Below, in pieces: positions 1 through 56,390 of a DNA stretch of 56,390 bases. The translations under genes and the position numbers were made by a program. How positions within the stretch are numbered: position 1 is the stretch's first letter; every line of letters begins with the position of its first letter. The DNA comes from a virus: positions 1 through 56,390 of IMG/VR virus record IMGVR_UViG_3300006736_003202; one strand, 5' to 3'. The notes beneath the pieces are model-generated. The model searched no databases and was not told the DNA's origin. It was given only the letters and a program-made list of their open reading frames with translations.

Positions 1-291
1 AATGACAAAATGGTGACATATCAGTTAACATTGTACAAACACTACTTTTGTCAGAAAATGAATGTCGATCCAAAGAACGTTGAGACACACTTCGCACTAC
101 TTAAGAGAACAGCCAAGAAAAACCATGTCGAGTTTTTCAGAGTAACCAGCGGTACAAAAAAAACCGAAAATGCTCTTAAACTTTTGAGAACTGCGTTATA
201 TAATATCCAAAACAAACGATATTTAAAAAATCGGCTGTCTTGTACATCCGGTTATGGTTGCAAATTTTATAAGACAGAACACTGTCCATGA
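1..291 (+). CDS. PD-(D/E)XK nuclease-superfamily protein, C-terminal part (5' partial)
   Basis: The frame is open from base 1, so the Met codon at 10 is probably internal and only the last 96 residues of a longer gene are seen. The segment starts with a QLxxY motif (YQLTLYKHYF), typical of the helix after the catalytic core in RecB-like PD-(D/E)XK nucleases. It ends with a cysteine cluster (CTSGYGCKFYKTEHC) resembling the C-terminal cysteines that hold an Fe-S cluster or zinc in Cas4/AddB-like members. The catalytic D...ExK motif would lie upstream of the window. In large phages such proteins act in recombination or DNA processing. It stops 7 bases before the sugar cluster and is probably not functionally part of it. 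The family assignment rests on motifs only. Confidence 0.6.
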   Translation, partial: NDKMVTYQLTLYKHYFCQKMNVDPKNVETHFALLKRTAKKNHVEFFRVTSGTKKTENALKLLRTALYNIQNKRYLKNRLSCTSGYGCKFYKTEHCP

Positions 292-298
292 GGAATAA

Positions 299-1585
299 AT
301 GAAAAAAATAAAGATTTTAACAATCTCTGACCACCCGCTCAGCCCCAGCGGTGTTGGCACACAAACCAAGTATTTTATTGAAGCGCTCTTACGAACAGGG
401 CGCTATCAGTTTATTTGCTTGGGAGGGGCAATCAAGCACAACGATTATACGCCGCAACGTATCGACCCCTGGGGAGACGATTGGCGTGTCTTTCCGGTGG
501 ATGGCTACGGAACACATGAAATGATTCGTTCTGTCTTATCGAAAGAAAGACCGGATGTTTTGTGGTTTATGACTGACCCACGATTTTATGGATGGTTGTG
601 GGAAATCGAAAACGAAATCCGTGCGAATATTCCGATGGTATATTATCACGTGTGGGACAACTTCCCCGCTCCAGTATTCAACAACGTCTACTATAGATCT
701 AACGATGAGGTAGTGTGCATTTCGAAAGTAACCCACCAAATTCTGCAAGAAGTAGCACCAGATGTATCTTCCTGTTATTTGCCCCATGCGGTTGATCCGG
801 CACATTTCCACCCCTACACGACGGTTGAAGAAAAACTGAAAACACAACAGGTCCGAGATCGAATTTTGGGAGCTTCTTCAGAAAGAGTAGCAAATCCCAA
901 AAAGAAAATTTTCATGTGGAATAATCGAAATGCCCGCCGCAAGCAATCTGGAACACTAATTTGGTGGTTTAAGGAGTTTTTGGATAAGGTGGGGCACGAC
1001 AAGGCCATGCTTTTGATGCATACTGACGCGCGAGATCCACACGGTCAAGATTTACCACATATCATCGAGCATCTCGGTGTGGGCGAAGGCCAAGTTCTTC
1101 TTTCAACAGAAAAAGTAGAGCCCCAACACCTTGCAGCCCTGTATAATGCAGCCGACTTCACTATTAATATATCAGATGCGGAAGGATTCGGTCTTTCTAC
1201 TTTAGAATCTCTGGCTTGCGGAACACCTATTATTGTAAACATGACCGGTGGATTGCAGGAACAAGTGACCGACGGCGAAAATTGGTTTGGATTTGGGATT
1301 GAACCTAGCTCCAAGGCGATTATAGGCTCCCTGCAAGTGCCATATATTTACGAAGATCGTATTTCCAAGGAAGATTTTCATGACACACTGCAACGAGCCT
1401 TACAAATGCGACCAACAGTATATAAAAAGATGAGTAAAAACGGACGATTACATGTCCTTAACAATTATAGTTTTGAATCTTATCAACAAAACTGGATTAA
1501 TCTTATGGACGGTATTGTGGAGAAGCATGGTTCGTGGGAAACTCGTCATAACCATCAGCGTTGGCATTTAATGGAGGTAGCGTGA
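299..1585 (+). CDS. GT4-like glycosyltransferase
   Basis: A 428-residue GT-B-fold glycosyltransferase that would transfer a sugar from a nucleotide donor to an unidentified acceptor in the cytosol. The N-terminus has the glycine-rich acceptor-domain loop (SPSGVGTQTK, about residues 16-25). The donor domain carries the GT4 signature E-x7-E at E295 and E303 within DAEGFGLSTLESLACGTP. The length is normal for the family. The start is ATG at 299, with AGGA at 291-294 overlapping the stop of the upstream nuclease gene. No signal peptide or membrane segment is visible. It is the first gene of the sugar cluster and overlaps the next glycosyltransferase by four bases. Fold and class are clear; the sugar is unknown. 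Confidence 0.88.
   Translation: MKKIKILTISDHPLSPSGVGTQTKYFIEALLRTGRYQFICLGGAIKHNDYTPQRIDPWGDDWRVFPVDGYGTHEMIRSVLSKERPDVLWFMTDPRFYGWLWEIENEIRANIPMVYYHVWDNFPAPVFNNVYYRSNDEVVCISKVTHQILQEVAPDVSSCYLPHAVDPAHFHPYTTVEEKLKTQQVRDRILGASSERVANPKKKIFMWNNRNARRKQSGTLIWWFKEFLDKVGHDKAMLLMHTDARDPHGQDLPHIIEHLGVGEGQVLLSTEKVEPQHLAALYNAADFTINISDAEGFGLSTLESLACGTPIIVNMTGGLQEQVTDGENWFGFGIEPSSKAIIGSLQVPYIYEDRISKEDFHDTLQRALQMRPTVYKKMSKNGRLHVLNNYSFESYQQNWINLMDGIVEKHGSWETRHNHQRWHLMEVA
1573..1577 (+). promoter_or_regulatory. Ribosome binding site that sets a GTG start
   Basis: GGAGG lies four bases before GTG at 1582. This supports GTG over an in-frame TTG at 1561, which would add seven residues and has no such site. Confidence 0.6.
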
Positions 1586-2850
1586 AATATAAACTGTTTT
1601 TTAAAGGGCCGCTATTAACAAGATCTGGATATGGTGAACAGGCTCGTTTTGCGCTCCGGGCACTACGCTCACGCCCCGAGTTATTTGATATTTATATTCA
1701 ACCTCTTAATTGGGGACAGACATCGTGGATTAGTGAAGAATCGGAAGAACGAAGTTGGATTGACGCCACTATCGAAAAGACGCTGGGCTACATTCATGGC
1801 GACGGCCAACCACACTTTGATGTGTCGTTTCAGGTTACAATTCCGAATGAATGGGAAAAGAACGCCAGAGTGAACGTGGGGTATACAGCCGGAATGGAGA
1901 CCACCAGAGTAGCTCACCAGTGGATTGAAAAGGGCAACCTGATGGATCGAATCGTGGTGGTATCTAACCACTCCAAGAAAACGTACGCAGACACAGTATA
2001 TACAGCACACAACGACCAAACAGGAGAAGTGGTAGAACTCAAACTCACTACTCCAATTGATGCCGTCAATTATCCTGTTAAAGATTTTGGAGAGTGCCCG
2101 AAGCTAGATTTGGCTTTGGATTATGACTTTAATTTCTTGGTCATGGCTCAATTTGGCCCACGTAAAAATATTCCAACAACTGTTAAGTGGTTTTTGGAAG
2201 AATTTAGGGACGAGGAAGTTGGACTGGTTCTTAAAACCAACATTGCTAAAAATTGTGTGATGGATCGCCAAAAGTTGTTTAATGATTTAAAGGCTTACGT
2301 AAATAGACCCGGCGTCGAAGAACACAAGTGTAAGGTATATCTTTTGCATGGTGACATGAGCGACTCCGAAATTCATTCATTATTTGAACACCCGAAACTT
2401 TCAGCGCTTCTCACCTTAACTCACGGAGAGGGGTTTGGTCTGCCAGTGTTTGAGGCTGCGTATACCGGCATGCCAGTCGTTGCGCCCGGGTGGTCGGGCC
2501 ACCTGGACTTTTTGGTCGATCCTAAGACCAGAGAAGATCATTTTTATAATGTAGAATATGATATTCAGCCGATCCCCGAGAATGTTGTATGGGAAGGGGT
2601 AATCATAAAGGAATCAATGTGGGCCTATCCACGAGAGCACTCAGCCAAGAAACAAATGAGACGATGTTATACCCACCTTACGTCAGGAGAGGATAATCCC
2701 GGAACAAAATCGGCAAAATTTAATGCAAAGCGCCTGTCGACAGTAATGTCCGAAGAAAACCAATACAGCGCCATGGTGAAAGTGGTGTGTGATGCTTTGG
2801 GGATCGATCCGAACGACTCTCATGAAGAAGAAATTATAGAATTTGAGTAG
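1582..2850 (+). CDS. GT4-like glycosyltransferase
   Basis: A 422-residue GT-B glycosyltransferase and the second of the cluster. The N-terminus has a short G-rich loop (LLTRSGYGEQAR). The donor-binding half carries E-x7-E at E283 and E291 within HGEGFGLPVFEAAYTGMPVV, followed by the APGWSGHLDFL stretch common in GT4 enzymes. The GTG start at 1582 shares bases with the TGA of the upstream gene (GTGA), which suggests translational coupling. The C-terminal tail (about 380-422) is rich in Glu and Asp. No membrane anchor is seen. Donor and acceptor are unknown. It probably works in series with its neighbours on one glycan. Confidence 0.87.
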   Translation: MKYKLFFKGPLLTRSGYGEQARFALRALRSRPELFDIYIQPLNWGQTSWISEESEERSWIDATIEKTLGYIHGDGQPHFDVSFQVTIPNEWEKNARVNVGYTAGMETTRVAHQWIEKGNLMDRIVVVSNHSKKTYADTVYTAHNDQTGEVVELKLTTPIDAVNYPVKDFGECPKLDLALDYDFNFLVMAQFGPRKNIPTTVKWFLEEFRDEEVGLVLKTNIAKNCVMDRQKLFNDLKAYVNRPGVEEHKCKVYLLHGDMSDSEIHSLFEHPKLSALLTLTHGEGFGLPVFEAAYTGMPVVAPGWSGHLDFLVDPKTREDHFYNVEYDIQPIPENVVWEGVIIKESMWAYPREHSAKKQMRRCYTHLTSGEDNPGTKSAKFNAKRLSTVMSEENQYSAMVKVVCDALGIDPNDSHEEEIIEFE

Positions 2851-2852
2851 TT

Positions 2853-4478
2853 ATGAAAAAGATAGTATTTATTGCTGATTTCTTTATCGAAGAAATGGGC
2901 GGCGGCGCCGAGATTTATGATAATATATTGATAAACCTTCTTCTCGAAGACGGTTTTGATGTAATAAAATTTAAAAATACTGATTTAACAGATAAGCACA
3001 TCCATCTCTATAAGAATAGTGGATATCACTTTATTGTTTCTAATTTTACTCTTATGAACGATCTGGTATCGACAACCTTGGTAAACAATCCGGGGTGTTA
3101 TAGCATTATGGAGCACGATCACAAATATGTAAAGACACGCAACCCTTCGGTTTATAAGAATTATATAGCGCCAGCTAGCGATATCGTGAATAGAAAGTTC
3201 TACACCAACGCCAAAAACATATTTGCGCAGTCTAAAATACAAGCGGAGACGATTAGAAAAAACCTGCACATTAACAATGTGGTAAACCTGGGAATGAGTC
3301 TTTGGACGGACGAACAGTTACAAATTATTGAGAACAACATCGACAACCCAAAAGAAGAAAATGCGTCAGTCCTTAACAGCAAGAATCCCACCAAAAACAC
3401 ACATGCTGCAATCGAACACTGCACCCAGAAATCGATTCCCTACACGCTGATTGGTTCGCCTAATTATAAGGAATTTATTCAACAATTATCTTTACATCAA
3501 TCTCATGTGTTTGTTCCACGTGTGCTAGAAAGCTTTAATCGCGTTATATTAGAAGCGAGAATGCTTAATTGTAAAATAATAACCACCAATTTAAATGGTT
3601 GTACTTCTGAAGACTGGTTTCCCAAATATAAAGGAAAAGAACTCATAGAATTTGTGCGTACCCAACGCGCCCGAGTTTTTGAGGATATTAAATCCGCCAT
3701 CTTAGATGGCAAAGAAACCGTTGAGGATATTAACATCGCGGACATCACAGTTATATTAAATGCCTATAGGCGTCCATATAATCTTAAAATGCAAGTTGAG
3801 GCCATTCGCAATCAAACAACACAACCTAAGCAAATTTGGCTCTGGGTTAATGCACATGAAGATAACGCAGGGTTTGATTTTGCAAGTGTGGGAGCAGATC
3901 GTGTTTTCCACAATGACTATAATTGGAAATTTTACGGCCGTTTCGCGGCATGCCTATTGGCGGATACCGAACACATTGCAATTTTTGACGATGATACCAT
4001 CCCAGGCAAAAAGTGGTTTGAAAACTGTCTGGAGACAATGAAAACTCACGAAGGTATTCTGGGAAGTGCTGGAATCATTCTTAAAAGTCCGCAGTATATG
4101 AATCATGATCGCTGCGGATGGCCATCTCAAAATGCTGAAACCACCGAAGTTGATTTGGTTGGCCACGCGTGGTTCTTTAAACGCCAATGGTTGCGCTATT
4201 TATGGCAAGAAAAGCCTGTAACGTGGGACAACGGAGAGGACATTCAGTTTGCTTTTATGGCCAAAATTCATGGAAATGTTCCAACTTATTGTCCGCCCCA
4301 TCCGCCTCATGATCGCGAGATGCATGGTTCTATCTTGGGTAATGAACTCGGAATCGACGACAAGGCGACGTCTACCAATTCGGCTGTTTCGCATGCTCAA
4401 TTTTTCTCTGAACGAGATGGGTGTGTTGAGGCTGGATTATCTAAAGGATGGCAAACAGTAAAGGAGATTAAGTTATGA
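2853..4478 (+). CDS. Two-domain glycosyltransferase (GT-B half plus GT2/GT-A half)
   Basis: This 541-residue protein appears to fuse two unrelated glycosyltransferase folds. Residues 1 to about 285 look like a compact GT4-type GT-B domain, with a glycine-rich loop near residue 12 (EEMGGGAEIYDN) and an E-x7-E at E226 and E234 (VLESFNRVILEAR). From about residue 290 a GT2/GT-A domain begins (ADITVILNAYRRPYNL), and a metal/donor-binding DDD lies at residues 379-381 (AIFDDDTIPG). A Trp/Asp/Glu segment (WDNGEDIQFAFM) further on resembles the GT-A acceptor/base region. The GT-B half is short for GT4 and may have partly lost its acceptor domain. It may add two sugars in succession. It starts two bases after the previous stop. 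Confidence 0.78.
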   Translation: MKKIVFIADFFIEEMGGGAEIYDNILINLLLEDGFDVIKFKNTDLTDKHIHLYKNSGYHFIVSNFTLMNDLVSTTLVNNPGCYSIMEHDHKYVKTRNPSVYKNYIAPASDIVNRKFYTNAKNIFAQSKIQAETIRKNLHINNVVNLGMSLWTDEQLQIIENNIDNPKEENASVLNSKNPTKNTHAAIEHCTQKSIPYTLIGSPNYKEFIQQLSLHQSHVFVPRVLESFNRVILEARMLNCKIITTNLNGCTSEDWFPKYKGKELIEFVRTQRARVFEDIKSAILDGKETVEDINIADITVILNAYRRPYNLKMQVEAIRNQTTQPKQIWLWVNAHEDNAGFDFASVGADRVFHNDYNWKFYGRFAACLLADTEHIAIFDDDTIPGKKWFENCLETMKTHEGILGSAGIILKSPQYMNHDRCGWPSQNAETTEVDLVGHAWFFKRQWLRYLWQEKPVTWDNGEDIQFAFMAKIHGNVPTYCPPHPPHDREMHGSILGNELGIDDKATSTNSAVSHAQFFSERDGCVEAGLSKGWQTVKEIKL

Positions 4479-5464
4479 TGTTGATATGTTTCGGTACACG
4501 CCCGGAGTATGTTAAAATTAAACCAGTAATAGCGGCCATCGAAGGTCATATTCCATATAAACTATTATTTACAGGCCAACATACTGATTTATTGGCGAAG
4601 ATCGATGAGCCGGTAGAACGCCTCACGATTAAGCCGGGCGACAATCGACTGGATTCCATAGTTGAATCCCTGATGAACACACAACCAGATATTTTCACTG
4701 ATATTAACTCTGTTCTTGTGCAAGGAGATACTACTTCGGTGTTTGCAATTGCGCTGGGAGCGTTTCATCGAGGTATCAAGATCGTTCACTTGGAAGCAGG
4801 CTTGCGCACTTACAATAAGTTTCACCCGTATCCTGAAGAGTTTAATCGCCGAGCCGTCTCTTGTATGGCGGATATTCATCTTTGCCCAACTGATGACGCT
4901 GCAGCCAACCTTAAGCGAGAACAAACAGACGGCAAGACATTCGTAGTAGGCAACACGGTTTTAGATCATCTTGTAAACACCTCTACCAGCTATAGCTCTG
5001 ATATCGTGGTTACCTTACATCGCCGTGAAAATCATTCAATGATGCATTCGTGGTTTTTAGCCATCGACGAAATAGCTGCCCAATATTCAGACTATAATTT
5101 TATATTGCCCATTCATCCCAATCCTAACGTCAAGAAACACCAACATCTTTTGAAGCATGTAAAAGTGATAGAGCCGCTGCCACATAATGAGTTTATTAAG
5201 CTGCTCGCCAATGCAAGATTGATCATTACAGATTCAGGCGGACTTCAAGAAGAATCCTCTTTCTTAAGAAAGAAGTGCATCGTATGTCGAGAATTCACAG
5301 AGAGAGTAGAAGGAATGGGGACATTTTCCTTTACGGCGACGCCAGATACTTTGTGGGATACATTTGAATTTCTGATTAATGATTATGTTCCCGTTGGGGA
5401 GTGTCCCTATGGCGACGGACGCTCCGCGAATAAGATCAGGAATATTTTAGTTGCGGAGTTGTAA
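4475..5464 (+). CDS. wecB: UDP-N-acetylglucosamine 2-epimerase (non-hydrolysing)
   Basis: A WecB/MnaA-family enzyme that interconverts UDP-GlcNAc and UDP-ManNAc in the cytosol. The family hallmarks are all present: GTRPEYVKIKP (7-17), TGQH (33-36), VQGDTTSV with D85, HLEAGLRT with E107, YPEEFNRR with E121/E122, TLHRREN with H182, and TDSGGLQEE (252-260). These correspond to the catalytic Asp, Glu, Glu and His of Escherichia coli WecB. At 329 residues it is about 40 shorter than typical WecB, but no core motif is lost. The start is one of two adjacent ATG codons (4475 or 4478) overlapping the upstream stop. It suggests ManNAc or a derivative in the phage glycan. Confidence 0.92.
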   Translation: MMLICFGTRPEYVKIKPVIAAIEGHIPYKLLFTGQHTDLLAKIDEPVERLTIKPGDNRLDSIVESLMNTQPDIFTDINSVLVQGDTTSVFAIALGAFHRGIKIVHLEAGLRTYNKFHPYPEEFNRRAVSCMADIHLCPTDDAAANLKREQTDGKTFVVGNTVLDHLVNTSTSYSSDIVVTLHRRENHSMMHSWFLAIDEIAAQYSDYNFILPIHPNPNVKKHQHLLKHVKVIEPLPHNEFIKLLANARLIITDSGGLQEESSFLRKKCIVCREFTERVEGMGTFSFTATPDTLWDTFEFLINDYVPVGECPYGDGRSANKIRNILVAEL

Positions 5465-6261
5465 TGAAAGATTTTACATCCGCTTTCGACAGTCTTCTAT
5501 CTAAAATTAAATCTAAAGAGAACTTTGCCTTTAGCAGGTTCTCAGATGGTGAATTGTTTATCATGCAGAACAAAACCGTGATTTTAGCCAAAGATCATTA
5601 TATCACAGGTGATATTAAGGGACGCAACATTTATACTGAAGAAGAACAAAAGGAATTCCTCCCGGAACGAGATCAATTTTATAGGGAGAAGCTTATTGAA
5701 GCATACCAACATGTTCAATCCAATTATTTCAAGGGAATATGTACCGGCACAGACCCTCATGTAGGAGATGAAAATTTTGCCTATATGATTGATTTACATG
5801 GGGGCGATCATGAAACTTTGACTTTTTCAAATCTTTTAATTAATGCGAACTACCGACGTTTTGTAGAAGAACTACTTCCCCTCTTATCTAAACGACATAT
5901 CATATATGTCGTTAATAAACTGGCCGATGTATCCAGGCTACCTTTTGAAATAAAGAAGACGTTTGAAATAGGCTCAAACTGTATGATTAATGATTATAAT
6001 GTTGTGAACGAAATTAAAGAGTATATTGACACCAACGATATCCGTGATTATGTTATTCTTTGCTCGGCAGCTAGTTTGAGCAATTATGTAATTTATGAAA
6101 ATTTCAAAGAAAACCCAAATAACACATTTTTAGATATTGGTAGTTGCTTGAACCCGCTGCTGGGATTAGAAGGGTGGAAATACACCCGCGGGTATTTAAC
6201 ACATTATTGGTTAAATAGCAAAAGCCCATTTGGAACACAGGTAGACACATGGCAGAATTAA
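5464..6261 (+). CDS. GT-D-fold (DUF1792-like) glycosyltransferase
   Basis: A 265-residue protein with an N-terminal R-F-S-D-G-E segment (residues 25-30). This matches the R-x-G-D-G-E pattern of DUF1792/GT-D enzymes, in which the D-x-E motif (here D28-G29-E30) coordinates the metal and nucleotide sugar. Further GT-D-like features are a central ICTGTDPHVGDE segment and a C-terminal FLDIGSCLNPLLG segment. No membrane segment is seen. It starts in a TAATG overlap with the epimerase gene, so the two are probably translationally coupled. GT-D enzymes are known for extending glycans on bacterial surface adhesins, which would suit a protein acceptor, but the acceptor here is unknown. Confidence 0.68.
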   Translation: MKDFTSAFDSLLSKIKSKENFAFSRFSDGELFIMQNKTVILAKDHYITGDIKGRNIYTEEEQKEFLPERDQFYREKLIEAYQHVQSNYFKGICTGTDPHVGDENFAYMIDLHGGDHETLTFSNLLINANYRRFVEELLPLLSKRHIIYVVNKLADVSRLPFEIKKTFEIGSNCMINDYNVVNEIKEYIDTNDIRDYVILCSAASLSNYVIYENFKENPNNTFLDIGSCLNPLLGLEGWKYTRGYLTHYWLNSKSPFGTQVDTWQN

Positions 6262-6647
6262 GATTGGTACAAAATAATCCCCAATACTGGGAATTTATTA
6301 GAGAATTACGCAACATGGACAATGTGCGCCAGGGATTCATTCAACAAGAAGAAATAGATGAGATTTCTCATGCCACTTACATGCTACAATATAATAATAA
6401 TTTTTGGATTTGTCTTGACAATCAAAAGCCCGTAGGGTATGTTGGGGTAATAGATAACGATATTCGCGTTGCAACTCATCCTGATGCGCAAGGCAAAGGG
6501 GCGGGCTCGTTTATGATTAATGAAGTGATGAAGCTAAATCCGTTTGCTTATGCGAAAGTAAAGCTCGAAAACGAAGCAAGTATTAAATTATTTGAAAGAT
6601 GCGGATTTAAGAAGAAATATTATCTGATGGAGAAAGAAGATGCATAA
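6249..6647 (+). CDS. GNAT-family N-acetyltransferase
   Basis: A 132-residue acetyl-CoA-dependent acetyltransferase. Motif A of the GNAT fold is visible: strand VGYVGVIDNDIRVATHP followed by the pyrophosphate loop Q81-G-K-G84-A-G86. The C-terminal part (AKVKLENEASIKLFERCGF) is the standard motif B helix, where a residue side chain is replaced in the acyl-CoA channel. In a sugar cluster it would most simply acetylate an amino sugar made by the DegT aminotransferase downstream. It overlaps the previous gene by 13 bases and the next by 8. A decayed second copy of its 3' end lies at 7356-7478. Substrate specificity is inferred from context only. Confidence 0.85.
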   Translation: MAELRLVQNNPQYWEFIRELRNMDNVRQGFIQQEEIDEISHATYMLQYNNNFWICLDNQKPVGYVGVIDNDIRVATHPDAQGKGAGSFMINEVMKLNPFAYAKVKLENEASIKLFERCGFKKKYYLMEKEDA

Positions 6648-7359
6648 TCTAGTATCAGAATCAAATGTTTTAGACTGGATTAATGAAAGCGCCAAGGAGT
6701 GTCGTTCCTCTTATCCTATGTTGCAGCAGAAATTGCCTGTTGCAATAGATATTGGTGCTAATGTGGGGGGTTTTTGTATTAATGCACACCCTCATTTTGA
6801 CAAGATATATGCATTTGAGCCATGCTCTTCCAATTATGATATTTTGTTACGAGTGAAAGAAAAATTAAAGATGAATAATGTAGAAATTTTTAATATGGCT
6901 GTTACTGGAAAAAGCAATGAAACACGCACGCTAAAAATACATCAAAATAATCACTCAAAAGATATAAGTTGCGCTGATTTTGATAATGAAGAATTTAAAT
7001 TTGGTAATTTAGGCGAAACATGCACAACTATCTCTTTGTCGGATCTTATGGCCAGCCTGCAAATAAAAAGAATAAATTACCTAAAGCTAGATTGCGAGGG
7101 CAGCGAGTATGAAATACTAGAAAATTTCCATGAACATCATAGAATTAGTATTATTGCAATGGAGCTTCATGGGTTCTACGGCCCAGATCGTAAGCGAGAT
7201 TTATTGCTTTTTTTGAATAAATTTTATCATATTTTACCCTTAGTTAAAAAACAAAAAATACAATTGGAAAATATAAAAAAACAGGCTATGAACGATTTTA
7301 AATTATTACACGGAAAAAACAACTTTTTTTGTTTAAATAGAGAGGCAATTGCCACGTGA
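6640..7359 (+). CDS. FkbM-family methyltransferase (copy 1)
   Basis: A 239-residue SAM-dependent methyltransferase of the FkbM type, usually an O-methyltransferase acting on sugars or polyketides. The SAM-binding motif I is D37-I-G-A-N-V-G43, motif II is YAFEPCSSN, and the FkbM signature YLKLDCEGSEYEIL lies near residues 145-160, followed by IIAMELHG. The C-terminal 40 residues are lysine- and asparagine-rich and the gene is more AT-rich than its neighbours, which hints at a separate origin. It overlaps the GNAT gene by eight bases. It is one of five FkbM-type genes in this cluster and probably O-methylates one sugar position. Confidence 0.86.
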   Translation: MHNLVSESNVLDWINESAKECRSSYPMLQQKLPVAIDIGANVGGFCINAHPHFDKIYAFEPCSSNYDILLRVKEKLKMNNVEIFNMAVTGKSNETRTLKIHQNNHSKDISCADFDNEEFKFGNLGETCTTISLSDLMASLQIKRINYLKLDCEGSEYEILENFHEHHRISIIAMELHGFYGPDRKRDLLLFLNKFYHILPLVKKQKIQLENIKKQAMNDFKLLHGKNNFFCLNREAIAT

Positions 7360-7478
7360 GACACAACCCAAATGCTGTTGCAAAAGTTAAATTAGATAAT
7401 GAAGCCAGCCTTAAGCTTTTTGAAAAATGCGGATTTGAAAAGAGATATTATTTGTTGGAGAAATCGGATGCCGGATAA
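7356..7478 (+). pseudogene. Decayed 3' fragment of a second GNAT acetyltransferase gene
   Basis: Reading from GTG at 7356 to TAA at 7476-7478 gives about 40 residues that match the last 37 residues of the intact GNAT gene at 6249-6647. NPNAVAKVKLDNEASLKLF corresponds to NPFAYAKVKLENEASIKLF, and the remnant continues through a matching CGF...KRYYLLEK. The rest of the gene, including the acetyl-CoA loop, is absent. Third codon positions differ widely from the intact gene, so it is not a fresh duplication. The fragment sits in the same position relative to the next FkbM gene as the intact GNAT does to the first FkbM gene, marking a duplicated or recombined GNAT-FkbM module. It supplies the ribosome site for the next gene. 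Confidence 0.8.
7457..7460 (+). promoter_or_regulatory. Ribosome binding site deciding the FkbM copy 2 start
   Basis: GGAG ends seven bases before ATG 7468. It lies inside the GNAT remnant at the same relative place as the GGAG before the first FkbM gene. This supports 7468 over an upstream in-frame ATG at 7399. Confidence 0.55.
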
Positions 7479-8259
7479 GACTATAACTTTTGATGAAATA
7501 ATTCAAACCCCCACAGCTATGGACAACTATCGTTCCAAAATGGAAAAAGAAACAGAAAACTCATACCCTTCAGTAGAAACTCTTCAAATAGTTGCGCCAG
7601 ATTTTACACCACGAATTGCTGTTGATTTTGGCGCCAACATAGGTACGTTTTGCAAACAGGCACTCAGCAAATTCACAGAAGTACATGCCTTTGAGCCATC
7701 TACTCGACTATGTGATTTGATAACTAAAAATATAGGCACAAACAATAACCTGCACACTTATCGATTAGCGGCAGAAACACATTCAGGTCGAATTATGAAT
7801 TTATATGCCGCATCCAATGGCCACCCCGGAGACAGTAGCCTATATTCAGCAGAGCAGGATTCTCAATATGAAACTTGTATGACAGTTGCAATGGAAGATG
7901 TGTTCAAATTAATTCGCACAGACTATGTCGATTATATGAAAATTGATATTGAGGGTGCGGAATATCCTTTTTTAATGAATAAGGATTTATCGCACATTGG
8001 GATCATCGCCATGGAGGTGCATGGAGGAATGTATACAGATACACAATACACAGATCTGTTGGAGCATATATTCAAATATATGCATATGTGGAGAATGCAT
8101 AAAGGAGATGCGGTATTAACGTGTGTTAATAGAAAATATCGTATTCAATATGCGCCTCTCTTTCTTGATCAAAGAGGGGGAGCGCAAGTACCGCGTGCAA
8201 TGGAACAATATATCGGAAAAGGACAATGGGAAGAAGACACAATCCATATAAAATCGTAA
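7468..8259 (+). CDS. FkbM-family methyltransferase (copy 2)
   Basis: A 263-residue SAM-dependent methyltransferase. Motif I is DFGANIG at residues 53-59, motif II is HAFEPSTRL, and the FkbM signature is YMKIDIEGAEYPFL, followed by IIAMEVHG as in copy 1. I chose ATG 7468, with GGAG at 7457-7460. The longer frame from 7399 would translate bases that in another frame are the GNAT remnant and gives no family-like sequence. The stretch 7945-7989 is nearly identical in DNA to 16704-16748 in the fifth FkbM gene, so those two are paralogues. It probably O-methylates a sugar of the phage glycan. Confidence 0.85.
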   Translation: MPDKTITFDEIIQTPTAMDNYRSKMEKETENSYPSVETLQIVAPDFTPRIAVDFGANIGTFCKQALSKFTEVHAFEPSTRLCDLITKNIGTNNNLHTYRLAAETHSGRIMNLYAASNGHPGDSSLYSAEQDSQYETCMTVAMEDVFKLIRTDYVDYMKIDIEGAEYPFLMNKDLSHIGIIAMEVHGGMYTDTQYTDLLEHIFKYMHMWRMHKGDAVLTCVNRKYRIQYAPLFLDQRGGAQVPRAMEQYIGKGQWEEDTIHIKS

Positions 8260-8846
8260 AGATGTTTGAAGAAACAGTCGCCGATTACTGTGGCTCTAAG
8301 TACGCAGTATCAACGGACAATTGCACAGACGCACTATTACTGTGTTGTGAGTACCTGCAGGTCAAAGAGGTCACAATACCCTCTAGAACCTATTTGTCTG
8401 TCCCGCAGTCCATTATCCATGCAGGAGGTACTGTAAGGTTTGAGGATGCGCCCTGGAGGGGTGTATACCAGCTTAAGCCCTATCCGATATATGATGCTGC
8501 AAAGCGCTTAACAAGTGGAATGTATATTCCCGATAGTTACATGTGTTTGTCGTTTCATATTAAAAAGCACCTGAAGATTGGAAAAGGTGGTATGATCCTC
8601 ACAGATGACGAAGAAGCAGCCAAATGGTTCAGAAAAGGTCGCTATGAGGGCCGCGGCACAGTAATGTATCACGAGGATAATATCGAGATTAACGGATGGA
8701 ACGCCTACATGTCTCCCGAGCAGGCTGCAAGAGGTTTGATGTTGATGCAGAATTATCCCGAACACGTAGAAGACTTGCCTGAGAATCCACCTTATCGTGA
8801 TTTAAGAGAATTTGAATTGTTTAAAAATGTGGAGATGGTGAAATGA
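8226..8846 (+). CDS. DegT/DnrJ/EryC1/StrS-type aminotransferase, short form
   Basis: A PLP-dependent sugar aminotransferase of only 206 residues; usual family members have 360-400. The N-terminal region is typical (FEETVADYCGSKYAV, then CTDALLL). D90 in IYDAAKR fits the PLP-ring Asp and K114 in SFHIKKHLKIGKGG fits the Schiff-base Lys. After about residue 140 the C-terminal small domain is cut to a short tail. No frameshift is visible and the stop is followed at once by a well-placed neighbour, so this looks like a compact form and not a fresh break. ATG 8226 keeps the family-like HNPYKIVK segment; ATG 8262 is a weaker alternative. It would act on a 4-keto or 3-keto nucleotide sugar. Confidence 0.78.
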   Translation: MGRRHNPYKIVKMFEETVADYCGSKYAVSTDNCTDALLLCCEYLQVKEVTIPSRTYLSVPQSIIHAGGTVRFEDAPWRGVYQLKPYPIYDAAKRLTSGMYIPDSYMCLSFHIKKHLKIGKGGMILTDDEEAAKWFRKGRYEGRGTVMYHEDNIEINGWNAYMSPEQAARGLMLMQNYPEHVEDLPENPPYRDLREFELFKNVEMVK

Positions 8847-9733
8847 TAACATTTATAGAATTAGGAAGACTAGGACGACTGGGCAATCAGTTGTTTCAAT
8901 ATGCAGCACTAAGAGGTTTGGGGTTGTCGCGTGGTTATACCACCAAAATTCCAGATCCTTCCAAACGCATGTGGCATGGCCAAACCTGTCTTTTGGACAA
9001 CTTTAATATCGAATGTGAGTTTATGGAAGAAAGTGAAATTCGAGAGTTAGAGGGCCGGTATTATGAGCCCGACTACATGAATTTTGACGAACAGTTTTTT
9101 ATTCTTCCAGATAACATCGATTTACATGGTTTTTTTCAAAGTACTTTATATTTTAAGGGCCACGAAGAACAGATTCGAAAAGAGTTAACTCCCAAGATAG
9201 AAATCTTAGATGAAGCCAAAGAAAACTTAGATGCGATTAGGTCCGAACACGAAGGGTGTGAGATTGTATCTTTACATCTTCGTCGTGGTGACAATACTGA
9301 TGGCTCAAATCCCAGTAAAGAACTCAACGAGATGTACGGAAAAAATGGAGATCTAGAATTGGACAGTTTTTACGGACAATATTTGACTGCAGCTAAGGAG
9401 TGTTTTAAAGATCAGAAAGTGAAATACCTGATCTTTTCGGGGGGGTCACGCCAATCAGGCAATTCTAATGAAACAGATATGGAGTGGTGCAAACGCAATT
9501 TTGTAGGAGAAGAGTACATTTTCGCAGATGAAAACGATAGTCTTATCGACTTTGCAACGATCATGCAGTGCGATCACAACATCATTTCCCACATTAGTAG
9601 CTTTGGTTGGTGGGCAGCATATTTGAACACCAAGAAAGACTCTATCATAGTTGCTCCAAAGCATTACCATCCAGATCGGCCTGAAATTGAACATCGACAG
9701 GGATTCTATCCCACGGAGTGGACATTAGTATGA
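8843..9733 (+). CDS. Alpha-1,2-fucosyltransferase-like glycosyltransferase (GT11)
   Basis: A 296-residue GT11 enzyme that would transfer L-fucose (or a similar 6-deoxyhexose) from its GDP form. The N-terminus has the family motif GRLGNQLFQYAALRG (residues 9-23). The GDP-binding H-x-R-R-G-D motif is exact at H145 to D150 (LHLRRGD). The third conserved region, SSFGWWAAYL, is near residue 250. Length is normal. The start is ATGA-coupled with GGAGATGG just upstream. The GDP-fucose-synthase-like gene at 11362 is a natural partner supplying the donor. Linkage specificity cannot be read from sequence. Confidence 0.9.
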   Translation: MITFIELGRLGRLGNQLFQYAALRGLGLSRGYTTKIPDPSKRMWHGQTCLLDNFNIECEFMEESEIRELEGRYYEPDYMNFDEQFFILPDNIDLHGFFQSTLYFKGHEEQIRKELTPKIEILDEAKENLDAIRSEHEGCEIVSLHLRRGDNTDGSNPSKELNEMYGKNGDLELDSFYGQYLTAAKECFKDQKVKYLIFSGGSRQSGNSNETDMEWCKRNFVGEEYIFADENDSLIDFATIMQCDHNIISHISSFGWWAAYLNTKKDSIIVAPKHYHPDRPEIEHRQGFYPTEWTLV

Positions 9734-10419
9734 ATTTAATATTTGATGTTGGATATAATAAGGGCGAATTCGCCACTGAGTGCCTTAGACAGCACCCAGA
9801 CTGCAAGGTGGTCGGCGTAGAGGCGAATCTAAACCTCATTCATGGAAAAGATTTACCACCACAGTTAATATTGCTGCATGCTTTGGCGTCCTCGGGAGAC
9901 AATCTTGAAGAAGAATTCTATATTGAACCCAATCAGAATGGGATATCGACGGCCTCGCGAAGATTTATGGAAAACTCACGATTTACCAAGGGATCAAAAA
10001 ATTTACCGCCTAAATCTGCTAATTGGGAACTTGCCACCAAAGTTCACACTATTACGCTGGATGAGATGATTGTAGCGTACGGCAATCCGGATTTGATTAA
10101 AATCGATGTAGAAGGGCATGAATACGAAGTGTTGCGCGGACTTAGTAAAAAACAACACATGATTTGTTTTGAGTGGCACGAAGAGGAATACGACACGTTA
10201 TTAAAAATCGTGGAACACTTGCATGCTATAGGCTATAATAACTTTGGAGTTATTGGATATTTTGATGAGGGCGATGTGTTTGATAAAGTAACTTACTCCG
10301 ACAATGGAGATCCTTATCTAACAGAACCTGACGAATACCATTCATGGGAAGATCTAGAGATAAAGCGCTTCGTCGAACCGGATCGACGCGTAAATTACGG
10401 GATGATGTTTGTAAAATGA
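9730..10419 (+). CDS. FkbM-family methyltransferase (copy 3)
   Basis: A 229-residue SAM-dependent methyltransferase. Motif I is IFDVGYNKGEF near residues 4-14, followed by VVGVEANLNL. The FkbM signature LIKIDVEGHEYEVLRGL lies near residues 120-136, and FEWHEEEYDTLL replaces the usual methyl-acceptor segment. I chose ATG 9730, which overlaps the upstream TGA as ATGA and has GGAG 11 bases before it; a GTG at 9718 would add four residues. It differs strongly from the other FkbM genes here, so it probably acts on a different position. Confidence 0.84.
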   Translation: MNLIFDVGYNKGEFATECLRQHPDCKVVGVEANLNLIHGKDLPPQLILLHALASSGDNLEEEFYIEPNQNGISTASRRFMENSRFTKGSKNLPPKSANWELATKVHTITLDEMIVAYGNPDLIKIDVEGHEYEVLRGLSKKQHMICFEWHEEEYDTLLKIVEHLHAIGYNNFGVIGYFDEGDVFDKVTYSDNGDPYLTEPDEYHSWEDLEIKRFVEPDRRVNYGMMFVK

Positions 10420-11384
10420 TAGTAGTCTATAAAGAAGGCGGAGAATATTCTGATTGTATCGTTAAACACTTCGGCCTGGATCGTTATGACGACGGTGTTG
10501 AAGATGCAGTATTTTTTTGGGGATGGGTTGCGCTTATGGATGCCGAACTGAGAGAAAAGTATAAAGATTTCCCCCACCGCTTGGCGTTCAATACTAGTGC
10601 GCCCTGTGATCTGCTGGCCCACGATCCCAAATACGCAGGAGGCGACACAATCACCAATCAAGAATATTTCACTGAAATATTTACTATCTGTCCTTCTACA
10701 GCCAAGTGGGCAAGCATGGTAAGCTCTACTCCTCATACTCCTATCTGTTTTCCGTTTAGTGCACAAGAATTCAAAAAATACGAAGACACCGAACCAGAAG
10801 ACAAAAAACATGATGCAATTTATTACGGACAAGTACACCACCCGTTCTATATTCCAATGCTTGAAGTACTATCGCGATTTAACCATAGATTTAGCACCAT
10901 CTCTAATCACGGATTGACTAAAGAGGCCACAGAATTAGTCACCGATTATCAATTATCAAGTCAGCAAAAATGGGATCTTTTGAATCAATGCAAAATATCT
11001 GTAGGGGTTAATCTCCTCTTTTTACATGCTCCGCATCTTGAAACATTTAATTCTTTTAATAATATTGAGCAATTTGAAAAGATGGAATGGATCAACAACA
11101 CCTATCAGATGCCCCAAATGAAAACCCGGATGGTTGAAGCGGCCGCCAGCAAGACATTGATGCTGATGTGTCGCGATCGATACAATGTAATTGAAAACTG
11201 GTTTGAGCCCGATAAACATTTCATTTATTGGGACACATTTCGAGATTTACATGCTAAAATGGAAGACATTATAAACAATTATGAAAAGTATTGGCCCATG
11301 GTCGAGAGAGCCCATGAGCATGTACAACAATATTCAATAGAAAATTTTATGGAGAACTTAAATGAACGACTTTTGGAAAAATAA
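10416..11384 (+). CDS. CgeB-like glycosyltransferase
   Basis: A 322-residue protein whose C-terminal half has the layout of the CgeB/Glyco_trans_1-type donor domain: RMVEAAASKTLMLMCRD, then a FEPDKHFIYWDTFRDLHAKM segment, then a helical tail ending in NFMENL. The N-terminal half (FFWGWVALMDAEL, then FNTSAPCDLL) resembles the acceptor half of GT-B enzymes but is not a clear match. ATG 10416 is ATGA-coupled to the upstream stop; an earlier in-frame ATG at 10344 would add 24 residues of low-quality sequence overlapping the FkbM gene. Donor and acceptor are unknown. Confidence 0.65.
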   Translation: MIVVYKEGGEYSDCIVKHFGLDRYDDGVEDAVFFWGWVALMDAELREKYKDFPHRLAFNTSAPCDLLAHDPKYAGGDTITNQEYFTEIFTICPSTAKWASMVSSTPHTPICFPFSAQEFKKYEDTEPEDKKHDAIYYGQVHHPFYIPMLEVLSRFNHRFSTISNHGLTKEATELVTDYQLSSQQKWDLLNQCKISVGVNLLFLHAPHLETFNSFNNIEQFEKMEWINNTYQMPQMKTRMVEAAASKTLMLMCRDRYNVIENWFEPDKHFIYWDTFRDLHAKMEDIINNYEKYWPMVERAHEHVQQYSIENFMENLNERLLEK

Positions 11385-12309
11385 GACCGTCTTGGTCACC
11401 GGAGCACACGGCTTCGTCGGCTCTAATTTGATGAATTTATTAAAAGAAATGCAAAACACGACGTCTTTTGAGATCCTATCGCCCACTCGAACGCAACTAG
11501 ATCTAACTAATGAAACAGAGGTAGAAGCCTATTTTGCCGAACACAAACCAAGCATTGTGCTGCATCTTGCTGGTAAAGTGGGGGGTATTGGAATTAATAA
11601 AGCGAAGCCCGCGGAGTTCTTTTACGATAACATCATGATGGGCACTCTCGTCATGCATCATGCATGGAAGAATGGAGCAGAAAAGGTGGTGGCCCTCGCT
11701 GCTGGTTGTGGTTATCCCAAGCTGTTGCCTGTTCCTTATACCGAGGAGGACTTCTGGCGCGACTTGCCCGACGAAAACTCTATTGGCTATTCAATGGCTA
11801 AGAAAAACCTCATCATTCAATCATGGACCTATCGAGAACAATATGGTTTTAATTCTGTTGTGCTTTTGCCAGCTAATTTGTATGGGCCGCATGATAACTT
11901 CAATCTTGAAACCTCTCACGTTGTACCAGCGCTCATTCGGAAGTTTCTTGAAGCTATGCAAGAAGACAAAGATGAAGTTGTGGTATGGGGAACAGGCGTA
12001 GCTAGCCGGGAATTTCTCTACTCAGAGGATACAGCACGTGCGATTGTGACCATGGCTGAGAGGGTCAATGAAACAGGTCCGTTTAATCTGGGTACTGGGG
12101 TGGAAACTACTATTAAAGAGCTGGTTCACGCCATTGCTGAATTGACTGGTTATACCGGAAAGGTTGTGTGGGACTCCTCAAAACCAGACGGCCAACCACG
12201 TCGGTTTTACGACATGTCCAAATTCAAAGAGGCTGTCGGCTATGTGCCGGACACCGGCATTCACGAAGGAATTCAAAAAACTATTGATTGGTATTTAACA
12301 CACGAATGA
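11362..12309 (+). CDS. GDP-L-fucose synthase-like NAD(P)-dependent epimerase/reductase
   Basis: A 315-residue SDR enzyme close in layout to GDP-4-keto-6-deoxy-mannose 3,5-epimerase-4-reductase (Fcl/WcaG). It has a Rossmann loop TGAHGFVGS, the KVGGIG segment, the pair Y143/K147 (YSMAKKN), NLYGPHDNF and SHVVPALIRKF with the catalytic His. The cysteine of the SSCIYPK region is kept (C116) but the position of the catalytic Ser holds glycine (AAGCGYPK, 113-120). It may therefore be a slow or altered enzyme, or a related epimerase. No GDP-mannose 4,6-dehydratase is in the window, so its substrate would come from the host or elsewhere in the phage. It overlaps the upstream gene by 23 bases. Confidence 0.8.
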   Translation: MNDFWKNKTVLVTGAHGFVGSNLMNLLKEMQNTTSFEILSPTRTQLDLTNETEVEAYFAEHKPSIVLHLAGKVGGIGINKAKPAEFFYDNIMMGTLVMHHAWKNGAEKVVALAAGCGYPKLLPVPYTEEDFWRDLPDENSIGYSMAKKNLIIQSWTYREQYGFNSVVLLPANLYGPHDNFNLETSHVVPALIRKFLEAMQEDKDEVVVWGTGVASREFLYSEDTARAIVTMAERVNETGPFNLGTGVETTIKELVHAIAELTGYTGKVVWDSSKPDGQPRRFYDMSKFKEAVGYVPDTGIHEGIQKTIDWYLTHE

Positions 12310-13325
12310 ATTTTTCTAAAGATATTAAAAATATACGCATAGATGTTGGTCTTTCATATAATGGCCCAAATCTGACCGCTTGGGCATATGAGATACCTCA
12401 TTGCGCATTGATTGGAATTGAGGCACAAAGTCTTAATTGTGAAGTGTGTGAAGCGCTTCTTCATCTACCATCTATCCGTCTATCCGACATAGAGAAAGTG
12501 CTTTCTATGCACCATGAATACGTCACTGGAAAGCTTGAACCAAACACACCACTACTTTTTCCTTATGAACAACCACCCTATCATCATAATATATATTTGT
12601 TAAATCGCGCACTGGATGATATAAGTGAGGCCGGCCTAAGAACTTTGTATTGTACGCGTAAGGACTTGGGATGTAGTAGTCTTTATAAACCCAAAGAAGA
12701 TGTACCCATAAATAGCGACGGATACGACGAGATGGAGGTTCTTTGTCTTAGTCTTAAAATGATCATGGAGGGTTTGTTTGAGGACAATCCACATATTGAG
12801 TATATAGAATATTTAAAAATTGATGCACAAGGGGCAGATTTGAATATTCTCAAAAGTGCTGGAGACTGGTTGTCTAAAATCGCGATGATTCAGGTAGAAA
12901 CTACAACACACGGCCATTATCACAACACACCTGCCGACGGCCTCATAGAAGAATATTTAACAACCAATAACTTTGTACTACACCATGAAGGTGAAATGGT
13001 AAACGACACAGTAGTAGATAAAATATTTATTAATAAAGACTTTCTTCACCTTAAAGATAAAATTTTAATACCTAATATTGAAGATGAGAGATTCTTTATC
13101 TGGGAGAATACGAGCAGTAAATACCCAGATTTAAAATACATATTTTTGAATACATTCGATATGGCCAAATTCGCCTTTATAAAGAAGGGCGCCTTTATAA
13201 AGAAGGGCGCCCTCGAAGGTATTGACGTCGATAATAATCTGTTCGATGCTGACGTCATAGATATTCACCCAGAAGCGTATGAAACTCAGAAACTTCTTAG
13301 TCACATAGTGGAAGCGTTAATATGA
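12306..13325 (+). CDS. FkbM-like methyltransferase, divergent (copy 4)
   Basis: A 339-residue protein with a weakened SAM-binding core: IRIDVGLSYNGPNL near the N-terminus, then LIGIEAQSLNC, and a degenerate FkbM signature YLKIDAQGADLNILKSAG (usual form K-x-D-x-E-G-x-E; here Gln replaces Glu). Histidine- and tyrosine-rich inserts (EQPPYHHNIY) follow the core. The C-terminal 80 residues carry an 18-base tandem duplication that repeats A-F-I-K-K-G. ATG 12306 is ATGA-coupled; the in-frame TTG at 12288 is unlikely. It is probably still a methyltransferase, possibly on an unusual substrate, but loss of activity is possible. Confidence 0.7.
   Translation: MNFSKDIKNIRIDVGLSYNGPNLTAWAYEIPHCALIGIEAQSLNCEVCEALLHLPSIRLSDIEKVLSMHHEYVTGKLEPNTPLLFPYEQPPYHHNIYLLNRALDDISEAGLRTLYCTRKDLGCSSLYKPKEDVPINSDGYDEMEVLCLSLKMIMEGLFEDNPHIEYIEYLKIDAQGADLNILKSAGDWLSKIAMIQVETTTHGHYHNTPADGLIEEYLTTNNFVLHHEGEMVNDTVVDKIFINKDFLHLKDKILIPNIEDERFFIWENTSSKYPDLKYIFLNTFDMAKFAFIKKGAFIKKGALEGIDVDNNLFDADVIDIHPEAYETQKLLSHIVEALI
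13173..13208 (+). repeat. Perfect 18-base tandem duplication inside a coding region
   Basis: Two perfect copies of gcctttataaagaagggc (13173-13190 and 13191-13208) sit in frame near the 3' end of the divergent FkbM-like gene and duplicate six residues. The lack of any difference suggests a recent slippage event. Confidence 0.93.
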
Positions 13326-13957
13326 TATGTATTGATAAAAAACTTATATTTATTCATCTCCCCAAAACAGGAGGATACACTATAAAAAACATTTTAGAAC
13401 CACACTCACCAGACGTTCTTAAGAGGGGGTTTCCAACTCTGTTTGGAGAAAACACTGGGATGCGCATGTGGGATTATCGTACTAAGATGATGATTATGCA
13501 CCCTAACGTAGAATTTTATGAGATGCAGTACCCGGATAAATTTGATGATTTCACCACCTTTACGGTAATACGTAATCCCTGGGATCGTCTGCTATCCTAT
13601 GTGCTTTGGCTTAATAAAGGTGAGTTTGATAGAGAAAAATTTATCAGCGCCCTGAATCTGAAAGTATCAGGATGGTTTGGAAACCAGTATGATATGACAC
13701 AGATTCCCTTATTAAAAAATAGTGATGGAGAGGTTATGGTAAATAAGGTTTTTAGATATGATATTTTTAAAAAAGAGCTAAAGGCATTTTTTGATGAGCA
13801 CGAAATTGAATATGGAAACCAGCTAGAAACCAAGACTAATTCAGCATCTTCAAATCGACATTATTCAACTTATTATGATGATGAAATGAGGAAATTGGTC
13901 GCTCGAATATGTGCCGAAGAAATAGAATATTTTGATTTTAAATTTGAAGGAGAATAA
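13322..13957 (+). CDS. Sulfotransferase-family protein
   Basis: A 211-residue PAPS-dependent sulfotransferase-like protein. The 5'-phosphosulfate loop is HLPKTGG at residues 12-18 and the 3'-phosphate-binding segment is TVIRNPWDRLLSYV with R84, N85 and P86. This pairing is the signature of the Sulfotransfer_2-type group that acts on carbohydrates. It is somewhat short, like other bacterial and viral members. No signal peptide or membrane anchor is seen, so it would act in the cytosol on a nucleotide sugar, glycan or glycoprotein. ATG overlaps the upstream stop. Together with fucose it points to a sulfated sugar, a form common in marine glycans. Confidence 0.85.
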   Translation: MICIDKKLIFIHLPKTGGYTIKNILEPHSPDVLKRGFPTLFGENTGMRMWDYRTKMMIMHPNVEFYEMQYPDKFDDFTTFTVIRNPWDRLLSYVLWLNKGEFDREKFISALNLKVSGWFGNQYDMTQIPLLKNSDGEVMVNKVFRYDIFKKELKAFFDEHEIEYGNQLETKTNSASSNRHYSTYYDDEMRKLVARICAEEIEYFDFKFEGE

Positions 13958-14953
13958 ATGAGCTATTGGAAAGGAAAAAGAGTAATTGTGACCGGGGGAG
14001 CTGGACTAATCGGTGTTCCGCTCGTAGAGAATTTGGTACACGAAGGATGTGAAGTCACCGTTATTGATAATTTTTTCAGAAGTAAGCCGGAGAACTTAAG
14101 TAGAGTTCGGGAAATGATCGAACTACTTGATGTAGATCTGAGAGATAATCTCAAAGCCCGAGCCGTGATTAGAGACGCCGACATCGTAATTCATCTTGCA
14201 TCAAAGGTAGGAGGTATCGGAGTATATACGAATTGTCCCTACTCAATTATGAGCGATAATGTGCTCATTGACACCAATGTGCTGCAGGCTGCTATGGCAA
14301 ACGGTGTCCCACGCTTTTTCTATGCTAGCAGTGCGCATGTTTATCCCTATGAATTACAAAATGAAATGGATGCGCCCCTGATTAATGAAGGGGACGCTGT
14401 CCCCGCAAACCCTCTCCTTTCTTATGGCTGGGCCAAACTTCAAACAGAGACTCAAATTCGATGTGCTATATATGAAAATCCTAATTTTAGAGCAGCCATT
14501 GCTCGTTATATTGGGGTCTATGGACCAAACCAAGACTTTGATTTGGCGACTGGCTCAGTAATACCGGTCTTTGCGCACCGAGCGATTAAGTATCCCGATG
14601 TGGCCTTTGCGATTTGGGGGGACGGCGAAGAGACACGCTCGTACTGCTATATTAATGATGCAATAGAATGTACAAAATTGATGATTGAAAAATTAGATGA
14701 TTTACGCTTTGTTGGACCGTTTAACGTAGGTTCGGAAGAACAAGTAAAGATTAAAGAAATCGCAGAAAAACTCATCACCATCTCCGGTAAAGACATTCCT
14801 ATTCAGTACGACGAGACTAAAGCAGCCAAAATATTAGCCCAGAACTGTAGTTGTGAAAGTGTACATAAAAGCCTAGGTTGGCGCGCCACAACGTCGCTGG
14901 ACGATGGTTTAAAAATCATATATGAAGACATTACAGCCCGGCTAGCCAAATGA
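13958..14953 (+). CDS. NAD-dependent sugar epimerase/dehydratase (SDR)
   Basis: A 331-residue extended SDR enzyme acting on a nucleotide sugar. The Rossmann loop is TGGAGLIGVPL (about residues 12-22), then SSAHVYP with the catalytic Ser, and the Y-x-x-x-K pair in SYGWAKLQTE. A KVGGIG segment and the RYIGVYGPNQDF segment resemble GDP-mannose 3,5-epimerase and related epimerases. It begins one base after the previous stop (AATAAATG) with GGAG just upstream, and is followed by another SDR gene in ATGA overlap. The exact substrate is open; GDP- or UDP-hexose epimerisation is most likely. Confidence 0.85.
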   Translation: MSYWKGKRVIVTGGAGLIGVPLVENLVHEGCEVTVIDNFFRSKPENLSRVREMIELLDVDLRDNLKARAVIRDADIVIHLASKVGGIGVYTNCPYSIMSDNVLIDTNVLQAAMANGVPRFFYASSAHVYPYELQNEMDAPLINEGDAVPANPLLSYGWAKLQTETQIRCAIYENPNFRAAIARYIGVYGPNQDFDLATGSVIPVFAHRAIKYPDVAFAIWGDGEETRSYCYINDAIECTKLMIEKLDDLRFVGPFNVGSEEQVKIKEIAEKLITISGKDIPIQYDETKAAKILAQNCSCESVHKSLGWRATTSLDDGLKIIYEDITARLAK

Positions 14954-15879
14954 AGATTTTAATAACAGGCGGCGCCGGATACATTGGAAGTGAGTTGGTG
15001 GAATATTTGCTGTTTCCAGATAATCAAGTAACGGTGGTTGATAGTTTAATGTATGAACACACCACGTTGCTTCGCTACGCACAAAACAAGAATTTTAATT
15101 TTATTAAAGGAGATGTCCGCAATTTACACTTGATGCAAAAACTACTCTCGAATCACGATGTGGTTATTCCATTAGCAGCTTTAGTTGGATTTCCGCTTTG
15201 TGATGAAGATCCTCGCGCAGCTCAAGAAATTAACCACGATGTAAACACATGGTTTGCCGAGAACAAAAGCAAAGATCAATTGGTGATCTATCCCTGTACC
15301 AACTCTGGTTATGGGGTAAGCATCGATGGCTCTGTATGCACTGAGGAATCGCCGCTTAACCCTGTTTCTCTCTATGGAAAAACAAAAGTAGCCGCAGAAG
15401 CGGATTATCGCGGAGTAGAAAATCATGTTACGTTTAGGCTGGCTACTGTATTTGGCCCAAGCCCCCGCATGCGCTCAGACCTGCTTGTAAACAATTTTGT
15501 TTTGAAGGCACTAAAGGAGCGCCTTCTAGTTCTTTATGAGTGTGAATTCATGAGGAATTATGTACACATAGCAGATGTCTGTGGTGCATTTCGATTCGTG
15601 ATAGATCACTGGGACAACTGCAAGAACGAGACTTATAATGTGGGCAACGATTCCATCAATATGAACAAACTACAATTGGCCCAAAAGATTCAAGAGCACC
15701 TGCCGCTAGAAATCATTAAAGCGGAATTTACGTCAGATCCAGACACTCGCGACTATATCGTGAGCAGCCAGAAGATTTATGATAAAGGTTTTGAATGCCA
15801 GTTTGATTTAGACGACGGTATTAGACAGCTTGTTACAGCATATGCGATGATTGACGCTCCGTGGTATGGGAATTATTGA
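14950..15879 (+). CDS. NAD-dependent sugar epimerase (SDR)
   Basis: A 309-residue extended SDR. The Rossmann loop is ITGGAGYIGSEL at the N-terminus, the catalytic Tyr and Lys are in SLYGKTKVAAE, and PCTNSGYG holds the Ser/Thr region. VIPLAALVGFPLC replaces the usual LAA segment seen in UDP-glucose 4-epimerases and is a form found in sugar-cluster SDRs. RNYVHIADVCGAFRF is the conserved C-terminal segment. It is ATGA-coupled to the SDR gene upstream. It probably makes a second nucleotide sugar or completes a two-step conversion with its neighbour. Confidence 0.84.
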   Translation: MKILITGGAGYIGSELVEYLLFPDNQVTVVDSLMYEHTTLLRYAQNKNFNFIKGDVRNLHLMQKLLSNHDVVIPLAALVGFPLCDEDPRAAQEINHDVNTWFAENKSKDQLVIYPCTNSGYGVSIDGSVCTEESPLNPVSLYGKTKVAAEADYRGVENHVTFRLATVFGPSPRMRSDLLVNNFVLKALKERLLVLYECEFMRNYVHIADVCGAFRFVIDHWDNCKNETYNVGNDSINMNKLQLAQKIQEHLPLEIIKAEFTSDPDTRDYIVSSQKIYDKGFECQFDLDDGIRQLVTAYAMIDAPWYGNY

Positions 15880-15880
15880 T

Positions 15881-16234
15881 ATGACTTATGTGTTTGATAT
15901 AGACGGCACAATTTGTACGTTAGTTGATGGGGTTTATGAGAAGGCTGAACCGATTCAAGAACGCATTGATATAATTAATAAGTTATACGAGAATGGGGAC
16001 ACTATCATCTTTCAGACAGCACGTGGTATGGGACGGTCGGATAATTCGCCCTCATATGCACACGAAGCGTTTTACGAATTAACGCGCACACAACTTATTG
16101 AGTGGGGTGTTAAGTTCCACGACCTTTTTCTAGGAAAACCTGCAGGTGACATTTACATAGATGATAAGGGAATGAGAGATATTGATTTTTTTACAACAAT
16201 GGAGAAACATGAAAAACCAAACCTTAATTTGTAA
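15881..16234 (+). CDS. HAD-superfamily phosphatase (capsule-biosynthesis type)
   Basis: A 117-residue HAD hydrolase without a cap domain. Motif I is D6-I-D8-G-T (VFDIDGTICT), motif II is probably FQTARG, and the C-terminal GKPAGDIYIDDKGM carries the Lys and the Asp pair of motifs III and IV. This compact form is found in capsule and LPS clusters, where it removes a phosphate from a sugar phosphate. ATG 15881 lies one base past the upstream stop; an in-frame TTG at 15851 is unlikely. The last 26 bases overlap the next FkbM gene. A role in making the heptose or another sugar phosphate is possible. Confidence 0.8.
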   Translation: MTYVFDIDGTICTLVDGVYEKAEPIQERIDIINKLYENGDTIIFQTARGMGRSDNSPSYAHEAFYELTRTQLIEWGVKFHDLFLGKPAGDIYIDDKGMRDIDFFTTMEKHEKPNLNL

Positions 16235-17033
16235 AGAAAATACCAACCCTACGGCGATACAAGAAGATTTTATCAAAGAGGTGGGTGATGCTCGTGGGAC
16301 TTTATTTCTGCTCCCGTTGGAGAATTATGTAGACATAGGAACGCATTACGGCGCAAATGCCTATGAAGCCCACCGTCGCGGCGCACAAGAGATTTATTGC
16401 TTTGAGGCCTCAAGCACCAATGCTGAAATCGCCACCATGCTTTTGGATAGTTGCAATATTACAAATTATAAGCTGTTCAACTATGCCGCGGCCGCAACAA
16501 GTGGAAACATTGTGAAATTAAGAAAAGTTATTTCTGGTGAAAATGGCCGGCTTGAAAATGCATCAAGCGGTCAATATACAATTACAAATTACGAACATGA
16601 GCCACAATATAAAATTTCGGAAGAATTTGAACCATGTACAACTATATCACTAGAAGACATTTTTACATTATGTGATATACAAACAATAAGAACCATGAAG
16701 GTGGATATTGAGGGGGCGGAATATGATTTTCTGATGAATAAGGATTTTAGCAAAGTTGATTCAATGTATGTGGAGTTTCATTGCGGCGCGAAAAAGAATG
16801 AAGAGTTGTGTAGATATTTAAACCAATACTTTGACATTATAATTGCCTATACGGCTGTAGACAACGCCACATATGTGTCTGAAGCATGCGGTGGCCCTCC
16901 CGCTGAGACTCAATTCATAGATATAAATACAATTGACTTTAGCAAAGAGTTGCACAATATGAGTTTCTTAAATAGGCGCCTCTCCGATAATGAAGAGATG
17001 AAGTTTCACCTAAACGATCGTAGGATAAAATAA
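16209..17033 (+). CDS. FkbM-family methyltransferase (copy 5)
   Basis: A 274-residue SAM-dependent methyltransferase. Motif I is YVDIGTHYGANAYE, motif II is YCFEASSTN, and the signature is TMKVDIEGAEYDFLMNKDF. The last segment is nearly the same as in copy 2 (FkbM at 7468), in DNA as well as protein. ATG 16209 has GGAG four bases upstream; a TTG at 16182 would add nine residues from inside the HAD gene. The C-terminal 60 residues differ from the other copies and may set the substrate. It ends in a TAATG overlap with the cupin gene. Confidence 0.85.
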   Translation: MKNQTLICKENTNPTAIQEDFIKEVGDARGTLFLLPLENYVDIGTHYGANAYEAHRRGAQEIYCFEASSTNAEIATMLLDSCNITNYKLFNYAAAATSGNIVKLRKVISGENGRLENASSGQYTITNYEHEPQYKISEEFEPCTTISLEDIFTLCDIQTIRTMKVDIEGAEYDFLMNKDFSKVDSMYVEFHCGAKKNEELCRYLNQYFDIIIAYTAVDNATYVSEACGGPPAETQFIDINTIDFSKELHNMSFLNRRLSDNEEMKFHLNDRRIK

Positions 17034-17392
17034 TGAAGACCTCTTTACCAATGAAACACGTCGATAAAGGATGGGGCTGGGAGCGCTGGATCGTTAACTG
17101 CGAGGAATATTGCGGTAAGTTGCTATTTTTTGAACGCGGAAAACGCTGTTCATGGCACTATCACAAACTGAAGGATGAAGTCTTTTATTTACAGTCAGGT
17201 AAGATGATGGTATACTATTCAGAGAAAGACGATCTTGAAACCGCTGATCAGCTTATTCTGCATCCTGGCGACAATTTTCATGTATATCGCGGCTTGCGAC
17301 ACCAAATGGTAGCTCTCGCAGACTGCGAACTGTTTGAGTTTTCTACCCAACATTTTGATAGCGATTCGCATCGCTTGCTCAAGGGAGATTAA
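17033..17392 (+). CDS. Cupin-fold protein (sugar isomerase-like)
   Basis: A 119-residue single-domain cupin. The metal-binding pattern is present: H42-x-H44 and E49 (SWHYHKLKDEVFYL), and a second motif HPGDNFHVYRGLRHQM. It is closest in layout to the C-terminal cupin of type II mannose-6-phosphate isomerases and to small sugar-cluster cupins. It may isomerise or epimerise a sugar phosphate or nucleotide sugar. It is joined to both neighbours by TAATG overlaps, which argues for tight co-translation. The reaction cannot be fixed from sequence. Confidence 0.82.
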   Translation: MKTSLPMKHVDKGWGWERWIVNCEEYCGKLLFFERGKRCSWHYHKLKDEVFYLQSGKMMVYYSEKDDLETADQLILHPGDNFHVYRGLRHQMVALADCELFEFSTQHFDSDSHRLLKGD

Positions 17393-17784
17393 TGACTCAA
17401 CGTAAATATTTACCCACCCTATCCGAACTTGTGGATAGACTTTCGATCGCGCAATTAAAAGAAGTGTTTATCACAGAACACAAGGAAGAATACGCACAAG
17501 AGATTGCCGATATTTGTCATGACATAGAGATTCTGTTGCCCGAATCAGCCGAACTTATACGAGCAGTGGTAGTACTCTCCCAGATGAATTTGCATATTTG
17601 GCATAATGAGTCCAACTATAGAAAGGGCATTAAGGACGGCAACAACCTTGAACTTACCCACGGATTAAATGGTATTAGAAATACAGCAAAAAACAAGATT
17701 CAGGAAAAACTCGGAGGTCGAAAGGACTACAAGATAGATTGTCTTGCGGCAGACTTTAAAGATTGGGAGATTAGCTGGAAGTGA
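17392..17784 (+). CDS. Hypothetical helical protein in the sugar cluster
   Basis: A 130-residue protein without a family I can name with confidence. It is predicted mainly helical, with conserved-looking features: PTLSELVDRLSIAQLKE near the N-terminus, NLHIWHNES in the middle, and LNGIRNTAKNKIQ followed by an R/K-rich turn. The IWHNE plus NGIRN pattern recalls small DUF4254-type proteins found near glycosyltransferases, but this is weak. It has no membrane segment. It lies between the cupin and the heptose-kinase-like gene, so a link to sugar activation or transfer is reasonable but unproven. Confidence 0.7.
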   Translation: MTQRKYLPTLSELVDRLSIAQLKEVFITEHKEEYAQEIADICHDIEILLPESAELIRAVVVLSQMNLHIWHNESNYRKGIKDGNNLELTHGLNGIRNTAKNKIQEKLGGRKDYKIDCLAADFKDWEISWK

Positions 17785-18533
17785 AGTTTTTGGTTATTGG
17801 CGATAGTTGTACAGACGTGTTTGTATATGGGTATTGTGATAGGATGGCGCCAGCCGCCCCGGTACCGGTGTTTGTAGCAGACAAAGAAAAGAGCAACATG
17901 GGAATGGCCGGAAATGTTTATAAAAATATGCTTTCTCTTGGTGTGGAGTGTGATCTTATCACTAATAAAACACAAATTACAAAAACGAGATATGTGGAAA
18001 ATAAAACTAACCACATGATTATGCGACTGGATTCAGGCGAAGGAAGTGTGGATCGAATAGAGGGTATTGAAGAGATAAAGTATGATGATTATGATGCAGT
18101 TATTCTCTCCGATTATGATAAGGGCTTTTTGACTACCGAGGATATCCGTGAAATTTCCCGCCTACACCCTCTCGTCTTTTTGGACACTAAAAAACTGATT
18201 GGCGATTGGGCAAAAGATATCACCTATATCAAGATTAATGAAGTAGAATATGAAAAAACCAAACACACGCTAAGCGATTGGTGTGATGAGAAAATGATTG
18301 TCACCCTTGGTTCACATGGGTGTCGTTATAAAGACAAAATAATAGGTGTTATAAAAGTGGAAATTCGTGATTTAGTAGGTGCAGGGGACACGTTTTTGGC
18401 CTCTTTAGTATACAACTTTGTTAAGAGAGGCAATATCTATGTAGCAATCGATTTTGCCAATGAATGCGCCACACAAGTTGTACAACAAAGAGGAGTTAAT
18501 ACAATAGGATGGATACAACAATATGACAGATAA
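17781..18533 (+). CDS. PfkB-family sugar kinase, HldE kinase-domain type
   Basis: A 250-residue ribokinase-fold enzyme resembling the N-terminal (kinase) domain of HldE, which phosphorylates D-glycero-D-manno-heptose 7-phosphate. The N-terminus VIGDSCTDVFVYG followed by RMAPAAPVPVF (21-31) mirrors the ISPEAPVPV segment of HldE. The anion-hole motif is GAGDTF with catalytic Asp at D203. It is shorter than the HldE kinase domain (about 320), with the central lid region reduced. It starts at GTG in GTGA overlap. The matching nucleotidyltransferase is a separate gene 64 bases downstream. A hexose 7- or 1-phosphate kinase is the main alternative. Confidence 0.82.
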   Translation: MKFLVIGDSCTDVFVYGYCDRMAPAAPVPVFVADKEKSNMGMAGNVYKNMLSLGVECDLITNKTQITKTRYVENKTNHMIMRLDSGEGSVDRIEGIEEIKYDDYDAVILSDYDKGFLTTEDIREISRLHPLVFLDTKKLIGDWAKDITYIKINEVEYEKTKHTLSDWCDEKMIVTLGSHGCRYKDKIIGVIKVEIRDLVGAGDTFLASLVYNFVKRGNIYVAIDFANECATQVVQQRGVNTIGWIQQYDR

Positions 18534-18604
18534 GAAAAACCAAGGCGAAGGCGTGCGATTGGGTGATGCTTAAAGACGTCTTAACGGGAAAAATTGAATG
18601 GTAA
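18523..18604 (+). other. Short untranslated or remnant stretch between the two HldE-like genes
   Basis: This is the longest gap inside the sugar cluster (18534-18597). It can encode two tiny frames: ATG 18523 to TAA 18573 (16 residues), and a frame open after a stop near 18524 that ends in MLKDVLTGKIEW at a TAA overlapping the next start (ATGGTAA). The second reads like the 3' tail of a lost gene or a translational-coupling leader. No hairpin or promoter stands out. Confidence 0.35.
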
Positions 18605-18990
18605 AAGTGTGGACCAATGGATGTTTTGACATCTTACACCGCGGCCATTTTGAAATGTTAAAACATGCAAAATCGCTCGGAGATTACCTCATAGTAGGCA
18701 TTGATTCAGATCAAAAAGTGAAGAAAGACAAAGGAAATGATAGGCCATATAATTCTGTGGAGGATAGAAAGTTCGCCCTCGAATCGATAAAGTATGTGGA
18801 CACTGTTATTGTCTTTGATTCAACCGAAGACCTTTCACAGATAATTAAAAGTATATCCCCCGACGTGATGGTTATAGGATCTGACTGGAAAGATAAGACC
18901 GTTATTGGAGAAGAATATACACAAAAGCTGTGTTTTTTTGATAGAATAGAGCGTTATTCCACCACCAAGATTTTAGAAGGTATAAAGTGA
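18598..18990 (+). CDS. Cytidylyltransferase-fold nucleotidyltransferase, HldE C-domain type
   Basis: A 130-residue nucleotidyltransferase with the N-terminal TNGCFDILHRGHFEML segment; H14 and H17 form the H-x-G-H motif. DSDQKVKKDKGNDRPYNS and the C-terminal YSTTKILEGI (matching the conserved S-T-T motif before the last helix) are typical of the ADP-heptose synthase half of HldE. Glycerol-3-phosphate cytidylyltransferase is the main alternative, but the neighbouring HldE-type kinase favours heptose. In the fused bacterial enzyme both domains are on one chain; here they are separate. It ends in a GTGA overlap with the 4,6-dehydratase gene. Confidence 0.84.
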   Translation: MVKVWTNGCFDILHRGHFEMLKHAKSLGDYLIVGIDSDQKVKKDKGNDRPYNSVEDRKFALESIKYVDTVIVFDSTEDLSQIIKSISPDVMVIGSDWKDKTVIGEEYTQKLCFFDRIERYSTTKILEGIK

Positions 18991-19937
18991 AATTAGTTGT
19001 TATAACAGGATGTTTGGGTCTTATTGGCTCGTACGTGACACGCAAATGCCTTGAAAAAGGATGGAAGGTATATGGGGTCGATAAGTGTACCTACGCAGCC
19101 AACGAAGAATTTTTGAATGAGTTTTTCAAACACCCCAACTTTACATTTTGCAAAGAGGATATTGCCACTCTTACATATTTGCCGGATTGCGACTGTGTTA
19201 TTAACGTCGCTGCTGAATCCCACGTAGGTAACAGCATTATCGATAGTGCTGATTTTATTAAGACTAATGTAGTGGGAGTGAAGAACCTTTTAGATCTTGT
19301 TCGCAATAAGGCGCATAACGTAAGCGACAGACCGCTATTTTTTCACTTTAGTACAGATGAGGTTTACGGAGATATCACCGAAGGCGAACATATAGAGACC
19401 GATATTTTAAAGCCTAGTAATCCTTATTCTGCCTCTAAAGCAGCTGCCGACATGCTCATTTTAGCATGGTCTCGCACCTACGGAATAAAGTATATAATTT
19501 TACGCCCAACTAATAATTATGGTATAGGACAATACCCCGAAAAACTCATTCCAGTTTCAGTGAAGTTGTTAATGCGCGGCAAAAAGATTAAATTACATAA
19601 TGAAGGGCTGCCAATCAGAAACTGGCTACACGCCGACGATACAGCCAATGCAGTAGTGACCTTGGTGGAATCTGGAAACACAAATGAAATATATAACGTG
19701 GCCGGCGTCTTTGAACAGAAAAATATTGATACAGTAACGAAAATCTGTGAATGTTATTTTGGAGAAAAAAGAGACTGGTCTCCATATTTAGATTTGGCAT
19801 ATGTACGAGAAGGCCAGGACGTACGATATGCCCTTAATGATGACAAGTTACGTCATTTAAACTGGCACACAAAAAAAAACTTTGATGATGAAATTCAACA
19901 TATAGTTGAATATTATAAAAATAATTTTAAATGGTAA
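18987..19937 (+). CDS. dTDP-glucose 4,6-dehydratase-like SDR (RmlB type)
   Basis: A 316-residue SDR of the RmlB type, which makes 4-keto-6-deoxy nucleotide sugars. Rossmann loop G8-x2-G11-x2-G14; FSTDEVYGD with the catalytic T123, D124 and E125; NPYSASKAAAD with Y147 and K151; and RPTNNYGIGQYPEKLIP, all as in RmlB. It is about 35 residues shorter than RmlB. It starts at GTG in GTGA overlap. Its product is the natural substrate of a DegT aminotransferase, which together with the GNAT enzyme would give an N-acetylated amino-6-deoxy sugar. The nucleotide (dTDP, UDP or GDP) cannot be read from sequence. It is the last enzyme gene of the cluster. Confidence 0.87.
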   Translation: MKLVVITGCLGLIGSYVTRKCLEKGWKVYGVDKCTYAANEEFLNEFFKHPNFTFCKEDIATLTYLPDCDCVINVAAESHVGNSIIDSADFIKTNVVGVKNLLDLVRNKAHNVSDRPLFFHFSTDEVYGDITEGEHIETDILKPSNPYSASKAAADMLILAWSRTYGIKYIILRPTNNYGIGQYPEKLIPVSVKLLMRGKKIKLHNEGLPIRNWLHADDTANAVVTLVESGNTNEIYNVAGVFEQKNIDTVTKICECYFGEKRDWSPYLDLAYVREGQDVRYALNDDKLRHLNWHTKKNFDDEIQHIVEYYKNNFKW

Positions 19938-19943
19938 AAGGAG
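19938..19943 (+). promoter_or_regulatory. Strong ribosome binding site deciding the start at 19949
   Basis: AAGGAG lies five bases before ATG 19949. It is the first strong, well-spaced site after the coupled sugar genes and supports 19949 over the in-frame ATG at 19931. Confidence 0.6.
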
Positions 19944-19948
19944 AAAAT

Positions 19949-20161
19949 ATGCATTTATCAAATCAAGCACTTGGCGCTATTATGATGGCGCTTCAAGAAT
20001 CACTCTTAAATGAATTGGACATTGTCCCAATTCTTAAGGGGTTCGAACTAGAAGAATCAGGAAAAGGTGACCTCATCGTGAAAAATCCCCCCACTGTAAG
20101 ATTCACAGACGATAGTACGATTACAGAAGAAGATTTAGTAAAGATGGCTCGGGATGCCTAG
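19949..20161 (+). CDS. Small hypothetical phage protein
   Basis: A 70-residue acidic protein. The first 30 residues (HLSNQALGAIMMALQESLL) look like one amphipathic helix, followed by a segment with ELEESGKGDLIVKNPPTVRF that could form two strands, and an acidic end (TEEDLVKMARDA). I do not recognise a family. It has no Cys or membrane segment. It is the first gene after the sugar cluster, with a strong ribosome site, and overlaps the zinc-ribbon gene by eight bases. Its place among late-control genes suggests a phage core function and not a sugar role. Confidence 0.72.
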   Translation: MHLSNQALGAIMMALQESLLNELDIVPILKGFELEESGKGDLIVKNPPTVRFTDDSTITEEDLVKMARDA

Positions 20162-20420
20162 GTATCGATATCTATGTAACGAGTGTAAAATAGAGACCAC
20201 CCTACGTCATACCATCAAGGAGACAGTGCAGGACTGCGACTTGTGTGGTACAAAAGGAAGTATGAAGAAATTGCTTTCAAAACCCTTGTATACTTCCAAA
20301 ACACCAATATCTGCGGATACAAAGGTGGGAGAATTAACTCAACAATATATCGAAGACAATCGAGAAATTCTAAATCAAATGAAACAAAAAGCAAAAGAGG
20401 AAGCCCATGAGCCGACTTGA
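20154..20420 (+). CDS. FmdB-type zinc-ribbon protein
   Basis: An 88-residue protein with an N-terminal zinc ribbon: C8-x2-C11 and C28-x2-C31 (YLCNECK, then DCDLCG), as in the FmdB/CxxC putative regulatory family. After about residue 40 it is helical and charged (LTQQYIEDNREILNQM). Such proteins are found in several large phages, where their role is unknown; a DNA- or RNA-polymerase-binding role is a guess. It overlaps both neighbours (8 and 14 bases). It sits just before the late sigma factor region, which fits a control role but does not prove it. Confidence 0.8.
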   Translation: MPRYRYLCNECKIETTLRHTIKETVQDCDLCGTKGSMKKLLSKPLYTSKTPISADTKVGELTQQYIEDNREILNQMKQKAKEEAHEPT

Positions 20421-20775
20421 AATAATATTGGCCGTCATTCTATCTCTTTCTTTGGTGTTTAATGGGGTAGTGTTTATATATGCGCGCGCCGCCATCGCGC
20501 GCTTGTTGATGGTTTCCGAAGAACTAGGCGACCTTCAACAAATGATCAATGCTTTCGCTATCCATACTAAAAATATATATGAATTAGAGATGTTTTATGG
20601 AGATCAATCGCTAAAAAGCCTTTTGGAGCATGCGGTTTCCTTTAATGAACAGATGGAAACATTTGAATACATATACTCCCTTACCGAAGAAGAAATAGAA
20701 AACTCCGAGCCAGAGGAAGAAGAAAATGAAAACGAGATTATAGATGACACAGAAGAAGAAAACAAAGAAACGTAA
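20407..20775 (+). CDS. Small membrane protein with an acidic tail
   Basis: A 122-residue protein with one hydrophobic segment at about residues 5-26 (EIILAVILSLSLVFNGVVF), a helical middle (30-90), and a very acidic C-terminus (about 94-122) made mostly of Glu, Asp and Asn. It would be an inner-membrane protein with most of the chain in the cytosol, since basic residues (ARAAIAR) follow the segment. The family is not recognised. The acidic tail is encoded by DNA that, in another frame, gives the lysine-rich start of the late sigma factor (32-base overlap). Confidence 0.72.
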   Translation: MSRLEIILAVILSLSLVFNGVVFIYARAAIARLLMVSEELGDLQQMINAFAIHTKNIYELEMFYGDQSLKSLLEHAVSFNEQMETFEYIYSLTEEEIENSEPEEEENENEIIDDTEEENKET

Positions 20776-21439
20776 AAATTATTATTTTACAAAAGATCAC
20801 GAAAATGCGATTGTGCGATATTCAAATACCACTTGCATTCGAGAACGCACAGAATTATATGAACGCTGGATTGGGCCTGCCCTAAATGAAATGGTAGACA
20901 AAATTGTGTTTACCTATAAATTCACTAATTTACCAAATATTGATTCGCTACGCGACGAATGTAAAGTTTGGCTTGTTACTATTTTGGACAAATACGATCA
21001 GAGCCGCGGCTCAGCAGCCTTTTCTTATTTTAGCGTAATCACTAAAAACTGGTTTATTCACAAGGTTAAAAAACAACAAAAGCGTCAACGTCGCGAAGTT
21101 GATTATGACAACATTTCTAAATATTACGAAGAGAAATACCTCTCTACTACCGAATCGTATGTAAGTGAGAGAGAAGAAGAAGAATTTTGGGACTCATTTT
21201 ATAAAGAACTGCAATCTTGGGATGTATCTCAAATGAAGGAGAACGACCTAAAGGTTTACCAGGCAATAAATATTTTATTCGAATCCAAAGAGGACATCGA
21301 AATTTTTAATAAAAAAGCTATTTATCTATACTTGCGGGAGATAACGGGTCTAAACACAAAACAGATTGTTAATTCTCTAAAGAAGTTCCGTAAAAAATAC
21401 AGTAATTTTAAACAATCATGGAATACGGGGGTACTATGA
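20744..21439 (+). CDS. Late-transcription sigma factor, T4 gp55-like
   Basis: A 231-residue sigma-70-like protein that would direct host RNA polymerase to late phage promoters. The N-terminus is lysine-rich (KKKTKKRK). The conserved part is sigma region 2: LRDECKVWLVTILDKYDQSRG followed by FSYFSVITKNWFIHKVKKQQKR (about residues 68-118), with the F-x-S/T-Y aromatic run typical of sigma factors. A possible helix-turn-helix-like segment (LREITGLNTKQIVNSLKK) lies near the C-terminus; T4 gp55 has no full region 4. ATG 20744 is the only early Met. Its presence just before the baseplate genes fits a T4-type programme. Confidence 0.82.
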   Translation: MTQKKKTKKRKNYYFTKDHENAIVRYSNTTCIRERTELYERWIGPALNEMVDKIVFTYKFTNLPNIDSLRDECKVWLVTILDKYDQSRGSAAFSYFSVITKNWFIHKVKKQQKRQRREVDYDNISKYYEEKYLSTTESYVSEREEEEFWDSFYKELQSWDVSQMKENDLKVYQAINILFESKEDIEIFNKKAIYLYLREITGLNTKQIVNSLKKFRKKYSNFKQSWNTGVL

Positions 21440-21726
21440 GCACTAAGAAAGTAGAAATATTAATAGGCGAAGCTCTCGACAACATCAGATCGGATCGTAA
21501 ACTTGCGCGCGAATTTCTTAATGATATCGCCAACGAGATTGCAACTGACACCGAAAAGATCGCGCGCCTGAGCCCAGTTGCAGCTAAACACGTAGAAACG
21601 CTGCAGCGCTCCAACGAACAACTAGTCAAGCTTATAGGAATGCAGCAGAAAGGTCAAAAGAGTGTCGATTTCTCAGAAGATGATAAAAATAGCCTATTTG
21701 ATATAATTCAGGGGGGTGTAGAATGA
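21436..21726 (+). CDS. Small helical protein after the late sigma factor
   Basis: A 96-residue protein predicted to be almost fully helical, with alternating Lys/Asp/Glu (GEALDNIRSDRKLAREFLND). It ends in an acidic-hydrophobic tail (DFSEDDKNSLFDIIQGGVE). ATG 21436 is ATGA-coupled to the sigma gene; an in-frame ATG at 21418 lies inside that gene. I cannot assign a family. T4 gp33, the late co-activator, is also small, helical and carries an acidic-hydrophobic clamp-binding end, so it is one candidate. A small baseplate or assembly protein is equally possible, since the next gene is in ATGA overlap with it. Confidence 0.72.
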   Translation: MSTKKVEILIGEALDNIRSDRKLAREFLNDIANEIATDTEKIARLSPVAAKHVETLQRSNEQLVKLIGMQQKGQKSVDFSEDDKNSLFDIIQGGVE

Positions 21727-22943
21727 GTGAAACTTTTGATCATTCGGTTTTTTCCGACAACAGATCAGCTGTCGATGTTTTTGCGCAATCTATTCGCCGA
21801 GTCTATAGAGGTCCCCTGGGCGGCCAACGCTTCCACGCATTAGTTTTAGCTCCAATTCAGCAAGCAGGGGGAGGTGTCTTTAAGTATAAGGCGCGCATTC
21901 TTGCGCCCGAAGCCGGCAGCCGTACTCCCAACCCACACGCAGCGCTACCCGATCCATGCAAGATATCTTGGGCCGCAGATCCAGCAGGAGTTAACGATGC
22001 CATTCGATTGCACACCACGTTTTATTCTACATATAATAGCAGGGGACAGGTGCCGGCGGGTGGTGATGTAGTTATCGTGGCACTTGATCTAGGAGCAAAC
22101 GGCACTTGGAACTTAGCAGATGGTGAACATCTAGGAATAGCTCGCAAGGGTGCGTACGCCGCGGCAGGTAAAACGGCTGCAGAGTGCGAGGGCCTTGCCT
22201 CTAAATTTGGTACAGATGCCGGTGACCTAACTTTGTTTGCAACCGCCCAAGATGCAGCTATATGGATGCCTATATTTAATGGGATTAGCGCCGATGGTAC
22301 AATGAAAGATAAGGTAACATTCAAGGGGAATCCATATGGGCCTCCCGCCAACTCACTTGCATCATATTCAAATTTGATTATTGCGGCATGCCACGCATCG
22401 AAACCATCGCGCACCGATGTCTCCATTGGATCCAATGGAGCTGGGCGCTCCGTGCAGTCCACCTGGGAGGCCGGCCCCGGCCGATCCAAACTATCCTTAC
22501 ACATGCTGTACATGGCACATGATCTTAAAATAACAACAAATCCTGCGTCCGTCGGGCTGACCGGTGTCGAGGCTGTTCCCACCTATGGAGGTAAGTCCAA
22601 CAAAATTTTAGCTAAAGACACACAGCTTATGCAATGTATGTTGGCTGCAGAGGCGGCTTCTGGTGGCAAATACAAGTGGGGTGGAAAACTTGGCGGCCGC
22701 ACCGGGCAACCCGGAGACATAAATGTTACAGAACTCCATCACTGGCAATATAATGAAGATACTATAGAGGGCCAGGGGCTTTGGTTGGCCGCTCAAAAAC
22801 ATTATTACGCCAAAATGAAGACTCTCGAGTCGGCCCTCAAAACCGCAAATATTGAGAGCTTTGAAAGTCTTCGTAATCATAATACACGTCTAACTCTTTA
22901 CACTCATTTAGCTGGTATCTTTGGAGCTTTTGGTGTCTTTTAA
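21723..22943 (+). CDS. Predicted virion protein, possible baseplate hub/OB-fold protein
   Basis: A 406-residue protein with no clear family. The N-terminal 140 residues (RGPLGGQRFHALVLAP, then FKYKARILAPEAGS, then PAGGDVVIVALDLG) have the strand pattern of the OB-fold in tail-associated lysozymes and hub/spike proteins, where a P-x-x-G-D-x-V turn is usual. The middle is Ala/Gly-rich. The C-terminus (KYKWGGKLGGRTGQPGD, then NVTELHHWQYNEDT) has no recognisable lysozyme or peptidase motif. It opens the tail module, in ATGA overlap with the gene before it and 12 bases before the next. Confidence 0.6.
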   Translation: MSETFDHSVFSDNRSAVDVFAQSIRRVYRGPLGGQRFHALVLAPIQQAGGGVFKYKARILAPEAGSRTPNPHAALPDPCKISWAADPAGVNDAIRLHTTFYSTYNSRGQVPAGGDVVIVALDLGANGTWNLADGEHLGIARKGAYAAAGKTAAECEGLASKFGTDAGDLTLFATAQDAAIWMPIFNGISADGTMKDKVTFKGNPYGPPANSLASYSNLIIAACHASKPSRTDVSIGSNGAGRSVQSTWEAGPGRSKLSLHMLYMAHDLKITTNPASVGLTGVEAVPTYGGKSNKILAKDTQLMQCMLAAEAASGGKYKWGGKLGGRTGQPGDINVTELHHWQYNEDTIEGQGLWLAAQKHYYAKMKTLESALKTANIESFESLRNHNTRLTLYTHLAGIFGAFGVF

Positions 22944-22954
22944 AAAGAGGAAAA

Positions 22955-24031
22955 ATGACTAAGAAAGATAAGAAAATTTGGAGTAAAGAGAAATTCTCCG
23001 CCGAACGAAGAGCAATAGTTGAAGATGTTTATGCCAAGATGAAGGGCTCGGGCAATGCCCGCTCCACTACAACATCCGAAGGCATTGATACGACCACAGA
23101 GTCTGCTGTAACGCTAGGTGATCCATCCGATTATTATGATAATCCTCCTTATGTTTTGCCAGATAATAGTGGTCTTTATCATACGGATGTCGCGACTCCA
23201 CGCGTGCACTACAAGCGCGCCAAAGGCGAAAAGATTATTAAAAGAAAGAACGCTTATATAGTTCTTGGCCGAGATCGACCCAGTTCAAATCGCAGCGGAT
23301 GGGGATCTAAAGGGGCGATAAATGCCGCTAGCATTGATTTGGTGGTAGGTAGAATGGCTGGTGCACGAGACGGACAAGGAGTAGATGATGGTACCCATGT
23401 TGACAACTCCTTCAGTGCCGATGCAGCACGTATTCACATAAGTCAGATGACAGATATTGATAAAAACTTCGGTATAGCCACCAATGAGATTACCGCAGCC
23501 CCTCCCCGTTCTGGTATTGGTATTAAAGCGGATCTCGTGCGCGTGATTGGTCGCGAAGGAGTGAAAATCGTTACCGGAAAGTGTGACGGTTGTAAGCCGG
23601 CTGAAAAAAACTCTATGGGTGGAAAATTACTTCCCGCGCCGCGCATCATCTTACAAGCCGGCAACAATGTCGAGTCTCGTATGGTGTTTGGTGGCCTTTT
23701 TAATACACCTGAAAAATACAACAACCTGCAAGGTGTGGCTCGTGGAGAGAATGTTGTAGAATCTCTTCGTGATTTAGCTGAAATTTTAGACGAGGTGATG
23801 AGCGCTCTTATTAACTTCCTATTACTTCAACAAGCATTCAATGGTGCGGTCGGAGTAGACCCGATTCGTCCGTGGGTGCCGACAGCTGCTGGAAGTTTCG
23901 TGGCATTGTCGATCCCGTGGATAATGGACAGCATAATACAAACGCGCACCAACAAAACCCTGTGGGAAATTAATCACCTATATCCATGCGGTTACCGCTT
24001 TATCCCGAGCCGGAATGTGTATTCCACTTAA
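22955..24031 (+). CDS. Predicted virion protein, possible baseplate component
   Basis: A 358-residue protein with a charged N-terminus, a serine/threonine-rich linker (about 30-55) and a beta-rich middle that includes VLGRDRPSS, AASIDLVVGRM and ARIHISQMTDIDKNFGIA, then GIGIKADLVRVIGREGVKIV. This repeating strand pattern recalls beta-helical or spike-like phage parts. The last 90 residues are more helical with a hydrophobic stretch (ALINFLLLQQAFNGAVGV). The family is not identified. It has a good AGAGGA site before ATG 22955 and lies between a possible hub protein and the 2110-residue giant. Confidence 0.6.
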   Translation: MTKKDKKIWSKEKFSAERRAIVEDVYAKMKGSGNARSTTTSEGIDTTTESAVTLGDPSDYYDNPPYVLPDNSGLYHTDVATPRVHYKRAKGEKIIKRKNAYIVLGRDRPSSNRSGWGSKGAINAASIDLVVGRMAGARDGQGVDDGTHVDNSFSADAARIHISQMTDIDKNFGIATNEITAAPPRSGIGIKADLVRVIGREGVKIVTGKCDGCKPAEKNSMGGKLLPAPRIILQAGNNVESRMVFGGLFNTPEKYNNLQGVARGENVVESLRDLAEILDEVMSALINFLLLQQAFNGAVGVDPIRPWVPTAAGSFVALSIPWIMDSIIQTRTNKTLWEINHLYPCGYRFIPSRNVYST

Positions 24032-24033
24032 CC

Positions 24034-24039
24034 AAGGAG
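24034..24039 (+). promoter_or_regulatory. Ribosome binding site of the 2110-residue gene
   Basis: AAGGAG lies eight bases before ATG 24048, in a 16-base gap. It fixes the start of the first giant gene. Confidence 0.6.
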
Positions 24040-24047
24040 AAATATAA

Positions 24048-27000
24048 ATGGCAGACTCTACTTTTTTATCATGGCAAGATAGAAACAATGATGGCTTAAT
24101 AGATGTGTGCGGCCCTGCACCATCCTCACCCATTATTTGTTTAGAATGTTCTCCCAATCCTAAAGCTTTGGTACCAAACTGGCGTAATCGAACAATAGAC
24201 GAACCATTCTTAAACGAGAAATTGTGTGAATATTGGATCACTGTTCCTACCGCATATACCGAGATTTCACATAATCTAGAGGGAAAGGCAGAAATTCAAA
24301 AAACACGAGCGGTATCTGCCTTGTTGGACATTTTTGATAAAGATACTTCGCACGAGACCTTTAGTGCATTAAGCGCCGCACTACATCTTAAAGATTTTGA
24401 TCTAGATCCACGCCCTAACAGCAGAGCTAAATTTCTATATGGGGTTTCTTATTCGGATTTACATGATCTTAAAGATGCCGTGGAAGAAGACGAAGAAGTA
24501 GAAGAGGAACGCGAGGATGTTTTGGTAACATATCAAGCATCATCAATCAAATCTCAATTAATTCGGGTTAGAAAGGGCTTGAGTTTATATTCGCGCTTTC
24601 TAAAAGTGTACCAAGGAGTCGAAGGAGGAAACTTATATTTTGAAGATGCGGAGTCCGGTGAATCAAGAGCCATTTTTAATTTAGAAAGTTATGGTGATAT
24701 TGGAATGTGGCCAAGCGCCTCTAAGATGGGTTCGATGTTGGTAGAGTTAGATAAGTTTTTAAATGGCAAAGGCCTAAACATTCCTGGTAGCGGCCCTATT
24801 GTCTTTTTTCAAGATCGCGTGGTTAAAATAGAGATTTTATATAGTGGAGAATATGATTTAAAAAGAATGAAAGTGTGGACTGAAGACTGTGGGGAAAAGC
24901 CCAAGGTTTACACAAGCAAATTAAGCCGGCTTAAATCAAAACCCGGTTGGCGCGATAGAACTGCGCGCGGCTATTTTGCGCAGCTTCAACAAATGCACTC
25001 AGCACTTGGCGCGCGCGAAGCGTGGCCATGGATAGAATTTGTAACTAATTTTACCTACCCTCCTGTAATAGCAGTGAAGCTTCCTACTGATTCAACTCCC
25101 GGCGAAACGGTGGGAAGCTGTGTAATGGAGGCGCTAGAAAACGAAGCCAAACAACTAGGACAAGATATTTTGGATGATGTGTTTGGTTTGGGAGATGCAA
25201 TTGCCTATATGTTTCACAACAATTTGTGTCAATCTTCATTAGAGGACGTTATTGCATCTGATGAAGAGTTGGGCCTTCTTCCTAATTTGGATAACCCCGG
25301 CGCATTTGATCGCAGCAAGGTGTCGTCCATGGCCACGGAACAAGCGTTTAAGAAGCTGAAGACCAATAATCCTATCGGTAATTATTTATGCGCAAATGTG
25401 TTGGGATTAGGTTTGCCTGCCGTGGGTGGCATATGCGGAAGTGCCGGCGCCCAAATGGAAGCGCTATGGAAGGAGGGGTTTGATGGTCTTAAATGGTGTG
25501 GTTTATTAGATCTGCTTATGGAGGTCATCAGATGCTTGATGGGCGGCCTTACTTTAGAAGAAGCCCTCGCGAGTATTTGTGAAAGCGCACTCCAAGCAAT
25601 GGGTATAGAGAATTTCGGCGATCTTTTTATTGGCCTTGATCCTGAAAAGCAAGCTGCATTAGATGCTCTAGTGAAGCAAAAGCTTTCCGAAGGACAACTT
25701 TTTAAATCCGACTCACAAAATGCGATTGTGGGAGATTCGACCGCCGGCAACTATGTCATAGAGAAGCCCTGGGAAAACCAAGAGCTAATTGATAAGGAAC
25801 GCAAAAATCAAGTAGAAGGGCCGGTTGATGGGATGACACCTCAGCAAACACAAGATACATCCACCGCTCAGCGTCGTACACTCGCACAACAATTTGACAT
25901 GGGAGCATCAGCTAACCAGTTAGACTCCAATATTGTAATGCAGGCTTATTTTAAGGCTCTGCTGGAGATGTTTGATGGGATGCTGTTGGAACTGGTAGAT
26001 ATACTTAATAAATTCCCTGGCGCTCAGCTTATAGCAGGAATCATAGCTTTACTCGACTGTCCGCGCCCACCCATCTTTAACCCCAGCATAATGGATTTCC
26101 TAAAAGATCTTGAGCTACCTTTTTGTCGAAATATGACGGATATCACCCTTCCTCGTATAGAAAACCCTTTCGGATGGCTTCCCAAATTTAAAGATATTTG
26201 GCGATGGTTGTGGCTAGCTTTAAAGTGTGCAATTCAACAGTTAATTGTTTCAATTTTGATGAAGCTTTTGGTAAAACTATGTGAGTTGTTAGGAGACGCG
26301 ATATGTAAGGCTCTAGAAGTTGCAGGCGCTATGGCGGCTGCGTTAGTGGACTCTAGCACAACCTTTGCGGCTGCAATTAGGAAGGCGATTTGTGGAGAGG
26401 AGGCAGACGATGCACAAGTTGAAGCCACCATTGAAGATCTTTTTGGTACTTTAGGCGCCGGCGGCGCCGCATTTGGCGACCGAGAGGCTGTGATTAACTT
26501 TGCTGAAGATATTGCCTCTTCTGTAACTCAACGCGAACTACTAGAAGGGTTTACAGGAGTGCCTTCCCAAGCATTGTTGAATATCACTGATACTCTTATT
26601 GAGTGGGAGTATCCTGAATTTCGCGATGGTCTCGGTGGAACAGATGACATCGAAAGATTTTTTGTCAATGTTGGAAAATTACTTCCGGTCGACTTTAAGG
26701 CCGAAATCGAAGATTATTTGGATAGTGTTCCTCTAAACGATACAACTCCTGCTAACCCAACTTTATGTGCAACCCCTAAACAATTGGAAGATTTTAAAAA
26801 CTTACGTTGTGAATTACTTGAGGGAAGAGCAACCAAAGAACAATGCGATGCTATGTATGAGAGTATCAGAGGGCAATTTTTAGACGATTTGGATGATTTG
26901 GGTGCAGTAGTTCAAGGAGGTCCAACCGCGTTTATCATGGACAATATGCCTCCCATCGTCTCCACTAACCCTGACCCAGATTGTCAGGATGGATTAATAC

Positions 27001-30000
27001 CCTTAGAGCCCGAAGAGGCCGCGGCGTCCGCCAAGGCAGCATTAGGCGGAGCTTTAGAGCAATTAAAAGTAGACTTTTCGAAAGATATGTTGGGTAATGG
27101 AGGGTTGTTTGCAAGCGATAAAGATTGGGGGATGATAAATATGATTCTCTCCGACACAATGGGAAAACCATATACCGCTCACAAAAGGAAAGTTTTTAAT
27201 GATCGTAGTTATGTGGATTTTTATGTGGATTTAGGTAACACTTGGGCCTCGGCGTTTGACAAAGATCAAGCCGCCTTTGAACAAGTGTCCGCCCTGTACA
27301 AGCAACAGGGCGCGTACCCCGTCCGCGTCGGGGGATGGCTACAAGATTATATGAAGGACGAAGTAGAAATAAATTTTAAAGGAAATAATAGCCTCGCTGG
27401 TAGAAAGGACACGTATGTTTCCTTCGAGACACTAGGGTTTACAGGACTTTTTGGTGGGGATATTGATCTGTTGGCAGTCCCAGATATGGGGTATAATATA
27501 GGATTGGGTGTCAATATGGGCGCCGAATCCGTCCTTTTTAAGAGAATGCCCCGGAAGGCCTCTCCTGACCTTAATTTAAGCTTCAGAGACAATGCCAAAG
27601 GTCTCTCGGCGAATTTCGGTGGAACATATGCGTGGGGGTATGATGCTCAGATCTATCTTTCTGATTTGGTACAACCAGAAAGTGCGCCACATAATATGGG
27701 TAGCAGCCCAGTAGGAACGTATTCTTATGCCGATAACGCTCGCGTCAAAATTACTGAATTTTTTAACATGGGAGTTGATACAGACTTTTCTCCAACTCAA
27801 CATATGGACAGAAAAGAGAAAAAAGAATTTGAGAAAGATCAAAAAAACAGCATTATTAAAGATAGAGCATTAGAGTTTGTAGCTATTGACGATGCCTTTG
27901 AAAATTTTGAAGAAATTGCTGCCGATTATCCCAATTTCTATCAATGTTTTACAAATCTCGTAGGCGCCCCTCCCGAAACAATCCTGCTGAAAGAAATGAT
28001 AAATAGTGGCTCTCAGGCAATCGGTATCCCCGTTGATACCGTCACATCCGGCGCTGCCGGCGACGCTCGCGACGACGCCATCCAAACACTTACTAAGCGA
28101 TTCATGGATCTCGTGGCCAATAATGATATAGCCTTTAATTACGGTGCGCAATTTGATCCCCTCACACTGAGTGATATCGAATATGTAACGGACAATGGGG
28201 TGGCTTACCATGAAGCGGTAAATGACGAGGGTGAGCCGTTAAGTAATGATGATATGATTTTGGGTAAAAGCCGAGATCAGTATCTAAATGGGAAGGATGC
28301 TCGCGTCATTTATTTAGATCCCAATAAATTTGGCGGTACATATATGAATCCTCCTCTTTATATTCGACCGGTTGTGAATAAGGGGTGGCTTGGAATGGTG
28401 GATGTACTGTTTCCCGATATAAGCCCATGTAAACCACAACGAACTGATTTGATTGATTTCGGCGATATCCAAGACAAAATTAATGAGCGATATCCGCAAA
28501 TCCCTCACGATCAGCGCCTTAAATCCGATCCAGATTGCGTTTTAGAAGTCCCATTTAATAGAATTTTAGAGCGCTCAGCAAAAGCAGAATTAGAAGGTCT
28601 TATAAGTTCTGCCATTCGAGCTTTCGTTAGTGTGGAAATGCTCAAAGGTCTCGCAACATTTAGCACCTTTAACCCTAGTTGTCCATATACATATAGTAAA
28701 TTATTTGCTGCCTATGTGGTAGAGCTAATGGAAAAGGGGTTCAAAGATCCTTCAACAGCTCCTTGGGACTTTTTCAGCCCTTTCAGCGATCACGAATTTT
28801 GGTATGCATTTCTAGAAACTGCCGTTCAAATATATAATTATAGAATTAGTTTAGATGAGATCCAGCCCCCGCAGAGTGTTTTAGGGGCTTTGATCGAAAT
28901 AGATAACATGCAATCTGAATATAAATACCCATATCACGAAGAGCTTTCGGATGCTAAGTCGACAAACCCCCGAGACGCAGGGATGCTCGAAACTCTAAAG
29001 GGATATCGTGAAAGTAAAAACCTTGAAGCCGTACAAAAAATCGAAGAGTCCGCCAAAATTGTATTGGCTGAGTTAGTTGTCGAACAAATCAACTATATGG
29101 GCAAAAAATTCGTAGATAATCTCAAAGTATTAGACATAAAACCAACTATATTTGATTTAGATTATTATTTATTGCAATATTTCGCCGCTGGAAGTGAATT
29201 GATTTTAGATTGGGACATCAAGCCGGAAGTTGTTGGCTTAGGTGAGCCCGGGGACAGCGAATTATATACCTCTGGCAAGTCTTTTTCTGATGCGGAAACA
29301 GGTGAAGAATATGAGGGATATTATCATGTGTTCCGCGATCCCATGGATGGCAGCGCGCTATATGCCGCCGGCGAATTTTGGATAGCAGATGACGAGCCGC
29401 GGCTATTGCGGCCACTAGCAAACAAGCTCACTGTACCCATCGGAGACGTGGCTAGTTTGGGAGAAGCAAGTCCAGGTTCTGACGATTTCTTGATTATTGA
29501 AAAGTATATCAGTATTAATGGCGGCAAAAAAACTCCAGCCGACGCGCTAGCTGTAATTAAAGATCTGCCGCCCACAGATAATATTTCTCAACATTATCCC
29601 GGTTCGATGGAAAACGTCTATAACGACGATGGAGAAGAGGTGGGAATAAAAGGAAGCATGGGAGTTCGTTATGGGCTTCAAGTGAGTGCTGTGATCGGCA
29701 GCCAGCAGGTGCCGATTACGTCCGTTGAAGTGGATTCTTTGGACGTAGAGTGTGCTAATGCGCAGCCCTTTGAAGCAGATAGTAACCTTTTATATTGTTT
29801 AATTTTGAAACTAAGGGAAGATGCGCGATTCAAACTATTGACACGTTATATTCTTCCACTACCAAAGATGGTTTCACTCATTGCCATTTATAACTCCTAT
29901 GGGCTTTTGCAGTCTATTGGACAAATTTGCGCCGAGACGGGAGATACTTTTGGGGTCACGCCCCCCGGCAAATTTGCAGGAATCGGCACCAAACCAGGGC

Positions 30001-30380
30001 GCGCCGTATCAGTAAGCTATGGAAAGGACGGCCCATATGTAACGGACATTAGTTTTAATTATACAGACACCGATGGGTGGGCTAGTAAAAAGGATCGGGA
30101 TATAGATCAATGGTTTGTGTTAGAATTTGATAAGTGGGACATGGTATTATTAAGAAACTTTAAAACGCGCTTGAAAAAGCTTTTTCGTAGTTTTTATCGA
30201 AGTCGTAAGTTTACTCCCGGCGATGATGATGGACCAAGTGCTGGTACAATTTGGTTAGCTGGTCTTCGAGAGTCTTTTCGGCCCGTCCCCGGCCGGTCAA
30301 TGCTTCCTTGGTGGCGACGCGGCAGATTACGTCCCAACCCGTTTAATGCGGAAGAGGAATTGTGCACGAAAAAAGATTAG
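24048..30380 (+). CDS. Giant predicted baseplate/tail structural protein (2110 residues)
   Basis: One open frame of 2110 residues without a family I recognise. At the N-terminus a D-x-N-x-D-G-x-I-D loop (D11 to D19) matches the calcium-binding loop of dockerin/EF-hand type. A Glu-rich segment follows near residue 145 (EEDEEVEEERED). Residues about 360-560 are Cys-, Gly- and Leu-rich. Two strongly hydrophobic stretches lie near 632-676 (ELVDILNKFPGAQLIAGIIA) and 715-767 (WRWLWLALKCAIQQLIVSIL), followed by an Ala-rich segment. The rest is mixed alpha/beta, with a basic C-terminus. Its place just before gp25- and gp6-like genes argues for a hub, tube-plug or tape-measure-like role. Confidence 0.6.
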   Translation: MADSTFLSWQDRNNDGLIDVCGPAPSSPIICLECSPNPKALVPNWRNRTIDEPFLNEKLCEYWITVPTAYTEISHNLEGKAEIQKTRAVSALLDIFDKDTSHETFSALSAALHLKDFDLDPRPNSRAKFLYGVSYSDLHDLKDAVEEDEEVEEEREDVLVTYQASSIKSQLIRVRKGLSLYSRFLKVYQGVEGGNLYFEDAESGESRAIFNLESYGDIGMWPSASKMGSMLVELDKFLNGKGLNIPGSGPIVFFQDRVVKIEILYSGEYDLKRMKVWTEDCGEKPKVYTSKLSRLKSKPGWRDRTARGYFAQLQQMHSALGAREAWPWIEFVTNFTYPPVIAVKLPTDSTPGETVGSCVMEALENEAKQLGQDILDDVFGLGDAIAYMFHNNLCQSSLEDVIASDEELGLLPNLDNPGAFDRSKVSSMATEQAFKKLKTNNPIGNYLCANVLGLGLPAVGGICGSAGAQMEALWKEGFDGLKWCGLLDLLMEVIRCLMGGLTLEEALASICESALQAMGIENFGDLFIGLDPEKQAALDALVKQKLSEGQLFKSDSQNAIVGDSTAGNYVIEKPWENQELIDKERKNQVEGPVDGMTPQQTQDTSTAQRRTLAQQFDMGASANQLDSNIVMQAYFKALLEMFDGMLLELVDILNKFPGAQLIAGIIALLDCPRPPIFNPSIMDFLKDLELPFCRNMTDITLPRIENPFGWLPKFKDIWRWLWLALKCAIQQLIVSILMKLLVKLCELLGDAICKALEVAGAMAAALVDSSTTFAAAIRKAICGEEADDAQVEATIEDLFGTLGAGGAAFGDREAVINFAEDIASSVTQRELLEGFTGVPSQALLNITDTLIEWEYPEFRDGLGGTDDIERFFVNVGKLLPVDFKAEIEDYLDSVPLNDTTPANPTLCATPKQLEDFKNLRCELLEGRATKEQCDAMYESIRGQFLDDLDDLGAVVQGGPTAFIMDNMPPIVSTNPDPDCQDGLIPLEPEEAAASAKAALGGALEQLKVDFSKDMLGNGGLFASDKDWGMINMILSDTMGKPYTAHKRKVFNDRSYVDFYVDLGNTWASAFDKDQAAFEQVSALYKQQGAYPVRVGGWLQDYMKDEVEINFKGNNSLAGRKDTYVSFETLGFTGLFGGDIDLLAVPDMGYNIGLGVNMGAESVLFKRMPRKASPDLNLSFRDNAKGLSANFGGTYAWGYDAQIYLSDLVQPESAPHNMGSSPVGTYSYADNARVKITEFFNMGVDTDFSPTQHMDRKEKKEFEKDQKNSIIKDRALEFVAIDDAFENFEEIAADYPNFYQCFTNLVGAPPETILLKEMINSGSQAIGIPVDTVTSGAAGDARDDAIQTLTKRFMDLVANNDIAFNYGAQFDPLTLSDIEYVTDNGVAYHEAVNDEGEPLSNDDMILGKSRDQYLNGKDARVIYLDPNKFGGTYMNPPLYIRPVVNKGWLGMVDVLFPDISPCKPQRTDLIDFGDIQDKINERYPQIPHDQRLKSDPDCVLEVPFNRILERSAKAELEGLISSAIRAFVSVEMLKGLATFSTFNPSCPYTYSKLFAAYVVELMEKGFKDPSTAPWDFFSPFSDHEFWYAFLETAVQIYNYRISLDEIQPPQSVLGALIEIDNMQSEYKYPYHEELSDAKSTNPRDAGMLETLKGYRESKNLEAVQKIEESAKIVLAELVVEQINYMGKKFVDNLKVLDIKPTIFDLDYYLLQYFAAGSELILDWDIKPEVVGLGEPGDSELYTSGKSFSDAETGEEYEGYYHVFRDPMDGSALYAAGEFWIADDEPRLLRPLANKLTVPIGDVASLGEASPGSDDFLIIEKYISINGGKKTPADALAVIKDLPPTDNISQHYPGSMENVYNDDGEEVGIKGSMGVRYGLQVSAVIGSQQVPITSVEVDSLDVECANAQPFEADSNLLYCLILKLREDARFKLLTRYILPLPKMVSLIAIYNSYGLLQSIGQICAETGDTFGVTPPGKFAGIGTKPGRAVSVSYGKDGPYVTDISFNYTDTDGWASKKDRDIDQWFVLEFDKWDMVLLRNFKTRLKKLFRSFYRSRKFTPGDDDGPSAGTIWLAGLRESFRPVPGRSMLPWWRRGRLRPNPFNAEEELCTKKD

Positions 30381-30384
30381 TAGC

Positions 30385-30395
30385 ATAATTATTAG
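30385..30395 (+). promoter_or_regulatory. Possible late-promoter element
   Basis: ATAATTATTAG lies 26 bases before the gp25-like start, between the stop of the giant gene and its ribosome site. Three other late-gene gaps carry a similar AT-rich core. A role as a gp55-type -10 element is inference. Confidence 0.3.
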
Positions 30396-30410
30396 ATAGG
30401 AGAAACAATT

Positions 30411-30779
30411 ATGGCCTCATTTAGTGTAGCGCTCCCCTTAGAGTTTGATGCCACTGATGGCTTTAGAATGATAAAAGAGTTTAATTCGCTCATTCGACAA
30501 AATTTAAAAATGATATTGTTGACCGATCCTGGCGAACGCGTGATGGATCCGTTGTTTGGTGCTGGCATTAAAACTTTCTTATTCGAAAGTTTTAATGCCG
30601 GGGTTGGACCGCAGCTTGAGGGCATTATTAGAAAGCAGGTATCCACCTATATGCCATCGGTGCAAATTGAGAAAATCGATTTTCACACAATGGATCCCGA
30701 CGCAAACACCATAGGCTTCGCCATAGTATATAATGTTCCTCAGATTGGCGTAAAAGATTTACTAGAATTTACTATTTAA
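30411..30779 (+). CDS. Baseplate wedge protein, gp25/GPW family
   Basis: A 122-residue member of the GPW/gp25 family, which forms the inner baseplate and nucleates the sheath in contractile tails. The family pattern is clear: an N-terminal SVALPLEFDATDGFRM, helix EFNSLIRQNLKMILLTDPGERVMDP shortened as in T4 gp25, the characteristic L-L-T-x-P-G-E-R-x-x-x-P-x-F-G segment (residues 36-52), and the later strand ANTIGFAIVYNV. TAGGAG lies eight bases before ATG 30411. It is followed 16 bases later by the gp6-like gene, the same order as in T4-like phages (gp25, gp6). Confidence 0.9.
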   Translation: MASFSVALPLEFDATDGFRMIKEFNSLIRQNLKMILLTDPGERVMDPLFGAGIKTFLFESFNAGVGPQLEGIIRKQVSTYMPSVQIEKIDFHTMDPDANTIGFAIVYNVPQIGVKDLLEFTI

Positions 30780-30795
30780 AAAAGGGGGATTTTTA

Positions 30796-32595
30796 ATGCC
30801 AGATGACCAAAAAAACATAATACCTATAAATTATACTCATCGTGAGTTTAAATCTATTAGGCAAGATCTGCTACAAATCGCAGAAAGACTATACCCCGAT
30901 TCTTTCCAAGATTTCAGCGAAGCATCTTTTGGATCATTGATGCTGGACGCAGTTGCTTATGTGGGAGATCAACTTTCCTTTTATTTAGATTATAATGTTA
31001 ATGAGGCATTTTTAGACACTGCTTACCAATATTCTAATATTATAAGACACGGGCGCACACTAGGATATAAAGACACAGGCCGGCCATCTACTTACGGAGA
31101 GGTGGCCCTTTTCGTTCAAGTCCCCGCTAGCGGCTATGGTATAGGTCCGGACACTAAATATTTACCCGTCTTAAAAAGAGGAAGCCGGTTTGCCTCGGTT
31201 AATGGCTTAAGTTATGTATTGGTCGAAGACATTGACATGTCGTCACCCAAAAACCCCGTCATTGTATCCCAAGTAGATTCAGATACTGGTGCACCCACGA
31301 ATTATGCGGTCAAAGCCTACGGAACAGTAGTGTCTGGCTATTACGGCGAAGAAAAAGTTAAAATAGGGCCTTATGAAAGATTTAAACGCGTACGCCTTGC
31401 CACCGCCAACATATCAGAGGTTACCTCAGTATTCGACTCGGAAGGCCACGAATATTTCGAGGTAGATTATCTATCCCAAGATATGGTATATAAAGAAATT
31501 ACCAACACCAATTATCAAAACGACAACGTACCTTCGATATTGAAGCCCTATCTGGTTTCTCGAAAGTTTGTAGTAGAGAAAGATCGTTTTAGCACAGATC
31601 TTCAATTTGGCTCAGGCAAAGCCGGCGAATCGGATGTAATTGCTAACCCCCAATCTGTGGCTTTAGATATCTTTGGAAAGAATTATGTAACCGACACTAC
31701 GTTTGACCCTACGCGGCTAACCAAAAATGAAAATTTTGGAATTGTGCCGTCGAACACCACATTAACAATTGCTTATCGAGTTACTAACCCGGGCGATTCT
31801 AACGCAGCCGTGGGCGCGATAAACTCAGTATCCAATGTTAGTGTAGAGTTTAAAGATGCCAATACCTTAACTCCCACTACAATGCGGTCAGTTATTGCGT
31901 CTGTGGAAGTTAACAATGAAGTACCTATTATTGGTAACGTGAGTACTCCCACGTCCACCGAACTTAAACGCAGAGTATACGACACGTTCCCTACTCAAAA
32001 TCGTGCCGTAACACAGGCTGATTATGAGAACTTATCATATAGAATGCCCGCCAAGTTTGGATCTATAAAGAGAGTATCTGTCCAAAAAGATCCGGACTCA
32101 CAAAAACGAAATTTGAACCTGTACGTTGTATCAGAAGATGAGTTTGGAAAATTAGTTAAAACTAACCGTACCATTAAAAATAATTTAAAAACGTGGTTGA
32201 ATAGCCATCGTATGATTAATGATACTATTGACATTCTTGATCCCTATATTCTTAATTTAGGAATCGAGTTTGTGGTTAAGCCCGCGCACGATGCAGACAA
32301 ATATGTGCTACTAGATCAGTGCGTAAGTATGCTTAAAACCGAGTTTGCTAACACCTCCTTTTACATAGGAGAAGCTGTTTATATTAGTAATATTTTTGCA
32401 GCCCTTAAAAAAGTGCCGGGTGTATTAGATGTACTCAAAGCAAAATTAGTAACCCGCTTTGGAAGTGGATATTCTGATGCTCAAATTATTATTAATAATA
32501 GTCTCGCACCAGATGGAAGCTATTTAATTGTTCCTAAAAATGCAATTGTAGAGTTTAAGTATCCGTCGGTAGACATCAAAGGAAAGATTAGGTAA
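30796..32595 (+). CDS. Baseplate wedge protein, T4 gp6 / baseplate-J-like
   Basis: A 599-residue protein matching the T4 gp6 layout. The N-terminal part (THREFKSIRQDLLQIAERLYPDSF written in pieces: FKSIRQDL, then ERLYPDSFQDFSEASFGSLM) and the LSFYLDYNVNEAFLDTA segment are typical of gp6, followed by RHGRTLGYKDTGRPSTYGEV. The middle and C-terminal parts contain the strand-rich baseplate-J region (RAVTQADYENLSYRMP, the site where baseplate-J proteins join their domains). It is a little shorter than T4 gp6 (660). In T4 it forms the inner baseplate dodecamer with gp25 and gp7. The upstream gap has a GGGGG site. Confidence 0.86.
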   Translation: MPDDQKNIIPINYTHREFKSIRQDLLQIAERLYPDSFQDFSEASFGSLMLDAVAYVGDQLSFYLDYNVNEAFLDTAYQYSNIIRHGRTLGYKDTGRPSTYGEVALFVQVPASGYGIGPDTKYLPVLKRGSRFASVNGLSYVLVEDIDMSSPKNPVIVSQVDSDTGAPTNYAVKAYGTVVSGYYGEEKVKIGPYERFKRVRLATANISEVTSVFDSEGHEYFEVDYLSQDMVYKEITNTNYQNDNVPSILKPYLVSRKFVVEKDRFSTDLQFGSGKAGESDVIANPQSVALDIFGKNYVTDTTFDPTRLTKNENFGIVPSNTTLTIAYRVTNPGDSNAAVGAINSVSNVSVEFKDANTLTPTTMRSVIASVEVNNEVPIIGNVSTPTSTELKRRVYDTFPTQNRAVTQADYENLSYRMPAKFGSIKRVSVQKDPDSQKRNLNLYVVSEDEFGKLVKTNRTIKNNLKTWLNSHRMINDTIDILDPYILNLGIEFVVKPAHDADKYVLLDQCVSMLKTEFANTSFYIGEAVYISNIFAALKKVPGVLDVLKAKLVTRFGSGYSDAQIIINNSLAPDGSYLIVPKNAIVEFKYPSVDIKGKIR

Positions 32596-34331
32596 TGGCG
32601 ATTAAAAGATATGTAGCGAGCGCTGACACTACCATTGTGAACGCATATCAGCAAAATTTAGAGACCCGGGGTACCGGAGCAAACATGGGCGCAGCAGATG
32701 TAATGGAGGTGTTTTCTATCTACGGAAGACAATCTACCAGTTCGGCAGAACTTTCTCGCATTCTTATTAAATTTCCCGTCGCCACTGTTGTAACAGATCG
32801 GAGCGCCGGCACAATACCTGCCAGCGGAAGCGTCAGCTTTTACATGAAATTATATAACGCTGTCACTTCAAAAACTGTACCTGTTGATTATACCTTAATG
32901 GTGCAGGCTGTTTCTCAGTCGTGGCAAGAGGGCATCGGCCTAGATCTCGAAGACTATAGAGATCTCACCAAAGGAAACGCAGGCTCCAACTGGATGTCAG
33001 CTTCTAACACTGCTTATTGGGCAAATGCCGACGGGACTGTTCTAGCCGGCGGCTCCTTCCACACACGATCGTTTGGTGGCGGTACTGCCGGATCCCCAAA
33101 CGAAATTCATGTATTTTCACAGTCATTTACAACCGGACTAGAAGATTTAGAAGTCGATATTACCCCTCTGGTGGAACAATGGATTGCCGAGACGTGGGGT
33201 AACTATGGGGTGGGTGTCCACCTTACGGCCAGCCAAGAAGCCAAACATTCAGGTTCTGCGCCCAGCGTGGAAAAAAGATATCCCGGATATCCTGCGCTAG
33301 ATAGAGGCGGTAACGATAAACAAAATGTGCTTTATAACCCAAGCGGCTCCACCGAGTCTTACTACACAAAGAGATTTTTTGCTCGAAAGAGTCAATTTTT
33401 TTACAAGCGCCCATCTTTAGAAGCGAGATGGGATTCTTCGGTTAAAGATAACCGCGGCGACTTCTATTATAGCAGTTCGTTAGCTTCGTCCGGAGACAAT
33501 CTCAATACAATTTATCTTTATAACTATGTTCGCGGCGAACTCGCGGATATTCCTAACTTAGGAAAGGACAAGCGCGTTTATGTTAGCATTTTCTCGGGGT
33601 CAGTTGGCGGGTTTTATGGTAATCAGGGCGGCGGCGACGGCGACGACGTCGCCCCCTCTAACTACCCGGTTTCAGGTACGACTGGGAGTATTCAGATATT
33701 GTCTCCCGATAATAACGACTATGTCCGCGCAGATTATCTCACGCTTGTAACGGGAGGAATTGTATCAACAGGCATTTATAGTGCTTCGTTTGCTTTCACT
33801 GGCGCAGAAATACTTAATACGATTTATGACGTCTGGTTCACTGGTAGTCACAGCATTCAAGACGCAAGAACAGCACCTACTCAATACTTTACTGGTGCGA
33901 TTAAACCGAAAACTCTTCGATCTTCCCCGGCTGTTTCTAACCCTGTATATTATTTGAACATTACAAATCTACGAGGAAAATATCGCAGCAACGAAAAGGC
34001 TCGGCTTAACCTTTATGTAAGAGACAAGTACTGGAGTCCCACCATCTACACGGTCGCTAACGACGATCCGCCAGCTACCACCATACCCAGCGCCTCCTAC
34101 AAAGTATATCGTGTACTCGACGCGCTAGATGTTATTCCCTATGGCACAGGAAGCGACTTGCACACAGTTCTTTCCTATGATATATCTGGTAATTATTTTG
34201 ATTTAGATATGCGTTTACTAGAGCCGGGCTATGCCTATGCTCTTCAGTTCTCTTTCTATGATTCCGCACTTAGTTCTTGGACCGAACAAAAACAAGTATT
34301 TAAATTTAGAGTAGAGAGTTATGAGTATTAA
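32595..34331 (+). CDS. Beta-rich virion protein with DNRLRE-like N-terminal domain
   Basis: A 578-residue protein starting in a TAATG overlap with the gp6-like gene. Residues 1-220 follow the DNRLRE layout: an opening ADTTIVNAYQQN, a segment ending in ILIKFPVATV, then strands ending in SFYMKLYN and an E-Q-W-I-A helix turn (DITPLVEQWIAETWGNYGV). DNRLRE domains are carbohydrate- or cell-surface-linked beta modules. A Gly/Asp-rich turn (GGGDGDDVAP) is near residue 350, and the C-terminal part has FN3-like strands (YALQFSFYDSALSSW). Beside baseplate genes it is most likely a wedge or adsorption protein. The next gene overlaps it by 11 bases. Confidence 0.68.
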   Translation: MAIKRYVASADTTIVNAYQQNLETRGTGANMGAADVMEVFSIYGRQSTSSAELSRILIKFPVATVVTDRSAGTIPASGSVSFYMKLYNAVTSKTVPVDYTLMVQAVSQSWQEGIGLDLEDYRDLTKGNAGSNWMSASNTAYWANADGTVLAGGSFHTRSFGGGTAGSPNEIHVFSQSFTTGLEDLEVDITPLVEQWIAETWGNYGVGVHLTASQEAKHSGSAPSVEKRYPGYPALDRGGNDKQNVLYNPSGSTESYYTKRFFARKSQFFYKRPSLEARWDSSVKDNRGDFYYSSSLASSGDNLNTIYLYNYVRGELADIPNLGKDKRVYVSIFSGSVGGFYGNQGGGDGDDVAPSNYPVSGTTGSIQILSPDNNDYVRADYLTLVTGGIVSTGIYSASFAFTGAEILNTIYDVWFTGSHSIQDARTAPTQYFTGAIKPKTLRSSPAVSNPVYYLNITNLRGKYRSNEKARLNLYVRDKYWSPTIYTVANDDPPATTIPSASYKVYRVLDALDVIPYGTGSDLHTVLSYDISGNYFDLDMRLLEPGYAYALQFSFYDSALSSWTEQKQVFKFRVESYEY

Positions 34332-37300
34332 AAAACTATTTGATTCTACACACACACCCAAAAATTATTTAGGCGAGACCGACGAGAAACAAGCATATAA
34401 AGATGTTGAGTCGGCCACAAATGTAGAAGCAATTCGAACCAAGCAAGAAGCTTTTGTTCCTCAAATAGATTATAAAGATCCAGAGAATTTTGCCAAATTC
34501 GGATCTGCTTATTTATATTATAAGGCTGGCATAGAGAGGATTGTTGATTATTATCCCTATGACGGTTCTGATGCCGAGATTAACACCTTCTATAATGAAT
34601 GTCTGAATATTGAAAAATATATCTTTGACAAATTATATCCTCGTACAACCGGCTATGTGAACATGAGCGTGGGTGGATGGGGAGCAGTAGCGGAAGCCCC
34701 GTCAGCCGGAAACTCTTATTATGGAACGCCGTCAACGCTCGAATATATCACCTTTAAAGGTGGCCCACATACCACAAATGCCACATCTCTTGTGGCGAAA
34801 TCCCCCAACCCGTCCAACAACAAGTTTCAAGACGCCAATATATATGATGAAACTCCATATGTGACCGCCGGCATGCCGGCAACCTATGGATCCGGATCGC
34901 GTACCTCCAACCTCAAAAGTGACTTTGGAGCCGGCGTTACAATTGAATTTTGGTTGACGACGGGCTCTACTACCCCCGCCTCGTTCGTGGCCAACAACAC
35001 CCAAAAACAAGTGGTGCTGGATATTTGGAATAATGAATACATTGCCCCCGGAACAGCTAACCGCTCAGAACACTACGGGCGAATTTCGATTGTGCTAGAT
35101 GGTGATGCTGGTAGCGGATCACCATTTTTACTTACAGTACAGAGTGGAAGTAGTGGTGGAATAGTTGAACAAACTATTGGACAAAACATTAACTTAAACA
35201 CGCTGTCTAAGTGGCATCATTATGCGATTGTTTTAGAGAACACTGGAAGCCGATTTAAATCGACCCTATACGTCGACGGCAAAATGAATCAAATTAACAC
35301 ATATGCTAATTCTATTTCCACTTTAAATCCCAAAAATATGATGGGTCGGATCGGAGGCCTCTTGACGATGCCTACGGTGGCAAGTTCAACTGCCACGTCG
35401 GGTTCAGGCAAGCTAACTGGTTCGATGGATGAGTTCCGTTTTTGGAAAACTGCTCGCTCTGCTGAAGAGATTGGAAAACACTGGTTCACACAAGTTAGAG
35501 GAGGAACAAACTCCGACATTTCTAACACCACTCTGGGTATATATTACAAGTTTAACGCTGGAATTACCACCGATACTGCCTCCGACGCGGTAATACTTGA
35601 CTACTCTGGTCGAATTTCCAATGGTGCTTGGACCGGCTACACTACAAATTCTCGAAACACAGGGTCAGCTATTGTATCGGCGTCGGCTGCCTCAAAAGAA
35701 TACCGTGATCCCATTATTCGAGCGGAGCACCCCGATGTCGCATCTTTAAAGAAGTCTCTTTTGGCCAGTGGCTCATTCCACGATCTTAATAATGGAACTG
35801 CCTTCCTACATTATATGCCCGGCTGGGTCATCGAAGAGCAAGAATCCGAAGACGGAAGTGATCATTTGTCGAAGATGTGCCATATCATGGGCGCATATTT
35901 TGATAATCTTTACCTAATGATTCGTGAAGTACCACGCTTCAAAGGAAAAACTTATACTAGTTCTTCTTATAAGCCTGTGCCCTTCGCCAAGCACTTCCCA
36001 CAATCTTTGGGGTTATATGTTCCGGAATTGTTCGTCGATTCCGAAGTAATGGAAAGATTCTTAAATCGCGATGACGATTCGCTTTTTGAAGGAGATCTAA
36101 CAGAGACCAAGAATTTAATCTATCTCAACTTATACAATAACCTTACCAATATCTTCAAAAGTAAGGGCACAGAGAAAGCAATTCGCAATGTATATCGCTG
36201 CTTTAATATTGATGATGGATTGGTGCGCCTTAATGTTTACTCAGATAATAATGTTTATGAGCTGCAAAATAATTTAAAGCAGGTAATTGAAAAAAGGACG
36301 TCTCTCAACTTTAATTATCCGGGCAACACTAATGCTGTTGTGTACCAGCGGCAGTCGGGAGCATATGGTACAAGTACGGGTTATCAAACCGACACTACTG
36401 GCTCAGTTACCGGTTCTCTTATAGACGTTAATTATGCTGGAGCAGAAAACACTTACGGCCTCACCTTAGAGGCAGATGTAGAATTTCCCGATTATGTGGA
36501 TATTGAAAACTCCTTGTTGCCCGGTAGAGACAGAACCCGAAGCTCACTTTTCGGAATGTATACCGTCAACACTGCTAGTACTCAATGCTTGTTTGGAACA
36601 GATACGGCTTGGGTATCTGAGGATTCGCCCGACCGGGGCCGCGGCGGCTTAGACTACGCTAATATGCAGGTTAGTGTTCGTAAAGATCCTATAAATCCTA
36701 AAAATGTATACTTTCAATTAAGTTCTAGCAACTCCCCTTACTATATTCCTCTATTAACAAGCAGCATCTTCTACGATGTGTACAACAATGAAAGGTGGAA
36801 TCTTGCGGTACGTATCAAGCCCAGCTTAGCTCTAGCTGAGATTGTCAGTGGAGCTACCGATTATACTTATGATGTATCATTCCGTGGCGCTAGCACTATG
36901 CTTGGAGATGTACGGCGCTCCTTTGCTGTAACGACGTCGCTTACCAAAACCCAAGGACACAATTTGCTTGGGAGTACTAAGCGCGTTTACGCCGGCGCCC
37001 GACGCACCAACATAACAGGTACTGTGTTAACAGCTTCAGATGTGAGATTCGCCGGCGTTCGCTATTGGGGTAGATACTTAGAAGATAACACCCTTAATCA
37101 ACATGCCTTCGACTACGATAACTCAGGAATTTCAGGTTCTTATGAAAATATAGCCTTTAGAGATCGATATCTTAGTGCACAAGATGTTTTGAATTCAAGT
37201 ATGCTATTCTTAGATTGGCGATTTGATGGAATTACTGGCTCAAATATTGGTGGAGATTTTGTTGTAAAAGACTATAGCTCTGGATCATCCGTACTGCGTG

Positions 37301-40300
37301 AGAATTACGGATGGATTGGGAACTATCAAGGCTATCAACACACCGGCTATGGATATGGATTTAGAACGTCATCAGCAAATGTAGTTAATACCGAAAAGGT
37401 AAGTTCATATAAATTTGTTGACCCCGAGCGCGTAATTTCATCTGACATGATTAAGATTTTGAGTGACGATGATAAAGCTTTCGGATATCGTGAGGCCATC
37501 CCAAGCTATCGATATACTCTCGAAAAAAGTATGCAGAACGTTATTTCGGAAGAAATGTTAAATTTCTTTGCTGGGGTTGTTGATTTTAATAATCTTATTG
37601 GAGAAAGCGTTAACAGGTATCGTATGCGGTATAAAGGCCTGGATAAACTTAGAGAAAGTTTTTTCCGTCGTGTTACTAAAACATCCACTGTTGAAAAGTT
37701 TGTAAAGTATTATAGATGGTTTGATGATGCTATAGCTGAGGTGGTGGCACAAATTTTGCCGGCATCGGCTGATTTTAACCCCCACACTTTAAATGTAGTA
37801 GAAAGTCACATTTTAGAGCGCCCGAAATACCGACATCTTTTCCCGACTACTGAGTTTCAAGAGCCGTTTCTGGACGTAGCCCTTATGGGGGTGATTGAGA
37901 TGCTTTATCCGGCAGTTCTTGGTAGATCTCCGCTGGGCGAGTCGCCTCGACCCACGAATAAGCACAAGACTTTCTGGGCGGAGCGCGCCGAACGAAATGA
38001 AGGAGAAATCACATCGGGAGATAAAATAGTCGATGAGCAACGAAACATGTTCAGAGATGTTATCTACTCCGCGCCTGAATTGCCTACTCCTGATCAAATT
38101 AGTTATACCACTCTAAAAAGCGCTTACAAGGCGCACCGATATGAAAAACGGCGCTTCGGTCAAATCTATAGAATGACGCAAAAACTTTTCCGGCCCATTC
38201 ATGCCGGCACGAACTTCAAAGAAAACAAGGAGATAGGATTTACTTATAGTGCCCTCTATCCCGCCGGCCCAGTCAATACAGACGATGAAGTGTTTGTTCC
38301 TGAAAATGTTTTGGTTGCATACGAAGAAGATCTACAAGAATTGCCAGAGGTTGTTAACGAGGCCGCCTATGGACAATTGGATTGGAATCCCAACAAAAAA
38401 ATCAAGAGATTTGTAAAAGTAAATCATGGCAGACATTGGGAGAGAGGTCTGGGATATTATAATACTCTTTCAAAGTTTTCTTTCCCCTTCAACTTGATGA
38501 AATCCAGTGTAACTACTGGATATAACAAGCAAATTGTAGATGGGTTTGCTGAAAATGTCGAACTTACTAATCTTCATCATGATACATATGGCGACATGTT
38601 CGAAGTGCCCATGCAAGGCCCATTTACATATGATTCAGTGGGTGGCCACCAATCACGACACATTGCACTAAACCGCAGTGCCTCGTCACCGGCTCAACAA
38701 CATCAAGATTATGATGGTCTTGATAACTATCTCACCCGCCCCGAAGCGTGGAAGATCTTAACCGGTCGTTGCGTCGGAAATAGCGGCTCTCTTGGAATGG
38801 TGGGTGCCGATTACCCGTGGCCAGAAGCAAACGAAGAGGGCGAAAACCCATATCCCATGACGGGCGCCCAAAAGGCTATTTACTATCGCGATTATGTAGC
38901 AAAAAGACCGGTAAACATTAAGAACATCGCTTATACGACTGCATCACGATTCTTAGGAAACTACCAGCACAATTACCAAGTGGTGAGTTCGATGGGTTCT
39001 TATACCAATCCACGACGCTTCATAGATTTTCAGCCAACGCTGCCTACTAATGTAGTAGGAAATCGTCTAAAAACAGATGTTGTCAATATTATTCAAAACA
39101 TTGATCGCGGCACATCAGCACCATCCAGTTCCGACGCAACTCCTGGCACAAGCTCTCACTTCGACTGGAACTTGGATTATGCTCCGGTTCAGTTTACCGG
39201 AGCACTCAATAAGAGTATTTTTGTCGGACGCTTCCGCGCGCCCGGCGGCAGAGAGATTCAATCACGAGGTTTTCTCGACATTCGAGGCGCCGAGTATTCA
39301 GTCTATAATGCGCTTCCCTATCGAAACCTATCAGTAAGAAAGCCCCAGCAACCCCCCAGTGGCAGTCCCGACCGCCAGACCCAAGGTATCCGCGTTCGAG
39401 ATATTCATGGCAAAGATTGGGGACTGAATCCCCTCCTGGCCCGCCACACAGCACGCTTTGGTCGCGATTCTTACTGGGTGAGCGGTACGACTGCAGTGAT
39501 CAATGGGCCTGTATATACTGCTGGCGGACCAGGAGCCTCCTTCCTGCAGTATCCTGGCTTTCATAAGGTACATCGAAACAATGTGAAAAAACTTAAACTG
39601 GATTCCTGTACCTCAACTCCAATTTATAGTATTGCGAATCCTCTCGTAAATACGAAGGCGCTGTCGTTCGCCATGAGCGGCTATTCTGGTAACAGATCAG
39701 AATCCCTCATCAAGTCAGCAAGTTTCTCCACAGATTTTAACAAAATAACTATTAGCTTATGGCTTTACCGTCACAACACGGGTCTTAATGGTCAACTTCG
39801 TGGGATCGTCACGTTCGGTGATGACGTTAACGCCGGCGGCGCTGGTGTCGATGGTTACCCCACCATTGCATTGCTGTGCAGCAGCGATTATAAACCGAGA
39901 TTCAAATCAGTAGTAGTTGGAGGTACCAACGGCGACTGGTCGATAGACGCAGAAATCCCATCTGAAAGCTGGACACACTTAGTCGTAACGTATGATGGTA
40001 CCAGCACCACCGCTATACCCACATTTTATATGAACGCGGTTTCTCAATCGATTTCTAGCTTCCAGTCACCCTCCGACACCATGCAATCTATTACGGACAA
40101 ATATCCGGGATATTCAAGGATTGGGAACAAGTACGCCGGTGGCGCCTCGGGATATCAAGTTTTAAGCGGAACGAGTATTGATGAGGTGTCGTTCTACAGG
40201 ACCGATCTTAGTGCTTCGGAAGTTAGTACAATATATTGCAGTGGCAAGGTATTGGATTTAACGTCTTCAGACGCCCCCCGCATAGCCAGTACCACATTAA

Positions 40301-43300
40301 GCGCCAATGCAACCACTATTGCTGGAACCCTGTCAGCAACCAGCACAGACGATTTTGCAGAATCAGGCAATCTACAAATTAACAGCGAGATTATTGCCTA
40401 TAACGGTAAAACCTCGACCACATTTACAGGATGCACCCGGGGAGCTTATCAAACTACTCCCGCTAACCACACCAGCGGCGATACGGTCACTCAAGAAGAA
40501 TTGGTGACTTGGCTACGCATGGGCGGCGGCCCACAAGACATAGCTCAGAGTGACGCACAACTTACGTCTTCGAACGATGGCACTGGGCCAGACTTCCCAG
40601 AGTCGGGCAGCAACGTCTTTATTGATGTCAAGGGAAACAACAGTTATGCCATTCGAACTGGCAACAGTAAAGAAAACAACATGGTATACAATGCTGTGGG
40701 ATACTTGCCCAACAACTCAGATTTTGCACCGCTTGGCGGGTGCCAAGGAGATATCGTAGGATATAAGGAAGTGTGCACCTATACTACCGGCTCTCAATAT
40801 GACAACTGGTATGTTCAGCATCCTATCCCTCGCACCGACAAGCAATATGCATGGATCACTGGAGCGTTGAGTACATCCATAGATACCCTGATTAATCGCT
40901 ATAACCAGTTTTCGCCATACCAAGATACGTCTATAGGTTCAATGATTACGAACGGATATCCCCTTCTGGAGGGGTATCACTCTGGCACCGCGGGCATAAG
41001 TTCTTACTTTACGTTCGTGTCTTGCAGCGAGCTTCGACCAAATGATTTAACACAAGTTACTGCTCACACACCGCAACCCCCCTTGCGCTTAAACACCCTA
41101 ACTCTTGAAAACGCTGATTACTCACTGAACACGCTGGGCAATTCTGCGGCCGACGAGACCGTGATCATGAATGATGCCGCCCTCGCTACTGCTAGCATAG
41201 ATAAATATTGGAATCGACCACTGCAGAACTCCCTTTTCCGGACAACAATCGATTATAAATTTAATACAAATTATCTTAACTTAATATTAACGCGTCGCGC
41301 CAGCACTTATGGGTGGGGGTGGAAAAAGCTACACCAAGGGGATAATCCCATTTTACGCAATGAGCGCCTTTCTGCATCAATCAGCGTAGCTAATAAATTT
41401 GGTGTCACACAACGCTATAGAATGTCACCCTGCACAACTAAGGGGCGACCAGCGCTGGTTAACTTTAGTTCTCCGACTTCTTCCGAAGAAGTGCCGGCAG
41501 AGGCCCAAAAACAAAGCTACCTTCTCACTGGGATGAAAGAGGATATGCCTACGGTCGAAAACAACATGACTTTAAAAATAACAAATAATAATGAAAAATT
41601 GTTTTTTGACAGCACCGAGCTAAATGACATATATTCTCGCCCACCGAGTCGTGTCACCACCCCCCTTGATCAGATTATAAAGATCATCAAGAATCCCCCC
41701 TACAGTCTTAAGTGGGTGAAATATACTGAAAGTGTATTCCCAACCCTTTATAACGAGAATTTCTCCGGCTCAACTCATCGTATTGGTTATGATAACAAAT
41801 ATTGGCGAGACTCAAAGAGGAAGCGCATTATTGCCGGCAACTTTACCGAAAACTCCTTTGGTATTCCAGTGTGGCAAAGTGAGTGGTGTTTGGATGCTCC
41901 CGACGGCTTCCTGAGTCGTTCTGCTGCCCAACTGCCAGAGAACACCGCCGCCGGCCGACGCATGAATTATAAGAAAAACAGCCGCGCCGGCGAGCTTCAG
42001 AACGAATACTTCTCGTGGTATGCCGGATACGGACATGCCGGATCCCAGAGGTACACATCTTTTGCTCCTGCGGCATTATATGCGCGCCCTCACATGCTGG
42101 CATCTCACGCATCCGTAGTATCCCCCACTGGCCCACGTATTGCTGAAACTGGGAGCTATAATCCGTCAGGATCTGATTTTGGTGTGGGAGGACTTATTGT
42201 AGAACTCTATGGCGGCCAAGCTAAGTGGGATGCCCCGGGTCAAGCCGGCATAATTGAAGGAGAAGGTACATCGGCGAGCTTTGTGGCAGCCCCATCCGAG
42301 CCATGGTTCGATACGTATGGTGACTATTTATACCAATTGAGATTAATTGCGAGAGACTACGCTATTGTCCCCGAATTTAGAATCAGTGAACATGTATCCG
42401 ATTATAAGAAGTATGGACTGCAGAACAAAGCCAAGCTAGATACCTTCGAGATAGTAGGAACTCAATATAGTAGTTCACAGCCTTCATTCTATCGTGACTA
42501 TTCCAATTCAGAATTCCTCAAAGACTTTCTTGATATTAAGAGAGAATCTTTATTAGACGCTAAAGAAATTCGATTGGTTTGCAGCGCGGCCATCCGCCTC
42601 AATCCTTACAAGGGGTTCTATCCAGCCCAACGTACGCTTGATTTGGTGTCTCAATTCTCCAAGTCGTATGCCTCGGGCATGATAGGATATTCTGTTGGTA
42701 TTGGAACAGCCTCCACCGGAGAAAACCTCTTGTCTGGTAACGCCGTGGCCACGCGGCCGCTAATGAATAAGCTGTTTTCACCAGGAATTTTATATAACTC
42801 TATTAAATCTGGAATGGCGGTTGATTATCCAGTAGTAACTGATTATAGCAAAGTTTCTGCTAGTTTCTTTGGTGATGCAGAGAGTGTTAACCCAGACAAG
42901 TCCTCCACTCAGTGGGCAATTAATGGAACGCATAGTCAGACAGCAGTTGATGCACGACAAATGCAGATAGGCTGGTCGTCAGGTTCTTTCTGGGACGCCC
43001 GACTTCCCTTCGAAACAATAATAGACCCCAGCAAATATATTAAGGGCTATTCCTTTGAAAACATAGAACCACATCCGTCAATGTCCTTTAATGTCACAGC
43101 AGCATGGGCAGGAAATTCCACCGATGGTTTGTATGCCTTGATGGCAAACAACTTCTTTGGAGAAACAGCCAATTTCTTCCTAAAAGACAGTCAATTTACA
43201 TCCTTAAGGTCGGAAGTAATGGGGGACGATATGAAATTTCCTGCCGGCTCCGTTTTTGGCGCGCGCCTCAAGGTTCGCAGATCTACATCCGGCCCTCGAA

Positions 43301-45693
43301 CCTACCAATATGAATCTGGTTCGAATGGAGACAATACTTATTATAATTTGCATGGAGCGGTGGCATATTCCGGTTCGGCCATCACATCCAACACATCCAT
43401 GAAAATAAGTGGAACAATAGAACTCCCACAAGATCCGTGCAAAAACCCACTCTTCAAAGAAAACTTTACTCTTTATAGCCGCCCCACCGCATTTGGTCCT
43501 CCGATTTCTGGCCGGCCAGCCCCTGGCCAAATAAATCAAGTCGCGGTTAATTATGCTTCGACATATGGCGTTATGGATTGCTTTAACGGATTTAACTGGT
43601 CATTCACTCCCCCTTATTACAACGGAGAAGCGTGGGTAGATCTGGTCTTTTGGCCAGATTCCACCAAAACCTATGATCTAGAAGCCATATTAGCAGAGAC
43701 CAAAGCTGTGTATCGTCGTTGTGATGCCGGCCCACCAATTCGGAATACTCCCGACCTCGCCGGAGGAATACCAAGAGATACTTCCCCCTCTTTAATTGTC
43801 GATTGGACCAATAACACTATCTCCGGCGGCGGAGGGAGTAACATAGCATTCGAAGAGATCTATAGCGGCCGCAATATAGATCAAAATGCCATGCAACTTA
43901 GCGCCAGTTTAAACTTGTTCGGCATCGAAAGAGTAGCCGAAGAAGAAGTCAATAAATTTGGTGAAGTGCTCAAAACACTTAATAAGACCGTTGGCAAGCG
44001 CTGGGTTATTCAGCCCAAATGGGAAACACCACACATGAACTTTAATGATGAGGGGTTTCACCCTATTACCGCTGTCGCTGGCAACCTGAGTGTGCCAACA
44101 TATGCGTCTGCTTCCGTGCCGCGAGGAATGTGGCATCAATTTGGAATAATCGATCCCGATCCTGATAAAGGGATTTTTATGGAGATTGGCGAAATTCCCC
44201 CAAATTGGCTCAAGCATCATTATGAAGTAATTGACGAGGCGTCTGTTTATAACAATGAAGATGCTGGCATCGGCCAAACCATCCACCGTAAGATGAAATC
44301 ACTTGCAGATCTAACAGGATTTAATAAGAGTACTCAATCGCAAAAACTTGGACAATTGGCCGAATCACGAACGATTCGCGAAGCCATCGTCGCCGTACCC
44401 TATATCATTGAAAGCGTACGCAAATCTAAGCCGGCTCTCATGAAAGATGTGTCGGGACAGTTTGCATCGAGGCGTAAGAGGTTTATTAACATTCCTATGA
44501 AAAGGTATAAGGCAGCACTTAAAAACGCCCAGGGCTCTAAAATAGGAGATTCGTTGGATACCGCCGGCGCTTCAATTAGAAAGTTAACTCAAAAAATGGA
44601 ACGATACGTCCTACCCCCACAGTTCGATTTCCTCAACAATCCAAAAATTAAGCCTATTGTGATGTATATGTTTGAGTTTGAATATGAATTAGACAAAGAC
44701 GATCTCTCTTATATATGGCAGAACCTTGCTCCTAGAGATTATAAGAAGATGACTCTTCAACATCAATCCGTAGCCCACGAACTGATGGACACTGAGCTAC
44801 TAACAGAGAAAAACTTAACTAAAAATCAAAATCTTCGATGGATGCTCTTTAAGGTTAAACAACGCTCCCAAGGAAATTATTGGGACTTGGTAGCTACTCA
44901 GGTGGGAAGAGTGCCGCAAGCCCGTACTTCTAACAAGGATAGAAGCTCTCAGTCTCACACCTTATCTCCGCCCACTATCAACAAAGATAAAGATAATGAA
45001 CGGAACACATACCCGCTCATGTACAACTGGCCTTATGATTACTTATCTTTTGTGGAACTAATTAAGATGGATGTAGAAGTGTTGTATCGAGAAGGTCAAC
45101 AAAAACAGGAGTATAACTTGCAGAAGATGTCAGCTAGTGCGGCAATGTCCAGCCAACTTAAAGAAGCCTCAACGTTTGCTGGTGGCTCCGGTGTTGTAGT
45201 AACGGCCCGTGAGATGGCCCTGGCCGGCATGGCGCTATCACAAAAAACAACAGTAGCAAAAATATCCGACATGAAGGTGGTTGGAGTTAGCGCAACACAA
45301 AGCCCGATGGTCGCAACAACCCCCACAGGTCGAAAAGTGACCACCACCAAACAATCAACTGGCAATAGCAGCCCTGAGAAGAAGCAAGGGGTAACGTCTA
45401 ATAATGCTGGACACACTCATACATTTAGTGTTGATAGCCAAGGAAATGGTTGGGCATTGGCCGCCTCTTCGCCAGCTGATCGCCGCATTTCTCACCGTCA
45501 CCGCATCAGAAACTGGAAAGTATACGAATCGCAGAGTCCGTGCTATCCTGACTGTAAGAAGGTCTACGGTACCGAAGGTGTACCTCCGCACACCCATACA
45601 ATTAACACCCCCGGCACCCCAACCAAAAAAGATGTTAAAGTAGACGTCTCCAGCTTGAGTTCAGCAGGTAAATTAACTCCAGGAAAATATTAA
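34321..45693 (+). CDS. Giant virion protein with two LamG-like domains and C-terminal HxH motifs (3790 residues)
   Basis: The largest gene of the window, one unbroken frame. A first concanavalin/LamG-like domain lies at about residues 200-390 (GVTIEFWLTTGS, then WHHYAIVLENTG, then LTGSMDEFRFWKTARS). A second lies at about 1803-1970 (ITISLWLYRHNTG, then WTHLVVTYDG, then IDEVSFYRTDLSA). It is followed by a small module seen in several phage proteins (LQINSEIIAYNGKTSTTFTG, then CTRGAY). A coiled, basic part lies near 3340-3450. The C-terminus has three HxH motifs (about 3696 GHTHTF, 3724 SHRHRI, 3757 PHTHTI) like those that bind metal in T4 gp37 tips. Its position after gp6 suggests a baseplate periphery or fibre role. 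Confidence 0.72.
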   Translation: MSIKKLFDSTHTPKNYLGETDEKQAYKDVESATNVEAIRTKQEAFVPQIDYKDPENFAKFGSAYLYYKAGIERIVDYYPYDGSDAEINTFYNECLNIEKYIFDKLYPRTTGYVNMSVGGWGAVAEAPSAGNSYYGTPSTLEYITFKGGPHTTNATSLVAKSPNPSNNKFQDANIYDETPYVTAGMPATYGSGSRTSNLKSDFGAGVTIEFWLTTGSTTPASFVANNTQKQVVLDIWNNEYIAPGTANRSEHYGRISIVLDGDAGSGSPFLLTVQSGSSGGIVEQTIGQNINLNTLSKWHHYAIVLENTGSRFKSTLYVDGKMNQINTYANSISTLNPKNMMGRIGGLLTMPTVASSTATSGSGKLTGSMDEFRFWKTARSAEEIGKHWFTQVRGGTNSDISNTTLGIYYKFNAGITTDTASDAVILDYSGRISNGAWTGYTTNSRNTGSAIVSASAASKEYRDPIIRAEHPDVASLKKSLLASGSFHDLNNGTAFLHYMPGWVIEEQESEDGSDHLSKMCHIMGAYFDNLYLMIREVPRFKGKTYTSSSYKPVPFAKHFPQSLGLYVPELFVDSEVMERFLNRDDDSLFEGDLTETKNLIYLNLYNNLTNIFKSKGTEKAIRNVYRCFNIDDGLVRLNVYSDNNVYELQNNLKQVIEKRTSLNFNYPGNTNAVVYQRQSGAYGTSTGYQTDTTGSVTGSLIDVNYAGAENTYGLTLEADVEFPDYVDIENSLLPGRDRTRSSLFGMYTVNTASTQCLFGTDTAWVSEDSPDRGRGGLDYANMQVSVRKDPINPKNVYFQLSSSNSPYYIPLLTSSIFYDVYNNERWNLAVRIKPSLALAEIVSGATDYTYDVSFRGASTMLGDVRRSFAVTTSLTKTQGHNLLGSTKRVYAGARRTNITGTVLTASDVRFAGVRYWGRYLEDNTLNQHAFDYDNSGISGSYENIAFRDRYLSAQDVLNSSMLFLDWRFDGITGSNIGGDFVVKDYSSGSSVLRENYGWIGNYQGYQHTGYGYGFRTSSANVVNTEKVSSYKFVDPERVISSDMIKILSDDDKAFGYREAIPSYRYTLEKSMQNVISEEMLNFFAGVVDFNNLIGESVNRYRMRYKGLDKLRESFFRRVTKTSTVEKFVKYYRWFDDAIAEVVAQILPASADFNPHTLNVVESHILERPKYRHLFPTTEFQEPFLDVALMGVIEMLYPAVLGRSPLGESPRPTNKHKTFWAERAERNEGEITSGDKIVDEQRNMFRDVIYSAPELPTPDQISYTTLKSAYKAHRYEKRRFGQIYRMTQKLFRPIHAGTNFKENKEIGFTYSALYPAGPVNTDDEVFVPENVLVAYEEDLQELPEVVNEAAYGQLDWNPNKKIKRFVKVNHGRHWERGLGYYNTLSKFSFPFNLMKSSVTTGYNKQIVDGFAENVELTNLHHDTYGDMFEVPMQGPFTYDSVGGHQSRHIALNRSASSPAQQHQDYDGLDNYLTRPEAWKILTGRCVGNSGSLGMVGADYPWPEANEEGENPYPMTGAQKAIYYRDYVAKRPVNIKNIAYTTASRFLGNYQHNYQVVSSMGSYTNPRRFIDFQPTLPTNVVGNRLKTDVVNIIQNIDRGTSAPSSSDATPGTSSHFDWNLDYAPVQFTGALNKSIFVGRFRAPGGREIQSRGFLDIRGAEYSVYNALPYRNLSVRKPQQPPSGSPDRQTQGIRVRDIHGKDWGLNPLLARHTARFGRDSYWVSGTTAVINGPVYTAGGPGASFLQYPGFHKVHRNNVKKLKLDSCTSTPIYSIANPLVNTKALSFAMSGYSGNRSESLIKSASFSTDFNKITISLWLYRHNTGLNGQLRGIVTFGDDVNAGGAGVDGYPTIALLCSSDYKPRFKSVVVGGTNGDWSIDAEIPSESWTHLVVTYDGTSTTAIPTFYMNAVSQSISSFQSPSDTMQSITDKYPGYSRIGNKYAGGASGYQVLSGTSIDEVSFYRTDLSASEVSTIYCSGKVLDLTSSDAPRIASTTLSANATTIAGTLSATSTDDFAESGNLQINSEIIAYNGKTSTTFTGCTRGAYQTTPANHTSGDTVTQEELVTWLRMGGGPQDIAQSDAQLTSSNDGTGPDFPESGSNVFIDVKGNNSYAIRTGNSKENNMVYNAVGYLPNNSDFAPLGGCQGDIVGYKEVCTYTTGSQYDNWYVQHPIPRTDKQYAWITGALSTSIDTLINRYNQFSPYQDTSIGSMITNGYPLLEGYHSGTAGISSYFTFVSCSELRPNDLTQVTAHTPQPPLRLNTLTLENADYSLNTLGNSAADETVIMNDAALATASIDKYWNRPLQNSLFRTTIDYKFNTNYLNLILTRRASTYGWGWKKLHQGDNPILRNERLSASISVANKFGVTQRYRMSPCTTKGRPALVNFSSPTSSEEVPAEAQKQSYLLTGMKEDMPTVENNMTLKITNNNEKLFFDSTELNDIYSRPPSRVTTPLDQIIKIIKNPPYSLKWVKYTESVFPTLYNENFSGSTHRIGYDNKYWRDSKRKRIIAGNFTENSFGIPVWQSEWCLDAPDGFLSRSAAQLPENTAAGRRMNYKKNSRAGELQNEYFSWYAGYGHAGSQRYTSFAPAALYARPHMLASHASVVSPTGPRIAETGSYNPSGSDFGVGGLIVELYGGQAKWDAPGQAGIIEGEGTSASFVAAPSEPWFDTYGDYLYQLRLIARDYAIVPEFRISEHVSDYKKYGLQNKAKLDTFEIVGTQYSSSQPSFYRDYSNSEFLKDFLDIKRESLLDAKEIRLVCSAAIRLNPYKGFYPAQRTLDLVSQFSKSYASGMIGYSVGIGTASTGENLLSGNAVATRPLMNKLFSPGILYNSIKSGMAVDYPVVTDYSKVSASFFGDAESVNPDKSSTQWAINGTHSQTAVDARQMQIGWSSGSFWDARLPFETIIDPSKYIKGYSFENIEPHPSMSFNVTAAWAGNSTDGLYALMANNFFGETANFFLKDSQFTSLRSEVMGDDMKFPAGSVFGARLKVRRSTSGPRTYQYESGSNGDNTYYNLHGAVAYSGSAITSNTSMKISGTIELPQDPCKNPLFKENFTLYSRPTAFGPPISGRPAPGQINQVAVNYASTYGVMDCFNGFNWSFTPPYYNGEAWVDLVFWPDSTKTYDLEAILAETKAVYRRCDAGPPIRNTPDLAGGIPRDTSPSLIVDWTNNTISGGGGSNIAFEEIYSGRNIDQNAMQLSASLNLFGIERVAEEEVNKFGEVLKTLNKTVGKRWVIQPKWETPHMNFNDEGFHPITAVAGNLSVPTYASASVPRGMWHQFGIIDPDPDKGIFMEIGEIPPNWLKHHYEVIDEASVYNNEDAGIGQTIHRKMKSLADLTGFNKSTQSQKLGQLAESRTIREAIVAVPYIIESVRKSKPALMKDVSGQFASRRKRFINIPMKRYKAALKNAQGSKIGDSLDTAGASIRKLTQKMERYVLPPQFDFLNNPKIKPIVMYMFEFEYELDKDDLSYIWQNLAPRDYKKMTLQHQSVAHELMDTELLTEKNLTKNQNLRWMLFKVKQRSQGNYWDLVATQVGRVPQARTSNKDRSSQSHTLSPPTINKDKDNERNTYPLMYNWPYDYLSFVELIKMDVEVLYREGQQKQEYNLQKMSASAAMSSQLKEASTFAGGSGVVVTAREMALAGMALSQKTTVAKISDMKVVGVSATQSPMVATTPTGRKVTTTKQSTGNSSPEKKQGVTSNNAGHTHTFSVDSQGNGWALAASSPADRRISHRHRIRNWKVYESQSPCYPDCKKVYGTEGVPPHTHTINTPGTPTKKDVKVDVSSLSSAGKLTPGKY

Positions 45694-47111
45694 TGGCACT
45701 CTTTCTAAATAAAAAAGAACAAGTTTATGACTTGGAATTAACCTCTTACGGTCGCTATTTATTGTCTATCGGGACCTTTAAGCCCGTATACTATACTTTT
45801 TTAGATGACAATATTTTATATGATGGAGCCTACGCAGGAATTACAGAAAGCCAAAATTCTATCGAGGAAAGGATACGGAACTCTGCCCATTTTGAGAGCC
45901 CCACTTTATTTGCAGATGTGGAAAAATACCAACAAGAATTCCAGGGCGCCCCATTTAATGTATATGAAAGTATATTTTCTCAAGAGCGCTCAATTCCCCG
46001 TCGTGATATCTTTAAGATAAACTCTATTATAGGAGATATGAGACTGGAGAGTGACGGACCGAAAACACCAGCATGGAAGATTGTAAGCCTACAGGGGCAA
46101 ATAACTAGTTCGCAATATTCGGATTTTAAAGAAGATTCAGATATCCCCCAAGTCAACATAGACCTTAATTATAATATGCGTATCTTGCCGGCCGAATTCC
46201 CATACGATCCGGAAAATGTGATAGACATAATAGGACAAACAGACACCTTTTCGGATAATAGCATGATTAAAATAGAACCAGATGATGCAATGATATATAT
46301 AGACGAGGTTAATACGGAAATATTAACCGAAAACTACGATATAGAGATTTTTTATATATCTGAATATTCGCCGGATTATGGGTACGCTGAAGGTCAAATT
46401 ACGTTTCCGGGGAAGGAACCCTATACTGGCGCTGGACTGAAAGACACCATTCGCATAGGCGACGGCACCACTCATGCTGTATTTGAGTTTACGAACGGTA
46501 CCGCCATTGGAGACAATATCAAGGTGGAGGTTCCATCCCCATATGACGTCACAATACAGCAACAAAATTTTATAACAGCTTTTTTAGAACTCACCACACT
46601 TAACATAGTTGTATTTAGCGAAGATAGGACTAGTAAGGTATTGTTCTTAAAAGCCAATAGAAAAGGTCCGGAATTTAATGTAAATATTGAGCTAGCCAGC
46701 CCAAACTGGACCGGCCTCGAAGACAACGAGTGGATAGTAAAAGGGATGCTGGGAGGAGATGAGCCCCGTACGGCCCTACACCGAAAATATTTTCAAAAAA
46801 CGCTTTCCCAAGTAGAAGGGGGCTTTATGATGCGCGCCCAACCAGATCCCCTTCCGCCAGATCTCATTCCGGGCGACAATGCAAACCCACCGCGCACCGG
46901 TGGAAGCTACACCACCAGCAGTGTGGAATATTATTTTGATATTTTAAGAGACCAGGAAGTGAATCAGGCCATGGCATGTCAAAGTGCGGAGATGTTTAAC
47001 AAAGAGTCTTATTATGTGGATTTTGATTTTGATTGTTCTGAGACTACAGGATCCCCGGTCTTTTTTGATATTTACGGAAGTGTAACGGAGCCAGAAATAT
47101 GTCAAGAATAA
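45693..47111 (+). CDS. Predicted virion protein with a shared N-terminal module
   Basis: A 472-residue protein in TAATG overlap with the 3790-residue gene. Its first 44 residues align without gaps to those of the 334-residue protein at 55319 (14 identities, including D13, L16, T17, G20, R21, G27, F29, D38, D39, I41, Y43), which defines a shared docking-type module. The middle is strand-rich (NYDIEIFYISEYSPDYGYAE, and TFPGKEPYTG). The end has a proline-rich linker (PDPLPPDLIPGDNANPPR) and acidic patches. No known domain is recognised. It probably belongs to the outer baseplate or a fibre. It overlaps the next gene by 13 bases. Confidence 0.65.
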   Translation: MALFLNKKEQVYDLELTSYGRYLLSIGTFKPVYYTFLDDNILYDGAYAGITESQNSIEERIRNSAHFESPTLFADVEKYQQEFQGAPFNVYESIFSQERSIPRRDIFKINSIIGDMRLESDGPKTPAWKIVSLQGQITSSQYSDFKEDSDIPQVNIDLNYNMRILPAEFPYDPENVIDIIGQTDTFSDNSMIKIEPDDAMIYIDEVNTEILTENYDIEIFYISEYSPDYGYAEGQITFPGKEPYTGAGLKDTIRIGDGTTHAVFEFTNGTAIGDNIKVEVPSPYDVTIQQQNFITAFLELTTLNIVVFSEDRTSKVLFLKANRKGPEFNVNIELASPNWTGLEDNEWIVKGMLGGDEPRTALHRKYFQKTLSQVEGGFMMRAQPDPLPPDLIPGDNANPPRTGGSYTTSSVEYYFDILRDQEVNQAMACQSAEMFNKESYYVDFDFDCSETTGSPVFFDIYGSVTEPEICQE

Positions 47112-50100
47112 CTTTAAAAGGAGATACAACCAATACATTTGGAAGATTTTTACCAACACCTCGAATTCAAAAGGTGGAAATATACGATGATGCAAGCTTT
47201 CTTGTTGAGTATGCAATCTTTCTGCCGGTAGAAACAGACGAAGAATTAGCCCAAATGCTTGTTCATCTTGAAGAGAATGTGTCTATTTGTATGTCTGAAA
47301 CTCGTGCATTTAAGAATCGTTTTTTTGATGAATTAGTAAATTCTAACGCACCGGAAGAGGTATTTACGCCAATAAGGGAAGCGCTTCTTGGGGATTCATG
47401 GAAACCGGTAACTGAAGGCGGCTCCGACGAGGATTATTGGACAGGTTTTTTTAAAACTCCATATAACTTTGTAATTCCAGAAGTATTTGTCGATGCGAAC
47501 ATAGATACGGAAACAATATATGATAAGGAAGGAAAGCGATTCGCCAAGATAACGATGAGCTATATCCGGCCAACCCCCGACCCAGAAATAGTGAGTACAT
47601 GGGATGATATAAGTTGGTATGAGGATGGTGGTTTCGATGCTATCATGTTGTACTCTATGGATAGAAACTTTATAGAGACTGTCGCGGATATATCTAGCAC
47701 CTATCATATGATGACGCTATTAAGACAAAATCCCCTCTTAGTCCGAAGCATGATGAGCGATATTGATTACGAAGTGCTTCTTATTGGTAAAGAGGTGCCC
47801 AATAGAACTCAGATGATTTACGTAAACTCGGATGGAGGTCAATACACGGAATTACCCCTCCAGTCAGTAACTAATCAATATTTTGAACAAGACACCTACA
47901 CCTATGATGATATTTATGAAGACTTCAAGAGCCTTATAGATGATTATGATTATACTACAGCTGATGAAGAGCTAAAAAACGGTTTAGATCAAATGACCTA
48001 TGTGATTGAGAGTTATAAGGATAAGGTGGATTTAATTCCTGAATTAAATGCGCTAAGAAAGGCGTGGCCTAATCGAAATTTGGGAGAGCGCATCGGCCAC
48101 CTATACGAAAGGTTTAGGCGCCGCTTAGTAAATGCTAATAGCTCCGTTATTGAACAACCTCTTCTTCATAAAGAATTAGTCGTGGGCACCAAAGTTGTTG
48201 ATCAGCGTGGCCACACTTTTGATGCCTGGGAGGACCGCTGGAGTGACGACTCTAGTGCCGGCGACTTATCTCCGGGTCTCCTTAAAGAAGCTTATTGGGA
48301 CTACTATCGTCCTGGCGGCGGCAGCGGCGGCAGCGACTTCTCGGGCGCTGGCTGGCGGGGCACCCTCCTATACCCCACTTTTCGAATTAGTAACTATGCG
48401 TTTACATCCGGTGAGGCTATGAGTACTGTATCCGACTATGTGATGGCCAATGGATACTATTGGTTCGATTATGATAAGTTTGTATACACCCAGTGCCAGT
48501 TAAGTCGGTTTTATTCACCCACCAAGGTGATAAATTATTTTGGCAAAGAAGTTATGAACATGCATGTGCGCATCGCGGGCTCTACTATATACCGCACTCC
48601 GCAACCATGGTTGCGCGCTTATGGAACCACCGGGGGCGACGACATTTTTGTAGGCAACCACGCGTTCCGTGGAATTAAAATCGAAGCCGATAATGAAATG
48701 TGGCAATTTGAAAATCCGGAAACCACTGACGCACTAGCGAGCCCATTGACGGTTAAAAATTCTTATTATGATTCGGCTATTTATACCAATGGAGATGGCT
48801 TCGGCGCCACGGGTGACGAGGCCTCCCCCACCCCAGAGTCGGATGGATGGGGGACAAGAGAGATCGCCGCAAAACGAGGAGGTACTTTAAAGAGTTACAA
48901 CTATTTAAGGAACTTTTCCTTAGTGGGTCCGATCGAGGATGCAACCGCCGATATTGAAACCTTACAGAACTATAGAATGGCCTGTTTTGAATTTCAAGAT
49001 TTGTTCCCCAAAGAATTATTGAGAGGAGAAGGTTCACAGAGACCCATGGGTGGATCAATGTATTCAACACCCCCCCACGCCATGTATTATTCAGCCACCG
49101 TAAAGATGCGAGATTCATCGTTAGCGCTTGTAAAGGCAATAACCGGCAGCTATTTACGAACCCAAGCCGAACTGAGTGAATATGTAATAGATGCTTCTAC
49201 ATATTGTAGCTACAACGATATAGATAATCGCTTTAATCAGTTTTTTGTAGATTATATAGAGGGCTTATATGGAGAAGCAGAATCGCCCCCTTATGTTAAG
49301 GCTGCTACTCAATATCACCTTCATCGCGATCTTCTATATAATGAGTCGTACGGGGACCTGGGCACCGTGATGTATAAAGCAAAAGTGACAGCAGACGCTA
49401 TCGGCCCACATGGAGGCACGCTACCGGCATTAATGAAATTCTCCGATGATTATAAAGAACTATATGAGCAGAATTATAAAGGGATGGAGAACAATGCATT
49501 GGCAGAAGACACTTCAGGCTTTAGCGATATCGAAGGAGATTTTGCGGTGCGGGTGGGCCTGTCAACTTACGGAAATTTAAATGCGCACTTTCGCGACAGC
49601 GGTATGGACGGAGACCACTCCGTGAGTTTACATTTTCAGCGATATGGCTACTGTGACCTGCCGCCTCCAGACTCCCGGGACTTGCCGGTGGAAGGCAACT
49701 GGATCCAACCATGTTGGGAAACAGATTATGAAATGATATTGCCCGATTGGGAAATGGAACAAATCGAAGTCCAGCCCGGACACAACCCCAAGCCATTTAG
49801 TATCATTGAATGTGATGGGTGGGGGAATATTATAAGAGAAGAAGTGAATATGCATGGGTTTGAGGAACTCATAGCTATGTGTAGTTATTGGAAAAATATT
49901 CCTGGAGTAATAATTCAGAATTTCTGGCAAGAAGCCCACAAACATGCAACTTGGGCCGCTGATTCAGAATTTAGCGATGCTCATGGTGGCTTTGTTGCGC
50001 GAGGCATTGTTCATGACTTTTTAAGCACACTCGGGGGTACTACTAGTGTATTGATGGACCACGACCCACAATACACTAATGACTGGACAAACGCCAGCAA

Positions 50101-50842
50101 CTGGTGGCGCGACGCCGGCTCGGGACACGCCCGGGCCGCGTCATCGGACGAATTCGCCCACACTGCAATCTCATGGCAGTCTGAGCTTAATCAGCTATTT
50201 TTGGGCGCCATTCTTTACGGAGTATGTGGTCTTAAAATGGGTGCAGCCGGCTCCACACAAGCGGCCGAGTATTGGCATGATTGGGGCCAGTCTGGATATA
50301 AATCAATCTCCAGCAATTTACAGGATATGCTGAACAACAAAGCTACATTTTTAAGACAAGTTAAGGATGGTGGTTGGGTACCATCGCCCGGCTTCGACGC
50401 TAGCGCGTATGATGAATCACAAGCATTCCGAAGTGCGGGTACGTATACTGATTTTGATGGATGGATCCCGGGTAGTGAGTATTGGGCAGCTATATGTTCA
50501 TTAGCGTGTACTTTTGGAGCAAACACTAGCAAAACATATGCCGATGAGCATCGATATATGGCGTTTATGTGTGCTCTGAGCAATTGTGGAGACGGTCGGT
50601 ATGTCGGCAACGAGTATGAGCAATATGGGGGCTACGTCACCGACATGTCGCGGGGCCACATGCAGGCCGCGGCCCCAATTCTTGGCTTGTGGGACACCGG
50701 TACCGGCATCCTGCCCAGCATTAAAGAATGGTTAGATGCCGGTGACGTCTACGGCGCTGGGTGGGATAAGCTGCAAGAGTGGCAAGACAATTGGATAGCA
50801 GAAAATGGAACTGAAGCTGGTGGTGACCTTCTAGAAATCTGA
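47099..50842 (+). CDS. Large predicted virion protein (1247 residues)
   Basis: A 1247-residue protein with no family I can name. The N-terminal 220 residues are mixed alpha/beta with acidic helices (PVETDEELAQMLVHLEENV). A helical, charged part (about 270-350) includes NALRKAWPNRNLGERIGHLY. A Gly/Ser linker (GGGSGGSDFSGAGWRG) is near residue 410. Beyond it the chain is rich in Tyr, Trp and Asp, as in many phage receptor-binding parts, and the C-terminal 300 residues contain several aromatic-rich turns (SNWWRDAGSGHARAAS). It overlaps the gene before by 13 bases and is followed by a 46-base gap. Confidence 0.65.
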   Translation: MSRITLKGDTTNTFGRFLPTPRIQKVEIYDDASFLVEYAIFLPVETDEELAQMLVHLEENVSICMSETRAFKNRFFDELVNSNAPEEVFTPIREALLGDSWKPVTEGGSDEDYWTGFFKTPYNFVIPEVFVDANIDTETIYDKEGKRFAKITMSYIRPTPDPEIVSTWDDISWYEDGGFDAIMLYSMDRNFIETVADISSTYHMMTLLRQNPLLVRSMMSDIDYEVLLIGKEVPNRTQMIYVNSDGGQYTELPLQSVTNQYFEQDTYTYDDIYEDFKSLIDDYDYTTADEELKNGLDQMTYVIESYKDKVDLIPELNALRKAWPNRNLGERIGHLYERFRRRLVNANSSVIEQPLLHKELVVGTKVVDQRGHTFDAWEDRWSDDSSAGDLSPGLLKEAYWDYYRPGGGSGGSDFSGAGWRGTLLYPTFRISNYAFTSGEAMSTVSDYVMANGYYWFDYDKFVYTQCQLSRFYSPTKVINYFGKEVMNMHVRIAGSTIYRTPQPWLRAYGTTGGDDIFVGNHAFRGIKIEADNEMWQFENPETTDALASPLTVKNSYYDSAIYTNGDGFGATGDEASPTPESDGWGTREIAAKRGGTLKSYNYLRNFSLVGPIEDATADIETLQNYRMACFEFQDLFPKELLRGEGSQRPMGGSMYSTPPHAMYYSATVKMRDSSLALVKAITGSYLRTQAELSEYVIDASTYCSYNDIDNRFNQFFVDYIEGLYGEAESPPYVKAATQYHLHRDLLYNESYGDLGTVMYKAKVTADAIGPHGGTLPALMKFSDDYKELYEQNYKGMENNALAEDTSGFSDIEGDFAVRVGLSTYGNLNAHFRDSGMDGDHSVSLHFQRYGYCDLPPPDSRDLPVEGNWIQPCWETDYEMILPDWEMEQIEVQPGHNPKPFSIIECDGWGNIIREEVNMHGFEELIAMCSYWKNIPGVIIQNFWQEAHKHATWAADSEFSDAHGGFVARGIVHDFLSTLGGTTSVLMDHDPQYTNDWTNASNWWRDAGSGHARAASSDEFAHTAISWQSELNQLFLGAILYGVCGLKMGAAGSTQAAEYWHDWGQSGYKSISSNLQDMLNNKATFLRQVKDGGWVPSPGFDASAYDESQAFRSAGTYTDFDGWIPGSEYWAAICSLACTFGANTSKTYADEHRYMAFMCALSNCGDGRYVGNEYEQYGGYVTDMSRGHMQAAAPILGLWDTGTGILPSIKEWLDAGDVYGAGWDKLQEWQDNWIAENGTEAGGDLLEI

Positions 50843-50888
50843 CATCCCCACCGACCTCTACACGTAAAAGTCAATAGGAGAAACATTT

Positions 50889-51446
50889 ATGCCTGAATAT
50901 ACCAAGAAACATTTTATCGACACAATTTCATCCCCGAAAAGCCAACATGTTCGTGTGATAGGGGGAGTGAGAATGGATCTGACTCAACAACCTAATTTAT
51001 ATAATATTAAAAGAGCACAATCGAGATTGGTCGGAACACGTCTCATGCCTCCCCCGGTAGATTATTTGGGAGGAGAAGAACTAAATCTGAAAGAAATGTC
51101 AATAGGAATTTTAAATTCTCTGGGGTGCACATTCTCAACAGAGGAGAAAGACTATTCGTTACTTAAGAGACAAACAGATAAAGAAGTCATCACAAATGAA
51201 AACATCATTGATATGACAGAGTGGGTAAAGATTGAAAATGAATCCATATTTGCCACCGATAAGTTTATAAATGTCTTGCTTGATCCGTTCTATAAGTTGG
51301 ATGACGATCTGCCACACCGCCAACAGAACTACATAGATAAAAAAGAAAAGAAGGAGATTCCAGACTCCACTATACTGACGTCTGACGTGGTGCTTTATAA
51401 TACTAATCCAGTATCGGACAAACTTAAACAGTTTAAATTTGCTTAA
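50889..51446 (+). CDS. Hypothetical virion-module protein (185 residues)
   Basis: A 185-residue protein with a basic N-terminus (PEYTKKHFIDTISSPKSQHV), a middle with MPPPVDYLGGEELN that looks like an extended linker, then a charged alpha/beta part (NIIDMTEWVKIENESIFA) and a Lys-rich end. There is no Cys or membrane segment. No family is recognised. AGGAG lies at 50876-50880, eight bases before ATG. It opens a group of three genes (185, 258, 1005 residues) each with its own ribosome site, in contrast to the tightly coupled genes before. A small connector or chaperone is plausible. Confidence 0.65.
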   Translation: MPEYTKKHFIDTISSPKSQHVRVIGGVRMDLTQQPNLYNIKRAQSRLVGTRLMPPPVDYLGGEELNLKEMSIGILNSLGCTFSTEEKDYSLLKRQTDKEVITNENIIDMTEWVKIENESIFATDKFINVLLDPFYKLDDDLPHRQQNYIDKKEKKEIPDSTILTSDVVLYNTNPVSDKLKQFKFA

Positions 51447-51450
51447 GAAA

Positions 51451-51461
51451 ATAATTATTTA
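51451..51461 (+). promoter_or_regulatory. Possible late-promoter element
   Basis: ATAATTATTTA lies 28 bases before ATG 51479, overlapping a perfect 12-base palindrome (51449-51460). It resembles the element at 30385. The function is inferred from repeated occurrence in late-gene gaps. Confidence 0.3.
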
Positions 51462-51478
51462 CAAGAGGGAAAAATAAA

Positions 51479-52255
51479 ATGGGAGACACAGAACTCAGCA
51501 CAGTAATCCAGATCACAGGATCCTCCGTAATATCCTTGGAAACGGGACTATCGTGGATATACGATCGTTTTGGTACCGACGAGAGCGATTTAGATACGAT
51601 GAATGCTGCCTTAAACCCCACCACTGATGCAGTTTATATACGTCTCAATGCCCGCACGGCCATAGATGACCGAGGTTATCCTCACGATGCTCAGTTTACG
51701 TCCCAGGCGGCCACAAGCGTTCCCTCTCCTTCATCTTTAATAGATACAAATTTATTGGCGGGGGGAATGGCGGTGTGCTATGATTATCATGAAAATTCAG
51801 AACAGTATGAAACGGGCATGAATCAGTATTTTAGTGTGTCTACTAACGGCGCGCCCATGCTCAGCTTTCAGCCAGGCGTCGGGCCAAACTCCACCACGCC
51901 CATCGATGCGCCTGAGAGCGGCGGGTGGTTTGAGGATCAATACACGGGAGACCAGGGTCAGTCCTCGTATATCTCCACTGTAGTGTACAAAGGAGATGAA
52001 GAAGCTGCTCTGCGAGATAAGTTTGGGTGGGGCGCCGGCACCACTACAAGTGAATATGTGGCGTCTGCCGTCGAGGCGATGGCGCTCGATGTTCATACAT
52101 CAGGGCTGCGCCAAGGATTTGTATACAATACGGTGAGCGGAAAGAGATTAAGCCTTAAGTCTGTATCTATATTCCCCAGAAAAAGAGTAACAGGGTCGAC
52201 CTCTACAACTTCACCTGCTAGCATACCAATGGCATCCGATCCATATACCTCATAG
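51479..52255 (+). CDS. Hypothetical virion-module protein (258 residues)
   Basis: A 258-residue beta-rich protein. It opens with strands TELSTVIQITGSSVIS and continues with short turns rich in Gly, Ser, Thr and Pro (FQPGVGPNSTTPIDAPESGG near the middle). The acidic, low-lysine composition and the absence of Cys in most of the chain fit a virion protein. No family is recognised. AGAGGGA precedes ATG 51479. It lies eight bases before the 1005-residue gene and probably works with it. Confidence 0.62.
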   Translation: MGDTELSTVIQITGSSVISLETGLSWIYDRFGTDESDLDTMNAALNPTTDAVYIRLNARTAIDDRGYPHDAQFTSQAATSVPSPSSLIDTNLLAGGMAVCYDYHENSEQYETGMNQYFSVSTNGAPMLSFQPGVGPNSTTPIDAPESGGWFEDQYTGDQGQSSYISTVVYKGDEEAALRDKFGWGAGTTTSEYVASAVEAMALDVHTSGLRQGFVYNTVSGKRLSLKSVSIFPRKRVTGSTSTTSPASIPMASDPYTS

Positions 52256-52263
52256 GAAATCTA

Positions 52264-55200
52264 ATGAAATCAGAGACAATATTAATTACGCCTACCACCC
52301 TTTCTGGTTCCACAGACCTGTTTCGCACCGCTATAGGTGGATGTTGGGAGACCGTAAGTGTAGTGCCTACAATACCAGATGGTGCCGATCAAGGAATATT
52401 TGCTATAGAACCTTTAGGTCAGACTGCGAATGAGATTCCTGCATTGCGCCCATTTATTAACGAAGTTCTTATTAATTCCGCTAGTAATCATTTATCAAAT
52501 GAGGTTATTGTACCCAATTATAAATTATATGTAAGATTGACTGGTCAAAAAGAGGTTGTTAAAAGCGATGATCACTGGAGAACACTGCTTGTAGGGGGCA
52601 CTTATGGCAACTCTACGTATGCGCCTATTTATACAGCAAGTATTTTTAATAATACATCTTTTTCGTATTGGATACCATATAACCAGTACGAGACCAATTT
52701 ATTTAGTACTATTAATCCGGATACGGATGACTATTGGAAAGCTTCCATAAGTGCCCCGATTAAAGTTGAGGCTGTCTACAACACATCCCTCCCGGAATAT
52801 GAGCAATATGTTAATCAGTTAGATTCTGAATTATTAATCCCCAATATATATTGGATGCGCACGTTTGATATATTTAGGCCCGATCGTACAGGGTTCTGGG
52901 CCGGCTCATACCTGTCATATACTTCTTATGGTGATACATTTGCCTCTATCTTAAAACATCACTCTAGTCTTTATGGCGCCGACGAAGCCTTTAGTGCCTA
53001 TCACGATGCTGCTAGTGGGTACTTGGAGTCATATGGTTCGCTTCACGATGAACATTACTTTGTAGCGCAATATTCAGCCTCTATCGAAAGATTGATGACT
53101 AGAGAGGATAATGTTAGTCCGGCATTGTTGGCTCTTCCTCAAGATATTAATTCGGATGGATTTTATGAAAATGAAAACTATCACATTTACCTAACATCTT
53201 CGATCATAAACAATGCGATTTCTGCCTCTACGTCTCAAGAGATTCAAAGAATTTTCAAGAATATTATATTTGATAACGAAAGCATGTATGGAGAAAGGAG
53301 CGTTCTTGATGAAATGACAAGCACTCTTTATGATCTTTATCAAGATCCATTGGAGGCCAATGAAGATTTTGAATATTTTGTTAACTATAAAACTCGTTTC
53401 CCCTACTATGTTTCTATTGAGATTCCCCTTACAAAACCTTATATTACTGGCATGGAACTGTGGGAATGGGATAGAGTAAGAAATTTTATACAAGACAGCC
53501 AATATATCCCAAAATTTTTAAGAACCCTAAAAGATGCATATACTAATAAAATTCCTGAAATAACACCCGAAGACAAGCTCTATTTTGCTTATAGTACGTA
53601 CTATGATAGTGATTCTAGCCACTCACGAATATCACAATATACGACCGCTAGCGCACAAACACTCAGAGTGGTTGACCTTATGGAGTTACTGGTACATGGC
53701 CATAACCAATTTAAATATAATCCATCCGAAGTAGATTGTTGTTTTATGGGGCCCGATTCAATAAATCGAAAAGTGGCAACAGACACCACCGGCATGTGGA
53801 GATATCTCAACAGTGCGGCATCTCTTGATACTATTATGAATTTCACTGAGTGGCTTAAAGAAGACGTCGCCCGGTCAGACGAAGAAGCCTATCCACGCTC
53901 CACTATTGGGAATCTTGATGATTTATATTCGCTTCAACATGACTTGAACAACAGTCGTATGATGGAGACAGTGGCATATAGGATTGAAAAGATTGGTGGC
54001 ACACCAACCAATGACGATAAAACTCAAAATGTAATTCAAAATATTTGGTTTTGGAACTCTAGGGCGGATGAGTCTGGTGGCGCCAAGATACTTCCCTATT
54101 ATGATACTCAAATTAAATATAACACCAATTATACCTATAAGATCTATGCTTATGTGCTGACGGCTGGGTGGGAATACAAATATTCTAATTTGGCATTAAC
54201 AAGGCAACTCGCACGACCGCAGAGCACGTACATCGATGCTGATGGGGCGTTCGATGGGTATTGCTTAGAATACTACGATCCAACGACCGACGAACCTACA
54301 CCAGCGCTGCCTCTGCCACAATTTTATCGTGAATTTTACGATCATGTATCGTGGGAAGAATTGGGCATGGATCATTCATATTACGGAAACCCCAACGCGA
54401 CGGCCGCACTACAATACTCTTCAGATAAATACCGCGCAGAATTTGTTTTGGATTATCAACCTGTCATTAAAATAGTAGAAGTGCCATTGTATAGTAAGAC
54501 TCTCAAAGTAACCGACAATCCTCCAAATAGATTGCAAGTTTCGCCGGCCCAACTAACCGACAATTCACAAAGAATTCTTTTTGAGCTAAAGTATGCAGCT
54601 GATCATGTAGATGTTTATCCCGCGGTCTTAACTCCGAAAGACAGCCAAATTAAAACAGATTACATGAATTCGCGCAATTTAGCTCCCGGCCAAGAGATTA
54701 CTCGCGAACACGGAAGCCGCTCACCACAGACATCCATAGAAGTATATCGTTTGGATGAAAAGCCCAAAACTATTGGAGACTTTGGAAAAAATCTTCGCGC
54801 CACACTCAGTCTTTCGTTGGCACCTGAAGAAAAAATTGGAAAAAGCAAAACAATTTACAATTTTTATGATAAAGTAAAAACTAATCTTAAGTATTATTAT
54901 GTTTTTCGGGTAATTAACGAAAAGGGTATCCCTGGAGATCTTTCTCCAATATATGAAGCGCAACTTGTAGATGATGGGGGTTACAAGTTTTCAATTTTCA
55001 ACATTCTAACCAACGAAGAAATGAAGGAGAGGCCTTTCGCACCATCCAAGCCACTCAAGAAAATCTTCGAAATCTTGCCCAACATCAATCACTTAACCTT
55101 AAATACAGGGAGCGTAGATTACACGCAACCAGCCCATACCCAGATCGGAAATATAAGTGTTGGATCACCCAATATAGAAGAATATATTTGGGGCAAGACT

Positions 55201-55281
55201 TATAAGTTTAGGCTTACTTCCAAAAAAACGGGCCGAAAAATTGATTTAAACATTAAGTATAATGAAGTAAATAGCGAATAA
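52264..55281 (+). CDS. Large predicted virion protein with FN3-like parts (1005 residues)
   Basis: A 1005-residue protein rich in Tyr, Ser, Asn and Asp. The first 200 residues are strand-rich. Residues about 300-560 are more helical and acidic. FN3-like strand patterns are visible near 630-660 (IKYNTNYTYKIYAYVLTAGW) and again near 870-915 (KTNLKYYYVFRVINEKGIPG), each with the Y-x-F/Y-x-V core strand. The last 90 residues are basic (GKTYKFRLTSKKTGRKIDLN). No family is recognised. FN3-like parts are common in phage fibres and baseplates. ATAGGAA precedes ATG 52264. Confidence 0.64.
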   Translation: MKSETILITPTTLSGSTDLFRTAIGGCWETVSVVPTIPDGADQGIFAIEPLGQTANEIPALRPFINEVLINSASNHLSNEVIVPNYKLYVRLTGQKEVVKSDDHWRTLLVGGTYGNSTYAPIYTASIFNNTSFSYWIPYNQYETNLFSTINPDTDDYWKASISAPIKVEAVYNTSLPEYEQYVNQLDSELLIPNIYWMRTFDIFRPDRTGFWAGSYLSYTSYGDTFASILKHHSSLYGADEAFSAYHDAASGYLESYGSLHDEHYFVAQYSASIERLMTREDNVSPALLALPQDINSDGFYENENYHIYLTSSIINNAISASTSQEIQRIFKNIIFDNESMYGERSVLDEMTSTLYDLYQDPLEANEDFEYFVNYKTRFPYYVSIEIPLTKPYITGMELWEWDRVRNFIQDSQYIPKFLRTLKDAYTNKIPEITPEDKLYFAYSTYYDSDSSHSRISQYTTASAQTLRVVDLMELLVHGHNQFKYNPSEVDCCFMGPDSINRKVATDTTGMWRYLNSAASLDTIMNFTEWLKEDVARSDEEAYPRSTIGNLDDLYSLQHDLNNSRMMETVAYRIEKIGGTPTNDDKTQNVIQNIWFWNSRADESGGAKILPYYDTQIKYNTNYTYKIYAYVLTAGWEYKYSNLALTRQLARPQSTYIDADGAFDGYCLEYYDPTTDEPTPALPLPQFYREFYDHVSWEELGMDHSYYGNPNATAALQYSSDKYRAEFVLDYQPVIKIVEVPLYSKTLKVTDNPPNRLQVSPAQLTDNSQRILFELKYAADHVDVYPAVLTPKDSQIKTDYMNSRNLAPGQEITREHGSRSPQTSIEVYRLDEKPKTIGDFGKNLRATLSLSLAPEEKIGKSKTIYNFYDKVKTNLKYYYVFRVINEKGIPGDLSPIYEAQLVDDGGYKFSIFNILTNEEMKERPFAPSKPLKKIFEILPNINHLTLNTGSVDYTQPAHTQIGNISVGSPNIEEYIWGKTYKFRLTSKKTGRKIDLNIKYNEVNSE

Positions 55282-55284
55282 CAA

Positions 55285-55301
55285 AAATAGTTACTATTTA
55301 T
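55285..55301 (+). promoter_or_regulatory. Inverted repeat and AT-rich element before the 334-residue gene
   Basis: AAATAGT (55285-55291) and ACTATTT (55293-55299) form a perfect 7-base inverted repeat around one base, just after the stop of the 1005-residue gene. The right arm (ACTATTTAT) resembles the AT-rich elements in other late gaps. It may be a promoter or operator; the stem is too short and AT-rich for a convincing terminator. Confidence 0.3.
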
Positions 55302-55318
55302 CAAGTAGAGGAAATTAA

Positions 55319-56323
55319 ATGGCATTTTTAGACAACTCAGGCGACATTATCATGGACGCCGTCCTAACAGATCTCGGTCGCCGCCGAATGGCAGCTGGTA
55401 ATTTTAGAATTACTAAATTTGCACTAGGAGACGACGAGATAGACTATTCTCTTTATGATAGAGATGCAGTTTCTGGTTCGGCATACACCGACCTACAAAT
55501 ATTACAAACTCCCATATTCGAAGCTTTTTCCAAAGGCACCGCGGGAATTAATTACGGATTAACCACAATGGCTAATAACATTCTTTACATGCCAGAAATC
55601 GTGCAAAACCAAATTTGCAACGACAGCGCAGTTAAGACATCGGGTGGCCTCATCTATGTGGCTGCAAATTCCGAAACCGCGACAGCCCTAAAGGGCTCTT
55701 CGGCCTTGAGTGATACGAAGTATTTCCTAGAATCGGGAGCATTAGTGGGTTCGAAACTCGTTATTGAATCTGGTATTAATAGCACGGACGTAGATTCTAC
55801 AGTGGCCAATACTGGTATTTATCTTAGTAATCAGGGTATGTTGGATACAACTTTCGCAGTAGATTTTGATAGTGATGTTTTTGGGGGTCTGCAAGGTACC
55901 ACCACTAACTCTCGTTTTAATAACAACAATTCGAGCGGCCGTGATGAAGTAAACATGAAATTACGCAACACAGGTATTCAAGGGGGTTCCCCCGATCGCT
56001 CAGGTCAAGTCCGCGCTAAGATAAATGCGGTAGCCAACACGGTAACCGATGTGCCCGGAGGCACTCCCAAGAGCAATGTATCGGCATTGAAGGGCCCAGG
56101 CGGCACGGCAGCTGCCATGAACTTTACTCTTAATCCTGCGATGACCAACACTAAAGATGCCGGCACGACCTCTTCTATCTGGACCAAAAAGGGTCAAACG
56201 GGGGTCGATTTATTCGGAGATGGTAACACCTATGATACCCTCACTACAACCGTTTCGGTCACCGGTGAGGCCTCTGGTCAAACACAGCAATTTACACTTA
56301 AGGCCGTCCGCCGCGCCAGCTAA
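55319..56323 (+). CDS. Predicted virion protein with the shared N-terminal module (334 residues)
   Basis: A 334-residue protein. The N-terminus (IIMDAVLTDLGRRRMAAGNF, then KFALGDDEIDYSLYD) is a module found at the start of several proteins in large marine phages and also here at 45693. The middle contains long runs rich in Ser, Thr, Asn and Gly (SGSAYTDLQILQT, LSNQGMLDTTFAVDFDSDVF). The end is a set of Gly/Pro/Thr-rich strands typical of fibre parts. No enzymatic motif is seen. GAGGA lies just before ATG 55319. A baseplate-attached fibre or decoration role is likely but unproven. Confidence 0.66.
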   Translation: MAFLDNSGDIIMDAVLTDLGRRRMAAGNFRITKFALGDDEIDYSLYDRDAVSGSAYTDLQILQTPIFEAFSKGTAGINYGLTTMANNILYMPEIVQNQICNDSAVKTSGGLIYVAANSETATALKGSSALSDTKYFLESGALVGSKLVIESGINSTDVDSTVANTGIYLSNQGMLDTTFAVDFDSDVFGGLQGTTTNSRFNNNNSSGRDEVNMKLRNTGIQGGSPDRSGQVRAKINAVANTVTDVPGGTPKSNVSALKGPGGTAAAMNFTLNPAMTNTKDAGTTSSIWTKKGQTGVDLFGDGNTYDTLTTTVSVTGEASGQTQQFTLKAVRRAS

Positions 56324-56335
56324 ACAATTATATTT
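56324..56335 (+). promoter_or_regulatory. Possible late-promoter element
   Basis: ACAATTATATTT lies 23 bases before ATG 56347, directly after the stop of the 334-residue gene. It shares A-x-AATTAT with the elements at 30385 and 51451. Confidence 0.28.
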
Positions 56336-56346
56336 GGAGAATATAG

Positions 56347-56390
56347 ATGCCCAGGACATATGAAACTTTAAATCTCGCTTCTGATCTTAC
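56347..56390 (+). CDS. Start of a further gene (3' partial)
   Basis: ATG 56347, with TTGGAGA at 56334-56340, opens a frame (MPRTYETLNLASDL) that runs off the window. The 14 visible residues do not allow assignment. By position it is another virion-module gene. Confidence 0.6.
   Translation, partial: MPRTYETLNLASDL

Follow-up and report, generated by a model that had tools for sequence, protein, structure and literature searches.

Sugar gene clusters have been described in T4-like phages and in other viruses. In the T4-like cyanophages P-SSM2, S-SM2 and S-SSM7, the so-called LPS clusters comprise contiguous nucleotide-sugar genes, a heptose-type kinase, a nucleotidyltransferase and epimerases, and the cluster stretches read here carry no Wzx or Wzy annotation. 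One sugar cluster of P-SSM2 is located near phoH, and whether the cyanophage sugar genes function at all, including in a change of the host LPS, is left open in the excerpted text of PMC3037559. Marine pelagimyophages possess a hypervariable host recognition cluster with glycosyltransferases (excerpt of PMC7029224). Chloroviruses encode nucleotide-sugar enzymes and transferases for their capsid glycan (excerpt of PMC4691112). In mycobacteriophages, glycosyltransferases and a methyltransferase among the virion genes were proposed to modify the capsid (excerpt of PMC4351075), and glycans of the capsid and tail tube have been reported (Freeman 2023, as cited in the excerpt of PMC12619734). The sections consulted of four papers take phage sugar clusters as host-surface modification or leave the matter open, and describe no test (PMC7029224, PMC9602691, PMC7824862, PMC3037559).

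The locus described here lies in a 56,390-nt stretch of viral DNA (IMG/VR record IMGVR_UViG_3300006736_003202; hereafter the window), a fragment that begins inside the preceding gene. Contiguous phage-borne SDRs, a sugar kinase, a nucleotidyltransferase, a cupin and glycosyltransferases place it among the T4-like phage sugar (LPS) clusters, and the cyanophage-type components named in the relevant section of PMC7824862 match its kit. It shares GT11 with the S-SM2 cluster, and its kinase was 43% identical to that of P-SSM2 and 46% to that of S-SM2. PhoH is found upstream of the exonuclease in the relative G016, comparable with the phoH near the P-SSM2 cluster. However, P-SSM2 and S-SM2 have no GT4a and therefore lack the exonuclease-GT4a-GT4b anchor described below. 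The pelagimyophage cluster is also an island in marine T4-like phages, but it is located among tail fibres, between VrlC and gp14, and a constant anchor of this type is not described in the excerpt of PMC7029224. The chloroviruses are eukaryotic viruses with a proven glycan, whereas the glycan of the window is a predicted one. The mycobacteriophage case concerns four genes in cluster O, with no nucleotide-sugar pathway described in the excerpt of PMC4351075. T4-like phage sugar clusters were already known, and the anchored polymorphic layout looks like a new form of them.

Gene content of the cluster

Positions 299-19937 comprise 24 closely packed genes on the plus strand, as read from the ORFs (Table 1), and the largest gaps between them were ~40 and ~65 nt. 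The original prediction gave about 22 coupled genes; the close packing stood, and the number was too low. Family profile matches agreed with the kinds of genes it had named (epimerases, a 4,6-dehydratase, an aminotransferase, an acetyltransferase and a sulfotransferase), with its six glycosyltransferase genes (299, 1561, 2853, 5464, 8843 and 10344) and with its five FkbM-type methyltransferases (6640, 7399, 9718, 12288 and 16182; PF05050). It had overlooked a heptose-type kinase, nucleotidyltransferase, HAD and cupin module (17781, 18598, 15851 and 17033) and the 130-aa protein at 17392, which matched no Pfam or PHROG family at E 0.01, with two Pfam DUFs at about E 0.05. The idea that the short genes are decaying was rejected, as counterparts of the short DegT are 86% identical in the relative G024 and 44% in Flavobacterium phage immuto, and the kinase recurs at 33-46% identity in cyanophage and marine-virus records. 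A defence function was rejected after PADLOC gave no match among the 8 of 24 cluster proteins scanned.

Table 1. Features of the locus and its surroundings, in window coordinates, with the matches behind each assignment.
Position	Strand	Feature	Evidence or remark
1..291	+	Exonuclease, C-terminal part, cut by window start ('up')	Constant left neighbour
299..1585	+	GT4a, anchor glycosyltransferase, GT-B fold	PF00534 49.5 bits
1561..2850	+	GT4b, second glycosyltransferase of the anchor, overlapping GT4a	PF00534 23.4 bits (cut-off 26.4); PHROG_2170 glycosyltransferase
2853..4478	+	GT2-domain protein, GT2 C-terminal, long N-terminal part	PF00535 27 bits; homologue in 58/80 loci
4475..5464	+	UDP-GlcNAc 2-epimerase (wecB type)	TIGR00236 233 bits, above cut-off 210
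5464..6261	+	GT-D-like glycosyltransferase	PF22882 26.5 bits, slightly below cut-off 27
6249..6647	+	GNAT acetyltransferase	PF13508 45.8 bits
6640..7359	+	FkbM methyltransferase 1	PF05050 55.2 bits
7399..8259	+	FkbM methyltransferase 2	PF05050 55.4 bits
8226..8846	+	Short DegT-type sugar aminotransferase, 206 aa	PF01041 80.6 bits, two stretches
8843..9733	+	GT11 (fucosyltransferase family)	PF01531 87 bits
9718..10419	+	FkbM methyltransferase 3	PF05050 58 bits
10344..11384	+	Glycosyltransferase (Glyco_trans_1_2)	PF13524 29.9 bits
11362..12309	+	GDP-L-fucose-synthase-like SDR	NF047922 291 bits, below cut-off 500
12288..13325	+	FkbM methyltransferase 4	PF05050 34 bits
13322..13957	+	Sulfotransferase, short, 211 aa	PF03567 35 bits
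13958..14953	+	Nucleotide-sugar epimerase (SDR)	PF01370 142 bits
14950..15879	+	Nucleotide-sugar epimerase/dehydratase (SDR)	PF01370 102 bits
15851..16234	+	HAD phosphatase, EcbF/BcbF-like	TIGR01689 27.7 bits, far under cut-off 162
16182..17033	+	FkbM methyltransferase 5	PF05050 42 bits
17033..17392	+	Cupin, sugar isomerase type conjectural	PF07883 31 bits; PHROG_7851 (named cysteine dioxygenase) 198 bits
17392..17784	+	130-aa protein, no assigned family	86% identity to G024 counterpart
17781..18533	+	HldE-domain-I-like sugar kinase	TIGR02198 107 bits, below cut-off 345
18598..18990	+	HldE-domain-II-like nucleotidyltransferase	TIGR02199 123.5 bits, below cut-off 181.5
18987..19937	+	dTDP-glucose-4,6-dehydratase-like (RmlB)	TIGR01181 296 bits, below cut-off 365
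19949..20161	+	70-aa ORF, first of right edge	Sequence reading
20154..20420	+	FmdB-like zinc-ribbon protein	PF09723 under cut-off; PHROG_1076 20.7 bits
20407..20775	+	Single-TM protein	Hydropathy 2.73, residues 6-24
20744..21439	+	Putative late sigma factor (gp55-like), final edge gene	Weak match to PHROG_234 (late sigma), 18.8 bits, E 0.0027
30771..30778	+	Candidate late-promoter motif ACTATTTA	Outside cluster; 25 nt before baseplate wedge (gp6-like) gene
55293..55300	+	Candidate late-promoter motif ACTATTTA	Outside cluster; 26 nt before gene 55319

Constant edges and mosaic interior

Judged by sequence comparison, the left edge of the locus (exonuclease, GT4a and GT4b) is constant among related T4-like phages, as is the right edge (FmdB-like protein, usually a membrane protein, and putative late sigma factor). 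The interior is a mosaic of nucleotide-sugar genes and genes for glycosyl-, methyl-, acetyl- and sulfo-transfer. The exonuclease was located upstream of GT4a in all 80 loci of a set selected by GT4a, at no more than 100 nt in 76 and with a gap of 1-2 kb in four; the full-length exonuclease of G016 (260 aa) matched PHROG exonuclease families. Among 24 long relative contigs, selected by their baseplate or sigma protein, 23 contained both GT4a and GT4b. In the relatives compared, identity to the window was 70-73% for GT4a, whereas interior genes were either missing or 22-86% identical. The mean column identity was 74% for GT4a (44 sequences; E295 and E303 invariant) and 60% for GT4b (40 sequences; E290 and E298 invariant). 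A search of 84,980 species genomes found GT4a relatives at five loci, each adjoining a phage exonuclease. An anchored locus was defined as an exonuclease followed by adjacent GT4a and GT4b, which is the arrangement in the window. The phages of this group are uncultured and presumably marine, judging from IMG sample numbers and MAG titles. The long contig without the pair, G023, apparently begins inside its cassette.

Cultured phages of Flavobacterium and Microcystis, two hosts of different phyla, also carry the pair, as does, with weaker similarity, the Rhodothermus phage RM378. A homologous locus is present in immuto and in Microcystis phage Mel-JY01, in the order exonuclease, GT4a, GT4b and sugar cassette, with one gene between exonuclease and GT4a and with cassette contents unlike those of the window; GT4a of Mel-JY01 is split into two annotated ORFs. 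Of 209 G016 proteins, 31 were shared with immuto, 31 with Mel-JY01, 18 with P-SSM2 and 10 with RM378. The distance from GT4a to the baseplate wedge gene is ~33 kb in immuto and ~80 kb in Mel-JY01. The adjacency to the baseplate genes is therefore lineage-specific, and a position directly before them, as first proposed, is not the general layout. Shine-Dalgarno-like sites preceded 32-49% of the ORFs in five relatives, compared with 1% in immuto and 11% in Mel-JY01; given the difference from immuto, the hosts of the lineage are very likely not Bacteroidota.

Search for export genes

Cytosolic assembly with no export machinery, as originally suggested, was supported: there was no polytopic membrane protein among the 24 cluster proteins, and Wzx, WbaP and Wzy were absent in the relatives searched. 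The window is a genome fragment and export genes could lie elsewhere in its own genome, so the relatives were examined instead. Wzx (PF01943) and WbaP (PF02397) were found in none of the 24 long relatives, in searches that left out immuto, Mel-JY01 and RM378, and Wzy_C (PF04932) in none of 30 records; the control genomes were positive in 13, 10 and 10 of 14 cases, respectively. The flippase, polymerase and lipid-linked initiating transferase of a bacterial O-antigen or capsule locus were thus absent by the families searched. No protein with at least 10 hydrophobic segments was detected in five relatives of 187-203 kb. A crude hydropathy scan of the 24 cluster proteins, run without a known flippase as control, gave one marginal stretch, at the N-terminus of the SDR at 13958.

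Promoters and expression timing

A sigma-70-type promoter preceded the exonuclease in 67 of 78 relative loci. The T4 late-promoter consensus TATAAATA showed no enrichment in the lineage and was rejected as its late motif. When k-mers were counted without bias over 315 intergenic regions, ACTATTTA emerged as the candidate late motif, with 42 forward and one reverse occurrence. This motif was at chance level in the window when one mismatch was allowed, and therefore only exact sites were used. The placement before gene 55319 was identical before its homologues in relatives. The motif stood near an ORF start at one of 14 glycan-side sites vs. 20 of 29 structural-side sites (29 of 37 counted, the other eight having no following ORF within the locus). 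The strand excess on the glycan side, 14 forward vs. two, seemed at first sight to contradict early expression, but all 14 sites were intragenic and 13 did not lie 15-70 nt before a start. In 19 of 63 distinct loci, ACTATTTA was also present at no more than 100 nt before the PhoH gene, which lies upstream of the exonuclease. Late read-through from there into the cluster is possible, which would speak against an exclusively early operon.

With a sigma-70-type promoter at the head of the cluster and few candidate late motifs inside, the nearness of the putative late sigma gene and the tail genes is no proof of co-expression with virion proteins. The promoter pattern and the baseplate distances in immuto and Mel-JY01 do not support the argument from position made in the original prediction. 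Sigma-70-type timing would suit modification of the host at least as well as that of the virion, and the timing argument weighs little between these two readings.

Predicted structure of GT4a and GT4b

The predicted model of GT4a had a pLDDT of 89. Among the PDB fold matches, the chlorovirus glycosyltransferase 3oy2 ranked first for GT4b and fifth for GT4a, and the protein glycosyltransferase SdgB was a weak match of GT4b (ranks 26, 33, 35 and 50). Other fold neighbours included BshA, MshA and the trehalose and sucrose-phosphate synthases. The GT-B fold predicted here is common to many small-molecule transferases such as BshA and MshA, several of which ranked higher than SdgB, and this weakens the case for a virion acceptor. 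Streptococcal GtfA and GtfB are paired protein transferases. This pair was not adopted as a model of GT4a-GT4b because Gtf1 matched GT4a weakly by sequence (4pqg, E 0.03; 5e9t, E 0.21) and was absent among the best 50 fold matches of either model.

Proposed acceptor of the glycan

We interpret the locus as a polymorphic one for glycan assembly, belonging to a lineage of T4-like phages. The cluster enzymes would be made early or in mid-infection, and the interior genes would turn host precursors into unusual nucleotide sugars. GT4a and GT4b would then start the chain on a constant soluble acceptor encoded by the phage, and the interior transferases would lengthen and decorate it. We favour an acceptor that the phage itself encodes, in the simplest case a virion protein (capsid or sheath surface), because the phage-type transferase pair is kept across host phyla, and we hold this tentatively, at slightly below an even chance. 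In relatives, the MCP and the sheath protein are conserved at both ends and polymorphic in between, which was counted in favour of a virion protein; this variability may have arisen otherwise, and neither protein shows a conspicuous Ser/Thr/Pro-rich tail. Further points count against a virion protein: a phage could borrow the host export machinery; RM378 has the pair with no sugar cassette within the 19 kb read, adjoining replication genes; and the exonuclease of Mel-JY01 is immediately preceded by a C5 DNA methylase.

A glycan on virion proteins would give each phage its own sugar coat. The locus might then be a phage 'serotype locus': within a large T4-like lineage, the virions of each phage would bear a complex glycan of their own, built by the phage and started on a constant anchor in the cytosol by GT4a and GT4b, and the sugar coats would evolve through exchange of cassettes, as bacterial capsule loci do. 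This wider proposal is possible, though rather doubtful. Should the glycan be present on virions, coats would vary within a large group of phages, with possible effects on adsorption, grazing and particle binding; otherwise the pair would point to an undescribed common acceptor. The constant pair across host phyla, the mosaic cassette and the lack of export genes found allow the acceptor to be tested for directly in the cultured phages immuto and RM378.

Host-surface remodelling is a strong rival, although we consider it somewhat unlikely. Here, early sugars and transferases would use hijacked host lipid carriers and export to change the O-antigen or capsule, blocking superinfection or grazers. 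Early expression fits the sigma-70-type promoter before the exonuclease and the few candidate late promoters inside, the gene kit is of the same sort as in the cyanophages, and this reading is given in the excerpts of PMC7029224, PMC9602691 and PMC7824862, that of PMC3037559 leaving the function open. However, the family searches found no lipid-linked initiating transferase, flippase or polymerase in the relatives searched, GT4a is missing from P-SSM2 and S-SM2, and the anchor pair is constant across host phyla whose surface glycans differ.

Another soluble acceptor, such as a host protein, a small molecule or another glycoconjugate made in infection, appears improbable. Small-molecule transferases are among the fold neighbours of GT4a and GT4b, and a sugar-derived secondary-metabolite cluster was proposed for a cyanophage (excerpt of PMC7824862). 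However, the five relatives have few polytopic proteins able to export a product, and such an acceptor would not readily explain why the anchor stays constant in unrelated hosts. The DNA-glycan kits known to us are far smaller than 20 or more genes. A glycan on hypermodified phage DNA, protecting it against nucleases and varying with the host nucleases, is less likely still and indeed very improbable: the pair adjoins an exonuclease, with replication genes alongside in RM378 and the methylase in Mel-JY01, and phage DNA glycans are diverse (Pyle 2024, as cited in the excerpt of PMC12619734), but the thymidylate-synthase/hydroxymethylase family (PF00303) was found in one of 11 records (immuto) and none of eight uncultured relatives, C5 DNA methylase in two of 30 records, and a Tet/JBP search, lacking a working control, gave no matches.

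Right edge of the locus

Many relatives have a small ORF with no assignment at the position corresponding to the 70-aa ORF. The FmdB-like gene was present in all 54 sigma loci and the single-TM protein in 51 of them. The putative late sigma factor was 62-81% identical between the window and five relatives.

Gene Content and Layout of the Glycan Locus

The window, a virus record of IMG/VR, is 56,390 bases long. The cluster comprised 24 closely packed genes on one strand by ORF count. Pfam, NCBIfam and PHROG scans bore out the sugar-gene families of the original prediction: six glycosyltransferases, five FkbM methyltransferases, a sulfotransferase, a GNAT protein, a short DegT aminotransferase, epimerases and an RmlB-like dehydratase. 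A further module beyond that list (HAD phosphatase, cupin, HldE-domain-I-like kinase and HldE-domain-II-like nucleotidyltransferase) resembled a kit for NDP-heptose sugars. Among ten NCBIfam-scanned proteins, only the wecB-type epimerase scored above the equivalog cut-off of a sugar-enzyme family, and the substrate names of the other cluster enzymes hold at family level only.

Related stretches were collected from IMG/VR with the gp6-like protein (best 80 of 495 kept) and the sigma protein (best 80 of at least 590 kept). The left edge was formed by an exonuclease gene, of which the window holds the C-terminal part (1-291), and two glycosyltransferase genes, GT4a and GT4b, and this order was kept in all 80 loci found with GT4a, four of which had a gap of 1–2 kb after the exonuclease. 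Of 24 long contigs chosen by their gp6-like or sigma protein, with no selection for GT4a, 23 carried both transferases; the remaining contig (G023) apparently begins within its cassette. The GT2 gene of the window was matched in 58 of the 80 GT4a loci. At the right edge, 54 loci had at least 6 kb upstream of the putative late sigma gene, near-duplicates included. All 54 contained the FmdB-like gene and homologues of one or more cluster genes, 51 contained the single-TM gene, and 53 had a homologue of an interior gene (behind GT4b) upstream of sigma.

Best identities to the window in four large relatives were 74–85% for the exonuclease, 70–73% for GT4a and 53–60% for GT4b; these ranges exclude G024, in which the three genes lie at the other contig end, beyond the compared stretch. 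Sigma identity was 62–81% in all five large relatives, and their interior genes were absent or 22–86% identical to those of the window. G024 and the window had 15 interior genes in common (45–86% identity). Interior proteins of 100 aa or longer in the five large relatives (90 in all, three that crossed a fetch boundary being left out) were tallied by Pfam, which gave SDR families (14), CTP_transf_3 (3), NeuB (2) and GT11 (2). The NeuB and CTP_transf_3 proteins hint at phage-encoded nonulosonic-acid (sialic-acid-like) pathways in these cassettes. FkbM was not among the 25 listed families of 66 and occurred in at most two of the 90 proteins, so its abundance looks peculiar to the window.

Sugar clusters in T4-like cyanophages and glycosyltransferase-rich islands in pelagimyophages are already described in passages of PMC7029224, PMC9602691, PMC7824862 and PMC3037559. 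The locus here is an anchored, polymorphic phage glycan locus, and it is this layout that looks new. PhoH, two small genes and the exonuclease followed one another in G016, as did phoH, two genes and the exonuclease in P-SSM2, suggesting that an old T4-like backbone received the sugar locus by insertion.

Coordinates of features in the window and in related sequences
Feature	Sequence	Position
Glycan cluster (+ strand)	window	299-19937
GT4a	window	299-1585
GT4b	window	1561-2850
Cluster interior	window	2853-19937
FmdB-like gene	window	20154-20420
Single-TM gene	window	20407-20775
Putative late sigma gene	window	20744-21439
ACTATTTA site	window	30771-30778
ACTATTTA site	window	55293-55300
3790-aa protein	window	34321-45693
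Major capsid protein (MCP)	G016, stretch L255	3186-5015
Tail sheath	G016, stretch L254	15897-19247
GroEL	G016, stretch L252	16384-17961
PhoH-to-GT4a locus	WOR-3 MAG chromosome CP070664.1 (stretch L304)	1480600-1497526

Phage Lineage and Hosts

The window virus is assigned from its sequence to the T4-like phages, because it encodes gp25-like and gp6-like baseplate wedge matches and a weak late-sigma match. By the gp6-like protein, the closest cultured phages were Microcystis phage Mel-JY01 (30%) and Flavobacterium phage immuto (29%). The five large relatives (187–203 kb) are termed near-complete on size alone. In the 195-kb G016, 31 of the 209 proteins had a counterpart in immuto, 31 in Mel-JY01, 18 in P-SSM2 and 10 in RM378; the corresponding numbers for G004 (212 proteins) were 31, 31, 20 and 9. 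RM378 serves as the Far-T4 reference isolate in passages of PMC4360716, PMC7198788 and PMC13037479. The name "Far-T4-like" is a lead drawn from shared-protein counts rather than a gp23 tree. From sample numbers and MAG titles, we infer that the lineage is marine. G016 encoded a full-length GroEL (PHROG_5725), as does immuto. The 3790-aa protein of the window, which matched Laminin_G_3 in two stretches and had a counterpart in just two of the five large relatives, is a probable tail fibre or adhesin.

The share of ORFs preceded by a Shine-Dalgarno-like site was 25% in the window and ranged from 32 to 49% across the five large relatives, compared with 1% in immuto, 11% in Mel-JY01, 11% in RM378 and 16% in P-SSM2. 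PMC6847099 describes the phylum of immuto's Flavobacterium host as lacking such sites. Because these sites are frequent and the sigma-70-type promoters canonical, the hosts of the lineage are very likely not Bacteroidota. A phage-encoded acceptor accounts more readily than host LPS for a transferase pair conserved across such hosts.

The Anchor Pair Outside the Lineage

In immuto, the annotated order was exonuclease, small ORF, GT4a, GT4b, then glycosyltransferases, two aminotransferases, a methyltransferase and an epimerase, and the cassette included a gene annotated "pilin glycosylation protein". In Mel-JY01, the exonuclease was followed by one other gene, GT4a (two ORFs), GT4b, glycosyltransferases and a methyltransferase. 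RM378 had homologues of GT4a and, weakly, GT4b (E 3.5e-9) next to replication genes, and the annotation of the 19 kb examined there names no further sugar gene. GT4a was not found at profile level in P-SSM2 and S-SM2, two of the classic cyanophages with sugar clusters, yet they had cassette genes such as the kinase in common with the window. GT4a lay ~33 kb from the baseplate wedge gene in immuto and ~80 kb in Mel-JY01; the predicted position directly before the baseplate genes is therefore lineage-specific only.

A scan of 84,980 species genomes with two short peptides, by which distant homologues would be missed, gave only five GT4a-like loci, each adjoining the phage exonuclease. Four were on MAG contigs of at most 10 kb. 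The fifth, in a WOR-3 MAG chromosome, had lineage-like genes from PhoH to GT4a and may represent a chimeric assembly or an integrated phage (provirus).

Promoters and Timing

A sigma-70-type promoter (at least 10/12 consensus matches) was found upstream of the exonuclease in 67 of 78 loci, usually as TTGACA-17-TATAAT ~45 nt from the start; these counts refer to relatives, as the corresponding region of the window falls before its start. After upstream regions more than 90% alike were dropped, the count was 52 of 62. Controls gave 8.7% for mononucleotide shuffles, 15/80 upstream of GT4a and 8/72 upstream of GT4b.

Intergenic regions of the lineage contain a strand-biased motif, ACTATTTA. In 50 of 61 loci it stood 21–28 nt ahead of the gp6-like gene. 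Among its sites up to 10 kb from sigma in 50 loci, 20 of 29 on the structural side and one of 14 on the glycan side lay 15–70 nt before an ORF start. It is likely the late-promoter element of the lineage, replacing TATAAATA of T4. The FmdB-like gene had no ACTATTTA in the 300 nt upstream of it (0/59 loci), and sigma-70-type matches of at least 10/12 occurred there in 8/59 loci versus 3/59 for shuffles, so the sigma gene appeared to have no obvious promoter of its own. In our reading, the locus is mainly an operon transcribed by the host polymerase, with the sigma gene as its last gene. However, in 19 of 63 loci ACTATTTA occurred no more than 100 nt ahead of PhoH, which lies ~1 kb upstream of the exonuclease, and late read-through into the cluster is thus possible in some loci.

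Possible Acceptor of the Glycan

No polytopic protein was detected among the 24 cluster genes by a crude hydropathy scan, run with no known flippase as control. Family searches in relatives, in which the controls gave matches, found no Wzx (0/24 records), WbaP (0/24) or Wzy_C (0/30). Each of the five large relatives encoded one large protein (698–912 aa) with 4–9 hydrophobic segments, four encoded a 115–116-aa protein with three, and none encoded a protein with ten or more. The models of GT4a (pLDDT 89) and GT4b (pLDDT 90.5) were confident and showed a GT-B fold; the two glutamates of the EX7E motif were invariant in each. The chlorovirus transferase 3oy2 ranked first among the fold matches of GT4b and fifth for GT4a. 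SdgB, a protein glycosyltransferase crystallised with an SD peptide, ranked 26, 33, 35 and 50 for GT4b (TM ~0.45–0.48); bacterial small-molecule transferases were also among the matches. These fold matches are suggestive only.

Cytosolic assembly on a virion protein, as originally predicted, is partly supported and is tentatively the best single reading: the cluster without a polytopic protein and the searches for Wzx, WbaP and Wzy_C speak for cytosolic assembly, and the argument from baseplate position was not supported. Virion modification by phage glycosyltransferases is proposed for cluster O mycobacteriophages in a passage of PMC4351075 and reported by Freeman 2023, as cited in PMC12619734; autonomous virion glycosylation is described for chloroviruses in part of PMC4691112. 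Host-surface remodelling is a strong, somewhat less likely rival; it is the reading in passages of PMC7029224, PMC9602691 and PMC7824862, and the relevant part of PMC3037559 left the function of the sugar clusters open. No paper combining "Far-T4" with "glycosyltransferase" was found among the open-licence papers searched, and "glycosyl" was absent from the main text of PMC4360716, PMC7198788 and PMC13037479. Other acceptors appeared improbable. DNA as acceptor was more improbable still. The thymidylate-synthase/hydroxymethylase family was detected in a single record out of 11, that of immuto, and all eight uncultured relatives lacked it; Tet/JBP gave no match in a search that had no working control. 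A C5 DNA methylase occurred in two of 30 records; in one of them, Mel-JY01, it directly precedes the exonuclease, a point in favour of the DNA reading there.

In G016, G004, G007, G017 and G024, the MCP (594–626 aa) and tail sheath (931–1117 aa) had strongly conserved ends and polymorphic middles. These middles are candidates for exposed domains and might serve as glycan acceptors.
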